DNA from: Janthinobacterium sp. 67
GTDB taxonomy: Bacteria > Pseudomonadota > Gammaproteobacteria > Burkholderiales > Burkholderiaceae_D
NCBI RefSeq assembly: GCF_002797895.1
Contig: NZ_PGES01000001.1
Location: 744,001-808,000 of the forward strand
Length of the DNA stretch: 64,000 nucleotides
Direction of reading: 5' to 3'
Part shown: in pieces, positions 1 through 64,000 of the stretch
How the letters are laid out: each line of letters starts with the position of its first letter
Position numbering within the stretch: the stretch's first letter is position 1
Notes under the pieces: model-generated
Seen by the model: only the letters and a program-made list of their open reading frames with translations
Database searches by the model: none
What the model was told of the DNA's origin: nothing
Made by a program: the position numbers and the translations under genes

Positions 1-590
1 AGGTTGGCGCCGCCGCTTTCCATGGTGGCTTGCTGCACCACGGGATTGGTCAGCATGAAGTTCGACGGCGCCAGCATGTCGAGCCACTGGCGCACGGTGA
101 ACGTGACGACGTCCTCGTGGTGCGGCGCGACGCCGCGCACGCCCGTGGTGGCGCGGTGCCACCATTGCTGCTGCAGCAAAAATCCCTGGTAGACGAGGTT
201 GTACGGCCAGCGCCGCCAGGCCGGGTCGTCGAAGCGCCGGTCCTGCGGCAGCGGCGCGATGCACGGCGTTTCCGAAGCCGCACCGGGCAGCGCCGATTGC
301 AGGGCATATTGCTGCCAGCGGCCGATCTTCTTCCACGCTTCCTGCAGCAGCGCCTGCTGCTTCGACGGCGCCAGCGCCAGGTGGCTGAGCCAGTCGGCAT
401 AGGCGTTGCCCAGCGCGGCAGGCGAAATGCCGCCCGTAAACTTGCCCAGCCAGGCGTTCAGCAGCAAGTCCAGGGTGGCGCCTTCGGGCGCGCTTTCCGG
501 ATAGCCGGGCGCGGGCACCCCTTGCCAGGCGCTGCCCAGGCGCTCATGCTCCACTGTCTGCTGCGCATCGCTCGGCTGCGTCTTGCTCAT
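1..590 (-). CDS. phaC: Poly(3-hydroxyalkanoate) synthase, N-terminal part (cut by window edge)
   Basis: The first 196 residues are visible; the C-terminus lies beyond position 1. The start ATG at 588-590 (MSKTQPSDAQ) follows a GGGAG Shine-Dalgarno; an ATG 18 bases further upstream runs at once into a stop. From about residue 100 the protein matches the N-terminal domain of PHA polymerases: DPAWRRWPYNLVYQGFLL, then WWHRATTGVRG and FTVRQWLDMLAPSNFMLTNP, the stretch just before the alpha/beta-hydrolase core. Class I synthases polymerise 3-hydroxyacyl-CoA into polyester on carbon-storage granules. The catalytic Cys-Asp-His residues are outside the window, so activity cannot be judged here. The gene follows the hybrid kinase with a 63-base gap on the same strand and may have its own promoter in that gap. 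Confidence 0.88.
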   Translation of the reverse strand, partial: MSKTQPSDAQQTVEHERLGSAWQGVPAPGYPESAPEGATLDLLLNAWLGKFTGGISPAALGNAYADWLSHLALAPSKQQALLQEAWKKIGRWQQYALQSALPGAASETPCIAPLPQDRRFDDPAWRRWPYNLVYQGFLLQQQWWHRATTGVRGVAPHHEDVVTFTVRQWLDMLAPSNFMLTNPVVQQATMESGGAN

Positions 591-643
591 CCGGTGCTCC
601 CTGTCATTTTTTTACAGGATAGCAAGAGCTTGTTCAAAAAATT

Positions 644-653
644 ATGATCTACA

Positions 654-657
<4 letters not shown>
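644..657 (-). promoter_or_regulatory. FNR/Anr-like box upstream of phaC
   Basis: On the minus strand this reads TTGATGTAGATCAT, 9 of 10 fixed bases of the FNR/Anr/Dnr palindrome TTGAT-N4-ATCAA. Its centre is about 60 bases before the phaC start, a plausible activator position, but it also overlaps the last codons of the upstream kinase gene. It is inferred from consensus only. Confidence 0.35.
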
Positions 658-4150
<3,493 letters not shown>

Positions 4151-4154
<4 letters not shown>

Positions 4155-5293
4155 GCTTCGCTCAATACAGTCACGGTCATCGTCTGGTTGTGCAGCTGGC
4201 ATGCGCCATGCGGTTGCGTGATGCCGATTTCTCCGTTCGAGTAAAAACCGGCGATGCAGGGCGCGCCGGCCAGCAGGTCGGCCACGGCTTCGACCTCTTC
4301 CTCGACCCGGTCGCCCATTACCAGCTTGCGGCCCACGCAGCTGACCAGCAATGCCAGCTGGTCGCCCGCCGCATCGGCGTGGGGTTCGACGCCGCGCGCG
4401 GCCGTCTCGGCCCCGTCGATCAGCCGGTTGGTACTGGAGTGCATGAGTTTCAGGTAGCCGTCGGCGAGGATGTCGCCGGCCAGGGTCAGCGAACCCTGTT
4501 CCTCATCGACGGCGAGGATGGTGCGGAAGACATTGCTTTTTTCATGTGCGGCCGTGAGCATTTCAAACGGGAACAGCAGGCCCGAGCCGGGCAGGTCGCG
4601 CGCATGGTCGCCCAGGTACAGCTTGTAGATGTCGAGCGCCCGCGCGCCGTCGAGGCCATACAGCACGTTGCCGACGCTGCGCGTCACCTTGCGCGCGGGG
4701 CCGAACGCTTCCCAGCCCGCATGGCTGCCGTAGCCGAGGCGGATATGTTCGCCGTACAGGCCGATGGCGACGATGGTGTTGTCGGTCGCGCCGCGCGCAC
4801 CGAGGGTCCACGTCTGGCGAAAGGCGCCGCCGTCCGCCGCCAGGCCGCCGGAGACCGTCACGCCCGGCGGCAGGTTCGCCTGCAGGCCGGCGATCAGGGC
4901 GCTGCCGTTGATGGCCACGCCCGTGCCCAGCATGAAGACAGCCGCCAGGCCGTCCTGCGGCAGGGCCTGCGCCAGGCGCTCGCCCGCGTCGCGCGAGTCG
5001 GCCATGTCGCAGATGATGGCGTCGGCAATGGCCACCGTGGTGTGCTCGAAGGCGATGGCCGTGACGACGCAGCTGTCGTCGTAGACGCGCTTGCCGGCGA
5101 TCTCGCCCGCCGTGGAGCAGCCGGCGATGACGGCGCCGGGCAGCTGGCGGCGCAGCGCCGCGCTCAGTTCAGGCGCGGCAAAATAGGCGCAGGCGCCGAA
5201 GACCAGCACCAGCTCGGGCGCCATGGCGGCCAGCGGCGCCAGTGCCGCGTCGAAGTCGGCATAGCCGTTCAGGATCAGTTGTCGTACGCGCAT
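4151..5293 (-). CDS. FIST domain ligand-sensing protein
   Basis: 380 residues starting MRVRQLILNG, with GGAG upstream of the ATG. The N-terminal half carries the FIST_N pattern (LVLVFGACAYF, VIAGCSTAGEIAG, and later GGLAADGG), and the C-terminal half has FIST_C features ending in a cysteine/glycine-rich GFYSNGEIG. FIST domains are predicted intracellular small-ligand sensors usually attached to or encoded beside histidine kinases or chemotaxis proteins. Here the protein is free-standing but overlaps the HD-GYP gene upstream by 19 bases and the hybrid kinase downstream by 4 bases, so all three are probably made together. The natural ligand is not evident. Confidence 0.85.
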
Positions 5294-6366
5294 GGCAGGC
5301 TCCTCGCCGAGAGTGGGTGGGCGTCGTGCTGGACGGGATCGGGCAGGCTGTCGCGGATGGCGAGCACCTCGTCCCAGGCGCCCAGGAAGGCATCGATGCA
5401 CCGCGGGCAGAAATGGCTGCCCCGGTTCTGTTCCAGGTACTGGCGCGCCTGCGCCAGGGGCCAGGCCGGCTTGTACGGGCGCTCCGAACTGAGGGCGTCG
5501 AAGACGTCGGCCACGGCGACGATGCGCGCCGACAGCGGTATCTGTTCGCCCGCCAGCCCGTCCGGATAGCCGCTGCCGTCATATTTTTCGTGGTGGCCGC
5601 AGGCGATTTCCTCGGCCAGCCGGATCAGCGGCGAGTCGCTGCCGGCCAGGATGTGGCCGCCGATCTTCGCATGCTGGCGCATGATGGCCATTTCATCGGG
5701 GTCCAGCCGCCCCGGCTTGAGCAGGATATGGTCGGGCGTGGCCAGCTTGCCCACGTCGTGCATGGGGGCCGCCTTGAGCAGCAGGTCCTGCCATGGCGCA
5801 TCCATGCCCAGGTTCCTGGCGATCAGGGCCGAGTAGCGGGCCATGCGCATGATGTGGGAGCCCGTTTCGGGATCGCGGAATTCGGCCGCCCGCGCCAGGC
5901 GCGTGACCAGCTCCATCTCCCGGGCCGTGACGTTGGCGATGGCCTGGGCCACTTCGTGTTCGAGCAGCTTGGCGCGGTCGGCCAGCATGGTTTGCGCCGC
6001 GCGCAGGGCCAGCAGGTTGCGTACGCGCAGGCTGAACTCGATGGTGTCGACGGGCTTGGTGAGAAACTCGGTGACGCCCAGCGAAAAGGCCTGTTTGCGC
6101 ACGGCGCGGTCGTTCTCGGTCGTCACCATGATGATGGGGATGTCGGCCATGCCGCCCATCTTGCGGAAAATGCCGAGGAACTCGTTGCCCGACAGGCTGG
6201 GCATCCGGTAGTCGAGCAAGACGAGGTCCGGCACGTGCGATGCGCACCAGTACAGCGCATCGACGGGATCGCTCATGCAGACCGTCTCGATGCTGCTGGC
6301 CTTGCTCACCAGGGTCGCCAGCAGGCTCAGGTTGGTGTCGTTGTCATCGACGATCAAGATGCTCAT
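5275..6366 (-). CDS. Response regulator with HD-GYP cyclic-di-GMP phosphodiesterase domain
   Basis: 363 residues, RpfG-like. An N-terminal receiver (VDDND, phospho-Asp52 in LLDYRMPSLSG, Lys in FLTKPVD) is joined by a helical linker (about 115-155) to an HD-GYP domain. The metal-binding HD is His203-Asp204 in PMHDVGKL, followed by HAKIGGHIL, GHHEKYDGSGYPDG (GYP at 266-268) and VADVFDALSS. All signature residues are present, so c-di-GMP hydrolysis is expected. The ATG follows GGAGG. It shares an operon with a diguanylate cyclase (6983-7885), which puts synthesis and breakdown of c-di-GMP in one transcript. The kinase at 654-4154 is a likely phosphodonor. Confidence 0.93.
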   Translation of the reverse strand: MSILIVDDNDTNLSLLATLVSKASSIETVCMSDPVDALYWCASHVPDLVLLDYRMPSLSGNEFLGIFRKMGGMADIPIIMVTTENDRAVRKQAFSLGVTEFLTKPVDTIEFSLRVRNLLALRAAQTMLADRAKLLEHEVAQAIANVTAREMELVTRLARAAEFRDPETGSHIMRMARYSALIARNLGMDAPWQDLLLKAAPMHDVGKLATPDHILLKPGRLDPDEMAIMRQHAKIGGHILAGSDSPLIRLAEEIACGHHEKYDGSGYPDGLAGEQIPLSARIVAVADVFDALSSERPYKPAWPLAQARQYLEQNRGSHFCPRCIDAFLGAWDEVLAIRDSLPDPVQHDAHPLSARSLPCAYDN

Positions 6367-6418
6367 GGTGCCTCCGGCGGGTGGCGGTCAGGTGTGGAAC
6401 GGGATGGCAAGGGCGGGC

Positions 6419-6922
6419 TCAGGCGGCCAGCTTGCCCGTGGCGTGCATGCCCAGGCCCGTCAGCAGGCTGTCCATGTCGAGCACGATCAGCATGCGCTCG
6501 TCGAGGGCGCCGATGGCCGTCACGTGACCAGACATGGCCGAGCCGTGCAGCTGCTGCGGCGGCTTGATCTGTGCCGGCGCCAGCGGCACCACGTCGGCCA
6601 CGCGGTCGACCACGATGCCGGTGGCGCCGTGCGCGAAGACGAGGATGATCACCACCGTCGAGGCGTCGTATGCGGGTGCGGCCTGGCCCAGCGCGATGCG
6701 CAGGTCGACCAGCGGCACGATGCTGCCGCGCAGGTGGATGAAACCCTTGAGGAAGGCGGGCGCATTGGCGATGCGGGTGACGGCGCCGTAGCCGCGGATT
6801 TCCTGCACCAGGCCGATGTCGACCGCGTATTCTTCCCTGCTGAGTCCAAAGACGAGCAATTCCCGCGCGCCCGCTTGCGCCGGTTGGCCCGCTGCCGCGG
6901 CATGTGTCGTGGTGGTTTCCAT
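6419..6922 (-). CDS. CheW-like chemotaxis coupling protein
   Basis: 167 residues, the usual CheW size, with a 20-residue Ala/Thr/Gln-rich N-terminal tail. The CheW fold is recognised from LLVFGLSREEYAVDI, VQEIRGYGAVTRI, NAPAFLKGFIHLRGSIVPLVDLR and VVDRVADVVPL. CheW links chemoreceptors to CheA, but no cheA or receptor gene is adjacent. Its partners here are c-di-GMP enzymes and a hybrid kinase, so it could serve a chemosensory-type assembly encoded elsewhere. The start has a good AGGAG site 7 bases upstream. Confidence 0.88.
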   Translation of the reverse strand: METTTTHAAAAGQPAQAGARELLVFGLSREEYAVDIGLVQEIRGYGAVTRIANAPAFLKGFIHLRGSIVPLVDLRIALGQAAPAYDASTVVIILVFAHGATGIVVDRVADVVPLAPAQIKPPQQLHGSAMSGHVTAIGALDERMLIVLDMDSLLTGLGMHATGKLAA

Positions 6923-6982
6923 GTGCTTGCTCCTGTCAGGTGCTGCGTGTTGGATGAAACTGCGAGGGTGGCCGGGCGGCGT

Positions 6983-7885
6983 TCAAGCCTGCTCGACGCG
7001 GTTGCGGCCATTCTTTTTGGCCTGGTACAGGGCGGCGTCGGCTTGCGTGAAGCCGGTTTTCCAGTCGCCGTCCGCAGGCAGCGGCGCCAGGCCGATGCTG
7101 ATCGTCGCCGCGATGGAGGCGTGCTCGACGTCGACCTGCGCCGCGGCCACGGCAAGGCGGATGCGCTCGGCCACCTGGCGCGCCTTGGCCAGGTCCGTAT
7201 GGGGGAACAGCAAGCCGAATTCCTCGCCGCCCACGCGGCCGACGACATCGGCCGCCCGTGCCTGGGCGAGGATGATGGCGGCGATGGCTTGCAGTACGGC
7301 GTCGCCGGCCGCGTGGCCATGCTGGTCATTGACCCGCTTGAAGAAATCGATGTCGGCGATGCCGATGGTCATCGGGTGGCCCGAGCGCTTCGCGCGCGCC
7401 GCCGTGCGCACGGCGTCGATTTCGAAGGCGCGGCGGTTCGGCAACTGGGTCAGGGGATCGCTCAGGGCGATGCGCTGCAGCTGCTGCCAGCGGGCCGCGT
7501 TCTGCTGTTCCAGGGCCAGCTCGTGGCGCTGGTCGATGAAAAAGGCACCCATGAAGTTTTCGTCGTCCAGGGTACCCAGATCCATGGCCTTGAGCACGAT
7601 GGGCAGTATCGTGCCATCGCGGTGGCGTATGGCGAAATGGCGCTTGTGGCCCAGCACCCGGGACTTTTTTTGGCCGGCCAGGTAGGCGCCGATCTGTGCG
7701 CCATGCTGCTCGCGCACGGCGTCGGGCAGCAGCGCTTCGATCTGCTGGCCCGACAGACTGCCCGCGGCATAGCCGCTCAGCGCATACATGGCGTCGTTCG
7801 CATAGCGGATGCGCGAGCCCGCATCGATGATGACGGCCGCGTCGTCGGCCGCGTCGAGCAGGCGCAAGGCCAGGATTTTGTTCAT
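6983..7885 (-). CDS. PAS-GGDEF diguanylate cyclase
   Basis: 300 residues. A PAS domain (about 10-125; IRYANDAMYALSGY) precedes a GGDEF domain (about 135-298) with the start motif DPLTQLPNRRAF, the substrate region DIDFFKRVND and an active-site GGEEF at 219-223. RAAD at 210-213, five residues before GGEEF, fits the RxxD inhibitory site, so product feedback is expected. It makes cyclic di-GMP from two GTP. The ATG at 7883-7885 was preferred because a GGGGA ribosome-binding site precedes it; upstream in-frame codons lie in AT-rich promoter sequence. It is the first gene of the minus-strand signalling operon. Confidence 0.93.
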   Translation of the reverse strand: MNKILALRLLDAADDAAVIIDAGSRIRYANDAMYALSGYAAGSLSGQQIEALLPDAVREQHGAQIGAYLAGQKKSRVLGHKRHFAIRHRDGTILPIVLKAMDLGTLDDENFMGAFFIDQRHELALEQQNAARWQQLQRIALSDPLTQLPNRRAFEIDAVRTAARAKRSGHPMTIGIADIDFFKRVNDQHGHAAGDAVLQAIAAIILAQARAADVVGRVGGEEFGLLFPHTDLAKARQVAERIRLAVAAAQVDVEHASIAATISIGLAPLPADGDWKTGFTQADAALYQAKKNGRNRVEQA

Positions 7886-7958
7886 GTGCTTGTCCCCTAT
7901 AACGAAGGCGGAGATACCGGGCTGCCGAGGGCATTGCCTTGCGTTCTCCTTTGGACTC

Positions 7959-7986
7959 ATCATACACCAAATAAAAATGATTTCAA
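7959..7986 (-). promoter_or_regulatory. Sigma70-type promoter for the c-di-GMP signalling operon
   Basis: On the minus strand TTGAAA (7981-7986) and TATGAT (7959-7964) are 16 bases apart, 5/6 matches at each hexamer. The transcript would carry a leader of about 65 bases before the diguanylate cyclase. Confidence 0.6.
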
Positions 7987-8226
7987 CGATTATTGTGATT
8001 ATCATGATTTTATTTTGATTTTTGAGATGGCGTGCTCAGGACGCGCAAAGCGGGAAGCCTGTTGTTTTCCCCTGTTCTCCTTTGGACGCCGCGTTTTTTT
8101 TCTCCATTTCGCGTGTCGCAAAAAAAGAAAAATGATTTTTCCGTGAATTTATTTATTGTATTTGGTAAATTTATGTAGCAAAATGCACTGAGGCAATACC
8201 CATAACGGTCGATAGAGGAGATGGCC
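7987..8226. other. AT-rich intergenic stretch
   Basis: This low-GC gap between the divergent diguanylate cyclase and the small ORF at 8227 holds runs of A and T (for example around 8095-8175). No hairpin with a T-tract, no RNA gene and no convincing plus-strand promoter could be identified. Confidence 0.4.
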
Positions 8227-8475
8227 ATGCATACGAAGATGTCGGCAAGGAACAGCGTAGAGGCGGGCAAGGGAGATCCATGCTGGCCGGGCGCGGACAT
8301 CGGCCATACGTCCGCGCGGCGCCTGAAAACGGTCGGCTACCTGACCCTGCTGCTGGCCGTGGTGCCGGCGGCAAGCTGCGTCGCCACGGGACGCGCCGGC
8401 GTGCCGGTGCCGTTTACCGCCATGTGCGGCGTCGTGTCGTGCGTGGCGCCGCCGGACAGCGGCCTCGGCAGGTAG
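8227..8475 (+). CDS. Small hypothetical protein, possible membrane or lipoprotein
   Basis: 82 residues if translation starts at 8227, seven bases after AGAGGAG; the ATG at 8221 is too close to that site. A basic stretch (SARRLKTVGY) precedes a hydrophobic segment LTLLLAVVPAASC ending in a cysteine, loosely like a lipobox but with Ala rather than Leu at -3. No family was recognised. The ORF ends seven bases before the convergent DUF445 gene. The ribosome-binding site and hydrophobic core argue for a real gene; small size and lack of homology argue against certainty. Confidence 0.4.
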   Translation: MHTKMSARNSVEAGKGDPCWPGADIGHTSARRLKTVGYLTLLLAVVPAASCVATGRAGVPVPFTAMCGVVSCVAPPDSGLGR

Positions 8476-8481
8476 GCGTTC

Positions 8482-9768
8482 TTACCAGGCCTGGCTGACG
8501 GCGTAAATGAGCAGACCGGCCAGGCCGCCCACGACGGTGCCGTTGATGCGGATGAATTGCAGGTCGCGTCCGATGGCCAGTTCGATGCGTTCGCTCATTT
8601 CCTCCTTGCTCCACAGGTCCAGGCGGGCGGCGATGAAGGCGCCCACTTCGCCCCGGTAGCGGCGCACCAGCGATCCGCTGCCGGCGACGATGGCGCCGTT
8701 CAGCCATGCACGTGCATGGTCGTCCTTGCCCAGAACCTGGCCCGTGTTGCGCGCCACGCTGGCGATGGCTTGCGCCAGCACGGGCCGGTCCGCGTGCAGG
8801 TCGGCCAGCACGCGCGCGCTGATATGCTTCCACAGGTCGCCCAGCATCGCTTGCACCGTATCGCTGGCGATCAGCTGCAACTGGTAGCGGCGCACCGTGT
8901 CCTGCCACTGCGGGTCGGCCTTCAGGTGCAGCGCGCTGTCGGCGATCCAGCCGGCGATGCGCTGGCGCAGCGGGTGCCCGGGATCGAGGCGCACGGCGAG
9001 GGCGAATTTTTGCAGCGAGGCGATCATGCGCGGCTCGTACGCTTTCACGGCTTTTTTGACCAGCGCGTTCTCGATCTGGAAGGCGCCCAGGACGAAGTCG
9101 CCGATGGCCGCGTGGTGCGCCTCGTCATCGAGGTAGGCGGCGCCGCGGTCGAGCAGAAAATCCAGCAACTGCTGCGGCTTGTCGTCGGCGATCAGCGCGT
9201 CGATGCAGTCGGCCGCCACGTCCGACAGGTTCAATTGTCCAAGATAGCTGCTGGCCTGCCGGCGCAGCAGGTCTCCCAGTTTGTCGTGGTCGGCCATGGC
9301 CAGCAGCTGTTTCGCCACGCCGGCGCTGGCCATGCCCAGCTGCCGCGCGTGCGCCTCGTCGGCCAGCCAGGCGCCCAGGCGCGCGGCGGGATCGGCTTGC
9401 GCGATGCGCTCGGCGATGCCTTGCTCGGTAATGAAATGGTTTTCCACGAAGGCGCCCAGGCTGCGGCCGATGTCGGCCTTGCTGTTCGGGATGATGGCCG
9501 TATGCCACAAGGGGATGCCGAGCGGGTGGCGGAACAGGGCGACGACGGCGAACCAGTCGGCGATCGCCCCCACCATGGACGCTTCGGCGAACGCTTCCAC
9601 ATAGCCCCAGGCCGGGTGGCCGCCGCGCTGCGAGCGGGCCACGGCAAACACCAGCGCGGCGAGCAGCAGCAAGCCGGCGGCCAGCCACTGCATGCTGCGC
9701 AGGCGCGCGCGCTTGAGCTGGTCCGTGCTGTGGTCCAGCTGTTTGATGAGGTCGGGGGAGCGTTGCAT
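8482..9768 (-). CDS. DUF445 family membrane protein
   Basis: 428 residues starting MQRSPDLIKQL. An N-terminal hydrophobic helix (WLAAGLLLLAALVFAVA) is followed by the typical DUF445 segment VGAIADWFAVVALFRHPLG and IPNSKADIGRSLGAFVENHF, a long helical repeat-like body, and a C-terminal hydrophobic helix (VVGGLAGLLIYAV). The family is widespread in bacteria; its biochemical role is not established. An ATG 33 bases upstream (9801) is an alternative start. It lies 59 bases downstream of the permease on the same strand and may be cotranscribed. Confidence 0.85.
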   Translation of the reverse strand: MQRSPDLIKQLDHSTDQLKRARLRSMQWLAAGLLLLAALVFAVARSQRGGHPAWGYVEAFAEASMVGAIADWFAVVALFRHPLGIPLWHTAIIPNSKADIGRSLGAFVENHFITEQGIAERIAQADPAARLGAWLADEAHARQLGMASAGVAKQLLAMADHDKLGDLLRRQASSYLGQLNLSDVAADCIDALIADDKPQQLLDFLLDRGAAYLDDEAHHAAIGDFVLGAFQIENALVKKAVKAYEPRMIASLQKFALAVRLDPGHPLRQRIAGWIADSALHLKADPQWQDTVRRYQLQLIASDTVQAMLGDLWKHISARVLADLHADRPVLAQAIASVARNTGQVLGKDDHARAWLNGAIVAGSGSLVRRYRGEVGAFIAARLDLWSKEEMSERIELAIGRDLQFIRINGTVVGGLAGLLIYAVSQAW

Positions 9769-9827
9769 CGATGGCGGCCTGCAGGGTTGCGAGACCGCCA
9801 TCTTACTGCGATGGCGCAGCGGGAGGA

Positions 9828-11225
9828 TTACTGTTGCGGATGCAGCAGCGAACGGCGGCGCGCGTAGCCGAAGTAGATGACCAGGCCGATCACGAGCCAG
9901 ATGGAAAAGGCCATCCAGGTCACCCAGCTGAGGAAGCTCATCAGGCCCACGCACAGGATCACGGCCAGCGCCGGCACGTACGGCACGCCGGGGCAGCGGA
10001 AGGCGCGCGGCAGATCGGGACGGCGCTTGCGCAGCACCACGACGGCGACGGAGACCATGGTGAAGGCGGCCAAGGTGCCGATGTTGATCAGCTCAGCGAG
10101 GATGTTGAGCGGGATCGTGGCGGCGATCAGGCCGAACACGATGCCGACCAGCCAGGTGGCGAAGAACGGCGTGTGGAAGCGCGGGTGCACGGTCGACAGG
10201 CGCTTGGGCAGCAGGCCGTCGCGCGACATGGCGAAGATGATGCGCGTCTGGCCGAAGGCCATCACGAGGATCACGGTGGTCATGCCGAGGATGGCGCCCA
10301 GGTCGACGAAGCCGGCGATCCAGTTTTCGCCCGCATATTGCAGGGCCAGCGAGACGGGATGGTCGACGCCGAGGAATTTTTGATACGGCACGATGCCCGT
10401 CATGATGGCCGACACGACGACGTACAGCACGGCGCACACGGCCAGCGAACCGATGATGCCGATCGGCAGGTCGCGCGACGGCTTCTTGACTTCCTCGGCG
10501 GCCGAGGTGACGGCGTCGAAGCCGATGAAGGCGAAGAAGACGAGGGCGGCGGCGCTCAGCATGCCGTGGTAGCCGAACGGCATGTAGGGCTGCCAGTTGG
10601 CGGGCTGCACGTGGCGCGCGCCGAAGATGATGAACAGCAGCACCACGCCCACCTTGATGGCGACCATGATGTTGTTCAGGCGCGCCGATTCGCGCACGCC
10701 CCAGCCCAGCATGGCCGTCAGCAGCAGCATGATGACGAGGGCGGGCAGGTTGATGAAGGTCGTCACGCCGGGCAGCGCGCCCGGCGCGGCCGTCAGGGCC
10801 ACGGGCAGGGTGATGCCGAAGCCCGACAGCAGCGACTGGAAGTAGCCGGACCAGCCGACGGAGACGGCGGCCGCGGCCAGGCCGTACTCGAGCAGCAAGT
10901 CCCAGCCTATCATCCAGGCGGCCAGCTCGCCCAGGGTGGCATAGCTGTAGGTGTAGATGGAGCCGGCGACCGGCACGGTGGAAGCGAATTCCGCATAGCA
11001 CAGGGCGGCGAAGCAGCAGGCGACGGCCGCCACGACGAACGACAGCGACAGGGCGGGGCCGGCCGTCAGCGCACCGGTGCCGGTCAGCACGAAAATGCCC
11101 GTGCCGACGATGGCGCCTATTCCCATGAGGACAAGGTCGAAGGGTCCCAGCACTTTCGCCAGACCTCCCGGTTTCTTGCTGTGGGCAATCATGTCATCCA
11201 AATTCTTGGTTCTAAATAAGCTCAC
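9828..11225 (-). CDS. APC-family amino-acid permease
   Basis: 465 residues with about 12 hydrophobic segments. The start codon is GTG at 11223-11225, supported by AGGAG eight bases upstream. The first helix has the APC signature GIGAIVGTGIFVLTG, followed by AGPALSLSFVVAA, YAEFASTVPVAGSIYTYSYATLGE and FFAFIGFDAVTSAAEEVKKP, the pattern of YfnA/cationic amino-acid transporter-like permeases. It should import an amino acid across the inner membrane by proton- or sodium-coupled transport; the substrate cannot be read from sequence. No neighbouring catabolic genes suggest one. Confidence 0.88.
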   Translation of the reverse strand: MSLFRTKNLDDMIAHSKKPGGLAKVLGPFDLVLMGIGAIVGTGIFVLTGTGALTAGPALSLSFVVAAVACCFAALCYAEFASTVPVAGSIYTYSYATLGELAAWMIGWDLLLEYGLAAAAVSVGWSGYFQSLLSGFGITLPVALTAAPGALPGVTTFINLPALVIMLLLTAMLGWGVRESARLNNIMVAIKVGVVLLFIIFGARHVQPANWQPYMPFGYHGMLSAAALVFFAFIGFDAVTSAAEEVKKPSRDLPIGIIGSLAVCAVLYVVVSAIMTGIVPYQKFLGVDHPVSLALQYAGENWIAGFVDLGAILGMTTVILVMAFGQTRIIFAMSRDGLLPKRLSTVHPRFHTPFFATWLVGIVFGLIAATIPLNILAELINIGTLAAFTMVSVAVVVLRKRRPDLPRAFRCPGVPYVPALAVILCVGLMSFLSWVTWMAFSIWLVIGLVIYFGYARRRSLLHPQQ

Positions 11226-11371
11226 TGTGTCTCCTGTTGGTTTTTGTCATGGCGCCATTGCCGCCTCGTGAGTAGCACGACGCAGCCAGATTCTAGCCCA
11301 CGCACCCTTGATTCCAGAAGGAAAACCGTACAGTGCCGTGCGCGGCAGCCCTGTAAACTTGTCCGGCAGGC

Positions 11372-11402
11372 AAAAAAAAGCCCCGGGATGATGGACCGGG
11401 GC
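11372..11402 (-). terminator. Rho-independent terminator of the aga operon
   Basis: On the minus strand a GCCCCGG/CCGGGGC hairpin with a 9-base loop (11380-11402) is followed by eight T residues (11372-11379). It lies 35 bases after the stop of the MFS transporter, so it ends the long aga transcript before the permease gene. Confidence 0.85.
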
Positions 11403-11436
11403 CGTAAAGGAGACTGCTACAGTTGGTTACTCTGGC

Positions 11437-13224
11437 TTACTTTGCAAAGTGCGCTTCGATCTCTTCCAGCGTCTTGCCCTTGGTTTCGGGCAGCAAAAAC
11501 GCGGCCGCCAGGAAATACAGCACCGTGCAGCCGGCGCCGAAGAAGAACAGGGTCGAATAGCCGTGCAAGCCCACGGTGGGCAGGAAGATGGCGGCGATCA
11601 CCGTCGAGACGAACTGGTTCACCAGCAGCGCGATGCTCATGCCGTTCGAGCGTATGCGCGTCGGCATCAGTTCGGACAGGGCCAGCCACACGCACACGCC
11701 CGGTCCCACGGCAAAGCTGGAGACGAACACGCAGATGGCAATGGCCACCAGCCAGCCGTGCGTGGACGATGGCACGGGACCCAGGCTGGCCTTCTCGATG
11801 CGCAAGGGCGCCTCGCGACCGGCGGCCGGGTCGGCGAACGGATTGAGGTGCAGCTTGCGGAAGAACACGCCGATCACGCTGTCAGGCTGCACGGCGTCGT
11901 CGCGGGCGATCGTCACCTGGCGCAGCACGGGGTCGTCGCTGCGCAGGCTTTTCACATTCGTGAACGGACCGTAGGCATAGGCGATGGTCAGCTGCTGCGG
12001 CGTGCCATCGGCCGCCGCGCCCAGGGCCGTCAAGGTGGCCGCATCGAGCTGCAAGGCCAGGCCGTCCGCCTGCACTTGCGCCGAGATGGCGGGGCGCACG
12101 TCGACCAGGTGGGCTTCGGCGCCGCGGAACAGCAGGCCGGCCGCCAGCAGCGAGACGACGATGCCGCCCGTGCCCAGCATCAGCAGGAACTTGCGGCCCT
12201 TGCGGTCCACCAGCAGCACGGCCACCACCGTCATCAAGGCGTTCAGCACTTTCAGCAGGACGTCCGCCATGTTGGCCGAGGCGCCCGACAGGCCCGCCTG
12301 GTTCAGGATATTGACGACATAGGCGAGGATGGAATTGATGCCCGTCGCCTGCGTGCAGGCGAGGATCAAACAGGCCAGCAGGAAGGGCAGCACGTAGCGG
12401 CGGCTCAGCAGCGGGTCTTTCGCCTTGCCGCCGGCCTTGGCGGCGTTTTCGGGGGTATCCTGCATCTCGCGCAGTTCGACGTCGGCGGCGGCGGGCAGGC
12501 GCGTGCGCAGCAGCGACTGGCGCGCCTGCTCGATGCGGCCGCGGCGGACCAGCCAGCGCGGCGACTCGGCCAGCAGCAGCGCGCCGACGGTAAATACGAG
12601 GCCCGGCGTCAAACAGACCCAGAAGATGCTGCGCCAGGCCTGGTCCTTGGCCGTGAAGATGGCGGCGGCGCGGCCCGCTTCGGGCAACGCTTGCGCGGCC
12701 TGCGTGGCCGTTTCCACCGTCTGCGCCTGCATCAGGCCGATCAGGGCCGCGGCCACGAGGCCGATGGTCAGCAGCAGCTGGAACAGGGCGGCGCCGCGTC
12801 CGCGCTGCTGCGCGGGCAGGCATTCGGCCAGGTACAGGGGCACGACGACGCCGATCAAGCCGCCGCTGATGCCTTGCAGCAGGCGGCCCAGCAGCAGCGG
12901 CGTGTAGCCGTCGGCCAGCGCGATCAGCGGGATGCTGGCGCTGAACAGAGCGCCGGCCAGGAACATCACCCAGCGCCGGCCCAGGATATCAGCCAGGGCG
13001 CCGGCGAACAGTGACGACAGGACGGAACCGAGCAGCACGGCGGCGACGATAAAGCTCAACTGCTGGGCCGTCAGTTTCCAGGCCACGGAGGCCGTCGATT
13101 CCAGGTAGGGCAGGGCGCCGGCGATGATGCCGATATCTATGCCGTACAGCAATCCCCCCATGCCGGCAATAAATAGCAGGTAGCGCATGGCCCACACGGG
13201 GGCCTTGTGTGACGTGTCGTGCAT
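11437..13224 (-). CDS. MFS sugar transporter, likely GalNAc permease, with large periplasmic insert
   Basis: 595 residues starting MHDTSHKAPV, with GGAG before the ATG. Sugar-porter motifs are clear: GGLLYGIDIGIIAGALPYL in helix 1, DILGRRWVM, QGISGGLIGVVVPLYLAE, PESPRWL-like AESPRWLVRRGR, DRKGRKFLLMLG and LPETKGKTLEEIE near the C-terminus. Family members usually have about 450-500 residues. Here about 120 extra residues (368-490) sit between predicted helices 9 and 10, and another 30 near 165-198. It is the last gene of the operon encoding GalNAc catabolism, so GalNAc or a GalNAc-containing product is the likely substrate. Specificity is inferred from context only. Confidence 0.88.
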   Translation of the reverse strand: MHDTSHKAPVWAMRYLLFIAGMGGLLYGIDIGIIAGALPYLESTASVAWKLTAQQLSFIVAAVLLGSVLSSLFAGALADILGRRWVMFLAGALFSASIPLIALADGYTPLLLGRLLQGISGGLIGVVVPLYLAECLPAQQRGRGAALFQLLLTIGLVAAALIGLMQAQTVETATQAAQALPEAGRAAAIFTAKDQAWRSIFWVCLTPGLVFTVGALLLAESPRWLVRRGRIEQARQSLLRTRLPAAADVELREMQDTPENAAKAGGKAKDPLLSRRYVLPFLLACLILACTQATGINSILAYVVNILNQAGLSGASANMADVLLKVLNALMTVVAVLLVDRKGRKFLLMLGTGGIVVSLLAAGLLFRGAEAHLVDVRPAISAQVQADGLALQLDAATLTALGAAADGTPQQLTIAYAYGPFTNVKSLRSDDPVLRQVTIARDDAVQPDSVIGVFFRKLHLNPFADPAAGREAPLRIEKASLGPVPSSTHGWLVAIAICVFVSSFAVGPGVCVWLALSELMPTRIRSNGMSIALLVNQFVSTVIAAIFLPTVGLHGYSTLFFFGAGCTVLYFLAAAFLLPETKGKTLEEIEAHFAK

Positions 13225-13259
13225 GGTAACTCCGGGACGGGGTTGAGGTTGTGGATGGT

Positions 13260-14354
13260 CTAGCGGGTGGAAAGATCGATGGCCGCGCCTTCGACGAAGA
13301 CGGACACGGGCTGCAAGTTGGCATCGAGGACGACGATGTCGGCCCAGGCGCCCGCCGCCAATCGGCCCCGTTCGGACTCGCCCAGGTAATCGGCCGGGTA
13401 CAGCGAGAGGCGGTTCGAGGCGTCGGCCAGGTCCAGGCCCAGGTCGACGAAATTGCGCAGGGCCTGGTCCATGGTCAGCACGCTGCCGGCCAGCGAGCCC
13501 GTGGCCAGGCGCACGCAGCCCAGGCATTTGTAGACGCGCTGCGTGCCCAGGCCGTACTCGCCATCGGGCATGCCGGTGGCCGAAGTGGCGTCCGTCACGC
13601 CGTACAGGCGCGGGATGGCGCGCAGGGCCGCGCGCAGGGCGCCCTTGGCCACGTGCTGCAGGTCGGGGATGATTTCCGCATATTCGGCGTGCGCGAGCGC
13701 CGCGCCCACCATGCCCGGGTCGTAATGCGTCATGCCCGTCATGCCGTTGTACAGGTGGGTAAAGCCGGAGACGCCGGCCTGCAGCGCCGCCACGCCTTCG
13801 TCATACGTGCCGGCGCTGTGGCCGATCTGCACGCGGATGCCCATGGCCGCCAGTTGCGGGATCAGTTCCAGATGGCCGGGGATTTCCGGCGCCATGGTCA
13901 GGACCTTGATGGGGGCGATGGCGTGAAAGCGCTGCACCAGCGCCAGGCTGGCCTGCACCACGTCGGGCGGCTGCGCGCCCAGGCGGTGCAGGTTCAAGAA
14001 CGGTCCTTCCAGGTGCACGCCCAGCATGCGCGCGCCGTTGGCGGGACGCTCGGCGATGACGCCGGCCAGGCCTTGCAGGGCGCGCAAAATCGAGGGTTCC
14101 TTGGCCGTCAGGGTGGTGCCCAGCAGGGCCGTGGTGCCGTGGCGCGCGTGCACTTGCGCCACGGTGGCGCCCGCGTCCCCGCCTTCCATGATGTCGACGC
14201 CGGCCGCGCCATGCACGTGCAGGTCGATAAAGCCGGGCAGGATGGTCAGCGCGCTGTCGGCGGCAGGGTCTTCTTGTATCTGGACGATGCGCTGGTCAAA
14301 GGTGATGGTGCCCGTGATCCAGCCAGATGGGGTAAGGATTCTGCCGCTCAGCAT
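13260..14354 (-). CDS. agaA: N-acetylgalactosamine-/N-acetylglucosamine-6-phosphate deacetylase
   Basis: 364 residues, a normal NagA/AgaA length. Amidohydrolase signatures are present: PGFIDLHVHGA (His46, His48), GVHLEGPFL (metal-binding Glu116), QIGHSAGTYDEG, FTHLYNGMTGM and GVTDATSATG. It removes acetate from the 6-phosphorylated amino sugar. NagA and AgaA are hard to separate by motif; the neighbours AgaS, AgaZ and a ROK kinase favour the GalNAc role. The ATG lies four bases after the agaR stop, so the two are translated in close succession. The 3-prime end is 35 bases from the transporter. Confidence 0.9.
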   Translation of the reverse strand: MLSGRILTPSGWITGTITFDQRIVQIQEDPAADSALTILPGFIDLHVHGAAGVDIMEGGDAGATVAQVHARHGTTALLGTTLTAKEPSILRALQGLAGVIAERPANGARMLGVHLEGPFLNLHRLGAQPPDVVQASLALVQRFHAIAPIKVLTMAPEIPGHLELIPQLAAMGIRVQIGHSAGTYDEGVAALQAGVSGFTHLYNGMTGMTHYDPGMVGAALAHAEYAEIIPDLQHVAKGALRAALRAIPRLYGVTDATSATGMPDGEYGLGTQRVYKCLGCVRLATGSLAGSVLTMDQALRNFVDLGLDLADASNRLSLYPADYLGESERGRLAAGAWADIVVLDANLQPVSVFVEGAAIDLSTR

Positions 14355-14357
14355 GTG

Positions 14358-15125
14358 TTATTCCGCTATAAAAAGTTCGATGCCCAGCTTTTGCAGCCCT
14401 TCGCGGTACTCCTGGCTGATGCTGGCATCGGTGATGACGGTATCGACCCGGTCCAGCTGCACGATGCGGTGCAGGCTGACGCGGCCGAACTTCGAGGCGT
14501 CCGTGAGGACGATGATTTTCTTGGCCCGTTCCACCATCTTGTGGTTCAGGCTTGCTTCCGCTTCGTGGTGGGTGGTCACGCCAAACTGCAGGTCGAAGCC
14601 GTCCACGCCCAGGAACAGCTTGTCGAAGCTGTAGGCCTGCAAGCAGGTTTCCGCCTGGCTGCCCTGGATCGACAGCGACTGCTTGCGCAGCAGGCCGCCC
14701 GTGAGGATCAGGTCCACGCCGGGCGCGTCGGCCAGTTCCCATGCGATGTTCAGGCCATTCGTGGCCACCGTCACGCCGGTGGCGTCGCGCAGATGGCGCG
14801 CCAGCGAGATGGTCGTGGTGCCCGAATCGATGATGATGTTGTCGCCCGGTTCCACCAGCCGCGCCGCATAGGCGCCGATGCGCTCCTTCTGCTCGTGGTT
14901 GATGGCGTCCTTCTGGCGTATCGTGTGTTCAAGCGGGGGCGTGCGCGTGAGGGTCGCGCCGCCGTGGCTGCGCGTGGCCATGCCTTGCGCTTCCAGCGCA
15001 TTCAGGTCGCTGCGGATGGTGACCGCGGACACGCCGAGCTTTTCCACCAAGTCGGTCACTTGCACCGAGCCCTGCTGGGCAAGCATTTGGAGGATGGATT
15101 CACGGCGTTGGCTGGTATTTCGCAT
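14358..15125 (-). CDS. agaR: DeoR-family transcriptional repressor of the aga locus
   Basis: 255 residues, the standard DeoR size. The N-terminal winged helix-turn-helix (about 5-58) shows QRRESILQML, VTDLVEKLGVSAVTIRSDL and RSHGGA. The C-terminal DeoRC sensor domain has IIIDSGTTTISLARHL, VATNGLNIAWEL, LTGGLLRKQSLSIQG, FLGVDGFD and LTDASKFGR. DeoR-family proteins are usually repressors released by a phosphorylated sugar intermediate. It sits inside the operon it probably controls; candidate operators are the ACGAAAG repeats near 18641 and 25404. The assignment as AgaR rests on gene context. Confidence 0.88.
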   Translation of the reverse strand: MRNTSQRRESILQMLAQQGSVQVTDLVEKLGVSAVTIRSDLNALEAQGMATRSHGGATLTRTPPLEHTIRQKDAINHEQKERIGAYAARLVEPGDNIIIDSGTTTISLARHLRDATGVTVATNGLNIAWELADAPGVDLILTGGLLRKQSLSIQGSQAETCLQAYSFDKLFLGVDGFDLQFGVTTHHEAEASLNHKMVERAKKIIVLTDASKFGRVSLHRIVQLDRVDTVITDASISQEYREGLQKLGIELFIAE

Positions 15126-15160
15126 GGTGGCGGGCTCGGTAAAAAGTGAAAATACCGAGC

Positions 15161-16504
15161 TTAACAGATTGCCGCTTCGGCAATGACGGGGACTGCCGCA
15201 TTGCGGTTGCAGGCGCGCGCATATTGCGCCAGCAAGCTGCCGATCTTGTGCTCGATCAGGGCCGGCGCCTGCGCCGGCAGGCTGCCCTGCACCACGGCCA
15301 GGTACTGCTCCGGCAAATGCTGGCTCAGGAGCGGCAGCGGAATGGCGACCGTATCGAGGTTGGCCAGCAGCTTGGCGACGGCGGCCGCCACTTCCGGCTC
15401 GCCCCAGTAATAGCGGCAACGGTCGCTCAAGCCGTAGCGGCGCATCAAGCGCTGTTCTTCCGGCGTGCCCAGGTAATGCTTGATCCAGTTCTTCGGCTTG
15501 GCCACCATCACGTCGTCGAGCACCTGCATCAGCTGCGACGTGGCGTGCGCCGGCAGCAGTTCTTCCTCGATCTGGCACAGCGCGAACAGCGCCTCGCGCA
15601 AGGCGAAGGTGGCGGCCGGGCCCACTTTCAGGATGGCGAAATGGTCGCGCACCATGGCGTGCAGCGCCGTTTCGCGCTGGTAGTCGGTGGAATGGGCTTC
15701 GAACACGAGGCCGGGCTGTTCGGCGACGAAGGCCGACAGTTCGGCGGCGGCATCGGCGTCGTAATGCTGGATGCTGCTCTGGTCGAAATCGACACCCGGC
15801 TGCACCACCATGGCGATGACGCGGCGCCAGGCGCCATGCAATTCCTTGTCGAGGAAGGCGCGGCGGTGCACGTCGAGCGTGCGGCGCGCCGCCTGCGGGC
15901 TGGTGACGGCGCCTGCCTGTGCCAGCGATGCTTCGCCGCCGGGAACCGGTACTTCCGTGCCGATCACGTAGACGGGCGGCGCGAAGCCGGCGGCGGCCGC
16001 CGCTTCCTCGGCCACGATGCACAGGCGCGCCGAACGGGCGGCCACGGTTTCATCGTCGAGCTGCAAGGGATCGTCGGCACAGCGCATGCTGCAATCGAGG
16101 TGGATTTTATGGAAGCCGGCCGACGCATACGCGGCGATCAGGGTCTCGGCGTGGTCCATGGCGGTGGCCGCATCGAGGTGCTGCCAGGCGTTCGGACCCA
16201 GATGGTCGCCGCCCAGCACCAGGCGGCTGGCGGGGAAACCCTGTTCGCGGGCCAGGGCCAGCATGGTGTCGCGGAAAACGGCCGGCGTCATGCCCGTGTA
16301 GCCGCCGAACTGGTCGACCTGGTTCGACGTCGCCTCGACCAGCAGCACCGTGTCGTACTCGCTGGCCACGCGCATGGCGGCGCGCAGCACGCTCGGGTGG
16401 CTGCAGCAGACGGCGTACAGTCCCACGCGCTCGCCGCGGCGGTGCGCCTTGATCACTTGCTGGATCGGAGACAGGGTAAAAGTCGGGTTTTCCGCTTGTT
16501 TCAT
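15161..16504 (-). CDS. agaZ: D-tagatose-bisphosphate aldolase-associated subunit / putative tagatose-6-phosphate kinase (GatZ/KbaZ/AgaZ family)
   Basis: 447 residues starting MKQAENPTFT, preceded by AAAGG. Family landmarks include LSPIQQVIKAHRRGERVGLYAVCCSHP, EATSNQVDQFGGYTGM, LGGDHLGPNAWQ, FHKIHLDCSMRCADD, YVIGTEVPVPGG and FEAHSTDYQ. GatZ/KbaZ proteins were described as non-catalytic partners of the class II aldolases GatY/KbaY; AgaZ of some proteobacteria is instead considered a tagatose-6-phosphate kinase. No aldolase gene lies in this cluster, which favours the kinase role or requires an aldolase elsewhere. The gap to agaR is 35 bases and to the ROK kinase 5 bases. Confidence 0.88.
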   Translation of the reverse strand: MKQAENPTFTLSPIQQVIKAHRRGERVGLYAVCCSHPSVLRAAMRVASEYDTVLLVEATSNQVDQFGGYTGMTPAVFRDTMLALAREQGFPASRLVLGGDHLGPNAWQHLDAATAMDHAETLIAAYASAGFHKIHLDCSMRCADDPLQLDDETVAARSARLCIVAEEAAAAAGFAPPVYVIGTEVPVPGGEASLAQAGAVTSPQAARRTLDVHRRAFLDKELHGAWRRVIAMVVQPGVDFDQSSIQHYDADAAAELSAFVAEQPGLVFEAHSTDYQRETALHAMVRDHFAILKVGPAATFALREALFALCQIEEELLPAHATSQLMQVLDDVMVAKPKNWIKHYLGTPEEQRLMRRYGLSDRCRYYWGEPEVAAAVAKLLANLDTVAIPLPLLSQHLPEQYLAVVQGSLPAQAPALIEHKIGSLLAQYARACNRNAAVPVIAEAAIC

Positions 16505-16509
16505 GATGG

Positions 16510-17457
16510 TTACGCCTTTATATGTTGTCGTATCAAGAGGGCCGCGCCGCGCGCGCCGCCGGCGTCGCCAAAGCGGGGCGGCAGGATCGGCGGCACGTGC
16601 ACGCCTGGGAACAGATGGCGCTTCACGGCGGCCGGCAGCTTGTCGTACAGGTGCGGCAGTTTGGACAGGCCGCCGCCAAGCACGATGACGTGCGGGTCGT
16701 AGGCCAGCACGAGGCCGGCCAGCGCGTGGCCCAGCACGTCGAGGTGAACGGCCACCGTGCGCTGGGCCACGGCGTCGCCCATGTTGGCGCGGGCGACGAT
16801 GGCCAGCGGCTCGGCGCCGTCGCCGCCGAAATGCGCGTGGAGCTTGCGCATGGCGGGGCCGGAGACATAGCGCTCCAGGCAGCCCGCCTTGCCGCACGGG
16901 CAGGCGTAATCGGCCAGGCCGTGCTGCGCCATCAGGGCGGCGGGCAGGCTCCAGTGACCCCATTCGCCGGCCACGCCGTTAAAGCCGCGCAGCAGCTGGC
17001 CGCCCACGCAATAGCCGCCGCCGGCGCCCGTGCCGAGGATGGCGCCGAACATGCTGGCGGCATTGTCTGCCGCGCCGCCCTGCGCTTCCGACAGGGCGAA
17101 GCACTGGCAATCGTTGCCGATGGCGACGGGGCGCCGCAAGGCTTGCTGCAGGGTTTGCGCCACGAGACGGCCGTTCAGGGCCGGCACGTTGGAGCTGAGC
17201 TGGCGTCCGCTGGCGCTGTCGATCACGCCGGGCAAGCCGATGCCGACGGGCGCCGTCGTGCTCAGGGCCGCGTCGCCGCGCGCCACCAGGTCGACGATGG
17301 CTTGCACGAAGGCGGCAAAATCGTCGCCGGGCGTGGCCACCCGTTCGCGGAACACTTCCGTCAGCGCGCCGTCGCGGTCGGCAAAGGCCACCAGCTCCAT
17401 CTTGCTGCCGCCGATGTCGATGCCGTGGTAGCCGGCGGTGGGATTAGAATTGGTCAT
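16510..17457 (-). CDS. agaK: ROK-family amino-sugar kinase, likely GalNAc kinase
   Basis: 315 residues. ROK hallmarks: ATP-binding GIDIGGSKMEL near the start, GIGLPGVID, IGNDCQCFALSEA (catalytic Asp), GTGAGGGYCVGGQLLRG, NGVAGEWGHWSLP, and the zinc-binding CPCGKAGCLE. ROK kinases phosphorylate N-acetylhexosamines or glucose at the 6-hydroxyl. Position between agaS and agaZ indicates GalNAc, but GlcNAc cannot be excluded. The start lies inside the end of agaS; ATG codons at 17463 and 17457 are both possible and the second gives a 14-base overlap. No strong ribosome-binding site is visible, consistent with translational coupling. Confidence 0.88.
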   Translation of the reverse strand: MTNSNPTAGYHGIDIGGSKMELVAFADRDGALTEVFRERVATPGDDFAAFVQAIVDLVARGDAALSTTAPVGIGLPGVIDSASGRQLSSNVPALNGRLVAQTLQQALRRPVAIGNDCQCFALSEAQGGAADNAASMFGAILGTGAGGGYCVGGQLLRGFNGVAGEWGHWSLPAALMAQHGLADYACPCGKAGCLERYVSGPAMRKLHAHFGGDGAEPLAIVARANMGDAVAQRTVAVHLDVLGHALAGLVLAYDPHVIVLGGGLSKLPHLYDKLPAAVKRHLFPGVHVPPILPPRFGDAGGARGAALLIRQHIKA

Positions 17458-18580
17458 GGCCATAGATGGTGACGCCTTGCACGACACGATTGACGATGCC
17501 GCCGGCGAATGGATTGTCGGGGCGCAGTTGCAGCAGCGCGGACTGGTGCAGCGCATATTGCTGCGCCATCAGCAGCCACAATGGGGCCAACCAGGCGTCG
17601 GGCCAGGCCGGCGCGTCGGCAGACAGGTCGCCGCCGATGCCCACGGTCAGGCAGGTCTGCGCCACGCTGTCGCGCTGCAGTTCTTTCAATAGGTCGTCTT
17701 CGTACTGGCGTGCCAATGGCTTGCCGCTGCGCAGCAGGATCACCAGCGACTCCGTGGTGACGGCCGATTTCGGGCCATGGCGGAAACCCAGCGGCGTATT
17801 CGCCATCGCCATCACTCTGCCGCCCGTCAATTCCAGGATCTTCAATGCGGCCTCCTTGGCCAGCGCTTCCAGCGGTCCGCTGCCCAGGTAGACGACGCGC
17901 CGCACCGGTGTCGAACCGAGGTCCGCCACGGGCGCCGACCAGTCGCGCAAGGCTTGCTCGCCCAGCTGCGCCAGGGTGTCCAGGCGGGTCAGATCCGTGT
18001 CCTTGCCCAGCACCGACAGGGCCGCCAGCAGCATGCTGCTGAAACTGCTGGTCATGGCGAAGCCGCGGTCGCAGCTGCCTTCCGGCATCAGCAGGTTATA
18101 GGTATTGCTGTCGTTCGCGCCCTGGCGCGCCAGCTTGCCATCGGCGTTGCAGGTGATGTTCAGGAAACGCGCGCCGGGCACGACCTGGCGCAGCAGTTCC
18201 ACGGCGGCCAGGCTTTCCGGGCTGTCGCCGCTGCGGGCAAACGAGACGAGCAGGGTGGGCGCGTCCGCTTCCAGGTACAGCTCATGGTGCGTCAGCAAAG
18301 TCGTGGTGGCGATGGCGCGGATCTGCGCGGGCCAGGCCGCATTCAAGGTATCGGCGACGATTTCGCCCACGTAGGCCGAGCTGCCGGCGCCCGTCAGGAT
18401 GACGCGCTGCTGCGGATGGGACAGGGCGTTGCCCAGGAAGGCGGCCAGTGCTGCCTGCTCCTTGCGCAAGATGGTGGCCAGCGCGCGCCAGATGGCCGGC
18501 TGCTGCGCGATCTCCTCGGCCGTGTGCAAGCCGCCGATGTCGCGCCAGGTTTGAATGTCACGCTGAAGAAGGGTAGTCAT
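17444..18580 (-). CDS. agaS: Galactosamine-6-phosphate deaminase/isomerase, SIS family
   Basis: 378 residues with two SIS domains, as in AgaS and the GlmS isomerase half. Visible motifs are VILTGAGSSAYVGEIV, LLVSFARSGDSPESLAAVEL, LNITCNADGKLARQ, VYLGSGPLEALAKEAALKILELTGG and NTPLGFRHGPKSA. AgaS converts galactosamine-6-phosphate to tagatose-6-phosphate plus ammonia. It is the first gene of the six-gene minus-strand operon, starts 30 bases after the predicted -10 box, and has only a weak ribosome-binding site. Divergently, the GH31 gene starts 348 bases away across a motif-rich control region. Confidence 0.9.
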   Translation of the reverse strand: MTTLLQRDIQTWRDIGGLHTAEEIAQQPAIWRALATILRKEQAALAAFLGNALSHPQQRVILTGAGSSAYVGEIVADTLNAAWPAQIRAIATTTLLTHHELYLEADAPTLLVSFARSGDSPESLAAVELLRQVVPGARFLNITCNADGKLARQGANDSNTYNLLMPEGSCDRGFAMTSSFSSMLLAALSVLGKDTDLTRLDTLAQLGEQALRDWSAPVADLGSTPVRRVVYLGSGPLEALAKEAALKILELTGGRVMAMANTPLGFRHGPKSAVTTESLVILLRSGKPLARQYEDDLLKELQRDSVAQTCLTVGIGGDLSADAPAWPDAWLAPLWLLMAQQYALHQSALLQLRPDNPFAGGIVNRVVQGVTIYGHDQF

Positions 18581-18609
18581 GAGAGGTCAGTAAAGTGTTT
18601 GTTGTGAGA

Positions 18610-18638
18610 AAGCATAAATACTAAATTTCGAAAAGTCA
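18610..18638 (-). promoter_or_regulatory. Sigma70-type promoter of the aga catabolic operon
   Basis: On the minus strand TTGACT (18633-18638) and TATGCT (18610-18615) are separated by exactly 17 bases. The tandem ACGAAAG repeats begin three bases upstream of the -35 hexamer, a position that suits a repressor or a promoter-proximal operator. Confidence 0.65.
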
Positions 18639-18640
18639 AA

Positions 18641-18661
18641 TACGAAAGTAAAACGAAAGTA
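18641..18661. promoter_or_regulatory. Tandem ACGAAAGTAAA operator, candidate AgaR site
   Basis: ACGAAAG occurs at 18641-18647 and again at 18652-18658, one helical turn (11 bases) apart, each followed by TAAA or similar. On the other strand this is a CTTTCGT direct repeat. DeoR-family regulators, including AgaR, are known to use tandem direct repeats with a TTTC core. The assignment to the AgaR encoded here is inferred. Confidence 0.6.
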
Positions 18662-18760
18662 AATAGTTTGCCGGCTTGCGAAATAATGTCGTTTTCACGG
18701 CGGTGAAGCATGCTGCGGTGCAGCGCAAAAGCCCGTGGCGGCGCGGCCTGTCGCTGAAAT

Positions 18761-18807
18761 GCCACGATAACGAAAGTATGTTTTGTGACATTTTGGTGAA
18801 ACGTAAG
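18761..18807. promoter_or_regulatory. Upstream operator-like elements of the GH31 promoter
   Basis: ACGAAAG recurs inside GCCACGATAACGAAAGT (18761-18777), and a variant ACGTAAG lies at 18801-18807, 65 bases before the -35 hexamer. The second control region has ACGAAAG and GCGAAAG at exactly the same offsets. They are candidate extra binding sites that would allow DNA looping with the site at 18641. Confidence 0.5.
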
Positions 18808-18865
18808 AAAATTGCGCCAATTCTGGGCATTTTATTAATGAATTGCCGCTTTAACTTTCTTTTGA

Positions 18866-18894
18866 TTGACGATATTTATTTTTCTTCTTAAAGT
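18866..18894 (+). promoter_or_regulatory. Sigma70-type promoter of the GH31-receptor unit
   Basis: TTGACG (18866-18871) and TAAAGT (18889-18894) are 17 bases apart. A CTTTC motif lies just upstream at 18855. The same hexamers with the same spacing recur at 25628-25656, which strongly supports function. The start codon is 35 bases after the -10 box. Confidence 0.75.
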
Positions 18895-18928
18895 ATTTCC
18901 ATCACTTTGATTTCCTGAAAGCCAGCAG

Positions 18929-21900
18929 ATGAAACCTCTCCCGCTTCCCCGTCGCACCCTTGCCGCCTGTGTCCTGGCCGCCCTGGCCACCCTGGCTGCC
19001 CCTGGCTTGCAGGCCGCGCCCATCGGTAACCTGAGCAGCTTGAGTGCCGTGCACGCGGCCGACGTGGCCAAGGGCGAGGCGCTGGGCTGGGACGTGCGCA
19101 GCGACACGGGCATGCAGCTGCGTATCAGCCTGCCGCAGGCGGACGTGCTGCGTATCCAGGCGGGCGGCAAGGCCGGCTTGACGGGTCCCGGCGACAAGGC
19201 CGCGCCCATCGTCGTGGGCCAGCCGTCCGCGCAGGTGGCGTACCAGATCAAGGAACAGCCCGACCATATCCTGATCAGTACGTCCGCCCTGAGCCTGCGC
19301 ATCGACCGCAAACCGCTGCGCTTTACCTTGCTGCGGGCAGGCGACACGGTGCCGTTGTGGCGCGAAGTGCAGCCGCTGTCGCTCGACGACAAGCAGGGTG
19401 TGCAGGTGCTATCGAGCTTGCCGGGCGAGCGTTATTTTGGCGGCGGCCAGCAAAACGGCCGCTTCGAATTCAAGGGCAAGCAGCTACCCGTGTCGTATTC
19501 GGGCGGCTGGGAAGAGGGCGACCGGCCGAATCCCGCGCCATTCCTCATGAGTTCACGCGGCTGGGGCATGTTGCGCAATACCTGGTCCGACGGCAATTAC
19601 GACTTGCGCGACAAGGAGCAGATCTCGCTGCAGCACGCGGAAGGGCGCTTCGATGCGTATTTCTTTGTCGGCAAGGACTTGCGCGACGTCGTCGCGCGCT
19701 ACACGGACTTGACGGGCCGCGCCCGCATGCTGCCCCGCTGGGCGCTGGAATACGGCGACGCCGATTGCTACAACGATGGCGACAACGTGAAAAAGCCCGG
19801 TTCCGTGCCGAAGGGCTGGAGCGATGGTCCCACGGGCAAGACGCCGGACGTGGTGGAAACCGTGGCGCGCCAGTACCGCGAACACGACATGCCGGGCGGC
19901 TGGATACTGCCCAACGACGGCTACGGCTGCGGCTACACGAATCTGCCGGAAACGGTGAAGGGCCTGGCCGGCTATGGCTTCCGCACGGGCCTGTGGACGG
20001 AAAACGGCGTCGACAAGATCGCCTGGGAAGTGGGCCAGGCGGGCAGCCGCGTGCAAAAGCTGGACGTGGCGTGGACGGGCAAGGGCTACCAGTTCGCCAT
20101 GGACGCGAACAAGTCCGCCTACGACGGCATCCTGAACAACTCCGACAGCCGGCCGTTTTTATGGACGGTGATGGGCTGGGCCGGCATCCAGCGCTACGCC
20201 GTGGCGTGGACGGGTGACCAGAGCGCCAGCTGGGATTACATCCGCTGGCACATCCCGACCCTGATCGGCTCGGGCCTGTCCGGCCAGGCCTATGCATCGG
20301 GCGACGTGGACGCCATCTTCGGCGGCAGCCCGGAAACTTATCTGCGCGACCTGCAGTGGAAGAGTTTTACGCCCGTCCTGATGGGCATGTCCGGCTGGGC
20401 TGCGGCCGAGCGCAAGCATCCGTGGTGGTTCGATGAACCGTACCGCGACATCAACCGCCGCTACCTGAAACTGAAGATGCGCCTCACGCCGTATATGTAT
20501 ACCCTGGTGCGCGAAGCGGAGCAATCGGGCGCGCCGCTGGTGCGCGGCCTGATGTGGGATTACCCGCAAGACCCGGCCGCCTACACGGAAGCGTATAAAT
20601 ACCAGTTCCTCCTGGGCCGCGACGTGCTGGTGGCGCCCGTCTACCGCAGCCAGGCCGTCAGCGGCGGCTGGCGCAAGGGCATCCACCTGCCGCAAGGCAC
20701 GTGGTACGACTACTGGGATGGCCGGCAGGCCACGGCCGACGCCAAGGGACGCGACCTCGATATGCGGGTGACGCTCGATAAGCTGCCCGTGTTCGTGCGC
20801 GCCGGGGCCATCCTGCCCATGTATCCGGAAATGCTGTACGACGGCCAGAAGCCGAAGGACCAGCTCACCCTCGACATTTACCCGCACGGCGATTCCCACT
20901 ACACCCTGTATGAAGACGATGGCAGCACGCGCCAGTACCAAGGCGGCGCCTACAGCCAGCAAGTCATCCGCATGCGCCAGACGGGCGCCGACGTGCAGGT
21001 CGACATCGGCGCCGTCGATGGCCAGTATCAGGGCCAGGAAGCGCGCCGCGGCTATGCGCTGCGCATGCTGGCGGGCCAGGCGCCGGCCGCCGTGCGCGCC
21101 GGTGAACGCCTGATCGCGGCTGCCGCCGACCGTGCCGCCTACGACAAGGCGTTTGATGCCTGGTATTTCGACGCGGCGGACAGGCAAGGCACCCTGCACG
21201 TGAAAGTGGCGGCGCAGGATATCCGCCAGCCTTTAGCTTTGCAGGTCGCCGGCGCGCTGGCCGTGGCCAGAGTCGATGCCGACTTCCCGGCCGCTCCCGT
21301 GCCGGGCCGTGCCTTGCCGGCCGACGCCATGCAGGTGGTGGCGCGTCCTGCCGAGGAAAGCGGTTATCCGCTGGAAAACGCTTTCGACGGCAAGCCGGAG
21401 ACATGGTTCCGCACCGTGCGCAGCCCGTCCGTGAAAAGCGGGCCGCATGAATGGGTGATCGGCTTCACGGAACGGCGCCTGGTGGACGGCATCGAACTGG
21501 CGCCGCGCAACGATCAGCACTGGAAGCATGGCCAGGTGCGCGACTATGAAATCTACATCGGCGACAACAATGGCGAGTGGGGCGCGCCGCTGCAGCGGGG
21601 CACCTTGAAGCTGCAGGAAGGCACGCAGACGATCAACTTCCCCGCGACGGCCGGGCGCTTGCTGCGCTTCCGGGTCATGAGCACGCAAAATCCGGAAGGC
21701 GATGGCGCGGCGTCCCTGGACCCGATGGTGACGGCGGCGCAAGCGGGTCCGGTGGCGCGCGCGTTCGACGCGGCGCTGGCGACCGACGTGGCACCCGTCA
21801 CCTTGTCCGCATTCCGCGTGCTCGAGCACAGAGTGGCCGAAGGCGAGGAAGTGCAGCGCTACCTGTCGGACCTGGCGTTGCCGAAGACTATCGCGAAAGA

Positions 21901-22279
21901 CCGGCCGGCCGGCAAGGCGGCCGAGATGCGCATGAACGGGCTGTGGTTCCGCAAGGGCCTCGGCGTGGGACCTGCCAGCCGCATCGACTTGCAACTGGCG
22001 GGCAACTGGAATCTGCTGCGCGCCGATCTGGGCGTGGACGATAGCTGCCGCAGCGCGGGCGGCTTGCAATTCCAGGTATGGAGCGGTGAGCGGCTGCTGT
22101 ATGACAGCGGCCTGGTCACGGCTCCCGGGGTGGTCAAACCCGAAATCGACGTGCGCGGCCTGAGCCAGCTCAGTTTGCGCACCCTGGGCGCGCGCGGCGC
22201 CCACCCGGCCCAGGTCTGCGGCAACTGGGCCAACGCCGTACTCACCGGCACGGAAGGCGCGACAGTCAAGCCGCGCTAA
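18929..22279 (+). CDS. Secreted GH31 glycosidase, probable alpha-N-acetylgalactosaminidase, with two C-terminal binding domains
   Basis: 1116 residues with a signal peptide (about 1-29, basic PRR then LAACVLAALATLAAPGLQAA). The GH31 N-terminal sandwich (about 60-265) precedes the catalytic barrel. The likely nucleophile is Asp379 in KLDVAWTG and the likely acid/base is Asp430 in AWTGDQSASWDYIRW; the classic WxDMNE form is replaced, as in the GH31 subfamily that contains bacterial alpha-GalNAcases. A beta-sandwich and DUF5110-like part (about 580-780) follow. Residues about 805-935 look like a discoidin/F5-8 type C domain (ENAFDGKPETWFRT) and about 955-1108 like an NPCBM domain (GLGVGPASRIDLQL, LGVDDSC). 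It lies divergent to GalNAc catabolic genes. GH31 membership is firm; alpha-GalNAcase specificity is inferred from motifs and context. Confidence 0.85.
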   Translation: MKPLPLPRRTLAACVLAALATLAAPGLQAAPIGNLSSLSAVHAADVAKGEALGWDVRSDTGMQLRISLPQADVLRIQAGGKAGLTGPGDKAAPIVVGQPSAQVAYQIKEQPDHILISTSALSLRIDRKPLRFTLLRAGDTVPLWREVQPLSLDDKQGVQVLSSLPGERYFGGGQQNGRFEFKGKQLPVSYSGGWEEGDRPNPAPFLMSSRGWGMLRNTWSDGNYDLRDKEQISLQHAEGRFDAYFFVGKDLRDVVARYTDLTGRARMLPRWALEYGDADCYNDGDNVKKPGSVPKGWSDGPTGKTPDVVETVARQYREHDMPGGWILPNDGYGCGYTNLPETVKGLAGYGFRTGLWTENGVDKIAWEVGQAGSRVQKLDVAWTGKGYQFAMDANKSAYDGILNNSDSRPFLWTVMGWAGIQRYAVAWTGDQSASWDYIRWHIPTLIGSGLSGQAYASGDVDAIFGGSPETYLRDLQWKSFTPVLMGMSGWAAAERKHPWWFDEPYRDINRRYLKLKMRLTPYMYTLVREAEQSGAPLVRGLMWDYPQDPAAYTEAYKYQFLLGRDVLVAPVYRSQAVSGGWRKGIHLPQGTWYDYWDGRQATADAKGRDLDMRVTLDKLPVFVRAGAILPMYPEMLYDGQKPKDQLTLDIYPHGDSHYTLYEDDGSTRQYQGGAYSQQVIRMRQTGADVQVDIGAVDGQYQGQEARRGYALRMLAGQAPAAVRAGERLIAAAADRAAYDKAFDAWYFDAADRQGTLHVKVAAQDIRQPLALQVAGALAVARVDADFPAAPVPGRALPADAMQVVARPAEESGYPLENAFDGKPETWFRTVRSPSVKSGPHEWVIGFTERRLVDGIELAPRNDQHWKHGQVRDYEIYIGDNNGEWGAPLQRGTLKLQEGTQTINFPATAGRLLRFRVMSTQNPEGDGAASLDPMVTAAQAGPVARAFDAALATDVAPVTLSAFRVLEHRVAEGEEVQRYLSDLALPKTIAKDRPAGKAAEMRMNGLWFRKGLGVGPASRIDLQLAGNWNLLRADLGVDDSCRSAGGLQFQVWSGERLLYDSGLVTAPGVVKPEIDVRGLSQLSLRTLGARGAHPAQVCGNWANAVLTGTEGATVKPR

Positions 22280-22302
22280 CTGCTTCAATCATTTCACTAA
22301 AA

Positions 22303-22335
22303 AAGAGCCCCTCTGCGGACCGGGGAGGGGCTCTT
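22303..22335 (+). other. Strong hairpin between the GH31 and receptor genes
   Basis: AAGAGCCCCTC and GAGGGGCTCTT form a perfect 11-base stem with an 11-base loop. On the plus strand it lacks a T-tract, so it probably stabilises RNA or partly attenuates transcription into the receptor gene. An A-run precedes it, so it would terminate minus-strand transcription. Confidence 0.5.
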
Positions 22336-22378
22336 GCAACCTGACGAAAACAAATCACTTATAAAAAGGGAGTTGAGT

Positions 22379-25324
22379 ATGCACTTGAAAAAACTGATGG
22401 CCGCGATGGTGGCGGTGGGGCTGGCGTCGACAGCGCTGGCGGCGGAGGAGGAGAAACTGGCGCGTGTCGAAGTGACGGGATCGAGCCTGAAGCGCATCAA
22501 CGCGGAAACGGCGTCGCCCGTCCAGGTGATCAACGCCAAGCAGATCGAGAACATGGGCGCGCTCACCTTGCTGCAAGTGCTCGACAACCTGCCCGCAGCC
22601 CGCCCGGCGCAGCAGGACTTCCGCTCGATGTTCACGGGTTCCGATGGCGGCTCGCAGGCGAACTTGCGCGGCATGGGTGCGCAGGGCACCCTGGTGCTTT
22701 TGAATGGCCGCCGCCTGTCGTTCTACGGCGCGCCGGCCGGCTTCCAGACCATGTTCGTCAATATCGACGCCATCCCCGCCGCCGCCATCGAGCGCATGGA
22801 AATTTTGACGGACGGCGCGTCGGCCGTGTATGGCTCCGACGCCGTGGCCGGCGTCATCAACGTGATCACCAAGAAATCGTACCAGGGCCTGGAAGCGCGC
22901 GCCAACGGCGAGTTTTCGCCGAGCGTGAAAGCGTATGGCGAGCGCCAGGCCAGCGTACTGTATGGCCTGGGCGACCTGGCCAGCGACGGCTACAACATCT
23001 ACGGTTCCGTGAACGTCTACCAGCGCGACCGCATCGCGCTGGCCGATACGTACCAGAAGCGTCCCTCGTATTTTTATGTGAACAATCCCAATTTCATCCC
23101 GAACATGCGCGTGGGCGTCGGCAGCGAGCCGGGCGTGATGAATCCCGGGACCTTCTTTGTCTTCGACAAGGCGAAGAACAATGCGCGCACCCAGCGTGCC
23201 GTCAATGGCTGCAACACCAGCATCACCGAAGCGTCGGGCACGCGCTGCGTGTGGAATGCGCTGCCGAACCAGCTCGACACGGGCCCGACTTCGGAGCGCG
23301 CCACGGCCTACGTGAGCGGCCGGCTGAAGCTCGGTGGCGACATGGAAGCGTTCGCGGAAGGCGCTTTCACCCACATCAAGATGCGCGGCGAGAACGGCCC
23401 GTCCACCTTCAACAGCGGCAGCACGAACAACTGGTTTGCGCGCAATACGGGCAATACCCTGAATACCTTCGCCACGCCTTTCCTGAGTCCCAACAACGTC
23501 TACCTGAAAGGCAAGCTCGATGCCGACATGGTGGCCAAGATGGGCGGCGCGGCCGGCTTGAACTATTTGCTGCAAGATGCGACGGGCCACTTCGGCCAGA
23601 AGAACGTCGATGAAAACTACCGCGCGCTCGTCGGCCTGCGCGGCAGCATCGGCGGCGGCTGGGATTTTGAAACGGCGCTCAGCGTGGCGGGCAGCCATTC
23701 GACCCTGTTCCAGACGGCGAACATCAACATCAAGGGCTTCGAGCAGGCATTCGGCCCGTTCACGAAGGACCCCGTCAGCGGCCGCACATATATCTCCGAC
23801 AATCCCGCCTACCAGTTCGGCGAAATCAGCGAAGCGAATGCGGCGCTCCTGCGTGCCGCCTATCCGACGTTTGCCATCGAATCGTGGACCAAGCTGATGA
23901 CGTGGGATGCGAAGCTGGAAGGTACCCTGTTCAAGCTGGGCGAGCGCGAAGTGCGCGCCGCCGTGGGTACCAACATCATGCGCGAGAGTTTTCTCACGCC
24001 CGGCAACGCGGATGCGGCCAATGGCCTGATCACGCAGCAGGGCGGTTCCTGGTTCGACGGCCGGCGCACCATCGCCGCCGTGTTTGGCGAAGTGGTGGTG
24101 CCGCTCAGCGACACCCTGGAAGTCAATGCGGCCGCGCGGCTGGACAAGTATCCGCATTTCTCGGCCAACTTGGCGCCCAAGCTGGGCGTGATCTGGCGCG
24201 CGCGGCCCGACCTGATGCTGCGCGGGACGTATTCGGAAGGCTTCCGCGCGCCCAACCTGGCCGAATCGGGCACGGGCGGCGTCTTTGCGCAGGTGGGCGG
24301 CATCCGCGACACGGTGCGCTGCGATGAAACGAACGCCATGGCGCGCGCGCTGATGAAGTCGAAGGTGGCGACGGATGCGGACCTGGGCAAGAGTTTGCTG
24401 AACTCGAACTGCTCGACGACGGTGGGCGGCCTGACGCCGCCGAACCAGAACCTGCGCCCGGAAAAGGCCAAGATTTCCACCGTGGGCCTGGTGCTGCAGC
24501 CGGCCAAGGACGTGAGCATCTCCATCGATTACTGGTTCATCAACCGCCGCGATGAAATCGTGCGGCAGGACTTCAACGAGCTGTTTACGGAAGTGGTGGA
24601 CAAGTACGGCCCGACCCTGGCCGGCACGCCCAGCGCCATCCGCAATGGCTTGACCGATGCGGACCGGGGCAACGTGGCGGCGGTGGCGGCCATGTGCGCC
24701 AATCCCGCCAACGCGGGCGTGTGCGCGGGCGGCGTGCCCGGCTACTCGGTGGGCAACCTGGGCGGCTTGATCAACTCGTATTCGAACCGGGGCCGCACGC
24801 TGATGGACGGCGTGGACATCGACGCGCGCACGCGCTTCGGGCTCGGTGACTGGGGCAAGCTGAGCACGGGCATCGCGGCCACCATCCGCAAGCGCGACAC
24901 CCACGACAGCGAAGACGGCAGCGACATCAAGGGCAACACCGTCGGCTACTACGATTCGCCGCGCTACCGCGCGACGGTCAACGCCGACTGGAGCTACCGC
25001 AACTTCGTCAGCAGCGTCTTCATCAACTATTCGGGCAAGACGCGCTGGGCCTATGGTCCCTGGGACAAGGACAACACGCCGGAAAACTGCACCGCCGCCT
25101 CGGTGGCGTTGCCGGCCGGCCAGTGCAAGGGCGCGCCGTCGTACACGACGGTGAATCTGGCCTTCAGCTGGAAGCCGATGAAGAACCTCGACGTGGGCCT
25201 GAACGTGAAAAATGCGTTCAACAAGCAGCCTTACTATGACCCGAACGGCTGGGAAGGCTACAACCATAGCCAGGACCTGTTCGGCCGCCAGTTCGCCCTG
25301 TCGGCCAGCTACAAGTTCTTTTAA
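22379..25324 (+). CDS. TonB-dependent outer-membrane receptor
   Basis: 981 residues; the ATG at 22379 follows AGGGAG. A signal peptide (about 1-21, ending STALA-AEE) precedes a plug domain (about 30-165) with VEVTGSSLKRINAETASPV, GSQANLRGMGAQGTLVLLNGRRL and TDGASAVYGSDAVAGVINVITKK. The remainder is a beta-barrel ending in the outer-membrane signature FALSASYKFF with terminal Phe. TonB receptors of this style take up oligosaccharides, siderophores or vitamins using proton-motive force. Its place 99 bases after the GH31 gene, without a new promoter, points to uptake of the glycan or product handled by that enzyme. No SusD-like partner is present, as expected in Proteobacteria. Confidence 0.9.
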   Translation: MHLKKLMAAMVAVGLASTALAAEEEKLARVEVTGSSLKRINAETASPVQVINAKQIENMGALTLLQVLDNLPAARPAQQDFRSMFTGSDGGSQANLRGMGAQGTLVLLNGRRLSFYGAPAGFQTMFVNIDAIPAAAIERMEILTDGASAVYGSDAVAGVINVITKKSYQGLEARANGEFSPSVKAYGERQASVLYGLGDLASDGYNIYGSVNVYQRDRIALADTYQKRPSYFYVNNPNFIPNMRVGVGSEPGVMNPGTFFVFDKAKNNARTQRAVNGCNTSITEASGTRCVWNALPNQLDTGPTSERATAYVSGRLKLGGDMEAFAEGAFTHIKMRGENGPSTFNSGSTNNWFARNTGNTLNTFATPFLSPNNVYLKGKLDADMVAKMGGAAGLNYLLQDATGHFGQKNVDENYRALVGLRGSIGGGWDFETALSVAGSHSTLFQTANINIKGFEQAFGPFTKDPVSGRTYISDNPAYQFGEISEANAALLRAAYPTFAIESWTKLMTWDAKLEGTLFKLGEREVRAAVGTNIMRESFLTPGNADAANGLITQQGGSWFDGRRTIAAVFGEVVVPLSDTLEVNAAARLDKYPHFSANLAPKLGVIWRARPDLMLRGTYSEGFRAPNLAESGTGGVFAQVGGIRDTVRCDETNAMARALMKSKVATDADLGKSLLNSNCSTTVGGLTPPNQNLRPEKAKISTVGLVLQPAKDVSISIDYWFINRRDEIVRQDFNELFTEVVDKYGPTLAGTPSAIRNGLTDADRGNVAAVAAMCANPANAGVCAGGVPGYSVGNLGGLINSYSNRGRTLMDGVDIDARTRFGLGDWGKLSTGIAATIRKRDTHDSEDGSDIKGNTVGYYDSPRYRATVNADWSYRNFVSSVFINYSGKTRWAYGPWDKDNTPENCTAASVALPAGQCKGAPSYTTVNLAFSWKPMKNLDVGLNVKNAFNKQPYYDPNGWEGYNHSQDLFGRQFALSASYKFF

Positions 25325-25329
25325 TCCGT

Positions 25330-25367
25330 GACGATGCCCCGGCCCGCCAGCTGGCCGGGGTATTGTC
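25330..25367 (+). terminator. Hairpin after the first receptor gene, weak terminator
   Basis: GACGATGCCCCGGCC pairs with GGCCGGGGTATTGTC over 15 base pairs, two of them G-T, around an 8-base loop. It starts five bases after the receptor stop codon. There is no T-tract, so it may act with Rho or as an RNA-stabilising end. Confidence 0.5.
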
Positions 25368-25814
25368 GTGGAAAAGAAAAGACAATATTCCGAAATGCGC
25401 AATACGAAAGATAAACGTAAGTGAAAGCAGATAGTCAGGCCTGCTTTCGCGTTTTTCTCCCCAATTTTTTGCACTGATTCGCCGTTTCTTTGCACGTCAA
25501 TACAGCCGCGTGTATCTGTTACGCCACGATAACGAAAGTTATTTTCCGCGAACTGGATCGAAGCGAAAGATAAAAAGCCTGAATTCGCTGAATATAGCGA
25601 TAAATTGCCGTTGTAACTTTCTTTTTGTTGACGATACTTATTTTTCTTTTTAAAGTAATCCCAAGAAAAGAAAATCAGCCGATACGGACTGGTTCCCGGA
25701 AGGTGCAACTGCCTGGCGCTACCTTCCGACGACCACCATAAAAATTGCATCCCCCCGACTTCGCCCTGGAGCGGGGAGGGCGCGCATAACCCTCGATATA
25801 GACGGAGAGACACC
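25368..25814. repeat. Control region of the second receptor, copy 2 of the duplicated aga segment
   Basis: This 490-base gene gap (25325-25814) holds a second copy of the 18608-18900 region. It has ATACGAAAG at 25402 followed 11 bases later by ACGTAAG (25415), the 17-mer GCCACGATAACGAAAGT at 25523-25539, GCGAAAG at 25563, and AATTGCCG at 25603 leading into the promoter. The part matching the agaS promoter has lost its -35 hexamer (TTGCGC instead of TTGACT), as expected since no divergent gene remains. From about 25660 to 25814 the leader has no match in copy 1 and no other feature was recognised. Confidence 0.75.
25628..25656 (+). promoter_or_regulatory. Sigma70-type promoter of the receptor-GH109 unit
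   Basis: TTGACG (25628-25633) and TAAAGT (25651-25656) are 17 bases apart, with sequence around them nearly identical to the GH31 promoter. The leader to the receptor start is about 150 bases, much longer than in copy 1. Confidence 0.7.
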
Positions 25815-28800
25815 ATGCATACCACCCGACTCAAATTGCGCGACATCAGCCGCGCCGCCGCGATCGTGATCGCCCTGGCGGCCGGCGTGCCAGGCCAGGC
25901 CTGGGCACAGTCGAACGCCACCAGCACCATTTTCGGCGAAGTGAGCGCGCCGGCCGGCGCCACCGTGGTGCTGGAAAACCTGGCGACGGGCGTGCAGCGC
26001 ACCTTGACGCCGGATACGTCGGGCCGCTATGTGGCCAACTCCATGCCGCCAGGCCGCTATGCGGTGCGCGTGCTGCGTGCCGGTTCGGTGGAAGCGTCGC
26101 AGGAAGTCGAAGCCCTGATCGGCGCGGGCGCGGAAGCGAACTTCGGCCCGGCCAGCGCGGCTGGCGCCGTGGGCCAGGAGCAGACCGTCGTGGTGAAGGC
26201 GTCACGCAATCCGATCGACGTGTCGAACACGAACAATGGCGTGATCTTCACGGCCAAGGAATTGAAGGCGCTGCCGGTCGGCAATGACGTGGCGTCCATC
26301 GTGCAGCTGACGCCGGGCGTTTCGCGCGGCACCAACAGCGTGTATGGCAATGCGCCATCGATCGGCGGCTCGGGCCAGTCGGAAAACGCGTTCTACGTCA
26401 ACGGCTTCCCCATCACGAACATCCTGACCCAGGTGGGCGCGTCGGAGCTGCCGTTTGGCGCGATCTCGAACCTGCAGGTGCTGTCGGGCGGCTACGGTTC
26501 GGAATTTGGCCGTTCCACGGGCGGCGTGATCAACATCACCACCAAGAGCGGCGGCAACAAGGTCGAATTCGGCGGCAAGGTCTCCATCATCCCCCGTTCG
26601 CTGAAGGGCGAGCCGGAAAACACCTATTACCCGAACACGGGCGCCAATCCCAAGACGGACGGCAATCTGCTGTACTGGAACCGCGACAATGGCAGCACCA
26701 GCAAGGTGGTGGGCCTGTACGGCAGCGGTCCGCTGATCAAGAACAAGCTGTTCGCCTTCGTGGCGCTGGAACAGACGCGCACGGACAGCCAGTCCGTTGC
26801 CGCCGCCGCCGATTCCGGCACGGCCCTGGCGCGCGGCTGGAGCACGAGCCAGAGCAAGGTGGACCGCATGATGGCCAAGCTGGACTACAACCTGACGGAC
26901 GACCATCACTTCGAATACACCAAGCTGTATGACCGCACGAAAACGGACAGCCAGGCGTATGGCTACAGCTACGCCACGCATGCGAGCAACGGCGTACAGG
27001 CAGGCAAGGGCGAGACGACGGTCAACTGCTGCGGTTCCTCGGCCGCGCCGGGCGCCAACATCGACATCTTCAAATACACGGGCTACCTGACGGACAACCT
27101 GACCGTAACGGCCATGATGGGCGAATCGCGCACCTCGCACACCCGCACGCCGAACGGCTACAACCCGCTGCTGGCGCAAACGTCGTCGAATACGTCGACG
27201 CAGGTGCCCGGCCTGACGTACGCCAATCCGCAAACGGTGACGGGCACCCTGGTCGACCCATCGTCGGAAGACCGCCAGAAAGCCAAGCGCCTGGATCTCG
27301 AATACAAGCTGGGCAAGCACTCGCTGCGCGGCGGCATCGACCGCATCGACGTGGAATCGAAAGTGGGCCTGAGCCTGGCCGGCGGCTACCGCTGGAGCTA
27401 CCAGCGCGCGACCGATCCTAACCGGGCCATCAACGGCGCCTTTGAAACGCCGGCCCAGGGCGGCGGCTACGGCGCGCAGGGCTATTACGTCAGCAAGGAC
27501 TTGAACGCCAACCTGGCGCGTCCGACCAGCGTGCAATCGGCGCAATACATCCAGGACCATTACCAGGTCACGGAACGGGTGCTGCTGGACCTGGGCCTGC
27601 GCCGCGAACAGTTCACCAACTACAGCACCGATGGCGTGGCCTTCATTTCCCAGCGCAACATGATCGCCCCGCGCGTGGGCGCCACCTGGGATTACCTGGG
27701 CGACGGCACCCTGAAGTTCTTCGCCAACGGCGGCCGCTACCACCTGCCGGTGCCATCGAATTTGTCGAGCAATATGGCCAGCCCCTTCCTGGCCACCAGC
27801 GAGATGTACACGTACACGGGCGTCGATCCCGTCACGGGCGCGCCGACGGGCCTGCATGCGATCAGCAAGCCATATTCGGCCAACAATGCGTATGGCCAGA
27901 GCCGCGACGCGCGCGAAGTGACGGCCATCGGCCTGAAACCGCTGTCGCAGGACGAATTCTCGCTCGGTTTCGAGCGCGCCCTGAGCAAGAAGCTGGTGGT
28001 GGGCGCCAGTGTCCTGTACCGCAAGCTGAACGACACCAACGACGACGTTTGCGACGCGCGTCCGCTGCAAGCCTGGGCCACGCGCAACGGCGTCGACACG
28101 AGCAACTGGGGCGGCTTCCAGTGCGCCATCATCAACCCGGGCCGCGACAACAGCCTGATGGTGGACTTCGACGACGGCAAGGGCTTGCGCCGCGTGGATA
28201 TTTCGGCGGCGGAGTGGGGCAACCCGCTGCCATCGCGCACCTACCGCGCCCTGAACATGTTCGTCGAGCACCCGTACACGAATGGCTGGTACGGCAAGCT
28301 GACCTACACCCTGTCTGCGCTGAAGGGCAATATGGAAGGCCAGACGGACAGCATCGGCGGCGGCGACGTGGGCCTGACGGTCAGCGACGACCACAAGGAA
28401 CTGATGTACAACGCGTATGGCTACCTTCCGGGCGACCACCGCCACGCCTTCAAGGCCTACGGCTTCATGCAGCTCATCCCGGACGTGATGGTCGGCGCCA
28501 ACCTGTCGCTGACCTCGGGCGCGCCGCGCAACTGCATCGGCGCGCTGCCCGACAACCTGAAGTTCGAGAACGACTACGGCGATTCCTACTTCTATTGCGA
28601 TGGCAAGCCGGCGCCGCGCGGCAGCCAGGGCCGCCTGCCATGGCAAGCCCAGCTGGACATGAATGTGGCCTATACTCCCAGCGCCATCAAGGGCCTGAGC
28701 CTGAAAGTGGACGTCTTCAACGTGTTCAACAGCCAGACCGTGACCCGCTACAACGAGACGCGCGAAGACCATGGCGCCATCGCCCGCAGCTATCTGCAGG

Positions 28801-28856
28801 TGGCCGGCCGCACGGCGCCGCGTTCCGTGCGCTTCACGGCGGAATACACCTATTAA
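25815..28856 (+). CDS. TonB-dependent receptor with N-terminal carboxypeptidase-regulatory-like domain
   Basis: 1013 residues with GGAGAGA before the ATG. A signal peptide ends at AWAQ (about residue 32). Residues about 36-110 form a short beta-sandwich of the carboxypeptidase-regulatory type (GEVSAPAGATVVLENLATG, SGRYVANSMPPGRYAVRV). The plug follows (about 125-250; GYGSEFGRSTGGVINITTKSGGN) and then the barrel, ending RFTAEYTY. Oar-like receptors with this extra domain import large substrates, often peptides or glycans. It has its own copy of the aga-type promoter and is followed after 66 bases by the GH109 gene, so uptake of a GalNAc-containing glycan or glycopeptide is the best guess. Confidence 0.88.
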   Translation: MHTTRLKLRDISRAAAIVIALAAGVPGQAWAQSNATSTIFGEVSAPAGATVVLENLATGVQRTLTPDTSGRYVANSMPPGRYAVRVLRAGSVEASQEVEALIGAGAEANFGPASAAGAVGQEQTVVVKASRNPIDVSNTNNGVIFTAKELKALPVGNDVASIVQLTPGVSRGTNSVYGNAPSIGGSGQSENAFYVNGFPITNILTQVGASELPFGAISNLQVLSGGYGSEFGRSTGGVINITTKSGGNKVEFGGKVSIIPRSLKGEPENTYYPNTGANPKTDGNLLYWNRDNGSTSKVVGLYGSGPLIKNKLFAFVALEQTRTDSQSVAAAADSGTALARGWSTSQSKVDRMMAKLDYNLTDDHHFEYTKLYDRTKTDSQAYGYSYATHASNGVQAGKGETTVNCCGSSAAPGANIDIFKYTGYLTDNLTVTAMMGESRTSHTRTPNGYNPLLAQTSSNTSTQVPGLTYANPQTVTGTLVDPSSEDRQKAKRLDLEYKLGKHSLRGGIDRIDVESKVGLSLAGGYRWSYQRATDPNRAINGAFETPAQGGGYGAQGYYVSKDLNANLARPTSVQSAQYIQDHYQVTERVLLDLGLRREQFTNYSTDGVAFISQRNMIAPRVGATWDYLGDGTLKFFANGGRYHLPVPSNLSSNMASPFLATSEMYTYTGVDPVTGAPTGLHAISKPYSANNAYGQSRDAREVTAIGLKPLSQDEFSLGFERALSKKLVVGASVLYRKLNDTNDDVCDARPLQAWATRNGVDTSNWGGFQCAIINPGRDNSLMVDFDDGKGLRRVDISAAEWGNPLPSRTYRALNMFVEHPYTNGWYGKLTYTLSALKGNMEGQTDSIGGGDVGLTVSDDHKELMYNAYGYLPGDHRHAFKAYGFMQLIPDVMVGANLSLTSGAPRNCIGALPDNLKFENDYGDSYFYCDGKPAPRGSQGRLPWQAQLDMNVAYTPSAIKGLSLKVDVFNVFNSQTVTRYNETREDHGAIARSYLQVAGRTAPRSVRFTAEYTY

Positions 28857-28922
28857 ACTGCAGCCGGCCTGCCGCGCGGCGGGCCGGCGACGATCATTAC
28901 CAATGGAAGCGAGAAGAGACCA

Positions 28923-30314
28923 ATGACGACACAATTCAATCGACGCAATTTCCTGTCCGCCAGCGCCGCGCTGGCCGGTGGCGCCATGGCCGGCAGCACT
29001 TTGCTGCCTGGCGAGGCCAACGCCGCACCCGCCGCCGGCCGCGACAAGGTCCGCCTGGGCCTGATCGGCACGGGCATGCGGGGACAGGTACTGCTGGCCG
29101 AACTGGTGCGCCGCGACGACGTGGAAGTGGTGGCCCTGTGCGACATCGAACCGATCATGCTGAAGCACGCGCTGGGCCAGGTGGCCAAGGCCGGCAAGCC
29201 GCGTCCGCGCACGTACGGCGAAGACCGCGACCAGAAAGCGTACAAGCGCATGCTGGACGCGGGCGGCCTCGATGGCGTGATCATCGCCACGCCGTGGGAA
29301 TTCCATGCGCCGATGGCGATCGCCGCCATGCAGGCGAAGATCGCCGTCGGCTGCGAAGTGGTGGCCGGCATCACCCTGCAAGACCACTGGGACGTCCTGA
29401 ACACCCAGCTGAAGACGGGCACGCCGTACATGTTGCTGGAAAACGTGTGCTACCGCCGCGATGTGATGGCCGCGCTGCAGATGGTGCGCGCGGGCCTGTT
29501 TGGCGAACTGCTGCACCTGCAGGGCGGCTACCAGCATGATTTGCGCGCCGTGAAATTCAACAGCGGCAATCCGGCCAAGCCGTATGGCGGCGGCGTGGAA
29601 TTCGGCGAGAAGGGCTGGTCGGAAGCCCATTGGCGCACGCAGCACTCGGTCGAGCGCAATGGCGAGCTGTATCCTAGCCACGGCATCGGCCCGTGCGCCA
29701 TGTACACCAACATCAACCGCGGCAACCGTTTTACGCGCATCAACGCCTTCGCCACCAAGGCGCGCGGCTTGCACGACTACATCGTCAAGCAGCCGGGCGG
29801 CGCGCAGCATGCGAACGCCAAGGTGAAATTCAAGCTGGGCGACGTGGTCACCACCACCCTGGCGTGCGAGAACGGCGAAACCATCATCCTGCAGCACGAT
29901 ACGAGCCTGCCGCGCCCGTACTCGCTGGGCTTCCGCGTGCAGGGCACGGACGGCCTGTGGATGGACTTGAACAATTCGATCCACATCGAAGGCGTCAGCA
30001 AACCGCACCAGTGGGATGACTTCAAGACCTACCAGGACAAATATGACCACCCGGTGTGGCGCAAATACGCGGCGCAGGCGGAAGGCGCGGGCCACGGCGG
30101 CATGGACTTTTTCGTCATCCACGCCTTTGTCGAAGCGCTCAAGGCGAATGCGCCTATGCCGATCGATATCTACGATGCCGTGACGTGGAGCGCCATCACG
30201 CCGCTGTCCGAACAGTCGATCGCGGCCAACTTCCAGACCCTGGACTTCCCGGACTTCACGGGCGGGCAGTGGAAATCGCGCAAGCCGATCTTCGCGCTCG
30301 ACGGCAAGTACTAA
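28923..30314 (+). CDS. Tat-exported GH109 family alpha-N-acetylgalactosaminidase (Gfo/Idh/MocA fold)
   Basis: 463 residues. A twin-arginine signal (RRNFLSASAALAGG, cleavage near ANAAPA at about 35) implies export folded with cofactor bound. A Rossmann domain carries VRLGLIGTGMRGQ (46-53) and ALCDIE for NAD. The middle contains LLENVCYRRDVMA and GGYQHDLRAVKFNSG, and the catalytic-region motif YPSHGIGP with His253. These are the marks of GH109, which hydrolyses terminal alpha-GalNAc by an NAD-dependent redox mechanism, as in the blood-group-A-cleaving enzyme. Other Gfo/Idh/MocA proteins share the fold, but this motif set with a Tat signal and the aga neighbourhood makes the assignment strong. 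It shares a transcript with the receptor upstream. Confidence 0.88.
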   Translation: MTTQFNRRNFLSASAALAGGAMAGSTLLPGEANAAPAAGRDKVRLGLIGTGMRGQVLLAELVRRDDVEVVALCDIEPIMLKHALGQVAKAGKPRPRTYGEDRDQKAYKRMLDAGGLDGVIIATPWEFHAPMAIAAMQAKIAVGCEVVAGITLQDHWDVLNTQLKTGTPYMLLENVCYRRDVMAALQMVRAGLFGELLHLQGGYQHDLRAVKFNSGNPAKPYGGGVEFGEKGWSEAHWRTQHSVERNGELYPSHGIGPCAMYTNINRGNRFTRINAFATKARGLHDYIVKQPGGAQHANAKVKFKLGDVVTTTLACENGETIILQHDTSLPRPYSLGFRVQGTDGLWMDLNNSIHIEGVSKPHQWDDFKTYQDKYDHPVWRKYAAQAEGAGHGGMDFFVIHAFVEALKANAPMPIDIYDAVTWSAITPLSEQSIAANFQTLDFPDFTGGQWKSRKPIFALDGKY

Positions 30315-30322
30315 GCCTGCAC

Positions 30323-30359
30323 AACCCGCTACCGCAGCAGTTGCCGTAGCGGGTTTTTT
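30323..30359 (+). terminator. Rho-independent terminator after GH109
   Basis: AACCCGCTAC pairs with GTAGCGGGTT, and the plus strand continues in a run of six T. It sits eight bases after the GH109 stop and closes the plus-strand arm of the GalNAc locus. Confidence 0.85.
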
Positions 30360-30442
30360 CTATCCACCCAGTTTTTCAACCGCGGCGCAGGCGCGCAGGC
30401 CCGTGTTCGCCCGCCGCAAAGCTGTACCACCAGGAGACGTCG

Positions 30443-31750
30443 ATGAAACACAGAAGTTCATTACTCTATGCCATCCTTCCCGCCATGCCCTTGCTGCTGG
30501 CAGCCTGCGGCGGCGCCACCGCCACGGGCAACGGCAATACGGCCTTGCTGGCGGCCAGCGTGGCGGCGCCCGCCACGACGGCGACCGTGGAACTGGCCGG
30601 CAACGCCTTCATCACCAGCGGGGATGCAGGCGCCGTCATCAACGAGCGCGGCCTGGCCGGCTGGAGCAGCCCCGATGCCGTCGCCAGCACGTATTTCCGC
30701 GTGGCCGAGGCGGGACCCGTGCAGGTGGCGCTCGACGCCAGCCTGGCCGATGGCGGCAACAGCACCATCCGCGTGAAGATCAACGGCACGCCGTTCGACG
30801 TCAAGCTGGCCGGCAAGGAGCGCAAGACCTATGCCGTCGGCACGGTCAATGTGCCGGCCGCCGGCTATGTGAAGGTCGACATGCAGGGCTTGACACGCGT
30901 GAAGGGCACGTTCGGCGACGTGGCGGCGCTGAAGGTGACGTCGAACGCCGCGCTCACCTACGCGAATGATCCCGCCAATTACTACTGGTCGCGGCGCGGC
31001 CCGTCCGTGCACATGGGCTATACGGTGCCGGCCAATACCGAGTATTTCTATAACGAGATGACGATTCCCAAGGGCCAGGACGCCATCGGCTCCTACTTCA
31101 TGGCCAATGGCTTCAGCCAGGGCTACATGGGCATCCAGGTGAAGTCGCCGAGCGAGCGCTGGATCTTGTTTTCCGTGTGGGACGCCGACAATGGCGCCAA
31201 GACCACCCTGGTCAGCAAGGGCGCCGGCGTGGTCGACAACGCCTTTGGCGGCGAGGGCACGGGCGGGCAGACCTATCTGTCGTATAACTGGGCGGCCGGC
31301 ACGACGTACCGCTTCATCACGCGCGCGCGGCCCGACGGCAATGGCGGCAGCGATTACTCGGCCTGGTTCTTCGCGCCCGAGACGGGCAAGTGGCGCTACA
31401 TCGCCACGTGGAAGCGGCCCGCGATCTCCACGTACCTGACGGGCGTGCATTCCTTCCTCGAGAACTTCATCGATACCCTGGGCTACACGGAGCGCCGCGT
31501 CCAGTTCGGCAACCAGTGGGCGAGGAAAGTTTCCGGTACCTGGTCGGAAGTGACGGCCGGGAGGTTCACGGGCGACGCCACGGCCACGAATGCACAGCGC
31601 ATGGATTATGCGGGCGGGCTGGAAAACGGCAAGTTCTACCTGCGTAACGGCGGCTTCTTCGCCGACTACGTGAAGACCAGCCAGAACTTCACGCGCCCAG
31701 CCACGGGCCAGGCGCCTGCCGTCGACGTGAGCGCCTTGCCGATGCAGTAA
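30443..31750 (+). CDS. DUF5077/DUF3472 lipoprotein
   Basis: 435 residues with CCAGGAG before the ATG. The signal peptide ends in the lipobox LLAAC (Cys at about 22), so it should be lipid-anchored. Residues about 45-170 resemble DUF5077, a carbohydrate-binding-like sandwich (AGNAFITSGDAGAVI, GLAGWSSPDAVASTYFRV). Residues about 170-420 match DUF3472 (YFYNEMTIPKGQDAIGSYFMANGFSQGYMGIQV, ILFSVWDAD). Such pairs are common in secreted proteins of glycan degraders; no enzymatic activity is established. It lies behind the GH109 terminator but in the same orientation, so it may be a surface glycan-binding accessory of the locus. Confidence 0.75.
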   Translation: MKHRSSLLYAILPAMPLLLAACGGATATGNGNTALLAASVAAPATTATVELAGNAFITSGDAGAVINERGLAGWSSPDAVASTYFRVAEAGPVQVALDASLADGGNSTIRVKINGTPFDVKLAGKERKTYAVGTVNVPAAGYVKVDMQGLTRVKGTFGDVAALKVTSNAALTYANDPANYYWSRRGPSVHMGYTVPANTEYFYNEMTIPKGQDAIGSYFMANGFSQGYMGIQVKSPSERWILFSVWDADNGAKTTLVSKGAGVVDNAFGGEGTGGQTYLSYNWAAGTTYRFITRARPDGNGGSDYSAWFFAPETGKWRYIATWKRPAISTYLTGVHSFLENFIDTLGYTERRVQFGNQWARKVSGTWSEVTAGRFTGDATATNAQRMDYAGGLENGKFYLRNGGFFADYVKTSQNFTRPATGQAPAVDVSALPMQ

Positions 31751-31753
31751 GTC

Positions 31754-32266
31754 TTACCCTGGCCGCTTGCCCGCCATCGCATCGATGCCGCGATAGTAGG
31801 CGAGCGGCCGGCCTATCGTCACGCCCATCAATGCCGCCGCCTGGATGATGTCGTTTGTATCGCGCCGGTACACGACCAGCGCATCCATTTCGTCGGAGCC
31901 GTTGCCGTCGATCTGGATCAGGTCATAGCCGCCTTCGTCCACGGCGCGCTGCGCCAGTTCCGTGTCCAGCCACTCGAAATAGGGCAGCACGCTGCCGCCG
32001 CTTTCCTTGAGCAGTGCGTAAGGGAAGTCGGGGAATTCGTCGAACATGTCCTGTATCTGTTCGTGCAGTTCGTCGATCTTGTCGCTCGACGCCATGTAGC
32101 CACCCAGCTGCGAGAGGAGTTCCAGCGCGTAGGCTTGCACATCGCTGTCGACCCATGCCTCGCGCGGCGCGGAGGGCGCCTCGGTGATGGCGGCGACGGC
32201 GTCGTCGAGTTCCTCGCCTTCCAGGTCGCCGCAGGTCAGCTTGGTCAGCAATTCGGATAGCTGCAT
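31754..32266 (-). CDS. Conserved hypothetical acidic protein
   Basis: 170 residues, no signal peptide or membrane helix, rich in Asp and Glu (GDLEGEELDDAV, DKIDELHEQIQDMFDEFPDF). The C-terminal half has mixed beta/alpha character (GGYDLIQIDGNGSDEMDALVVYRRD). The family was not recognised with confidence and no function is proposed. Its stop lies three bases from the convergent DUF3472 gene. AAAGG precedes the start. Confidence 0.65.
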   Translation of the reverse strand: MQLSELLTKLTCGDLEGEELDDAVAAITEAPSAPREAWVDSDVQAYALELLSQLGGYMASSDKIDELHEQIQDMFDEFPDFPYALLKESGGSVLPYFEWLDTELAQRAVDEGGYDLIQIDGNGSDEMDALVVYRRDTNDIIQAAALMGVTIGRPLAYYRGIDAMAGKRPG

Positions 32267-32364
32267 GTTTGCCTTTCAGGTATGGCTGCGGGGCCAGGGT
32301 GGCCCGCTTGTCGATGAAGTTGTAAATATTATCATTGCCCTTCACTTGGGCGGGCCGCAATCGC

Positions 32365-32742
32365 TCAGAGCGGCCAGGCCTGCTTGGTGACGGCCACGCC
32401 GACGATGTAGGCGAAGACCAGCACGGCGAGCGCGAAGGCGGTGCCGCGCACGGCTGGCGTCTTGCCCCGTTTCAGGGCGATGGTGCCCAGCACGATGTAG
32501 GCCACCAGCGCGCACAGCTTGGCGGCCAGCCAGGGCTGGCTGCCGGGCGACTGGCCGCTCCATACGGCCAGGGTGATGGCGCTGGCCAGCAAGGCCGTGT
32601 CGACCAGGTGCGGCAGCACTTTGACCCAGCGCTGCTGCAGGGCGGGCGAGGCGCGCAGCATCCACGCGCCGCGCAAGAGGAAAAGGCAACCGCTGGCGGC
32701 GGCGCAGCCCATGTGGAAATGCTTGAGGCTCAGATAGTCCAT
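32365..32742 (-). CDS. SirB2 family integral membrane protein
   Basis: 125 residues with four hydrophobic segments. LSLKHFHMGCAAASGCLFLLRG and LVDTALLASAITLAVWSG match the SirB2 pattern (an N-terminal H-x-x-x helix and LPH-x-x-DT). The family is conserved in Proteobacteria with unknown role. AGGGA precedes the ATG. It lies alone between two short minus-strand genes. Confidence 0.8.
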   Translation of the reverse strand: MDYLSLKHFHMGCAAASGCLFLLRGAWMLRASPALQQRWVKVLPHLVDTALLASAITLAVWSGQSPGSQPWLAAKLCALVAYIVLGTIALKRGKTPAVRGTAFALAVLVFAYIVGVAVTKQAWPL

Positions 32743-32826
32743 ATGTCCCTGCGGTCGTTAGTCAAAGTGGCGCCAGCATAGCCGCCTTTGGCGCGCCGCG
32801 CCATACGCCGTCGGAAGGACGCGCAA

Positions 32827-33273
32827 TCAGCGGCACCATTTCATGTACACGAGCTCCGGGTCTCCCTCGTCGAGATGGTCGATCTGGCCGCTGCGCATGA
32901 AACCCGCGCTGGCGAACAGCCGTTGCGCGGCGCCGTTGGACTGGTTCGTCGAGGTGAATATTTTGTCTGTCTGGCACACGGCTGCGGCGGCGGCCAGCAG
33001 GCGCACGCCCACGCCGCAGCGCTGATGCGCGGGCGAGACCACCACCAGCGAGACAAAGCCGTAATCGAAAAAATCGTCGCGCGTGAGGACATAGCCTGCC
33101 ACCTGGCCGGCCCGGATGGCCACCTGGCAGTGCCCCTGGCCGACGGCGGCGCGCACGGCCTCGCCCCGGCTGGGGTGCGCCTGCGCATACGCATCGCAGG
33201 CCAGCATGGCGTCCACGTCGCCCGGCAGCGCCGCGCGCGTGATGATCCCGTCTGCTTCGTGAATGTCTTGCAT
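32827..33273 (-). CDS. GNAT family N-acetyltransferase
   Basis: 148 residues from the ATG at 33271-33273, which has AAGGAG four bases upstream; a longer reading upstream runs into the gap. The acetyl-CoA-binding motif appears as SLVVVSPAHQRCGVGVRLLAAA (Q/R-x-x-G-x-G/A), followed by TSTNQSNGAAQRLFASAGFMRSG, typical of motif B. The substrate cannot be deduced. It is divergent from narK1 across a 225-base gap. Confidence 0.85.
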   Translation of the reverse strand: MQDIHEADGIITRAALPGDVDAMLACDAYAQAHPSRGEAVRAAVGQGHCQVAIRAGQVAGYVLTRDDFFDYGFVSLVVVSPAHQRCGVGVRLLAAAAAVCQTDKIFTSTNQSNGAAQRLFASAGFMRSGQIDHLDEGDPELVYMKWCR

Positions 33274-33360
33274 GCCGCTCCTTTTCTCCAGGCGCCGAGT
33301 GTGCCAAAAATACATGCGTTTGTAAAACACCCGCCATCCAGGCTAGGCATATGCCACGTC

Positions 33361-33390
33361 ATCTAGTCACTTTTGCCGATGCGGCTATCC
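33361..33390 (+). promoter_or_regulatory. narK1 upstream element shared with nnrS
   Basis: The sequence TCTAGTC-N2-TTTTGCCGATG (33362-33381) followed by GGCTATCC recurs upstream of nnrS at 48842-48861 with the same spacing and GGCTGTCC after it. A weaker relative, CTTGCCAATACC, is found about 115 bases before narG. The regulator is unknown; it does not match the NarL heptamer or the FNR palindrome. The rest of the 33274-33498 gap shows nothing else identifiable. Confidence 0.45.
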
Positions 33391-33498
33391 AGATTGCCTT
33401 TCCAGAATCACCCTGTGGCCGATAGTGCCTTTCGACTCCGCCACGTAAGCTGGTCGGGACGGCTGGCCAGACGGCCAGTGCATTCATGGAGAAACATC

Positions 33499-34800
33499 GT
33501 GGCTACCCTAGATGGCACTAAGAACAACAGTAGTAACAAGGCAGTCGAACCCGGCATGCGGCGCAAGCAGGCGTCCGTGCTGATCAGCAGCACCTTCGCA
33601 TTTACCATCTGCTTCGCCGTATGGATGATGTTTGCCGTACTGGGCATCCCCATCAAGAGCAGCCTGGGCTTGACTGAAACACAATTCGGCCTGCTGGCCG
33701 CCATGCCCGTGCTGACGGGTTCCCTCGTGCGCGTGCCCTTGGGCATCTGGACGGACAAATACGGCGGACGCCGCGTCTTCTTCTGGCTGATGCTGGCCAG
33801 CGTGCTGCCGATCTACCTGATCTCCTACGCCACCGCCTACTGGCACTTCCTCGTGCTGGGCATGTTCGTGGGCCTGGCGGGCGGCTCGTTTTCCGTCGGC
33901 ACGCCCTACGTGGCGCGCTGGTATGAAAAGGAGCGCCGCGGCCTGGCCATGGGCATCTTCGGCGCCGGCAACTCCGGTTCCGCGCTGACCAAGTTCGTCG
34001 CCCCCGGCATCGTCGCCGCCTTCGGCTGGCAGATGCTGCCCAAGGTGTATGCGGTAGCCATGCTGGCCACGGCCATCATCTTCTGGCTGTTTTCGTACAC
34101 GGACAAATCGCACCTGGCGCCATCGGGCGAAAGCTTCAGCGCGCAGATGAAGGTGCTGAAGGACCCGCGCGTATGGCGCTACTGCCAGTACTACTCGGTG
34201 GTGTTCGGCGGCTACGTGGCGCTGGCGCTGTGGATGACGAAGTATTACGTGGCCGAATACGGTTTTGATTTGAAACACGCGGCGCTGCTGGCCGCCTGCT
34301 TCTCGCTGCCGGGCGGCGTGCTGCGCGCCATGGGCGGCTGGATCTCCGACAAATACGGCGCGGCGAAAGTCACCTGGGCCGTGATGTGGGTGTGCTGGGT
34401 GTGCTTCTTCCTGCTGTCGTATCCGCAAACACAGATGGTCGTGGAAACCGTCACCGGTCCGCTGGCCTTCCATATCGGCCTGTCGCCGCTGTGGTTCACC
34501 GTGCTGCTGTTCATCGTCGGCATCGCCATGGCCGTGGGCAAGGCGTCCGTCTTCAAGTTCATCGGTGATGATTTTTCCGACAACATCGGCGCCGTCTCGG
34601 GCGTGGTCGGCCTGGCCGGCGGCTTGGGCGGCTTCATCCTGCCCGTGATGTTCGGCGCCCTGGTGGACTTCACGGGCGTGCGATCGAGCTCCTTCATGCT
34701 CCTGTACGGCACCGTCTGCGTCTCCCTCGTCTGGATGTATTTCTCGTTCAAGCCGCTGCGCGCGGCACCTACCAACCAACTCGCAGGAGCTAAAGCATGA
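33499..34800 (+). CDS. narK1: Nitrate/nitrite MFS transporter, NarK1 type
   Basis: 433 residues with 12 predicted helices. GTG at 33499 was chosen as start since GGAG lies eight bases upstream; ATG at 33553 (MRRKQASVLI) is the alternative. Nitrate-porter motifs are seen in AVWMMFAVLGIPIKSSLGLT, LVRVPLGIWTDKYGGRRV, GNSGSALTKFVAPG and GKASVFKFIGDDFSDNIGAVSGVVGLAGGLGGF. NarK1-type proteins are thought to act as nitrate/proton symporters that begin nitrate respiration. Its stop overlaps the narK2 start (ATGA), so both are translated together. Confidence 0.9.
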   Translation: MATLDGTKNNSSNKAVEPGMRRKQASVLISSTFAFTICFAVWMMFAVLGIPIKSSLGLTETQFGLLAAMPVLTGSLVRVPLGIWTDKYGGRRVFFWLMLASVLPIYLISYATAYWHFLVLGMFVGLAGGSFSVGTPYVARWYEKERRGLAMGIFGAGNSGSALTKFVAPGIVAAFGWQMLPKVYAVAMLATAIIFWLFSYTDKSHLAPSGESFSAQMKVLKDPRVWRYCQYYSVVFGGYVALALWMTKYYVAEYGFDLKHAALLAACFSLPGGVLRAMGGWISDKYGAAKVTWAVMWVCWVCFFLLSYPQTQMVVETVTGPLAFHIGLSPLWFTVLLFIVGIAMAVGKASVFKFIGDDFSDNIGAVSGVVGLAGGLGGFILPVMFGALVDFTGVRSSSFMLLYGTVCVSLVWMYFSFKPLRAAPTNQLAGAKA

Positions 34801-36182
34801 GCCGCTACATGATCAATACGTGGGAGCCGGAAACCCCGAGCTTCTGGCAAAACACGGGCAAGGCCACGGCCGCGCGCAATCTGTGGATCTCGATCCCCGC
34901 GCTGCTGCTGGCATTCGCCGTGTGGATGGTGTGGAGCGTGGTGGTGGTCAACCTGCCCAACATCGGCTTCACCTACAGTAACAACCAGCTGTTCTGGCTG
35001 ACGGCCTTGCCGGGCCTGTCCGGCGCCACCTTGCGCATCTTTTATTCATTCATGGTGCCGATCTTCGGCGGGCGCCGCTGGACGGCCATTTCCACGGGTT
35101 CGCTCCTGATTCCCGCCATCGGCATCGGCCTGGCCGTGCAGGATGTGAACACGGGCTACCCGACCATGCTGATCCTGGCCCTGCTGTGCGGCTTCGGCGG
35201 CGGCAATTTCGCTTCGTCGATGGCCAACATCAGCTTTTTCTATCCGAAGGCAAGCAAGGGTTTCGCGCTGGGCATGAATGCGGGCCTGGGCAACTTGGGC
35301 GTGTCGGTGGTGCAGTTCGTCGTGCCGCTGGTGATCACGTTTGCCGTCTTCGGCGCCTGGGGTGGCGATTCGCTCACCTGGGTCAAGAATGGCGTGAGCA
35401 AGGAGATGTGGCTGCAAAACGCGGGCTTCATCTGGGTGCCGTTCATCGCGCTGTCGACCTTGCTGGCCTGGTTCGGCATGAATGACCTGGCATCGGCCAA
35501 GGCGTCGTTTTCCGAGCAGGCCGTGATCTTCAAGCGCAAGCACAACTGGCTCATGTGCTGGCTGTACACGGGCACCTTCGGCTCCTTCATCGGTTATTCG
35601 GCCGCGTTTCCGCTGCTGATCAAGATCCAGTTCCCCGACGTGAACCCGCTCGATTACGCCTTCCTCGGCCCCCTCGTCGGTGCCCTGGCGCGCGTCGCCG
35701 GCGGCGTGATTTCCGACAAACTGGGCGGCGCCAGAGTCACCCTGTGGTCCTTCCTGCTGATGATAGCCGCCGTGCTGGGCGTGCTGTACTTCATGCCGCA
35801 AGGCGGAGTGGGTGGCAGTTTCAATGGCTTCTTCTGGATGTTCATGCTGCTGTTCGCCGGCACGGGCATCGGCAACGCGTCGACCTTCCGCATGATCCCC
35901 GTGATCTTTTTGACCGAACACCAGCGCGCTGCGGCCGGCAAGGGCAAGGCGGCGCAGGAGCAAGCCATCGTCGACGCCAACAAGGAAGGCGCCGCCGTCC
36001 TGGGCTTCACGTCGGCCGTGGCGGCCTACGGCGCCTTCTTCATCCCGAAAAGCTATGGCACCTCGATTGCGCTGACGGGCAGCCCCGACGCGGCCCTGTG
36101 GTGCTTCATCGGCTTTTATGTCAGCTGCATCGCGATCACCTGGTGGTGCTATGCGCGCAAGAACGCGCCTATGCCTTGCTAG
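34797..36182 (+). CDS. narK2: Nitrate/nitrite antiporter, NarK2 type
   Basis: 461 residues. The closest match is E. coli-like NarK: FAVWMVWSVVVVNLPNIGF, LTALPGLSGATLRIFYSFMVPIFGGRRWT and GLGNLGVSVVQFVVPLV, with a loop in the C-terminal half (about 370-400) that is typical of NarK2. It probably exchanges external nitrate for internal nitrite. Translation is coupled to narK1 by a 4-base overlap. In several denitrifiers the two proteins are fused; here they are separate but adjacent. Confidence 0.9.
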   Translation: MSRYMINTWEPETPSFWQNTGKATAARNLWISIPALLLAFAVWMVWSVVVVNLPNIGFTYSNNQLFWLTALPGLSGATLRIFYSFMVPIFGGRRWTAISTGSLLIPAIGIGLAVQDVNTGYPTMLILALLCGFGGGNFASSMANISFFYPKASKGFALGMNAGLGNLGVSVVQFVVPLVITFAVFGAWGGDSLTWVKNGVSKEMWLQNAGFIWVPFIALSTLLAWFGMNDLASAKASFSEQAVIFKRKHNWLMCWLYTGTFGSFIGYSAAFPLLIKIQFPDVNPLDYAFLGPLVGALARVAGGVISDKLGGARVTLWSFLLMIAAVLGVLYFMPQGGVGGSFNGFFWMFMLLFAGTGIGNASTFRMIPVIFLTEHQRAAAGKGKAAQEQAIVDANKEGAAVLGFTSAVAAYGAFFIPKSYGTSIALTGSPDAALWCFIGFYVSCIAITWWCYARKNAPMPC

Positions 36183-36192
36183 TCAGCGTCAG

Positions 36193-36223
36193 AACGCCGG
36201 GCGAGTCCTGCTTGCCCGGCGTT
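36193..36223 (+). other. Hairpin after narK2
   Basis: AACGCCGGGC and GCCCGGCGTT form a perfect 10-base stem with an 11-base loop, 11 bases after the narK2 stop. There is no T-tract, so it may be a partial terminator or mRNA-stabilising structure before the carbonic anhydrase gene. Confidence 0.5.
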
Positions 36224-36243
36224 GAACACAGTAAGAGGTAGTC

Positions 36244-36936
36244 ATGGAAGAACTGGAAAAATTCGTCAACGGCTTCAGCCTGTTTCAACAGCAGTATTTC
36301 AGCGAGCCGCAAACCTTGTACGACAGCCTGCGCGACGGGCAGCGGCCCTCGACCCTGCTCATCGGCTGCTGCGATTCAAGGGTCGACCCCATGCTGCTGA
36401 CGGGCAGCGACCCGGGCGACATGTTCGTCGTGCGCAATATCGCCAACCTCGTGCCGCCGTGCACGCCCGAGGCGCCACCCGGCGTCAGTTCGGCCATCGA
36501 GTTCGCCGTCTGCAAGCTCGAAGTGGCGAGGGTCATCGTGCTCGGACATGCGCGCTGCGGCGGCATCCGCGCGCTGCTGGAACCGCAGCCGCGCGCGGAG
36601 GGGCAGGAAACGGACTTCGTGGGACAGTGGATGCGCATCGCCGAACCGGTGGCGCAAAGAGTGCGGCGCGAGCTGGCGCACCGCTCGTCGGCGGAACAGC
36701 ACCACGCGTGCGAACTGGCCAGCATATTGCAGTCGCTGGACAATCTGCTCACCTACCCGTGGCTCAAGCGCCGGGTGGAGCAGGGTGTGTTGAAATTGCA
36801 TGGATGGTATTTCGACATCGACAGCGGGGCGCTGATGGCGTATTCGGCGCGCCAGCAGCAGTTCTTGCCCCTCGTGTGTCCAATAGAAAGGGCGCGTCAT
36901 TTGCACGAGCGCCCTTGGCCCGATGCGGGCAGGTAA
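36244..36936 (+). CDS. can: Beta-class carbonic anhydrase
   Basis: 230 residues. Zinc ligands follow the beta-class pattern: Cys42 in LIGCCDSRVDP with the catalytic Asp44-Arg46 dyad, and His102-Cys105 in LGHARCGG. VVRNIANLVPP and SSAIEFAV are also typical. It interconverts CO2 and bicarbonate in the cytoplasm. AAGAGGTAG precedes the ATG. It sits between narK2 and narG in the same orientation, so it may support pH or bicarbonate supply during anaerobic growth, but that link is only positional. Confidence 0.93.
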   Translation: MEELEKFVNGFSLFQQQYFSEPQTLYDSLRDGQRPSTLLIGCCDSRVDPMLLTGSDPGDMFVVRNIANLVPPCTPEAPPGVSSAIEFAVCKLEVARVIVLGHARCGGIRALLEPQPRAEGQETDFVGQWMRIAEPVAQRVRRELAHRSSAEQHHACELASILQSLDNLLTYPWLKRRVEQGVLKLHGWYFDIDSGALMAYSARQQQFLPLVCPIERARHLHERPWPDAGR

Positions 36937-37042
36937 TCCGAAACGTGCCGCCAACAAGGTGTCGGATTACGCTACGCTAATCCGACCTACCTTGCTCTAC
37001 ATCAATCACGTAGGTCGGATTAGGCCGCAGGCCGTCATCCGA
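36933..37042. repeat. REP-like palindromic intergenic repeat
   Basis: Starting at the carbonic anhydrase stop, GTAATCCGA is followed by a hairpin GTCGGATTA-N8-TAATCCGAC (36961-36986), an ACCTAC/GTAGGT pair (36985-37014), and a second hairpin GTCGGAT-N16-ATCCGAC (37014-37042). The GTCGGATTA palindrome is a common dispersed repeat of Gram-negative genomes. It separates two convergent genes and could act as a bidirectional transcription end or a RAYT-type mobile unit remnant. Confidence 0.8.
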
Positions 37043-37051
37043 CAAGTTCCG

Positions 37052-37423
37052 TCAGCTAAAACGTAACAAATCCCCGCTGCGGTCAAACGCCAGCAGGCTG
37101 TCGATGCGGCCTTGCTCGATGGCCGTCACCATGGCGCGCAGCGGTGCTTCGCATTCCTGCGCGGCGGGCGGCTGGCCCTCGCGCCCCGCCAGTCCCGCCA
37201 CGAAGACCACGTCCCAGTGCGTCTGCATCTGTTTCGACTCTTCCTTCAACGTCTCGAAGCTGTCCAGTTCCTCGGGCAGTTTGTCGGCGCACATCACGGG
37301 CGTGAGGGACTTGCCCTGGCCGCCAGGCTGGGCCTGCGCCTGGGTAAAGGTGAACAGCAGGCGTTGCGGCTGCTCCTGGTTGCGGGCGCTGCGCAGCAGG
37401 CTGGCGTAATCGGTAATGCTCAT
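37052..37423 (-). CDS. Conserved small cytoplasmic protein of unknown function
   Basis: 123 residues from an ATG with AGGAG seven bases upstream. Conserved-looking segments are SLLRSARNQEQPQRLLFTFTQAQ, MCADKLPEELDSFETLKEES and WDVVFVAGLAGREG. Similar small proteins of Betaproteobacteria are sometimes labelled ribonucleotide reductase subunit alpha in databases, but nothing here resembles a reductase. It has no signal or membrane helix. It is the only minus-strand gene within the nitrate block, divergent from narG. Confidence 0.7.
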   Translation of the reverse strand: MSITDYASLLRSARNQEQPQRLLFTFTQAQAQPGGQGKSLTPVMCADKLPEELDSFETLKEESKQMQTHWDVVFVAGLAGREGQPPAAQECEAPLRAMVTAIEQGRIDSLLAFDRSGDLLRFS

Positions 37424-37631
37424 GGTTTTCTCCTGATTGAACGATGGCGACAGGTATACCGTAGCTCCGCCTTGCCGCCCATAGGCAATAGTGACTATCC
37501 GGGTGACTACGCGCCTATGCATTCCTGGTGCCGGAAACCGACTTCTTGCCAATACCGCCGGGCGCGGCGCATCGATAGACTGTTTGTATCGACGCTTGAG
37601 CCAATCTGCTTGCAGCGTTTTTTAAGACCTG

Positions 37632-37650
37632 GCGCCGCTGTCGGCGGCGC
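37632..37650 (+). promoter_or_regulatory. Hairpin in the narG leader
   Basis: GCGCCGC and GCGGCGC form a 7-base stem with a 5-base loop, ending six bases before the GGAGG ribosome-binding site of narG. It could modulate translation. No clear FNR palindrome or NarL heptamer was found in the 241-base gap 37424-37664. Confidence 0.35.
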
Positions 37651-37664
37651 ACTGTGGAGGTAGC

Positions 37665-40600
37665 ATGAGTCACTTTCTGGACCGCCTGAAATTTTTTAGC
37701 AAGCCCGCCGAGCCGTTTTCAAACGGCCATGGCACCGTGGTCGATGAAGACCGTACCTGGGAAAACGCCTATCGCCAGCGCTGGCAGCACGACAAGATCG
37801 TGCGTTCCACGCATGGCGTGAACTGTACCGGCTCGTGCAGCTGGAAGGTGTATGTCAAGAACGGCCTGATCACCTGGGAAACCCAGCAAACCGATTACCC
37901 GCGCACGCGGCCCGACCTGCCCAATCACGAACCGCGCGGCTGCCCGCGCGGCGCCAGCTATTCCTGGTACGTGTATTCGGCCCAGCGCGTGAAATACCCG
38001 ATGGTGCGCGGCCGCCTGATGGAAATGTGGCGCGAAGCGCGCAAGACCATGGACCCCGTCACGGCCTGGGACTGGATCAGCCAGGACCCCGTGCGCTCGC
38101 AGCAGTACAAATCCATCCGCGGCCTGGGCGGCTTCGTGCGCGCCACGTGGGAAGAATCGAATGAAATCATCGCCGCCGCAAATGCGCTGACGATCAAGAA
38201 ATACGGCCCGGACCGCATCGTCGGCTTCTCGCCGATTCCCGCCATGTCCATGGTCAGCTATGCTTCCGGCACGCGCTACCTGTCGCTGATCGGCGGCGTG
38301 GCCCTGAGCTTCTACGACTGGTACTGCGACTTGCCGCCAGCCAGCCCGCAAGTGTGGGGCGAGCAGACGGACGTGCCGGAATCGGCCGACTGGTACAACT
38401 CGACCTATCTGATGGTGTGGGGCTCGAACGTGCCCATGACGCGCACGCCGGACGCCCACTTCTACACGGAAGTGCGCTACAAGGGCACGAAAACCGTCGC
38501 CATCTCGCCCGATTACGGCGAAATGGTGAAGTTCGGCGACATCTGGCTGGCGCCGAAGCAGGGCACGGACGCCGCGCTGGCGCTGGCCATGGGCCACGTC
38601 ATCCTCAAGGAATTCCACTCGGAGGGGCAGAGCGCCTACTTCCGCGACTATGCGCGCCAGTACACGGACTTCCCCATGCTGGTGCTGCTCAAGGAGCATA
38701 ACGGTACCCTCGTGCCCGACTACTTCCTGCGCGCTTCGCACCTGGACAACAACCTCGACGAAACCAACAACCCGGAATGGAAGACCCTCGTCATCGACGA
38801 GACCACGGGTGCGATTACCGCGCCGGCCGGCTCCATCGGCTTCCGCTGGGGCGAGTCGGGCAAGTGGAACCTGGAGCAAAAGGCGGGCGGCAGCGGCGAA
38901 CCCATCGTGCCGATGCTCTCCATGATCAACGACAGCGACGCCGTCACGGAAGTGGGCTTTGCCTACTTCGGCGGCAAGGACGCGTCCGACATGCTGCTGC
39001 GCAAGGTGCCGGTGAAAACCATCCGCCTGGCCGACGGCACGACGGGCCTCGTGACCACCGTGTTCGACCTGACCCTGGCCAACTACGGCATCGACCGCGG
39101 CCTGGGCGGCGAGAACGTGGCGGAAAGCTATGACGACGACGTGCCGTACACTCCCGCATGGCAGGAAAAGCACACGGGCGTCAAGCGCGCCGACGTCATC
39201 ACCGTGGCGCGCCAGTTCGCGGAAAACGCGGACCAGACGCGCGGCAAGAGCATGGTCATCGTGGGCGCCGGCCTGAATCACTGGTACCACATGGACATGA
39301 CCTACCGCGGCATCATCAACATGCTGATGATGTGCGGCTGTATCGGCCAGTCCGGCGGCGGCTGGGCCCATTACGTGGGCCAGGAAAAACTGCGTCCGCA
39401 AACGGGCTGGACGCCATTGGCCTTCGCCCAGGACTGGGTACGTCCGATGCGCCAGATGAACGGCACCTCGTTCTTCTATGCCCACACGAGCCAGTGGCGC
39501 CACGAAAAGCTGGAAACGGGCGACATCGCTTCGCCATCGGCGGCCGGCGGCACGGGCGACCTGACCCTGCTCGACTACAACGCCAAGGCCGAGCGCATGG
39601 GCTGGCTGCCATCGGCGCCGCAGCTGCAAACGAATCCGCTGGAAGTGGCCAAGGCCGCCGCCGCCGCAGGCCAGAAGCCGGCCGCGTATGCACTCGACCA
39701 GATCAAGGCGGGCCAGCTGCAGTTCTCGTGCGACGATCCGGACAATCCGGCCAACTTCCCGCGCAATATGTTCGTCTGGCGCTCGAATATCCTGGGTAGC
39801 TCGGGCAAGGGCCACGAGTACTTCCTGAAATACCTGCTGGGCACGCAAAACGGCTTGCTCAGCGACGAAGAAGACTGCCTCACGCCGAAACAGGTGAAAG
39901 TGCGCCCGGCCGTCGAAGGCAAGCTCGATTTGCTCGTGGTGCTGGACTTCCGCATGTCGACCACCTGCCTGTACGGCGACGTGGTGCTGCCGACGGCCAC
40001 CTGGTATGAAAAAGACGATCTGAATACGTCGGACATGCATCCGTTCATCCACCCGCTGTCCGAAGCCGTGCAGCCGCTGTGGCAATCGAAGTCGGACTGG
40101 GAAATCTACAAGGGCCTGGCCGAGAAATTCTCGGAAATCGGCGGCGAGCTGCTGGGCACCCAGCAAGACATCATCCTCACGCCGCTGATGCACGACACGC
40201 CGGGCGAACTGGGCCAGCCTTTCGATCCCAAGGATTGGCGCGCCGGCGAATGCGAAGCCATTCCCGGCAAGACCATGCCGAACATGACGGTGGTCGAGCG
40301 CAATTACCGCGACGTCTACAAGAAGTTCACCTCGATCGGCCCGCTGCTGGAAACCATCGGCAATGGCGGCAAGGGCATTTCCTGGAAAACGGGCCATGAA
40401 GTCGACGTCCTGCGCGGCATCAACCGCACGGTACTGGACGAAGGCGTGTCGCAGGGCCAGCCGCGCCTCGACACGGCCATCGATGCGGCCGAGATGATTT
40501 TGTCGCTGGCGCCGGAAACGAATGGCCACGTGGCCGTGAAAGCCTGGGCCGCGCTGTCCTCCATCACGGGACGCGACCATACGCACCTGGCGCTGCCGCG

Positions 40601-41363
40601 CGAGCATGACAGCATCCGCTTCCGCGACGTGCAGGCGCAGCCACGCAAGATCATTTCCTCGCCCACCTGGTCTGGCCTGGAAAGCGAAGAAGTCAGCTAC
40701 ACGGCCGGCTATACCAACGTGCATGAACTGATCCCCTGGCGCACCCTGACGGGCCGCCAGCAGTTCTACCAGGATCACCTGTGGATGCGCGATTTCGGCG
40801 AGGGACTGTGCGTCTACAAGCCGGCGATTAACACGAAGACGACGGAAGCGCTGCTGGGCACCAAGCCGAACGGCAACAAGGAACTGGCGCTGAACTTTTT
40901 GACGCCGCACCAGAAGTGGGGCATCCACTCCACGTATTCGGACAACCTGCGCATGCTGACATTGTCGCGCGGCGGACCGCACGTGTGGCTGTCGGAGACG
41001 GACGCGCAAGCTGCCGGCATCGTCGACAACGACTGGATCGAAGTCTTCAACGTGAACGGCAGCCTGACGGCGCGCGCCATCGTCAGCCAGCGCATCCCGG
41101 CCGGCATGACGATGATGTACCACGCCCAGGAAAAGATCATCAACGTGCCCGGCGCGGAGATGACGGGCAAGCGGGGCGGCATCCATAACTCGGTGACGCG
41201 GGCCGTGCCCAAGCCGACGCACATGATCGGCGGCTACGCCCAGCTGGCGTACGGCTTCAATTACTACGGCACGGTGGGCTCCAACCGCGATGAATTCGTA
41301 TTGGTGCGCAAGATGAACAAGGTCGACTGGCTCGAAGGGCCGTTGCAGGAACAAGGAGCATAG
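37665..41363 (+). CDS. narG: Respiratory nitrate reductase, alpha (catalytic) subunit
   Basis: 1232 residues, full length. The N-terminal FS0 iron-sulfur site uses His50, Cys54, Cys58 and Cys93 (THGVNCTGSCSW, RGCPRGAS), the His-Cys3 pattern of membrane nitrate reductases. Asp222 in WYCDLPPASPQ is the expected molybdenum ligand. GSNVPMTRTPDAHFYTEVRYKG and the C-terminal dinucleotide-binding region (HQKWGIHSTYSDN, GGPHVWLSETDA) fit Mo-bisMGD enzymes. It reduces nitrate to nitrite at the cytoplasmic side of the inner membrane, taking electrons through NarH and NarI. GGAGG precedes the start; narH follows after one base. Confidence 0.97.
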   Translation: MSHFLDRLKFFSKPAEPFSNGHGTVVDEDRTWENAYRQRWQHDKIVRSTHGVNCTGSCSWKVYVKNGLITWETQQTDYPRTRPDLPNHEPRGCPRGASYSWYVYSAQRVKYPMVRGRLMEMWREARKTMDPVTAWDWISQDPVRSQQYKSIRGLGGFVRATWEESNEIIAAANALTIKKYGPDRIVGFSPIPAMSMVSYASGTRYLSLIGGVALSFYDWYCDLPPASPQVWGEQTDVPESADWYNSTYLMVWGSNVPMTRTPDAHFYTEVRYKGTKTVAISPDYGEMVKFGDIWLAPKQGTDAALALAMGHVILKEFHSEGQSAYFRDYARQYTDFPMLVLLKEHNGTLVPDYFLRASHLDNNLDETNNPEWKTLVIDETTGAITAPAGSIGFRWGESGKWNLEQKAGGSGEPIVPMLSMINDSDAVTEVGFAYFGGKDASDMLLRKVPVKTIRLADGTTGLVTTVFDLTLANYGIDRGLGGENVAESYDDDVPYTPAWQEKHTGVKRADVITVARQFAENADQTRGKSMVIVGAGLNHWYHMDMTYRGIINMLMMCGCIGQSGGGWAHYVGQEKLRPQTGWTPLAFAQDWVRPMRQMNGTSFFYAHTSQWRHEKLETGDIASPSAAGGTGDLTLLDYNAKAERMGWLPSAPQLQTNPLEVAKAAAAAGQKPAAYALDQIKAGQLQFSCDDPDNPANFPRNMFVWRSNILGSSGKGHEYFLKYLLGTQNGLLSDEEDCLTPKQVKVRPAVEGKLDLLVVLDFRMSTTCLYGDVVLPTATWYEKDDLNTSDMHPFIHPLSEAVQPLWQSKSDWEIYKGLAEKFSEIGGELLGTQQDIILTPLMHDTPGELGQPFDPKDWRAGECEAIPGKTMPNMTVVERNYRDVYKKFTSIGPLLETIGNGGKGISWKTGHEVDVLRGINRTVLDEGVSQGQPRLDTAIDAAEMILSLAPETNGHVAVKAWAALSSITGRDHTHLALPREHDSIRFRDVQAQPRKIISSPTWSGLESEEVSYTAGYTNVHELIPWRTLTGRQQFYQDHLWMRDFGEGLCVYKPAINTKTTEALLGTKPNGNKELALNFLTPHQKWGIHSTYSDNLRMLTLSRGGPHVWLSETDAQAAGIVDNDWIEVFNVNGSLTARAIVSQRIPAGMTMMYHAQEKIINVPGAEMTGKRGGIHNSVTRAVPKPTHMIGGYAQLAYGFNYYGTVGSNRDEFVLVRKMNKVDWLEGPLQEQGA

Positions 41364-41364
41364 T

Positions 41365-42915
41365 ATGAAAATCAGAGCGCAAATCGGCATGGTGCTGAAC
41401 CTGGACAAGTGCATCGGCTGCCACACCTGTTCCGTCACCTGCAAGAACGTATGGACCAGCCGCGACGGCGTCGAGTACGCATGGTTCAACAACGTGGAAA
41501 CCAAGCCCGGCATCGGCTATCCGAAACAGTGGGAAAACCAGGACAAGTGGAATGGCGGCTGGCGCCGCACGGATGCGGGCAAGATCGAGCCGCGCCAGGG
41601 CAGCCGTTTGAAGATCCTGGCGAATATCTTCGCCAACCCGAACCTGCCCGCCATCGACGAGTACTACGAGCCGTTCACCTACGACTACGAGCACCTGCAA
41701 AGCGCGCCGCTGTCGCAGACGCCGCCGACGGCCCGTCCGATCTCCGTGCTGACGGGGAAAAAGATGGAAAAAATCGAGTGGGGTCCGAACTGGGAAGATG
41801 ACCTGGGCGGCGAGTTTGCACAGCGCAGCAAGGATAAACTGTTCGACAACATGCAGAAGGAGATGTACGGCACCTTTGAAAATACCTTCATGATGTACTT
41901 GCCGCGCCTGTGCGAGCATTGCCTCAACCCGACGTGCGTGGCGTCTTGCCCATCGGGCTCCGTGTACAAGCGCGAAGACGACGGCATCGTGCTGATCGAC
42001 CAGGACAAGTGCCGCGGCTGGCGCATGTGCATCTCCGGCTGCCCGTACAAGAAGATTTACTACAATTGGTCGTCCGGCAAGGCGGAGAAGTGCACGTTCT
42101 GCTTCCCCCGCATCGAAGCTGGCCAGCCTACCGTGTGCTCGGAAACGTGCGTGGGACGTATCCGCTACCTGGGCGTGCTGCTGTACGACGCCGACAAGAT
42201 CGAAGCCGCCGCCTCCGTGCCGCAAGAGCAGGACCTGTACCAGGCGCAGCTCGACCTGTTCCTCGATCCGCACGACCCGGCCATCATCGCCGAGGCGCGC
42301 CGTCAGGGCATCCCCGACCTTTGGCTGGAAGCGGCCGTCAAGTCGCCCGTCTACAAGATGGCCGTCGAGTGGAAAGTGGCGTTCCCGCTGCATCCCGAAT
42401 ACCGCACCTTGCCGATGGTGTGGTACGTGCCGCCGCTGTCGCCGATCCAGGCGGCTGCCGAATCGGGCAAGCTGGGCGTGAACGGCATGCTGCCGGACAC
42501 CCAAAGCCTGCGCATTCCCGTGCAGTACCTGGCCAATCTGCTGACGGCCGGCGACCAGCCGCCCATCGTCACGGCGCTGGACCGCATGCTGGCCATGCGT
42601 GCCTACATGCGCAGCAAGACCGTCGAGAAGGTGGAAAACCTCACGGTCCTGAAACAGGTGGGCTTGAGCAAGGCGCAGGTGGAGGACATGTACCACATCA
42701 TGGCCATCGCCAATTACGAAGACCGCTTCGTCATCCCCAGCAGTCACAAGGAAATGGCCGAGGACAGCTTCAACGAGAAGGGTTCATGCGGCTTCAGCTT
42801 CGGCAACGGCTGCTCGGACGGCACCAGCGAACCGACCTTGTTCGGCAAGAAAAAACACGGTTCGGCCATCTTCATGCAGATGCCGAAGTCGCGCAAAACG
42901 GCGCCTGGCGCTTAA
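41365..42915 (+). CDS. narH: Respiratory nitrate reductase, beta subunit (Fe-S electron transfer)
   Basis: 516 residues. Four cysteine clusters bind iron-sulfur centres: CIGCHTCSVTCK (Cys16-26), CEHCLNPTCVASCP, CRGWRMCISGC, where Trp replaces one Cys as in the [3Fe-4S] site of NarH, and CTFCFPRIEAGQPTVCSETC. It carries electrons from NarI haems to NarG. AAGGAG precedes the ATG. A tail rich in Ser, Gly and Lys closes the protein (KKKHGSAIF). Confidence 0.97.
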   Translation: MKIRAQIGMVLNLDKCIGCHTCSVTCKNVWTSRDGVEYAWFNNVETKPGIGYPKQWENQDKWNGGWRRTDAGKIEPRQGSRLKILANIFANPNLPAIDEYYEPFTYDYEHLQSAPLSQTPPTARPISVLTGKKMEKIEWGPNWEDDLGGEFAQRSKDKLFDNMQKEMYGTFENTFMMYLPRLCEHCLNPTCVASCPSGSVYKREDDGIVLIDQDKCRGWRMCISGCPYKKIYYNWSSGKAEKCTFCFPRIEAGQPTVCSETCVGRIRYLGVLLYDADKIEAAASVPQEQDLYQAQLDLFLDPHDPAIIAEARRQGIPDLWLEAAVKSPVYKMAVEWKVAFPLHPEYRTLPMVWYVPPLSPIQAAAESGKLGVNGMLPDTQSLRIPVQYLANLLTAGDQPPIVTALDRMLAMRAYMRSKTVEKVENLTVLKQVGLSKAQVEDMYHIMAIANYEDRFVIPSSHKEMAEDSFNEKGSCGFSFGNGCSDGTSEPTLFGKKKHGSAIFMQMPKSRKTAPGA

Positions 42916-42924
42916 GGAGCTGAT

Positions 42925-43593
42925 ATGGAATACGCTATGCATCACTACCAAGTCCTTTCGCGCCTGCTGCTGTATCCGGAGCCCGAGCTGATCGCGCATC
43001 TGCCGCAGCTCGATGCCGCGCTGGCGGCCGTGCCGGAGCAGCACGCGCTGCTGCGGCCCTTGCTGGCGCACCTGGAAAGCAGCAGCCTGATCGACCTGCA
43101 GCAGCAGTACGTGGCCACGTTCGACCGCAATCCGTCGCACTCGCTGCATCTGTTCGAGCATATCCACGGCGAATCGCGCGACCGGGGCCAGGCCATGGTT
43201 GACCTGATGGAGGAATACAAGCGCCATGGCCTGCAAATGGTGGGCGACGACTTGCCCGACTTCGTGCCGCTGTTCCTGGAATTTCTCGCACAGCTCGACG
43301 AGGAAGCTTCGGCACCGCTGCTGGGCGACGCCGTCCACGTGCTGGCGCACATCGGCCGCAAGCTGACGGCCAACGGCAGCCCGTACGCGCCCGTCTTCAC
43401 CTTGCTCGAACGCCTGAGCCCCGTGGCGGCGGAAATGCTGGCCGAACCGCCGGTGCGCGACATGGATGAAGCGCTGGAAACCTTCGGTCCCGGTGCGGAC
43501 GGCGTCGAACCGCTGCTGCGCCAAGGTCCGGCCCAGGTTCCGGGCGGCGTCCATCCCGTGCATTTTCACCCGCAGCCGCGGCGCGCCGCTTGA
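42925..43593 (+). CDS. narJ: Nitrate reductase molybdenum cofactor assembly chaperone
   Basis: 222 residues, a TorD/NarJ-type all-helical chaperone: VLSRLLLYPEPELIAHLPQ near the start, FDRNPSHSLHLFEHIHGESRDRGQAMVDLMEEY, and DDLPDFVPLFLEFL. It holds apo-NarG for insertion of Mo-bisMGD and membrane docking and is not part of the final enzyme. AAGGAG precedes the start; a second in-frame ATG is at codon 5. Confidence 0.95.
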   Translation: MEYAMHHYQVLSRLLLYPEPELIAHLPQLDAALAAVPEQHALLRPLLAHLESSSLIDLQQQYVATFDRNPSHSLHLFEHIHGESRDRGQAMVDLMEEYKRHGLQMVGDDLPDFVPLFLEFLAQLDEEASAPLLGDAVHVLAHIGRKLTANGSPYAPVFTLLERLSPVAAEMLAEPPVRDMDEALETFGPGADGVEPLLRQGPAQVPGGVHPVHFHPQPRRAA

Positions 43594-43620
43594 AGCGCGT
43601 CCGCATGAGGAGAGTACATC

Positions 43621-44307
43621 ATGAGTAATTACTTGCATCAATTTGTGTATGGCATTTATCCATACATCGCGTTGGCCATCTTTTTCCTCGGTAGCCTGAT
43701 CCGTTTCGACCGCGAGCAATACACGTGGAAGTCCGATTCCAGCCAGCTGCTGCACCGCGGCAGCCTGCGCCTGGGCAATATCCTGTTCCACATCGGCATC
43801 ATCGGCCTGCTGTTCGGCCATGCGGCCGGCTTGCTCACCCCCGTCTGGGTGTGGGATACCCTGGGCGTGTCGCACAGCCTGAAGCAGGGCGTGGCCATGG
43901 CGGCCGGCGGCGTGATGGGCGGCCTGTGCCTGGTTGGCCTGCTGATCCTGCTGGTGCGCCGCTTCAGTAACGACCGGCTGCGCGCCGTCACCACGGCCGG
44001 CGACAAGCTGGTGATGCTGTGGATCCTGCTGACCTTGCTGCTGGGCCTGTCCTCGATCTTCGTCTCGGCTTCGCACATGGATGGCCACATGATGGTCTTG
44101 CTGATGAACTGGGCGCAGCACATCGTGACCTTCCGCGGCGACGCCGCCAGCTTCATCGTCGATGCGCCGCTGGTGTTCAAGCTGCACCTGTTCATGGGCA
44201 TGTCGCTGTTCGTCATCTTCCCGTTCACCCGCCTGGTGCACGTGTGGAGCGGTTTCGGCGCCATCGGCTATCTGGGCCGCGCCTATCAACTGGTGCGCCG
44301 CCGCTAA
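43621..44307 (+). CDS. narI: Respiratory nitrate reductase, gamma subunit (cytochrome b)
   Basis: 228 residues with five hydrophobic helices. Haem-ligand histidines lie in LFHIGIIGLLFGHAAGL (helix 2) and in KLHLFMGMSLFVIFPFTRLVHVWSG (helix 5), as in NarI. It oxidises quinol at the periplasmic side and passes electrons to NarH. GAGGAG precedes the ATG. It is followed after 15 bases by the parvulin gene. Confidence 0.96.
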   Translation: MSNYLHQFVYGIYPYIALAIFFLGSLIRFDREQYTWKSDSSQLLHRGSLRLGNILFHIGIIGLLFGHAAGLLTPVWVWDTLGVSHSLKQGVAMAAGGVMGGLCLVGLLILLVRRFSNDRLRAVTTAGDKLVMLWILLTLLLGLSSIFVSASHMDGHMMVLLMNWAQHIVTFRGDAASFIVDAPLVFKLHLFMGMSLFVIFPFTRLVHVWSGFGAIGYLGRAYQLVRRR

Positions 44308-44322
44308 GAAAGGAGTCACATC

Positions 44323-45084
44323 ATGGGAATCTCCGTCAATGGCATCGATATCGACGATGCCGACATCGCGCAGGAACTGCCGCATCACGACGGCGCCGGC
44401 AATCCTTTGAAGCAGGCCGTGCATGAACTGGTGCTGCGCCGGCTGCTGCTGGACGAAGCGGAACGCCTCGGCGTGCAGGGCGACAGTATTGATGACCGCA
44501 TCGAAGCGCTGTTTGCGCAGGAAGTGCGCGTGCCGCCCGCCGACGATGCGGCCTGCCGCACCTTTTATGCGCAGCGCCCGCAGCTGTTTTGCAGCGGGGC
44601 GCTGGTCGAGGCGCGCCACATCCTGTTCCAGGTGACGCCGGAAGCGCCTTTGGCGCTGCTGCGCACGACGGCGCAAGCCGTGCTCGACGCTTTGAAGCTG
44701 GCGCCCGAGCGCTTCGGCGAACTGGCGGCGCAGTATTCAAACTGTCCGTCGGGCGCTCTGGGGGGGAATCTGGGCCAGCTGTCGCCGGGCCAGAGCGTGC
44801 CGGAGTTCGACGCGCTGCTGTTCCGCCTGGAAGCGGGCGCGCTGGCCGGGCATTTGCTGGAAACGCGCTTCGGCTACCACATCGTGCAAGTGCTGCGCCG
44901 GGTCGAAGGCCAGCCCATCGCCTACGAGGCCGTGCAGGCGCAGATCGCCGACCGCCTGTCGCGGGCCGCGTGGCAGCGGGCCGTGCACCAGTATCTGCAC
45001 TTGCTGGTGGGGCGCGCCGAGATCGCGGGCATCAAACTGGAAGGTGCAAGCGTCGAAGGCACGGCCAGCCCGCTGGTTCAGTAA
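44323..45084 (+). CDS. PpiC/NifM-type parvulin peptidyl-prolyl isomerase of the nar operon
   Basis: 253 residues without a signal peptide, so cytoplasmic. The C-terminal half is a rotamase (parvulin) domain: VEARHILFQVTPEAP, AQYSNCPSGALGGNLGQLSPGQSVPEFDALLF and ETRFGYHIVQVL. The N-terminal half is helical (AVHELVLRRLLLDEAERLGV), as in SurA- or NifM-like chaperones. Similar genes follow narI in many Beta- and Gammaproteobacteria and probably help the nitrate reductase fold or mature. AAAGGAG precedes the ATG. Confidence 0.9.
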   Translation: MGISVNGIDIDDADIAQELPHHDGAGNPLKQAVHELVLRRLLLDEAERLGVQGDSIDDRIEALFAQEVRVPPADDAACRTFYAQRPQLFCSGALVEARHILFQVTPEAPLALLRTTAQAVLDALKLAPERFGELAAQYSNCPSGALGGNLGQLSPGQSVPEFDALLFRLEAGALAGHLLETRFGYHIVQVLRRVEGQPIAYEAVQAQIADRLSRAAWQRAVHQYLHLLVGRAEIAGIKLEGASVEGTASPLVQ

Positions 45085-45125
45085 GTAGGAATGCGTAGGC
45101 CGAAAGGCGTAGGCCGCTAGGCCTT

Positions 45126-45152
45126 CTGGGGCACAGCCAGATCGTGCCCCAG
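45126..45152 (+). other. Hairpin between the parvulin gene and moaA
   Basis: CTGGGGCAC and GTGCCCCAG form a perfect 9-base stem with a 9-base loop. Just upstream GCGTAGGCCG occurs twice (around 45092 and 45105). Without a T-tract it may be a partial terminator. It is too short for a molybdenum-cofactor riboswitch. Confidence 0.45.
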
Positions 45153-45186
45153 CCTTTACAATCAAGGAAGAAACAGGAGTAGCGTC

Positions 45187-46173
45187 ATGGGTAGCGTCAA
45201 GTTGCAGGACCGTTTTGGCCGTTCGATCGATTATGTGCGGCTGTCCGTCACCGACCGCTGCGACTTGCGCTGCAGTTATTGCATGCCCAAGGGCTTTCGC
45301 GGTTTCGAAGAGCCGAAGGACTGGCTGACGTTCGACGAGATCGAGCGCCTGATGGGCATCTTCGTTCGGCTCGGCACGCGCCGCGTGCGCCTGACGGGCG
45401 GCGAACCGCTGTTGCGCCGTAATCTGCCGGAACTGGCGCAGCGGCTGACGGCATTGCCCGGCCTGCAGGATTTGTCGCTGTCGACCAACGCCACCCAGCT
45501 GGGCAAGCATGCCGTGGTCTTGCGCGCGGCGGGCGTGGACCGCATCAACGTCAGCCTCGATTCGCTCGACCGCGCCTGCATGCAGCAGATCACGGGGCGC
45601 GACAGCCTGCAGCCTATTTTGGACGGCCTGATGGCGGGCAAGGCGGCCGGTTTCGACCCGATCAAGATCAATATGGTGGCCATGCGCGGCGTCAATGACG
45701 GCCAGATCGAGGCCATGGCGGCGTTTTGCATCGAGCAGCAGTTCATCCTGCGCCTGATCGAAGCCATGCCCATGGGCAGTACGGGCCGCAATGCCAGCTA
45801 CATGCCGCTCGGTCCCGTGCGCGAGCGCCTGGCGGCCCGCTTTGGCCTGGTGCCGCAGGCGCAGGAACTCGGTGGCGGGCCGGCACGCTACATGGCGACA
45901 GCCGATGGCCGCTCGAGCATCGGCTTCATTACGCCCATGTCGCAGCATTTTTGCGCCACCTGCAACCGCGTGCGCCTGTCCGTCGATGGTACCCTGTATT
46001 TGTGCCTGGGCCAGGAAGAGAAATTCGCCCTCGGCCCCCTGCTGCGCGGCGGGGCCACGGATGCGGAGATCGAGGCGGCGATCCGCGCCGCCATCGAACT
46101 GAAGCCGCAGCAGCATGATTTCAATACGCAGCCCGATAAAATTATCAGGTTCATGGCGCAGACGGGCGGCTGA
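45187..46173 (+). CDS. moaA: GTP 3',8-cyclase, molybdenum cofactor biosynthesis
   Basis: 328 residues. A radical-SAM cluster is formed by Cys25, Cys29 and Cys32 in DRCDLRCSYC; the second, substrate-binding [4Fe-4S] cluster is in FCATCNRVRLSVDG and the later Cys in LYLCLG. RLTGGEPLLR is also typical. The C-terminus ends in Gly-Gly as expected for MoaA. It turns GTP into 3',8-cyclo-dihydro-GTP, the first step to the cofactor of NarG. CAGGAG precedes the start. Placement in the nar block suggests cofactor supply tuned to nitrate respiration. Confidence 0.95.
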   Translation: MGSVKLQDRFGRSIDYVRLSVTDRCDLRCSYCMPKGFRGFEEPKDWLTFDEIERLMGIFVRLGTRRVRLTGGEPLLRRNLPELAQRLTALPGLQDLSLSTNATQLGKHAVVLRAAGVDRINVSLDSLDRACMQQITGRDSLQPILDGLMAGKAAGFDPIKINMVAMRGVNDGQIEAMAAFCIEQQFILRLIEAMPMGSTGRNASYMPLGPVRERLAARFGLVPQAQELGGGPARYMATADGRSSIGFITPMSQHFCATCNRVRLSVDGTLYLCLGQEEKFALGPLLRGGATDAEIEAAIRAAIELKPQQHDFNTQPDKIIRFMAQTGG

Positions 46174-46202
46174 GGCAGTTTGCATTTACATTCAAGGGCG
46201 GT

Positions 46203-48104
46203 ATGAAATTCAAGGCGATGTTTTCCTCCTGGCAGAAGCTGTCGACCAAGATCGTCGGCGCGCTGCTGCTCATGCTGGTGCTGGCCTTGAGTGCCATCGG
46301 CTGCACCCTGTTTTTGTCGTGGCAGCTTGAAGGCAGTTCGGCCGCCATCAACGAGACGGGCCGGCTGCGCATGCAGACCTACCGCCTGACCCTGCTGCTT
46401 GCCAGCGACGCGCGCGAACAGGCGCGCCAGCAAGTGCTGCTGATCGACGAGACCCTGGCCAAGATCGGCCATGGCGACCCGCAGCGCCCCCTGTTCCTGC
46501 CGCCCAGCACGGCCATCAAATCCGAATTCGAACGCATCGGCACGGCCTGGCGCGGCGCCTTGCGCCCGTCCGCCCTGGCCGCCGATACCACCGCGCGCGC
46601 GCGCCAGTTCGAGCGCGACGCCGACTCCTTCGTGGGGCAGGTCGATCAACTGGTGCGCCTGATCGAGCACGATAGCGAACAGCGCACCTTCTGGCTGCGC
46701 GCCTCGCAGCTGATCCTCGTCGGCATGGCCGTCATCGGCACGGTCAGCATGATTTACCTGATGTTCATGCTCATCATCGAACCCGTCACGCGGCTGCGCC
46801 TGGGCATGCAGCGCATGAAGGAGCGCGATTTCAGCGTGCGCCTGGCTGTCGAGAGCAATGACGAATTCGGCCAGCTGGCCAGCGGCTTCAACCAGATGGC
46901 CGACCGCCTGCAGGCGCTGTACGGCAACCTGGAAGAGGGCGTGCGCAGCAAGACGGCCACGCTCGAGTACCGCAACCGCGAACTGGCGCTGCTGTACGAA
47001 AGCGCCGCTTTCCTGCAGCGCCCGCAGCCCCTGGAAGACATTTGCGGCGGCTTCATGCAGCGCATCGTCGATTATTTCGAGGCCGACGGCTCCACCGTGC
47101 GCGTGCTCGATGCCGAGCGGGGCAACCTGCACATGGTCGTGCATACGGGCCTGTCCGAGGAACTGGTGGCGTCGGAACACTGCCTGAAGGTGGGCGACTG
47201 CCTGTGCGGCACGGCCGTCGAGATGAAGGTGGCGAAGGTGCACGACATGCGCCGCATCGACAAGGCGCACGAACTGCGCTGCCACCGCGAGGGCTTTGCC
47301 ACCGTCTCCGTCTTCCATATCCATGCGCACGAACAGCACCTGGGCTTCTTCAACCTGCATTTCCGCCATGCGCGCGTGTTTTCCGCGCGCGAGCTGGCCT
47401 TGCTGGAAACCCTGGGCCAGCTGCTGGGCATCGCGCTGGAAAACCTGCGCCTGGCCGCGCGCGAGCGCGAAATGGCCATTTCCGAAGAGCGCAACCTGGT
47501 GGCGCAGGGACTGCACGACAGCATCGCGCAAAGCCTCAATTTCCTCAACCTGCAAGTGCAGATGCTCGACGACTCCGTGCGCAACGCCCGTTTCGACGAG
47601 GTGGCGGGCATCGTGCCGGCTCTGCATGCGGGCGTGAAGGAAAGCTACGAAGACGTGCGCGAACTGCTGGCCAACTTCCGCAGCCGCCTGATGGAGGACG
47701 ATTTGATCGGTTCCCTGCGCGCGGCCGTGGACAAATTCCGCCGCCAGACGGGCATCGACGCCGAACTGCTGGCCGACGTCGATGGCGCGCCATTCCCCCG
47801 CGAGCAGCAATTGCAGCTATTATTCATCGTGCAGGAAGCGCTGTCGAACATCCGCAAGCACGCCCAGGCCAGCCACGTCGAAGTGCGCCTCGCCGATCAC
47901 CAGGATTTTACGCTGACGATCAGCGATAATGGCGTCGGCTTCGACGCTTGCGCCGTGCTGGAAAAAGGCGACAGCCATGTCGGCATCCACATCATGCGCG
48001 AGCGCGCGCAGCGCATCGACGCCACGTTCGACGTGCATGCCTGCCAGGGCGGCGGCACGACGGTCGAACTGCATTTGTCGCGCGAGCAGCGCCGCGCCGC
48101 CTGA
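46203..48104 (+). CDS. narX: Nitrate/nitrite sensor histidine kinase, NarX/NarQ type
   Basis: 633 residues. Two membrane helices (about 15-38 and 168-190) enclose a periplasmic helical bundle that begins with a nitrate P-box, SSAAINETGRLRMQTYRL (about 45-62), including the ligand Arg. HAMP (about 190-243), a GAF-like central module (about 270-410) containing the cysteine group CLKVGDCLCG, and a HisKA_3 dimerisation helix with phospho-His438 in QGLHDSIAQSLNFL follow; the HATPase has SDNGVGF. It senses nitrate or nitrite outside and phosphorylates NarL. AAGGG precedes the ATG, 29 bases after moaA. Confidence 0.94.
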   Translation: MKFKAMFSSWQKLSTKIVGALLLMLVLALSAIGCTLFLSWQLEGSSAAINETGRLRMQTYRLTLLLASDAREQARQQVLLIDETLAKIGHGDPQRPLFLPPSTAIKSEFERIGTAWRGALRPSALAADTTARARQFERDADSFVGQVDQLVRLIEHDSEQRTFWLRASQLILVGMAVIGTVSMIYLMFMLIIEPVTRLRLGMQRMKERDFSVRLAVESNDEFGQLASGFNQMADRLQALYGNLEEGVRSKTATLEYRNRELALLYESAAFLQRPQPLEDICGGFMQRIVDYFEADGSTVRVLDAERGNLHMVVHTGLSEELVASEHCLKVGDCLCGTAVEMKVAKVHDMRRIDKAHELRCHREGFATVSVFHIHAHEQHLGFFNLHFRHARVFSARELALLETLGQLLGIALENLRLAAREREMAISEERNLVAQGLHDSIAQSLNFLNLQVQMLDDSVRNARFDEVAGIVPALHAGVKESYEDVRELLANFRSRLMEDDLIGSLRAAVDKFRRQTGIDAELLADVDGAPFPREQQLQLLFIVQEALSNIRKHAQASHVEVRLADHQDFTLTISDNGVGFDACAVLEKGDSHVGIHIMRERAQRIDATFDVHACQGGGTTVELHLSREQRRAA

Positions 48105-48125
48105 GTAACTACCTGAAAGTAAAAA

Positions 48126-48788
48126 ATGGAGACACCCGATAAACCGATTACCGTCATGCTGGTGGACGACCACGCGCTGTTCCGCAGCGGCATACGCTCG
48201 CTGCTGCAGCGGCATACGGAGTTTTCCGTCGTGGGCGAGGCGGCCGATGGCGTGGAAGGCATCAAGCGTGCCATCCAGCTGCAGCCCGACGTGGTGCTGC
48301 TGGACCTGAACATGGCCGGCATGTCCGGCGTGGAAGCGCTGCAGCTGATGCAGCACGACTGCCCCGATACGGCCATCGTCATGCTGACCGTCTCCGAAGA
48401 CGCGGAAGACCTGGCGACGGCACTGCGCGCGGGCGCCTGCGGCTACCTGATCAAGAATATCGACGCCGACTACCTGGTGCGCGCCATCCGCCGCGCCGCC
48501 GCCGGCGAAGTCGTCATCGCCGAAGCGATGACGGGCAAGCTGGTGGCCCAGCTGCAGGCGGGCACGCGGCGCGAGGAACCCGTGTCGGAACTCGACAAGC
48601 TCACGCCCCGTGAAAAGGAAATCATCGATTGCCTGTCGCGCGGCGAGAGCAACAAGGGCATCGCCCGCACCCTGGACCTGGCCGAAAGCACGGTCAAGAT
48701 CCACGTGCAGAACGTGCTGAAAAAACTCAACCTCACGAGCCGCGTGCAGGCGGCCGTGTACGCGGTCGAACACCGGCAGGGCAAGTAG
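48126..48788 (+). CDS. narL: Nitrate/nitrite response regulator, NarL type
   Basis: 220 residues. Receiver domain: MLVDDHALFR, phospho-Asp60 in VVLLDLNMAGMSG, Lys in YLIKNI. The LuxR-type helix-turn-helix (about 155-215) shows LTPREKEIIDCLSRGESNKGIARTLDLAESTVKIHVQNVLKKL, the NarL pattern. It is the partner of NarX, 21 bases upstream. Likely targets are narK1, narG and nnrS in this window, though no clear NarL heptamers were found. Confidence 0.94.
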   Translation: METPDKPITVMLVDDHALFRSGIRSLLQRHTEFSVVGEAADGVEGIKRAIQLQPDVVLLDLNMAGMSGVEALQLMQHDCPDTAIVMLTVSEDAEDLATALRAGACGYLIKNIDADYLVRAIRRAAAGEVVIAEAMTGKLVAQLQAGTRREEPVSELDKLTPREKEIIDCLSRGESNKGIARTLDLAESTVKIHVQNVLKKLNLTSRVQAAVYAVEHRQGK

Positions 48789-48798
48789 CCGAGTAGTC

Positions 48799-48825
48799 GG
48801 GGTCTGACCCGCCGGGTCAGACCCC
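48799..48825. repeat. 27-bp perfect palindrome after narL
   Basis: GGGGTCTGACCC, a 3-base centre, and GGGTCAGACCCC form a 12-base perfect inverted repeat ten bases after the narL stop. The lack of a T-tract makes it a Rho-assisted terminator at best. It resembles short dispersed GGGTCAGACCCC palindromes of Oxalobacteraceae genomes; the family link is from memory. Confidence 0.65.
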
Positions 48826-48871
48826 ATGGCGAATATCTCCCTCTAGTCCTTTTTGCCGATGGCTGTCCTTG

Positions 48872-48910
48872 CGCTTTTAAAGTAGTATATTGAATATATC
48901 TTTAAAAGCG
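48872..48910 (+). promoter_or_regulatory. Palindromic operator upstream of nnrS, NsrR-like
   Basis: CGCTTTTAAAG (48872-48882) is perfectly inverted as CTTTAAAAGCG (48900-48910) around 17 AT-rich bases. The inner part follows the NsrR layout AAG-N3-YAT-N5-ATR-N3-CTT. NsrR is the nitric-oxide-sensing repressor reported to control nnrS genes in Betaproteobacteria. The shared narK1 motif lies just upstream (48842-48861). Confidence 0.5.
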
Positions 48911-48918
48911 AGCCCATC

Positions 48919-50130
48919 ATGGCCATTACCCCGATCAGCGAACCTTCCCCACCTTCCACGACGGCAGGCGCGGCGCCCTGGCAGGCCGGCCACGCCGTCT
49001 GGCAACTGGGCTTTCGCCCGTTCTACCTGCTGGCGGCCGTGTTTGCGGCCATCGGCATTCCCCTGTGGCTGGCCAGCTATGCGGGCCTGCTGGCGGGCGG
49101 CTTGCAGGTGGGGCTGGGCTGGCACATGCACGAGATGGTGTTCGGCTTCGCCGTGGCCGTCGTCGTGGGTTTTTTGTACACGGCCGGGCGCAACTGGACG
49201 GGCTTGCCCACGCCGCACGGCGTCCAGCTGATGGCGCTGGTGGCGTTGTGGCTGGCGGGGCGCGTGGCCATGCTGTGCTTTCCTGGCGTGGCGGCGGCCC
49301 TGGTGGACTGGGTCTTCCTGCCGCTGGCCGCCTGGCCTTTGTACCTGGTGCTGCGCCGCTCGGGCAATACGCGCAACCTGTTCCTCGTCGGCTTGCTGGC
49401 CCTGCTGGCGCTGGCCAATGGCCTGTTCCACGCGTCCGTGCTGGGCGCTCTGCCGCTGTCGCTGTTTGTGCCGGTGCAGGCGGCCATCTTCATCATCGTG
49501 CTGATCGAATCGGTGATCGGCGCGCGCGTGATCCCCATGTTTACGCGCAACGGGGCGCCGGGCAGCACGCCCGTGGCCAGCCCCAAGCGGGCCCTGGTGG
49601 CGGTGGCCTGCATGGCGGCCGCCGCGATCGCGTGGCTGGCCGACGCGCCGGCCTGGCTGACGGCGCCGCTGGCCTTGGGGGCCGCCGGCGTGTCGCTGGC
49701 CAATCTGCTGGCCTGGCAGCCGCAGCGCACGGTGCGCGTGCCGCTGCTGTGGATTTTGCACCTGTCGTATGCGTGGATAGGCATCGGCTTCGCGCTGCTG
49801 GCGGGCGCCAGCATGGGTCTGCTGCCGGCCAGCGCCGCGTTTCACGCGCTGACGGTGGGCTCGATGGCGGGATTAATCATCGGCATGATGACGCGCACCA
49901 CCCTGGGCCATACGGGGCGTGCGCTCAAGGGCGGCAGGGCGGAAGCGGCCATGTACTGGCTGATCCAGCTGGGTGCGCTGGCACGCCTGCTGGCCGCCAT
50001 CGGTCCCGTCTCGCTGGCCATGCCGTTGCTGCTGGCGGCCGGCGCTTGCTGGTCGCTGGCCTTTGGCCTGTATGCGTGCGTGTATGCGCCCTATCTGTGG
50101 CGCGCCAGGGTCGATGGCCGCGAAGGGTAG
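48919..50130 (+). CDS. nnrS: NnrS family haem-copper membrane protein
   Basis: 403 residues with about 12 hydrophobic segments. NnrS landmarks: WQLGFRPFYLLAAVFA, GWHMHEMVFGFAVAVVVGFLYTAGRNWTG, SVIGARVIPMFTRNG, HALTVGSMAGLIIGMMTRTTLGHTGR. NnrS proteins bind haem and copper and protect against nitrosative stress during nitrate or NO metabolism. It closes the nitrate block, which has no nitrite or NO reductase in the window. The ATG is eight bases after the palindrome at 48872-48910. Confidence 0.92.
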   Translation: MAITPISEPSPPSTTAGAAPWQAGHAVWQLGFRPFYLLAAVFAAIGIPLWLASYAGLLAGGLQVGLGWHMHEMVFGFAVAVVVGFLYTAGRNWTGLPTPHGVQLMALVALWLAGRVAMLCFPGVAAALVDWVFLPLAAWPLYLVLRRSGNTRNLFLVGLLALLALANGLFHASVLGALPLSLFVPVQAAIFIIVLIESVIGARVIPMFTRNGAPGSTPVASPKRALVAVACMAAAAIAWLADAPAWLTAPLALGAAGVSLANLLAWQPQRTVRVPLLWILHLSYAWIGIGFALLAGASMGLLPASAAFHALTVGSMAGLIIGMMTRTTLGHTGRALKGGRAEAAMYWLIQLGALARLLAAIGPVSLAMPLLLAAGACWSLAFGLYACVYAPYLWRARVDGREG

Positions 50131-50137
50131 ACTGGGG

Positions 50138-50263
50138 TCAGGAAGGGCGCCAGGCCAGCAGTTTTTTGATTTCCGGCGCCCAGTAGGACAGCGATTCGCC
50201 CACGACGAATAGCAGCATGCCCAGCATGAAAGCTCTCAGCAGCAAATCCCTGCACCAGATCAT
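50138..50263 (-). CDS. 41-residue single-span membrane peptide
   Basis: The peptide begins MIWCRDLLLRAFMLG. A hydrophobic stretch of about 17 residues (LLLRAFMLGMLLFVVG) is followed by a short polar tail ending LLAWRPS. The ATG at 50261-50263 has a very good AAGGAG six bases upstream. The stop lies seven bases from the convergent nnrS stop. The strong ribosome-binding site and membrane-helix pattern support a real small protein; no family was recognised. Confidence 0.5.
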   Translation of the reverse strand: MIWCRDLLLRAFMLGMLLFVVGESLSYWAPEIKKLLAWRPS

Positions 50264-50296
50264 GGCGTCTCCTTAATTTTCATCTTGGCAAGTTTA

Positions 50297-53200
50297 TCAT
50301 TGGCATGCACGGCCATGTTGAGTTTCTGGCATGACCGCCTGGCCGGACGGTGTCGTCTGTGCCGTGAATGCGGCGGCGGCAGCGATGGCGTGCGCCAGCG
50401 CCTGTTCCAGCGCATCGAGCGCGGCCGACGCATCGTCGCCCGCGTGCAGCCGCTGTTCCGCTTGCTGGGCCGCATGCAGGGTGGCGGGCAGGGCCAGGCT
50501 GCCGGCCACGCCGGCCAGCTTGTGCGCCAGCGCCGCGGCGTCGCCGCGTGCATCGGCCGCCAGCAGCGCGCGCATGGCGCTCACCGTGTCGCGGTAGGTG
50601 TTGCCGAAGTGCGACAGGTGCTGGCGGTAGGGCGCTTCATCGCGCCACTGCGCCATGCCTTGCACCAGGTCGATCACGGGCGCCGCGCCGCTCTCCCGTA
50701 CCGGCATTGCCGCTTCGGCCACGACCGGCGGCAGGGCCGGCAACCCTTGCGCATGGCGCCGGTGCGCGCGCGCGATCAGGGCGATGGTCTGCGGCACGTC
50801 GAACGGTTTGCTGATGAAATGGTTCACGCCCGCGTCCAGCGCCGCCGTGCGCTGCGTCTGGAAGGCCCCGGCCGTCAGCGCCACCACGGGCAGGTCCTGG
50901 AATTGCGGCAGCTGGCGCAGCGCGCGCGTGGCCTGCAAGCCATCCATGACGGGCATCTGCACATCCATCAGCACGATGTCGACGTCGGCCGGGTGGGCCA
51001 GCAGCCAGTCCAGCGCCTGCCGGCCGTCGCAGGCAAACGAGGGCAGGGCGCCCTGGTCGCACAGGATGTGGTTGACCACGTCGCGGTTGATGTCGCTGTC
51101 GTCGACCACCAGCACGCGCACGCCGGCCAGCACGCGTGCGCCCAGCGCTGCATGGCCGGCGTCCAGGCCGGCATCCAGGCCGGCCGCTTCGGCGCGCCGC
51201 TGGCGCGCTTCCATCGCCGCGTTGTACAGGCTGGAAGCCGTCACCGGTTCGTTGAGGATGGCGTCGGCAGGATTGGCCGGGTCCGTATGGCGGCGCGCGG
51301 GCGCTGTCGCCGGCGCGCCAGTGGCCGCCAGGATGACGATGGGGCAGTCCTGCGGCGGCAGATGCTCGCGCAGCGCGCGCGCCGTCGCGTCCCCGTCCAT
51401 GTCCGGCATGCGCGCGGCCAGCAGGACGACGCCGGGGCGCGCATCCTCGGCGCAGGCCAGCGCGTGCTCGAGCGCCGCCTGGCCGCCGGACACGGCATGT
51501 ACGCTCCAGCCCAGCCCCTGCGCCACGGCGGCCACGGCGGCGCGCGTGTCGGCCTTGCCATCGGCCAGCAAGACGCGCAGGCCCTGCATGTCGGGCGAGG
51601 GCAGGGCGCTGGCGGGCAACAGTTGCAGCGGCACCGTGAAACTGAAGGCGCTGCCCTGGCCCGGCTCGCTTTGCAGGCGCAGCGAGCCGCCCATCAGGCG
51701 CACCAGCTGGCGGCAGATGGTCAGCCCCAGGCCCGTGCCGCCGAAGCGGCGGGTGGTGGACGTGTCGGCCTGGGCGAAGGCGGAAAAGATCGCTTCCTGC
51801 ACTTCGGCGGCGATGCCGATGCCCGTGTCGCGTACGCAAAAGCACAGCACGGCGGCGTCGCCGTCGCGGCTTTCCAGCGCGGCCGACAGTTCGACCGTGC
51901 CTTGCGCGGTAAACTTGATGGCATTGCTGGTCAGGTTGACCAGCACCTGTTCCAGCCGCAGCGCGTCGCCCACCACCAGGTCGACGCCGTCGGGCAGCGG
52001 CCCGATCCGCACCTCGATCGGCTTGTCGTGCGCGGCCACGCCCATGCTGGCGGCGATCTTCTCGATCACCTCGGCCAGGCGGAACGGCGCCTGTTCGATC
52101 GTCATGTGGCCCGCCTCGATTTTCGACACGTCGAGCACGTCGTTGATGATGCCCAGCAGCGACTGGCCGGCGGCGCGGATCTTGTGCGCCATCTGCAGCG
52201 CTTCGCCATCGAGGCCGCCCCGTTCCAGCAGCCAGGCCATGCCGAGGATGGCGTTGAGCGGCGAGCGGATTTCATGGCTCATGTTGGCGAGGAATTCCGC
52301 CTTGCTGCGGTTGGCCGCTTCGGCCGCGTCGCGCGCCAGCAGCATGGCTTCGTCGGCCTGCTTTTGCGCGGAAATATCCTGCGCAAAGATCAAAGTGGCC
52401 GGCCCGTCCTTGAGCATCACGCGCGTGGTGGTCTTGAACATGGGGACGAAAAGCCCCTGCTTGCCCAGGCCGACGGTCTCGAACACTTGCTCGCTGGGCG
52501 AATCGGCCTCGATCAGCGCTTCGTTGGCGGCCAGCGCCGCCTGCGATGGCGCGGCTATCATGGCGGACCAGGGCAGGCCGTTCAAGTCGTCTTCCGCCGT
52601 GTAGCCGTGCAGCCTGCGGTAGCGGGGATTCGAATAGATGAAGCGGCCGTGGCGCAGGATGGCGATGGCCACGGGCGCATCTTCGATCAGGGTGCGAAAG
52701 CGCGTTTCGCTGTCGGATACGGCTTGCATGGCCTGGCGCTCCCTTTCCTGTTCCGCATGCCAGGCGGCCTGCTGCCGGCGCCGACGCTGGCTCCAGAACA
52801 GCAGGCAGGAGGCGGCCAGCGCCAGCATGGCAAAGGAGAGCAGGTAGCTTAGCGCCTGGCGCCGCAGCGGGGCGGCGACGGCCGCTTCTTCGCGGCTCAG
52901 GCCGATGATCAGAGCGCGGTCCATGTGCAGGGCTGCGGGGACGATGGTGGCCATCGCCATGATGCGGGGCGCGGCGACGCCGTCGCCGGCAATCTCGACG
53001 CCGCTCAGCACGCCCGCCTGGTAGCCGCTGTCGCGAAAGCGCCGCAGGAAGCCGCCGGGGACGTCCATATCGCCGCCGTTGGCATTCCTGGGCGGATAGT
53101 TGAGAAATTGCCGGCCGTCGCCATGCAGCACCACGGCCCAGACGTCGGGCGCGTACATGGCGGTGCGGAACTTGGCCGTGAAGTATTCGGGATCGAAGGT

Positions 53201-53749
53201 GGCGACCACGACGCCGGCAAAGCGGCCCTGCTTGTCCTGCACCATGCGCGAGGCCGTGATGACCAGGTCTCCCTTGAAGGAATGAAAGGGGGGCGAGATG
53301 TACAGCATGCGGGCATCGGGAGCGTCGCGCGCCGTCTGGAAGTAGGCGCGGCGGGAAAAATCCTGGTCCGCCAGTTCCGGGATGTTGGTGGCGACGAGCT
53401 TGCCGCCGGCGTCGATGACCAGCATGGTGCGCACGCCCGGCATGGCGTCGACCAGCGCGGACAGGCGCCGAGGCAGCGCTTGCCCCGCGTCGGGCGCGGC
53501 GCCGGCCGCAAGGTAGTCGCGGATCACGCCGCCGAGCACGAGGTTGGTCGCTGCCAGGTCGACTTCGATATTTTTCGCCAGCAGCGCCGTCAGCACGCTG
53601 AGGCGCTCGCGTTCGGCCGCGTCATGGCGCGCCGCTTCCGCCAGATGTGCGTAGGCGAGGGCGGCAGCGACGATGAGCAGCCCGAGGAGCAAAAACAGCC
53701 ATTCGATCCAGGGTCTGCGCACTGCCGCCGCATCTGTGTGATAGGTCAT
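50297..53749 (-). CDS. Cache/PAS hybrid sensor histidine kinase with pseudo-receiver, receiver and Hpt
   Basis: 1150 residues. Helix about 15-35, periplasmic dCache-like domain (about 40-290; FSRRAYFQTARDAPDARMLYISPPF), second helix (about 300-320), PAS (about 345-460), HisKA with His492 in SHEIRSPLNA, HATPase (DTGIGI, GGTGLGLT). Receiver 1 (about 723-840) is degenerate: the phospho-Asp position is Ala778 (VVLLAARMPDMDG), the acidic pair is AD, and the switch Lys is Glu (LNEP). Receiver 2 (about 875-995) is intact with Asp929 and KPFD. The C-terminal Hpt has His1076 in ALAHKLAGVAGSLA. It probably senses a small extracellular molecule and runs a phosphorelay through receiver 2 and Hpt. Confidence 0.9.
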   Translation of the reverse strand: MTYHTDAAAVRRPWIEWLFLLLGLLIVAAALAYAHLAEAARHDAAERERLSVLTALLAKNIEVDLAATNLVLGGVIRDYLAAGAAPDAGQALPRRLSALVDAMPGVRTMLVIDAGGKLVATNIPELADQDFSRRAYFQTARDAPDARMLYISPPFHSFKGDLVITASRMVQDKQGRFAGVVVATFDPEYFTAKFRTAMYAPDVWAVVLHGDGRQFLNYPPRNANGGDMDVPGGFLRRFRDSGYQAGVLSGVEIAGDGVAAPRIMAMATIVPAALHMDRALIIGLSREEAAVAAPLRRQALSYLLSFAMLALAASCLLFWSQRRRRQQAAWHAEQERERQAMQAVSDSETRFRTLIEDAPVAIAILRHGRFIYSNPRYRRLHGYTAEDDLNGLPWSAMIAAPSQAALAANEALIEADSPSEQVFETVGLGKQGLFVPMFKTTTRVMLKDGPATLIFAQDISAQKQADEAMLLARDAAEAANRSKAEFLANMSHEIRSPLNAILGMAWLLERGGLDGEALQMAHKIRAAGQSLLGIINDVLDVSKIEAGHMTIEQAPFRLAEVIEKIAASMGVAAHDKPIEVRIGPLPDGVDLVVGDALRLEQVLVNLTSNAIKFTAQGTVELSAALESRDGDAAVLCFCVRDTGIGIAAEVQEAIFSAFAQADTSTTRRFGGTGLGLTICRQLVRLMGGSLRLQSEPGQGSAFSFTVPLQLLPASALPSPDMQGLRVLLADGKADTRAAVAAVAQGLGWSVHAVSGGQAALEHALACAEDARPGVVLLAARMPDMDGDATARALREHLPPQDCPIVILAATGAPATAPARRHTDPANPADAILNEPVTASSLYNAAMEARQRRAEAAGLDAGLDAGHAALGARVLAGVRVLVVDDSDINRDVVNHILCDQGALPSFACDGRQALDWLLAHPADVDIVLMDVQMPVMDGLQATRALRQLPQFQDLPVVALTAGAFQTQRTAALDAGVNHFISKPFDVPQTIALIARAHRRHAQGLPALPPVVAEAAMPVRESGAAPVIDLVQGMAQWRDEAPYRQHLSHFGNTYRDTVSAMRALLAADARGDAAALAHKLAGVAGSLALPATLHAAQQAEQRLHAGDDASAALDALEQALAHAIAAAAAFTAQTTPSGQAVMPETQHGRACQ

Positions 53750-53797
53750 GCGACGATGCTATACCCGATATGGCTGGAGAACAACTTTTGCGCGCGA

Positions 53798-55480
53798 CTA
53801 TGCATGCGATAGTGTGGTCAATTTGCCGCCCAGCGGCAGGTGCAGGCGGAAGACGGCGCCTTCGCCCGGCGCGGACGTCACGCCGATGCGCCCGCCCATC
53901 AGGGTGACGAGCTGGCGCGCGATGGCCAGGCCCATGCCGGCGCCGTCATGGGCGCGGCTGGGCGAATCGTCCGCCTGCGAGAATTTGTCGAAGATGCCGC
54001 CCTGCTGCGCCTGCGCGATGCCGATGCCCGTATCGCGCACCTCGATCTGCAGGTCGGCGCCGCTGTGCATGACGTGCACGTCGACCCGTCCCGCGGCCGT
54101 GTAGCGCACGGCGTTATCGAGCAGGATATCGAGTACGCGCACGAGACGCACGCGGTCGCAATCGATGCTGGGCGGCGTGGCCGGCGCCACCTGCGCGGCC
54201 AGCAGCAGGCCCTTGTGCTCCGCGCGCGCGCGGTGCGGCGCCAGCGCCAGTTCCAGCAGCTGGTCCAGTGGCGCGGCGCTTGACTCCAGCCGTACCTGCT
54301 TGTGTTCGAGCGCGCTCAATTCCATCGCCGCCTCGACCATGGACAGCAGCTGGCGGCCGCTGTCCTGTATCGTTTGCGCATAGGCGGCCTGTTCCGGTTC
54401 GCGCAGCTGCTCGAGCAGCAGCTCGGAGAAGCCGAGGATGCCATTGAGCGGCGTGCGCAATTCATGCGACATGTTCGACAGGAAGCGCGACTTGGCTACG
54501 CTGGCGGCGATGGCCCTGGCGCGGCTGTCGACCAGGCGCCCGATCAGCAGCACCAGCGCGGCCCACGACAGCACGATCAGCGCGCTCGTGATGGCCGCCA
54601 TCAGCAGGGCCTGGTCGCGGCGCGAGACGTAGTCGGCCAATACGGTGTCGCGGTCCAGCCCGACCAGCATGTAAAGCGGGTAGCCGGCCAGTTTTTCGAA
54701 TGCGTACAAGCGCAGGATGCCGTCGACGGGACTGCGTTCCGTGAAGCTGCCCCGCGTTTTACCTTGCATCAAGGAAAACACTTGGCTGCCGCCGATATCC
54801 TGGCCGATGGTGTCGACGTCGCCGACGCGGCGCGCGCGCACTACGCCATCACTGCCGACCAGTTCGATGGAGCTGTTCTCGCCCAGGTCGACTTCGTCGT
54901 ACAGGCGCGTAAAGTAATACGGGTCCATCGACACCACCACCACGCCCTTGTAGCTGCCATCGGCATGGTTGATGCGGCGCGTCATCTGGATCGACCATTT
55001 TTTCGACACGCGGCCCAGCACCGGCTTGCTGATGAACAGTTCGCCGCTGTCGCGCTGCACGTGTACCCGGATGTGCTCGCGGTCGGCCAGATTGGTCGGC
55101 TGGAAGGGGCGGCTCGACAGTACCATGTCGCCCTGTTCGTCGACGATGGTAAACAGGTTGTACAGGGGGCCGGGATTGAGGCCTTGCCGCAGGTCCGACC
55201 CGATGTCGAGGCGGCTGCCCAGCGCCTGGTAGCGGCTGCGCAGGTAGGTGACGGCCTGGTCCGCTCCCTCGATCGTGCGGATCGCGTGCTCGTCGAAGAT
55301 GCGCGCCATGCTGCGCGCATCGCGCACGGCGTCGGCGATGGCGGCGTTATGGGCGTGCCGCAGTTGCAGCACCGTGATGCTCCACAGCCCCGCCAGCAGC
55401 ACGGCCATGAAGAGCGACAGCAGGGTACGCGCATCCCAGCGCTCCCAGGCCTTGGCCTTCCCGTATCTGTGCTGTTGCAT
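53798..55480 (-). CDS. Cache-domain sensor histidine kinase
   Basis: 560 residues from the ATG at 55478-55480 preceded by GGAGG. Helices at about 18-40 and 291-314 flank a dCache-like sensor (about 50-285; DADAR-type start ARSMARIFDEHAIRTIEGAD, LADREHIRVHVQRDSGELFISKPV). HisKA has His339 in NMSHELRTPLNGILG; the HATPase has DTGIGIAQ and GAGMGLAI. There is no receiver, so it needs a separate partner such as the Cache-receiver protein or HTH-receiver upstream. It has its own promoter at 55522-55550. Confidence 0.9.
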   Translation of the reverse strand: MQQHRYGKAKAWERWDARTLLSLFMAVLLAGLWSITVLQLRHAHNAAIADAVRDARSMARIFDEHAIRTIEGADQAVTYLRSRYQALGSRLDIGSDLRQGLNPGPLYNLFTIVDEQGDMVLSSRPFQPTNLADREHIRVHVQRDSGELFISKPVLGRVSKKWSIQMTRRINHADGSYKGVVVVSMDPYYFTRLYDEVDLGENSSIELVGSDGVVRARRVGDVDTIGQDIGGSQVFSLMQGKTRGSFTERSPVDGILRLYAFEKLAGYPLYMLVGLDRDTVLADYVSRRDQALLMAAITSALIVLSWAALVLLIGRLVDSRARAIAASVAKSRFLSNMSHELRTPLNGILGFSELLLEQLREPEQAAYAQTIQDSGRQLLSMVEAAMELSALEHKQVRLESSAAPLDQLLELALAPHRARAEHKGLLLAAQVAPATPPSIDCDRVRLVRVLDILLDNAVRYTAAGRVDVHVMHSGADLQIEVRDTGIGIAQAQQGGIFDKFSQADDSPSRAHDGAGMGLAIARQLVTLMGGRIGVTSAPGEGAVFRLHLPLGGKLTTLSHA

Positions 55481-55521
55481 GCCGCCTCCGCAAGGTAGAT
55501 CATTCTGTGCGTGATGTATCA

Positions 55522-55550
55522 ATTATAGCGAATATAATTGAATTTATCGA
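55522..55550 (-). promoter_or_regulatory. Sigma70-type promoter of the Cache kinase gene
   Basis: On the minus strand a perfect TATAAT (55522-55527) is preceded, after 17 bases, by TCGATA (55545-55550), 4/6 of the -35 consensus. The surrounding DNA is markedly AT-rich for this genome. Confidence 0.65.
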
Positions 55551-55601
55551 ATAAAATGATTTTTATGCGGGGAGTGTTGTATTGAGCGCCGACCCCTGCG
55601 G

Positions 55602-57125
55602 CTAGGGCGTCGCGGTCTGGCGCGCCAGCCAGCGCTCGACCGTCTCGCGCAGCTGGGCGGCCGTGAAGGGTTTGGACAGGTAGTCGTCCATGCCGGCCGT
55701 CACGCAGCGCTGCCGGTCGTCTTCGGTGACGCCGGCCGTGAGGGCGATGACGGGCAGGCGCGCGGTGCCGCTGGCCGCTTCGCGGGCGCGCAGGGCCTGG
55801 CACGCCTGGTAGCCGTCCATGACGGGCATCATGCAATCCATCAGCACCAGGTCGTATCGCTGTTCGGCCAGCGCCTGCAGGCCCAGCGCGCCGTTTTCCG
55901 CCGTGTCGATGGTATAGCCGCGGCCGCCCAGTTGCAGGCACACGAGCTGGCGGTTCAGCGCCGTGTCCTCGACCAGCAGGATGCGCGCGCCCGCTTCCGA
56001 TGCGGGCGCAGGTGCGGCAGGCGCGGATGCGGGCAGCGGCGCGATCTCCGGCTCCGGCGGCCCGGCTGCGGGCGCCGTTTCCGCGTGTGCCTGCTGAGCC
56101 AGCACCATGGCCGCGTCGCGCTCCTGGCGCCGCAGCAGGGACATGATCAGCGCGATGGCCCCGGCCAGCACGAGCAGGCCGACGACGGCCGCGCCGCCCA
56201 TGGTGCGCAGCATGCGCCGCCAGCCTGCCAGGTAGACCTCGTCCGTGACGGTGACGTTGATGGCCAGCGGATAGTCGCGCACCAGCCGTACGCCGGCCAT
56301 GCGGTCGACCGCGCGCCCCTGCTCGGCCGTGCGCGGCGAGTCCACCTGCAGCACGCCGTCCGTCTTGCCCTGTTCCAGCAGGCGGTAGGTGCTGCCCGTC
56401 AGGTTACGCTTGCCCATCATGTCGGGCACGGCCGGCCAGCGGGCCAGCAGCGTGTAGTCGCTGCGGTACAGGGAAAAGGCCGTGTGCTCGCCGATGCTGG
56501 TGCTCTGGAAGAATTTGCTGAAGAAGTCGCACGACAGGCCGACCAGCACCACGCCCAGGAAGCGGCCGTCCGGCGCGCTGATGCGCCGGCTGATATAGAA
56601 GGTCCAGGCGCCATTGCCCTTGTTTTGCACGGGCGCGCTCACGTGCATGCCGCCGTCCGGGTGGCGCCGGTGATAGTCAAAGTAGTCGCGCTCGCCGAGG
56701 TGGATGGGCGGCGCGGGAAAGGCGCGGCTGAAGACCAGCACGCCGCCGTCGCCGCCGACGATGGATACGACGTCCACTTGCGGCACGCCGCCGATCTTGT
56801 GCCGCAGCATCTGGTGCGTGGCCGGGGTGCCGACGGCGGCCGCCAGCGCTTGTGCGTCCGCTGGGGCGGCGGCCTCGATGTCGTTGCTGACGCTGTCGAG
56901 CACGAGCCTGGCGGCCGTCATGCTCTGGGCCGTGTTTTCCGCCAGCAGCAGCGACAAGTTGGACAGATCCTGTTTCCAGTCGTCGATGGCTTCGCGGTGC
57001 AGCAGCACGCCGGAGACGACGATGCGCAGCGCCAGCAGGACCAGCAATACCAGTCCCACGATGGCCGCCGTGGTGCGCGGCCGGTAGCGGTGCACCAGGC
57101 GCAGGGCGGCCTGGCGCGCGTTCAT
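55602..57125 (-). CDS. Membrane Cache sensor fused to a receiver domain, no kinase
   Basis: 507 residues. Helices at about 18-42 and 306-330 flank a dCache-like periplasmic domain (about 50-300; LGERDYFDYHRRHPDGGMHVSAPV, VLVGLSCDFFSKFF). An Ala/Pro-rich linker (about 345-378) leads to an intact receiver (about 379-500): ILLVEDTALNRQ, phospho-Asp430 in LVLMDCMMPVMDG, LSKPFT. No HisKA or HATPase exists between sensor and receiver, so the protein must accept phosphate from another kinase, or use ligand binding to tune a phosphate sink. Its ATG overlaps the stop of the Hpt gene (ATGA). Confidence 0.88.
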   Translation of the reverse strand: MNARQAALRLVHRYRPRTTAAIVGLVLLVLLALRIVVSGVLLHREAIDDWKQDLSNLSLLLAENTAQSMTAARLVLDSVSNDIEAAAPADAQALAAAVGTPATHQMLRHKIGGVPQVDVVSIVGGDGGVLVFSRAFPAPPIHLGERDYFDYHRRHPDGGMHVSAPVQNKGNGAWTFYISRRISAPDGRFLGVVLVGLSCDFFSKFFQSTSIGEHTAFSLYRSDYTLLARWPAVPDMMGKRNLTGSTYRLLEQGKTDGVLQVDSPRTAEQGRAVDRMAGVRLVRDYPLAINVTVTDEVYLAGWRRMLRTMGGAAVVGLLVLAGAIALIMSLLRRQERDAAMVLAQQAHAETAPAAGPPEPEIAPLPASAPAAPAPASEAGARILLVEDTALNRQLVCLQLGGRGYTIDTAENGALGLQALAEQRYDLVLMDCMMPVMDGYQACQALRAREAASGTARLPVIALTAGVTEDDRQRCVTAGMDDYLSKPFTAAQLRETVERWLARQTATP

Positions 57126-57484
57126 GCCTGCGCGCCCGTGTATTCGAGCATGCTGCGGCGTACCTCCCGCTCCACTTCGCCGATCAGCGCCGCCGTTTCC
57201 GCCAGCCAGTCCGATGCGGTCACGCCCTGGTGGCGCACCTGCTGCTCGAGGTCCGCCAGGCGCGCCACGAGGGCGCTGGCGCCCAGCAGGGCGACGGTGC
57301 CGCGCAAGGTGTGGCAGCTATGCACGATGGCTTGCGCCGCACCGCCGCGCACGGCCTGCTCGACGCGGGCAAACATGGCCGGCGACGTGTCGAGGTAGGT
57401 CTGGGACAGGGCGCGGAACATCTCCAGGTCGTCGCCGGTGGCCCGGAACAGCACGGCAGGATCGATGTGGCGATAGGCTGGCAT
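57122..57484 (-). CDS. Stand-alone histidine phosphotransfer (Hpt) protein
   Basis: 120 residues, all helical. The active histidine is His58 in IVHSCHTLRGTVALLGA, the standard Hpt motif. It shuttles phosphate between receivers. Overlap with the Cache-receiver gene indicates matched synthesis, so that receiver is the obvious partner; the HTH-receiver protein 33 bases upstream is another. Confidence 0.9.
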   Translation of the reverse strand: MPAYRHIDPAVLFRATGDDLEMFRALSQTYLDTSPAMFARVEQAVRGGAAQAIVHSCHTLRGTVALLGASALVARLADLEQQVRHQGVTASDWLAETAALIGEVEREVRRSMLEYTGAQA

Positions 57485-57517
57485 GGCGGCTCCGTGGCGA
57501 AGGAAAGCGGTGGCGGG

Positions 57518-58144
57518 TCAGGCGGCCAGGCTGTGGCGCCGCGCATGGCCGGCGCAGCAGGCGCGCAGGTAGCCGCGCAACTCGTCGTAATTGACGGGCT
57601 TGGCAAAGAACACGACGCCGGGCGGCACGCCGCCCCGTTCTTCCAGCTCTTCCTGCGTCAGGCTCGACAGCATGGCGATGTGCATGTCCGCCAGCAGCGG
57701 GTCGGCCAGGATGGTGCGGATGACCTCGTAGCCGTCGATGCCTTCCATGACGATGTCGGCCAGCAGGATGTCGGGCTGATCGCGGGCGATTTCCATCAGC
57801 GCCTGGTAACCGTTCTCGCAAAAGCGCAAGTCCGCCTGCAAGCCCCATGAACCGATCTGCTTTTCATACAGCGCGCGCTCGATCGGATTGTCTTCGATCA
57901 CGAGGATGGAGGGCGGACGGCCCGACGGGGCGGGGCGGCTGGCCCGTGCCGCGCGCTGGTCCTGGCCCGGCTGGCCGGGATTGCCCTTGTAGGCTTCGAC
58001 GGCCGCAAGGGGAATGCGCCGGTGGCCGCCCTTGGTCTTCCAGGCTTCGATCACGCCTGCCTCGACCAGTTGCTGCACCGATGTGACCGAAATGCCGAGG
58101 ATTTCGGCAGCCTTTTGGGTAGTGCAAACGTCTGCGGTGTGCAT
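57518..58144 (-). CDS. HTH (excisionase/MerR-like)-receiver response regulator
   Basis: 208 residues. The N-terminal 50 residues form an excisionase-type winged helix (TTQKAAEILGISVTSVQQLVEAGVIEAWKTKGGHRRIP). A linker rich in Gly, Pro and Arg leads to a receiver (about 79-195) with ILVIEDNPIER, phospho-Asp130 in LLADIVMEGIDG and FFAKPVN. The DNA-binding part precedes the receiver, the reverse of most response regulators. The start at 58144 was chosen as it opens at the HTH domain; the upstream extension overlaps the promoter. Role: probably the transcriptional output of the local phosphorelay. Confidence 0.88.
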   Translation of the reverse strand: MHTADVCTTQKAAEILGISVTSVQQLVEAGVIEAWKTKGGHRRIPLAAVEAYKGNPGQPGQDQRAARASRPAPSGRPPSILVIEDNPIERALYEKQIGSWGLQADLRFCENGYQALMEIARDQPDILLADIVMEGIDGYEVIRTILADPLLADMHIAMLSSLTQEELEERGGVPPGVVFFAKPVNYDELRGYLRACCAGHARRHSLAA

Positions 58145-58178
58145 GATGGGCTTTATGGTCGCGATGTAGTTGAAGGGA

Positions 58179-58207
58179 ATGATACGCAATCGGGCTCAAA
58201 AAATCAA
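58179..58207 (-). promoter_or_regulatory. Sigma70-type promoter of the HTH-receiver/Hpt/Cache-receiver unit
   Basis: On the minus strand TTGATT (58202-58207) and TATCAT (58179-58184) are 17 bases apart, 4/6 and 5/6 matches. The leader is about 30 bases. Confidence 0.65.
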
Positions 58208-58217
58208 TTTCAACGAA

Positions 58218-59132
58218 TTAGATGAATTCACTAAAAACCAGGGCCGCGGCGGGCCGGACCCGCGTGCGCGCGCGGCAGGGGGCGGGATGGGCGTGCGGCT
58301 CCAGGATATCGTTCCATTCGCTCCACTCGGCGTTGCTGTGGCGTAGCAGGGTTTCCATGTGTTCCCCGTCCAGGCCCAGTACCCGCGCGGCGGCCAGGGC
58401 CGGCCCGCGCGGCCCCGCGCCATTGAGCAGTATCAGGTCGGCGAAGCCGCTGGCCAGCTTCAGCAGCCAGGCCAGGTCCGTCATGCGTCCGGCCCGTCCG
58501 AAGCCGGGCGGCGCCGCGTGGCAGCGCACGGCGTCGCACAGGATGTCCGGCATGCCCCAGTCCCGCATGAGGATGGCCGACAGCGCCAGCTGGTGGTGGC
58601 CGAAGCGCTGCGACTCCGCGCACAGCAGCCGGGTCCTGGCGGCATCGCCGTACTGGCCCAGCAGTTCGCCATATTCCTGCGGATGCAAGGTGGCCAGGGC
58701 CAGCTGGCCGCAATTGGCCAGCAAGCCGCAGCTGTACAGCGTGTCGGCCGGCGCCAGCTGGAGCGCGTGGCCCGCCACGCGGGCGGCGCACGCCATGGCC
58801 AGCGAGTGCGACCAGAAGCGCTGCGCATCGAAGCGGGCGCAGGTGGGCGCCGGCAGGGCCGGGGCGGCGAACGCCTGGCGCAAGGCCGGCAAGCCGATGG
58901 CCGCCAGCATCGCGGCGTTGACGGCCGCATGCAGGCGCTCGCCCGGCGGCACGCCCGCATTCGCCAGGCCGATGATCTTGCCGGTCAGGGCCGGATCGCA
59001 GCCCAGTTGTTCCGCCAGCTCATCGAGCGGCACCTGCTGCCGGCTCAATGCCGCCTGCCAGTGGCGCCGCCAGGCTGGCGAAGGCAGGAGGGCGCCGCCC
59101 AGCAGGCGCGCCAGGTCGATGTGCGCGCTCAT
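58218..59132 (-). CDS. HDOD domain signalling protein
   Basis: 304 residues. The HDOD fold (about 15-215) is recognised from VPLDELAEQLGCDPALTGKIIGLANAG, AVNAAMLAAIGLPALRQAF, FWSHSLAMACAARVAG and YSCGLLANCGQLAL. HDOD proteins resemble HD phosphohydrolases but lack the metal-binding HD pair, as here (GLLANCG replaces an HD). They act as signalling adaptors in chemotaxis and second-messenger systems. The start overlaps the stop of the Hpt-like gene upstream (ATGA). Confidence 0.88.
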   Translation of the reverse strand: MSAHIDLARLLGGALLPSPAWRRHWQAALSRQQVPLDELAEQLGCDPALTGKIIGLANAGVPPGERLHAAVNAAMLAAIGLPALRQAFAAPALPAPTCARFDAQRFWSHSLAMACAARVAGHALQLAPADTLYSCGLLANCGQLALATLHPQEYGELLGQYGDAARTRLLCAESQRFGHHQLALSAILMRDWGMPDILCDAVRCHAAPPGFGRAGRMTDLAWLLKLASGFADLILLNGAGPRGPALAAARVLGLDGEHMETLLRHSNAEWSEWNDILEPHAHPAPCRARTRVRPAAALVFSEFI

Positions 59133-59767
59133 GGCCGGCTTCCTACGCCATTGCAGCCATCGGCCTGCGCCGCCCCCGCCGTCTGCAGGACCGTGACGGC
59201 TTGCGACAGCGCGTCGAGCGCCATCAGCAGTTCCGCGTGCAGGCGGCGCAGGGCGCCGATATCGTTGGAAAAGCCCGCATGCACGGCCTGGCGCGCCAGC
59301 GCCTGCAGGGCGAGCAAGCCCATGGACTGGCTGCCGTCGAGGATTTCCTGCGCCAGCACGCGCGCCGGCGCGGCCCGCTCGCAGCGCAGCGCGTGGGCGA
59401 TGCCGGCCAGGCGGTCGCGCGTCTCGGCCACGAACAGGGCCAGAATCTCGCCCTGCAGGCGGCGGTCGTAGCCGAACATGGCGTCCAGGCGGGCCGCATC
59501 GAACGGCGGCATGTCCGGCGCCACTGGCGCTGGCGGCGCCATCTCCGCCTCCTTGGCCTGCTGGCTGGCCTTGCGCATTTGCAGCAGCGCATGCAGATCG
59601 GCCGGCGCCGTGCCGGTGGCTGGCGCGCGGCCGGCCTGGTGCCAGCGGGTGCGGCGCCAGAGCAGGGCGGCCAGCAGCAACAGCAAGGCCGCCAGCGCCA
59701 TCGCCGGGCGCATCAGCGACAGGTCTTCGCAGCGAAGGAAGGGATGAAAGGCAAGGAAGGCGTTCAT
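59129..59767 (-). CDS. Membrane-anchored Hpt-like protein lacking the phospho-histidine
   Basis: 212 residues; GGAG precedes the ATG. One hydrophobic helix (about 20-38) is followed by a charged linker and an Hpt-like bundle (about 98-195). At the position of the active histidine the sequence reads LAQEILDGSQSMG with Gln140, where an Hpt has LAHxLKGxxxxxG. It may be a phosphotransfer-dead scaffold or inhibitor. It is translationally coupled to the HDOD gene and lies 49 bases from the chemoreceptor gene. The Hpt relationship is judged by pattern and length. Confidence 0.7.
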   Translation of the reverse strand: MNAFLAFHPFLRCEDLSLMRPAMALAALLLLLAALLWRRTRWHQAGRAPATGTAPADLHALLQMRKASQQAKEAEMAPPAPVAPDMPPFDAARLDAMFGYDRRLQGEILALFVAETRDRLAGIAHALRCERAAPARVLAQEILDGSQSMGLLALQALARQAVHAGFSNDIGALRRLHAELLMALDALSQAVTVLQTAGAAQADGCNGVGSRP

Positions 59768-59816
59768 GGCGGTGCTCCAGTGCGGTCTATGCAAGTGATC
59801 CTGCGTGATGGCGGAC

Positions 59817-61505
59817 CTAAAATACTTCCCAGTCGCCCGAATCGTCGGCGGCCGGCGCCGCATTCCTGGCCTGGCCTGCGGGACGGGTGGCGACCAGCTT
59901 GAGCGTCGCCTTGTGCCGAGGCGGCTGCGCGGGACGCGGGGCGGCAGGCGCGCGCGGTGCCGCGCCGGCCTGTCCGGCCGCCAGCGTGAAGGCGCCCACC
60001 ACGCCGGCCAGCCTGGCCGCCTGCTCCTGCAGCGATTGCGATGCCGCCGCCGCTTCCTCGACCAGGGCCGCATTCTGCTGCGTGACTTCATCCATCTGCG
60101 TGATGGCGCGGTTGATTTCCTCGATGCCCGTGCTTTGCTCCGCGCTGGCGGCCGAAATTTCGCTGACGATATCGGTAACGCCGCGTACCGTGTCGACCAC
60201 TTCCGTCATGGCCGCGCCGGCCTGCCGGACCAGCTTGCCGCCTTGTCCCACCTGTTCCACGGAGTCGGTGATGAGTACCTTGATTTCCTTCGCGGCGGCC
60301 GCCGAACGGTGCGCCAGGCTGCGCACTTCGGTGGCGACGACGGCAAAGCCGCGCCCCTGTTCGCCGGCGCGGGCCGCTTCCACGGCCGCATTCAGGGCCA
60401 GGATATTGGTCTGGAAGGCGATGCCGTCGATGACGCCGATGATGTCGGCGATCTTGCCGGACGAGTTGTCGATCGCTTCCATCGTGCGTATCACGTCGCC
60501 CATCACCTGGCCGCCCCGCTGCGCCTTGTCCGAGGCGCTGACGGCCATTTGCTTGGCCTGGCGGGCATTGTCCGCGTTCTGCCGCACGGTGGCCGTCAGT
60601 TCTTCCATGGCCGATGCGGTTTCTTCCAGCGAGCCCGCCTGCTGTTCCGTGCGCGCCGACAGGTCCAGGTTGCCGGCCGCGATCTGGCCCGAGGCCGTGC
60701 CGATGCTGTCCGTGCCGGAACGCACTTCGGCCACGATGCGCACCAGGCTGGCGTTCATGTCCGCCATGGCCTGCATCAGTTGGCCCACCTCGTCGTTCGA
60801 TGTGGCGCGGACCTGCACGCTGAGGTCGCCGTCCGCGATGGTGCGGGCCACACCGATGGCGTCGGCCAGCGAGGCGGCGATGCGCCGCGCCAGCAGCAGG
60901 CCCATGCCGGCCACGAGCACCGTCACGGCCAGGGCCAGGCCGATGGCAATCCAGCGTGCGCTGGCCGCTGCGGCGGCGCCATCGGCCGCGCCTTTGACGG
61001 ACAGGTTTTCGTTGTAGCGGTGGTGGGCGGCCAGTGCGTCGACCAGTTCCCTGATGACGGGCTGGCTCTCCATCAGCAAGTCGCGCGCCGCGTCCAGCTG
61101 GCCCGCCTTCGACAGGGCCAGCACCTTGTCGCGCACCGTGTCGTAGCGTGCCAGCACGGCACGGTCGGCGGCCAGCAGCGCGCGGTCCTGTTCATCGGTG
61201 ATATCTTCTTTTTCATACTGGTCGAGGGCCTTGCCCACCGCCGCGCGCGCTTCGCCGATGCCCGTTTCCAGCGCAGCGCGCCTGGCCGCATCCTTGCTGG
61301 CCATGTGCTGCCAGACGGCCGTGCGCATCTGCGCGAACGGCACGAAAGCCTGGTTCAAGGTGAGCAGGCTGGGTACCGTGTTGACAGTGGCGTAGCTGGC
61401 CGCCGTGTACACGCGGTCCATCTGGTAGATGCCAAAGCCTGCCAGGGCGGCCAGCCCCAGGACGACGGAGAGTATCAAGGCGTACAGCCGTTTTGCGATG
61501 GTCAT
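59817..61505 (-). CDS. Methyl-accepting chemotaxis protein with CheR-binding pentapeptide
   Basis: 562 residues. Helices at about 8-28 and 188-212 enclose a four-helix-bundle ligand domain (4[25 protein letters not shown]). HAMP (about 212-265) and the signalling domain follow, with the hairpin tip [41 protein letters not shown] core. The C-terminus ends DWEVF, the xWxxF tether for CheR/CheB on high-abundance receptors, after a Pro/Ala-rich linker. GGAG lies upstream of the ATG at 61503-61505. No ligand is evident. Confidence 0.93.
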
Positions 61506-61815
61506 GATGGGCGCCGCTCCAAAAAGTGAAATTCTAGAAAAATGCCTGGATTGGATGAGTTTTTTCATTTTACGATAAAAATTCGTTTTATTCGAGAAAT
61601 TTGTTGTTGAATTATTTTATTTAATTATTTCTATCGAAATCGTGTAGCTGTGGCGGGCTGGACGGTAGGAGCGTGTATAAAAAGCCACACGGCGCGTACC
61701 TGGCCTTCTGGCGTGTGGCACGCTTTGCCGATTAGTGAAAAAATGAATTTCCTTGATCGCCCTCAAATACGGTGCGCAGGCGCGTGCCGCCGACTGACTC
61801 TTGTAAAGGAGCATC
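61506..61815. other. Divergent gap between the chemoreceptor and PQQ dehydrogenase genes
   Basis: The part next to the chemoreceptor (61550-61640) is AT-rich and probably holds its promoter; a TAAAAT -10-like box on the minus strand has only a poor -35 match. A hairpin GCCACACG/CGTGTGGC at 61684-61719 would lie in the leader of the dehydrogenase mRNA. No RNA gene or clear plus-strand promoter was recognised. Confidence 0.4.
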
Positions 61816-64000
61816 ATGACTGCCTCTGCCCGGCCTGGACCCTTGCTTGTCATCACCGCACTCATCTTCTTCTTGCTGGGCCTGGCGCTCGCGGGCGGCG
61901 GCGCCTGGCTCGTCAGCCTGGGCGGTTCCTGGTATTACGTCGTGGCCGGCATCGGCATGCTGATCGCGGGCGCGCTCGTGTGGAAGGGGCGGCGCAGCGC
62001 CCAGCTGTTTCTCGCGCTGCTGCTGTTCGCCACCCTGATCTGGTCCGTGATCGAAGTGAAATTCGACTGGTGGCAATTGCTGCCGCGCCTCGATATCTGG
62101 TTCGCCGCCGCCGTCTGGCTGCTGCTGCCCTTCGTCGACCGCCGGCTTGATCCGCCATTGGCGGCCGGGGCGAAACCGCGCGATGCGGGCAAGAGCGCGC
62201 TGACGGCCGCCGTGGTGCTCACGGCCGCCGTGGGCGTGTTCTCGCTGTTCCAGGACTATTACACTGTGCATGGCGAAGTGCCGGCCGAAAACATGGCGGC
62301 CACGCCGCAAGGCGATGTCGCGCCCGGCGTGGCGCCCAACGACTGGGCCGCCTATGGCCGCTCCGGTTATGGCGACCGCTATGCGCCGGCCGCGCAGATC
62401 ACGCCGGCCAACGCGTCGCAGCTGCAACAGGCGTGGGTCTACAACACGGGCGACTTCAAGGGGCCGAACGACCCGGGCGAGATCGCCAACGAAGTCACGC
62501 CCCTGAAAGTGAACGGCAAGCTGTACCTGTGCACGCCGCACAACATCGTCATCGCGCTCGATCCGGACACGGGCAAGGAGCTGTGGCGCCACGATCCGAA
62601 GATCAACCGCGACGCATCGAGCTACCAGCACATGATCTGCCGCGGCGTGGCCTACTGGGACGTCAATGCGGGCCGGGCCAAGGATGACCCTGCGCCGCAG
62701 GCGGCCGGCATGGAGTGCCCGCGCCGCATCTTCGCGCCCACGATGGATGCCACCCTGATCGCCGTGAATGCCGATACGGGCGAGGCGTGCAAAAGCTTTG
62801 GCGAAAACGGCGTGATCGGCCTGTACCACGGCATGGGCATGAAGAAGCGGGGCTTCCTGATGCCGACGTCGCCGCCGGCCGTGGCGCAAAACGTGGTGGT
62901 GATGGCCGCCAGCGTCACCGACAATTTTTCCACGGAAGAGCCGTCAGGCGTGATCCGCGGCTACGATCCCGTTACGGGCAAGCTGATGTGGAACTGGGAT
63001 GCGTCGAATCCCGACGACACGGCGCCGATCGCCGATGGAAAAACGTACACGAACAATTCGCCCAATTCCTGGGGCGTGTCCAGCGTCGACGAAAAGCTGG
63101 GCATGGTCTACATCCCGATGGGCAATGAAACGCCGGACACCTGGGGCGGCAACCGCAATCCCCATGGCGAGAAATACAATAGCGCCATCGTCGCGCTGGA
63201 CCTGGCGACCGGCAAGGTACGCTGGGTCTACCAGACCGTGCATCACGATATCTGGGACATGGATATCGGCGGCCAGCCCACCCTGGTCGACATCGATACG
63301 CCCAAAGGCAAGGTGCCATCGGTTGTTGCCACCACCAAGCGGGGCGACATCTACGTGATCGACCGGCGCGACGGCAGCCTGGTCGTGCCGGCGCCGGAAA
63401 AACCCGTGCCGACCGCCAACGCCGCCGCTGGCGACCGCCTGTCGCCCACGCAGCCATTCTCGGCCCTCACTTTCCTGCCCGAGAAAAACATCAGCGAAAC
63501 GGATATGTGGGGCACGACGCCGTTCGACCAGCTGGCCTGCCGCATCATTTTCCGCCAGCACCGCTACGAAGGGCCATTCACGCCGCAAACGGTGGCCGAA
63601 GGCAAGATCAAGGGCGCCATCATCTCGCCGGGCCCGCTCGGCATCTTCGAGTGGGGCGGGGCGGCCGTCGATCCCGTGCGCCAGTTACTGCTGGTCAATC
63701 CCGACTACATGGGTTTCCTGGAACGCCTGGTGCCGCGCGCGCAAGCGAACGCGAAGGGCGGCACGGGCACGGAAATGGGCTTGCAGCCGCAGACGGGCGT
63801 GCCGTTTGCCGTGGAAATCAAGCCTTTTCTTTCGCCGCTGGGCTTCCCATGCCAGGCGCCGCCGTGGGGCTATATCGCCGCCGTCGACCTGCGCACGATG
63901 AAAAAAGTATGGATGCACAAGAACGGCACCACGCGCGACAGCGCGCCCGTGCCCATCGCCTTGCCGCTGGGCGTGCCCAGCCTGGGCGGCATGTCCACCA
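61816..64000 (+). CDS. gcd: Membrane-bound PQQ-dependent dehydrogenase, glucose/quinate type (cut by window edge)
   Basis: 728 residues are visible. AAGGAG precedes the ATG. Five hydrophobic helices in the first 150 residues (ALIFFLLGLALAGGGAWLV onwards) anchor it, followed by a periplasmic quinoprotein propeller beginning NDWAAYGRSGYGDRYAPAAQI. Later landmarks are LYLCTPHNIVIALDPDTGKELW, MECPRRIFAPTMDATLIAVN, NSWGVSSVDEKLGMVYIPMGN and VHHDIWDMDIGGQPTLVD. Enzymes of this family oxidise glucose, quinate or shikimate at the periplasmic face and reduce ubiquinone. Length and TM layout fit Gcd (about 800 residues), but quinate dehydrogenase is closely related and cannot be excluded. Confidence 0.88.
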   Translation, partial: MTASARPGPLLVITALIFFLLGLALAGGGAWLVSLGGSWYYVVAGIGMLIAGALVWKGRRSAQLFLALLLFATLIWSVIEVKFDWWQLLPRLDIWFAAAVWLLLPFVDRRLDPPLAAGAKPRDAGKSALTAAVVLTAAVGVFSLFQDYYTVHGEVPAENMAATPQGDVAPGVAPNDWAAYGRSGYGDRYAPAAQITPANASQLQQAWVYNTGDFKGPNDPGEIANEVTPLKVNGKLYLCTPHNIVIALDPDTGKELWRHDPKINRDASSYQHMICRGVAYWDVNAGRAKDDPAPQAAGMECPRRIFAPTMDATLIAVNADTGEACKSFGENGVIGLYHGMGMKKRGFLMPTSPPAVAQNVVVMAASVTDNFSTEEPSGVIRGYDPVTGKLMWNWDASNPDDTAPIADGKTYTNNSPNSWGVSSVDEKLGMVYIPMGNETPDTWGGNRNPHGEKYNSAIVALDLATGKVRWVYQTVHHDIWDMDIGGQPTLVDIDTPKGKVPSVVATTKRGDIYVIDRRDGSLVVPAPEKPVPTANAAAGDRLSPTQPFSALTFLPEKNISETDMWGTTPFDQLACRIIFRQHRYEGPFTPQTVAEGKIKGAIISPGPLGIFEWGGAAVDPVRQLLLVNPDYMGFLERLVPRAQANAKGGTGTEMGLQPQTGVPFAVEIKPFLSPLGFPCQAPPWGYIAAVDLRTMKKVWMHKNGTTRDSAPVPIALPLGVPSLGGMST

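Follow-up and report, generated by a model that had tools for sequence, protein, structure and literature searches.

A putative AgaR-controlled cluster for alpha-GalNAc use in Janthinobacterium sp. 67, with predicted GH31 and GH109 alpha-N-acetylgalactosaminidases and an HC7-like lipoprotein

A gene cluster in Janthinobacterium sp. 67 (assembly GCF_002797895.1, contig NZ_PGES01000001.1) probably encodes an AgaR-controlled route for releasing GalNAc from glycoproteins that carry alpha-GalNAc and for catabolising it. Gene content and its conservation, protein families, active-site residues, a regulatory duplication and a single class II aldolase were observed directly. A wider proposal is advanced tentatively: environmental beta- and gammaproteobacteria may possess a compact AgaR-controlled system for O-glycoproteins, in which a DUF3472 protein, as an HC7-like glutamate-type O-glycopeptidase, works with a partner TonB receptor and two mechanistically different alpha-GalNAcases.

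All positions refer to the window, the 64,000-nt stretch of DNA that was analysed. The genes named in the first-pass annotation were present at the expected place and in the expected orientation, with agaS, a ROK kinase gene, agaZ, agaR, agaA and an MFS gene on the minus strand, opposite GH31 and a TonB receptor gene and, beyond a second regulatory region, another TonB receptor gene and GH109 on the plus strand. The locus had been taken to end at GH109; this end was set too early, as the plus-strand operon runs on into a DUF5077-DUF3472 lipoprotein gene one gene further. Start positions were picked from candidates, the longest open reading frames being longer by 101 (MFS), 299 (agaR), 153 (agaZ) and 31 (kinase) codons. 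The features were as follows.

11437 to 13224, minus strand: MFS gene of the sugar porter family, probably for GalNAc transport across the inner membrane (PF00083, 2.7e-84; family model 244.6 bits, cut-off 237.8)
13260 to 14354, minus strand: agaA, candidate GalNAc-6-phosphate deacetylase, NagA-like (TIGR00221 nagA, 223.5 bits, cut-off 225.65)
14358 to 15125, minus strand: agaR, DeoR-family repressor (NF040755 AgaR, 330 bits, cut-off 260)
15161 to 16504, minus strand: agaZ, probable tagatose-6-phosphate 4-epimerase without AgaY (TIGR02810, 606 bits, cut-off 569)
16510 to 17463, minus strand: agaK, ROK-family sugar kinase (PF00480, 4e-61)
17444 to 18580, minus strand: agaS, candidate galactosamine-6-phosphate deaminase/isomerase (TIGR02815, 402 bits over residues 17-373, cut-off 529)
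18581 to 18928, no strand: divergent regulatory region (6 CTTTC/GAAAG elements; promoter-like TTGACG-17-TAAAGT at 18866-18894)
18929 to 22279, plus strand: GH31 with Sec-type signal, F5/8-type and NPCBM domains, predicted alpha-N-acetylgalactosaminidase of GH31_18 type
22379 to 25324, plus strand: TonB-dependent receptor 1 (PF00593, 5.4e-36; PF07715, 8.9e-21)
25325 to 25814, no strand: second regulatory region, which repeats the first in diverged form (promoter-like TTGACG-17-TAAAGT at 25628-25656)
25815 to 28856, plus strand: TonB-dependent receptor 2 with N-terminal carboxypeptidase-regulatory-like domain (PF25183, PF07715, PF13620)
28923 to 30314, plus strand: GH109 with Tat signal, predicted NAD-dependent alpha-N-acetylgalactosaminidase (PF21252, 5.9e-84)
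30443 to 31750, plus strand: lipoprotein with DUF5077 (CBM35/36-like fold) and DUF3472, predicted HC7-like O-glycopeptidase (candidate catalytic E271 and E340)

Conservation was evaluated in 80 loci, the best 80 of 215 by GH31 similarity, so that the presence of GH31 is given by construction. The genes agaS, agaK, agaZ, agaR, GH31 and GH109 occurred together in 72 of the 80 fetched relatives, and the arrangement is beyond chance. The nearest named relatives belong to Janthinobacterium, traditionally a betaproteobacterium, in agreement with the betaproteobacterial setting assumed at the outset, and the arrangement is kept in many genera, among them Janthinobacterium, Massilia, Duganella, Stenotrophomonas and Lysobacter. 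Members of these genera are found in soil and water, on plants and fungi, and on amphibian skin. GH109 was missing from six loci, two of which (L059 and L081) run into a contig end; the other four (L017, L033, L078 and L082) provided 10 kb of downstream DNA, and GH109 was not there. A DUF3472 gene was present in 36/80 loci. Together with the four loci lacking GH109, this indicates that neither gene is indispensable.

Among 215 genomes of the family, GH31 was found in 25 and GH109 in 26, with both in 20, GH31 only in 5 and GH109 only in 6 (Fisher p 1.4e-18). Outside the organism's own genus, the corresponding counts in 200 genomes were 8, 5 and 6 (p 6e-8). The two glycosidase genes were on separate contigs or far apart in three genomes (G502, G466 and G496). 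The divergence of seven locus genes was correlated across 68 relatives (r 0.83 to 0.97), which is weak evidence, since genes of one lineage correlate anyway.

The regulatory sequences were analyzed using the CTTTC repeat, which we take to be an AgaR-type element; such repeats also occur in the E. coli aga region. At least as many elements as in the region upstream of agaS appeared in 2 of 2000 shuffled sequences (shuffled mean 1.2), and this region contained 3 promoter-like sites against 0.4 expected. The second region also contained 6 elements, a number equalled in 12 of 2000 shuffles, and 1 promoter-like site against 0.6 expected. Positions 25505-25663 match 18743-18901, and 25363-25425 match 18599-18663; the alignment of the two regions was identical at 117/161 positions (E 3e-19). 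The 350 bp upstream of agaS held at least 4 elements in 78 of the 79 relatives with agaS. The random 350-bp control for this test was drawn from whole loci, mainly coding DNA, and is therefore lenient, the shuffle test being stricter.

Within the 350 bp upstream of receptor 2, as few as 6 of the 25 loci reached 4 CTTTC/GAAAG elements. The promoter copy preceded this receptor in all 13 Janthinobacterium loci that carry it and in 0 of the 12 other loci; in 8 of the 25, another listed gene lies at most 200 bp upstream of receptor 2, where absence of the copy is expected. When the shared promoter element was searched for across the genome, the two known sites came up together with one site with three mismatches; this third site is no evidence, as a backward control pattern gave 4 matches. 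These data suggest that both glycosidase arms and the catabolic operon have regulatory sequence in common, with AgaR as the putative binding protein. A fixed-spacing AgaR pattern was also tried in the window and dropped; its 3 matches (1.4 expected) all lay outside the regulatory regions.

The proposed identities of the catabolic genes stood in part: AgaR and AgaZ exceeded the cut-offs of their models, but AgaS, AgaA and the kinase remained below curated ones. AgaS fell under its subfamily cut-off despite a long match, and AgaA, also with a long match, lay just below that for NagA. The ROK kinase scored 259 against a GlcNAc-kinase cut-off of 380 and was under the cut-off of all 13 NCBIfam models it matched. 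For the MFS porter, GalNAc specificity is suggested by its position.

Residues D100, H101, E184 and H271 of AgaZ correspond to Asp87, His88, Glu171 and His257 of E. coli GatZ, with identities of 48% to GatZ and 54% to KbaZ. Excerpts of PMC11907403 name these GatZ residues and describe C4 epimerase activity of E. coli GatZ and KbaZ. The aldolase search of the genome did not find a class II tagatose-bisphosphate aldolase (KbaY/AgaY); the sole class II aldolase was of fructose-bisphosphate type B (FBA; 591 bits, cut-off 496), far below the tagatose aldolase cut-offs. This points to AgaZ probably acting as a tagatose-6-phosphate 4-epimerase without AgaY. Alternatively, AgaZ could assist a tagatose-1,6-bisphosphate aldolase as its helper subunit or itself be a tagatose-6-phosphate kinase, and would then draw on further enzymes from outside the cluster. 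TIGR02810 names its family a non-catalytic aldolase subunit, and a kinase role has been proposed earlier, as recounted in PMC12118421. The FBA type of the only match, in a search that covered class II aldolases, and the conserved epimerase residues make this alternative quite unlikely.

The best solved relative of the GH31 protein was EfGH31 (369 bits), followed by a protein at 188 bits, among the 60 best of 83 matched sequences. Placement in an alpha-glucosidase or xylosidase subfamily, which would have spoken against the first-pass annotation, was not found: identity over 487 positions of the catalytic region was 39.6% to EfGH31, compared with 22-23% to other GH31 proteins (22.5% YicI, 22.8% YihQ and 22.4% the second GH31 of the host genome). 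The nucleophile D379 and the acid/base D430 lie in the contexts DVAW and WTGDQ, as in EfGH31, and both were kept in 80/80 relatives; D379 aligns with the EfGH31 residue whose A and N variants are the structures 7f7q and 7f7r. The enzyme is thus predicted to belong with the alpha-GalNAcases of GH31_18 type and to cleave alpha-GalNAc with retention. According to excerpts of PMC13096917, GH31_18 so far comprises solely members acting on alpha-GalNAc, and one assayed enzyme cleaved pNP-alpha-GalNAc and none of the natural substrates tried.

GH109 matched the solved alpha-GalNAcase 2ixa with 491 bits (E 2.2e-146), and the matches to 2ixa/2ixb and 6t2b were of full-length type (residues 41-463 and 13-458). 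A Gfo/Idh/MocA Rossmann domain (PF01408, 4.1e-8) precedes the GH109 C-terminal domain. In the conserved GGHGG loop, the His and the next Gly were kept in 74/74 sequences. The Tat domain TIGR01409 scored above its cut-off and Pfam TAT_signal under its own. Sequence comparison therefore leaves two unrelated predicted alpha-GalNAcases in the locus, as originally proposed, GH109 being the candidate NAD-dependent one.

The predicted fold of the lipoprotein matches HC7, a DUF3472 protein with glycopeptide-bound structures (8pmu, 8pn3 and 8pn5), at about 20% identity. E340 aligns with Glu200, a residue mutated in HC7, and E271 and E340 were present in 30/30 aligned homologues and 4/4 divergent segments; the second conserved glutamate, E271, presumably also has a catalytic role. 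An HC7-like O-glycopeptidase is accordingly a prediction from the modelled fold, one that would favour O-glycoproteins as the substrate. Beneath HC7, the fold search listed glutamic peptidases, GH16 glucanases, CBMs and unrelated beta-rich proteins, which were taken as background to the HC7 match and no more. A DUF3472 protein of Pelomonas matched HC7 weakly (E 2.6e-4). The literature searched, mostly outside subscription papers, did not link DUF3472 to peptidase activity.

Of the loci with TonB receptor 2, 23/25 also hold DUF3472; a PADLOC search with these two proteins gave no match, and at E 0.01 no protein of solved structure matched the receptor 2 sequence. Receptor 1 was found in 72/80 relatives. 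It scored 35.7 bits against SusC, below the cut-off of 368, and SusD had no match among the 10 scanned proteins of the locus.

For the substrate, a GalNAc-rich material had been proposed, with mucin O-glycans, chitin-like galactosaminoglycans and bacterial polysaccharide as examples. O-glycoproteins are favoured by the DUF3472 prediction and by four sister loci that carry GH35 beta-galactosidase genes. Sister loci also carry DUF3472 with ricin-type lectin domains, in support of the glycoprotein reading. A galactosaminan depolymerase of the GH114 type (PF03537) was looked for in the genome and rejected, there being no match. The cluster might nevertheless serve polymers of alpha-GalNAc, for instance galactosaminogalactan from fungi or a bacterial capsule, opened by enzymes from elsewhere, with GH31 and GH109 as exo-enzymes on the fragments and a polysaccharide-active DUF3472 protein. 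This is unlikely given the GH114 result, the glycopeptides bound by HC7, which among homologues solved with a ligand is the closest, and the removal of peptide-attached GalNAc by several GH31_18 enzymes reported in excerpts of PMC11790493. No M60 peptidase or GH35 match was found genome-wide, which would leave longer O-glycans to other enzymes.

A somewhat unlikely reading is general salvage of GalNAc and GalN, in which redundant glycosidases act on any alpha-GalNAc they encounter, for example in lipopolysaccharide or in caps resembling blood group A, and DUF3472 is just a carbohydrate-binding protein. In B. theta, the substrates of GH109 include blood-group A, the Forssman disaccharide and Tn, and GH109/GH31 redundancy is mentioned by the authors (PMC11992087); moreover, no DUF3472 gene was found in 44/80 loci. 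However, both DUF3472 glutamates are invariant in the 30 homologues, which would be needless in a protein that does nothing but bind.

For the preferred glycoprotein system, we infer the activities, locations, order of steps, inducer and substrate as follows. The surface lipoprotein would cut O-glycosylated protein into glycopeptides, and secreted GH31, as a retaining hydrolase, would remove the alpha-GalNAc of larger glycoproteins. Glycopeptides and pieces of sugar chains would reach the periplasm through the two TonB receptors; there GH109, exported by Tat with NAD already loaded, may take GalNAc off small fragments. Once the MFS porter has carried GalNAc across the inner membrane, the ROK kinase, AgaA and AgaS would yield tagatose-6-phosphate, which AgaZ would convert to fructose-6-phosphate. 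AgaR would repress both promoters until GalNAc-6-phosphate forms, an inducer for which evidence in E. coli is indirect according to excerpts of PMC3668189.

If this is true, mucin-type O-glycan foraging, mostly studied in gut bacteria, reaches soil, plant and freshwater bacteria, with a conserved, self-regulated counterpart in the five genera named above. The large DUF3472/DUF5077 family, including the solved 4qhw, would gain a predicted function, and one outside the gut. The locus would also offer a natural alpha-GalNAcase pair to those mining for enzymes that remove blood-group and Tn structures, and a clear case of AgaZ as a stand-alone epimerase.

The claim that the arrangement was undescribed held in that the literature searched, mostly outside subscription papers, did not report GH31 together with GH109 in an aga locus of a proteobacterium; the arrangement is not singular, however, being present in many genera, and B. 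theta uses both families. GalNAc clusters in Shewanella were reportedly described by Leyn et al. in 2012. The Shewanella-type AgaR regulon, with an outer-membrane protein, AgaP and AgaK (excerpts of PMC12118421), has in common with the window the AgaR regulator, a non-PTS permease and kinase, a candidate deacetylase, a candidate AgaS and CTTTC repeats; in the window these stand with GH31, GH109, a second receptor and the DUF3472 lipoprotein. The enterobacterial AgaR regulon for GalNAc includes a KbaY/AgaY aldolase, unlike this genome.

In B. theta (PUL BT4240-50 and BT3169; PMC11992087), GH109 likewise adjoins a sugar transporter and a GalNAc kinase, a GH31 alpha-GalNAcase is used too, and the locus holds an M60-like O-glycopeptidase. 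The labour is divided between GH31 and GH109, and GH31 was without activity on the Tn antigen itself. In contrast to the window, GH31 lies outside the PUL, which has a SusCD pair, sigma/anti-sigma genes, an APH-type kinase, an M60 rather than a DUF3472 peptidase, and a GH2 galactosidase. The SusC/SusD pair of Bacteroidota SusCD-type PULs was not found among the scanned proteins of the locus.

At the protein level, EfGH31 (6m76, 7f7q and 7f7r; GH31 subfamily 18) shares both catalytic Asp residues with the window enzyme; it was deposited as an LPXTG cell-wall anchor protein, unlike the latter, and its match stops at residue 755 of the window enzyme, ahead of the F5/8 and NPCBM domains. The window GH109 differs from 2ixa/2ixb and 6t2b by its Tat signal and AgaR-type locus. 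The lipoprotein differs from HC7 by its DUF5077 fusion and its linkage to GalNAc genes, and it shares the DUF5077-DUF3472 fusion with 4qhw from Bacteroides caccae.

The ORF list and the Pfam and NCBIfam scans bore out each gene of the GalNAc locus proposed in the first-pass annotation, which had left out the DUF5077 and DUF3472 lipoprotein at the end of the rightward genes. The genome holding the locus measures 6.45 Mb, and the genes fall into two groups.

Layout of the GalNAc cluster
11437-18580, minus strand (leftward): catabolic operon with agaS, ROK kinase (agaK), agaZ, agaR, agaA and MFS porter
18929-31750, plus strand (rightward): uptake and release genes, namely GH31 (18929-22279), TonB receptor 1 (22379-25324), a 490-bp gap, TonB receptor 2 (25815-28856), GH109 (28923-30314) and the DUF5077 and DUF3472 lipoprotein (30443-31750)

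In the translated N-termini, GH31 shows a Sec-type signal that lacks a lipobox. That of GH109 is Tat-type and contains RRNFL, whereas the DUF3472 lipoprotein has a lipobox, LLAAC. Between GH31 and TonB receptor 1, a G+C-rich inverted repeat, GAGCCCCTC...GAGGGGCTC, was observed at 22300-22336, where the scan called one terminator-like site, on the minus strand only. Further along, narG and narH (respiratory nitrate reductase alpha and beta) occupy 37665-42915 and are preceded by a pair of MFS genes at 33373-36182; no tie between the nitrate reductase genes and the GalNAc cluster was visible.

The best solved relatives of GH31, among the best 60 of 83 sequence matches, were the Enterococcus alpha-GalNAcase entries (366-369 bits), followed by a protein at 188 bits and the rest at 161 or below. 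Identity over the aligned catalytic regions was 39.6% to the Enterococcus enzyme, compared with 22-23% to E. coli YicI (alpha-xylosidase), YihQ (sulfoquinovosidase) and the other GH31 of the same genome. An unrooted 10-sequence tree separated these three from the Enterococcus enzyme together with the window group, a split with local support of 1.000. D379 aligns with the Asp mutated to Ala and Asn in entries 7f7q and 7f7r, and D430 with the acid/base motif WxGD; both positions were Asp in 80/80 relatives. Several enzymes of GH31 subfamily 18 release peptide-linked GalNAc (PMC11790493). Activity on glycoproteins is not a given, since one member of the subfamily is described in PMC13096917 as cleaving pNP-alpha-GalNAc while leaving every natural substrate offered to it intact.

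GH109 matched solved 2ixa, an alpha-N-acetylgalactosaminidase, over residues 41-463 (E 2.2e-146) and 6t2b (E 4.9e-73), and was the only GH109 match genome-wide. For B. theta, PMC11992087 reports that GH109 cleaves Tn antigen, blood-group A and the Forssman disaccharide. A GH31 of that species attacks desialylated mucin and is inactive on both Tn antigen and blood-group A. Such a division of labour would suit the window's enzymes, as we infer here by analogy, with GH31 secreted and bearing carbohydrate-binding domains and GH109 in the periplasm.

Relatives were sought in a one-per-species genome set, which yielded 215, and the best 80 were fetched. At cut-offs of 50% identity and 60% length, these loci held GH109 (74/80), agaS and agaK (79/80 each), agaZ and agaR (78/80 each), agaA (76/80), MFS (70/80) and TonB receptor 1 (72/80), with TonB receptor 2 in 25/80 and DUF3472 in 33/80. 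The six-gene core (agaS, agaK, agaZ, agaR, GH31, GH109) occurred together in 72/80. In most relatives, GH31, receptor 1 and GH109 are consecutive genes. Hosts were Oxalobacteraceae genera, Roseateles/Pelomonas/Paucibacter, and Stenotrophomonas, Lysobacter, Pseudoxanthomonas and their kin. The closest named relatives were Janthinobacterium, with GH31 identity of 95-97% in 11 of the 13 such fetched loci and of 91% and 88% in the other two.

Four fetched loci (L017, L033, L078, L082) kept GH31 and the aga genes without GH109 in the 10 kb downstream; the first three have DUF3472 and L082 does not. Locus L056, on contig JAHREJ010000011.1 labelled Bacillus subtilis, is as near to the window's copy as the Stenotrophomonas copies are, and is probably mislabelled or from a mixed assembly.

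Co-occurrence was evaluated in genomes not chosen by GH31. Among 215 genomes of the window's family, GH31 (matches up to E 1e-60) was found in 25, GH109 in 26 and both in 20 (p 1.4e-18); of the 200 that belong to other genera, 8 had the two together, 5 had GH31 alone and 6 had GH109 alone (p 6e-8); these p-values are too small because the genomes are related. Across 321 genomes of the class, GH31 and GH109 were each found in the identical 3, the own genome among them. The pairs were unlinked in three family genomes, on different contigs in G502 and G466 and far apart on one contig in G496.

The two regulatory regions (18581-18928, between agaS and GH31; 25325-25814, before receptor 2) aligned over 161 positions with 73% identity (E 3e-19) and over a further block of 65, and both contain the promoter-like TTGACG-17-TAAAGT. 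For the second region, 1 promoter-like consensus match was found against 0.6 expected, which chance could yield. CTTTC, reportedly the AgaR consensus of Leyn et al. 2012, or its complement GAAAG occurred 6 times in each region, against 1.2 (first) and 1.7 (second) in shuffles; two intergenic stretches of the E. coli aga region held 6 and 7.

At least four elements lay in the 350 bp upstream of agaS in 78/79 relatives, compared with 34/1600 random stretches of the same loci and 0/178 stretches upstream of receptor 1, GH109 and DUF3472, which are mostly operon-internal. Before receptor 2, only 6/25 loci reached this number, so that putative AgaR-type control is less sure for the second arm than for the first. 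The promoter-region copy preceded receptor 2 in 13/13 Janthinobacterium loci versus 0/12 other receptor-2 loci, and the two-operon form therefore looks like a Janthinobacterium rearrangement.

The sole class II aldolase match in the genome was a fructose-bisphosphate aldolase type B; therefore, KbaY is absent. According to PMC11907403, E. coli GatZ and KbaZ can interconvert fructose-6-phosphate and tagatose-6-phosphate by epimerisation at C4, and the window's AgaZ keeps all four residues named there for GatZ. On the simplest reading of these sequences, with the aldolase search covering class II, four enzymes would convert GalNAc to fructose-6-phosphate.

TonB receptor 2 and the DUF3472 lipoprotein were often found together (DUF3472 in 23/25 receptor-2 loci), and in Duganella loci L013, L018, L026 and L027 the pair is placed between agaS and GH31. 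In Lysobacter sp. Root76 (L048, 16259-18903), TonB receptor 1 and GH109 are separated by a tandem pair of DUF3472 genes, both of which encode a ricin-type lectin domain. In Janthinobacterium locus L009 (21624-21779), the DUF3472 reading frame is just 51 aa, which suggests that the gene is disrupted or the sequence contains an error. In G519, a family genome without this GH31, the matches to GH109 and DUF3472 share a strand and are separated by about 0.55 kb, hinting that the two form a unit.

The glycosidase pair singled out by the first-pass annotation is real, although partly precedented in B. theta (PMC11992087); the predicted O-glycopeptidase beside it is the less expected part. This GalNAc cluster variant is widespread and easy to test. 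In its working it resembles the GalNAc branch of a mucin PUL from gut bacteria (PMC11992087), assembled from proteobacterial parts. It belongs to the proteobacterial AgaR GalNAc pathway in the non-PTS form described for Shewanella (PMC12118421), here accompanied by two glycosidases, a second receptor and the DUF3472 lipoprotein.
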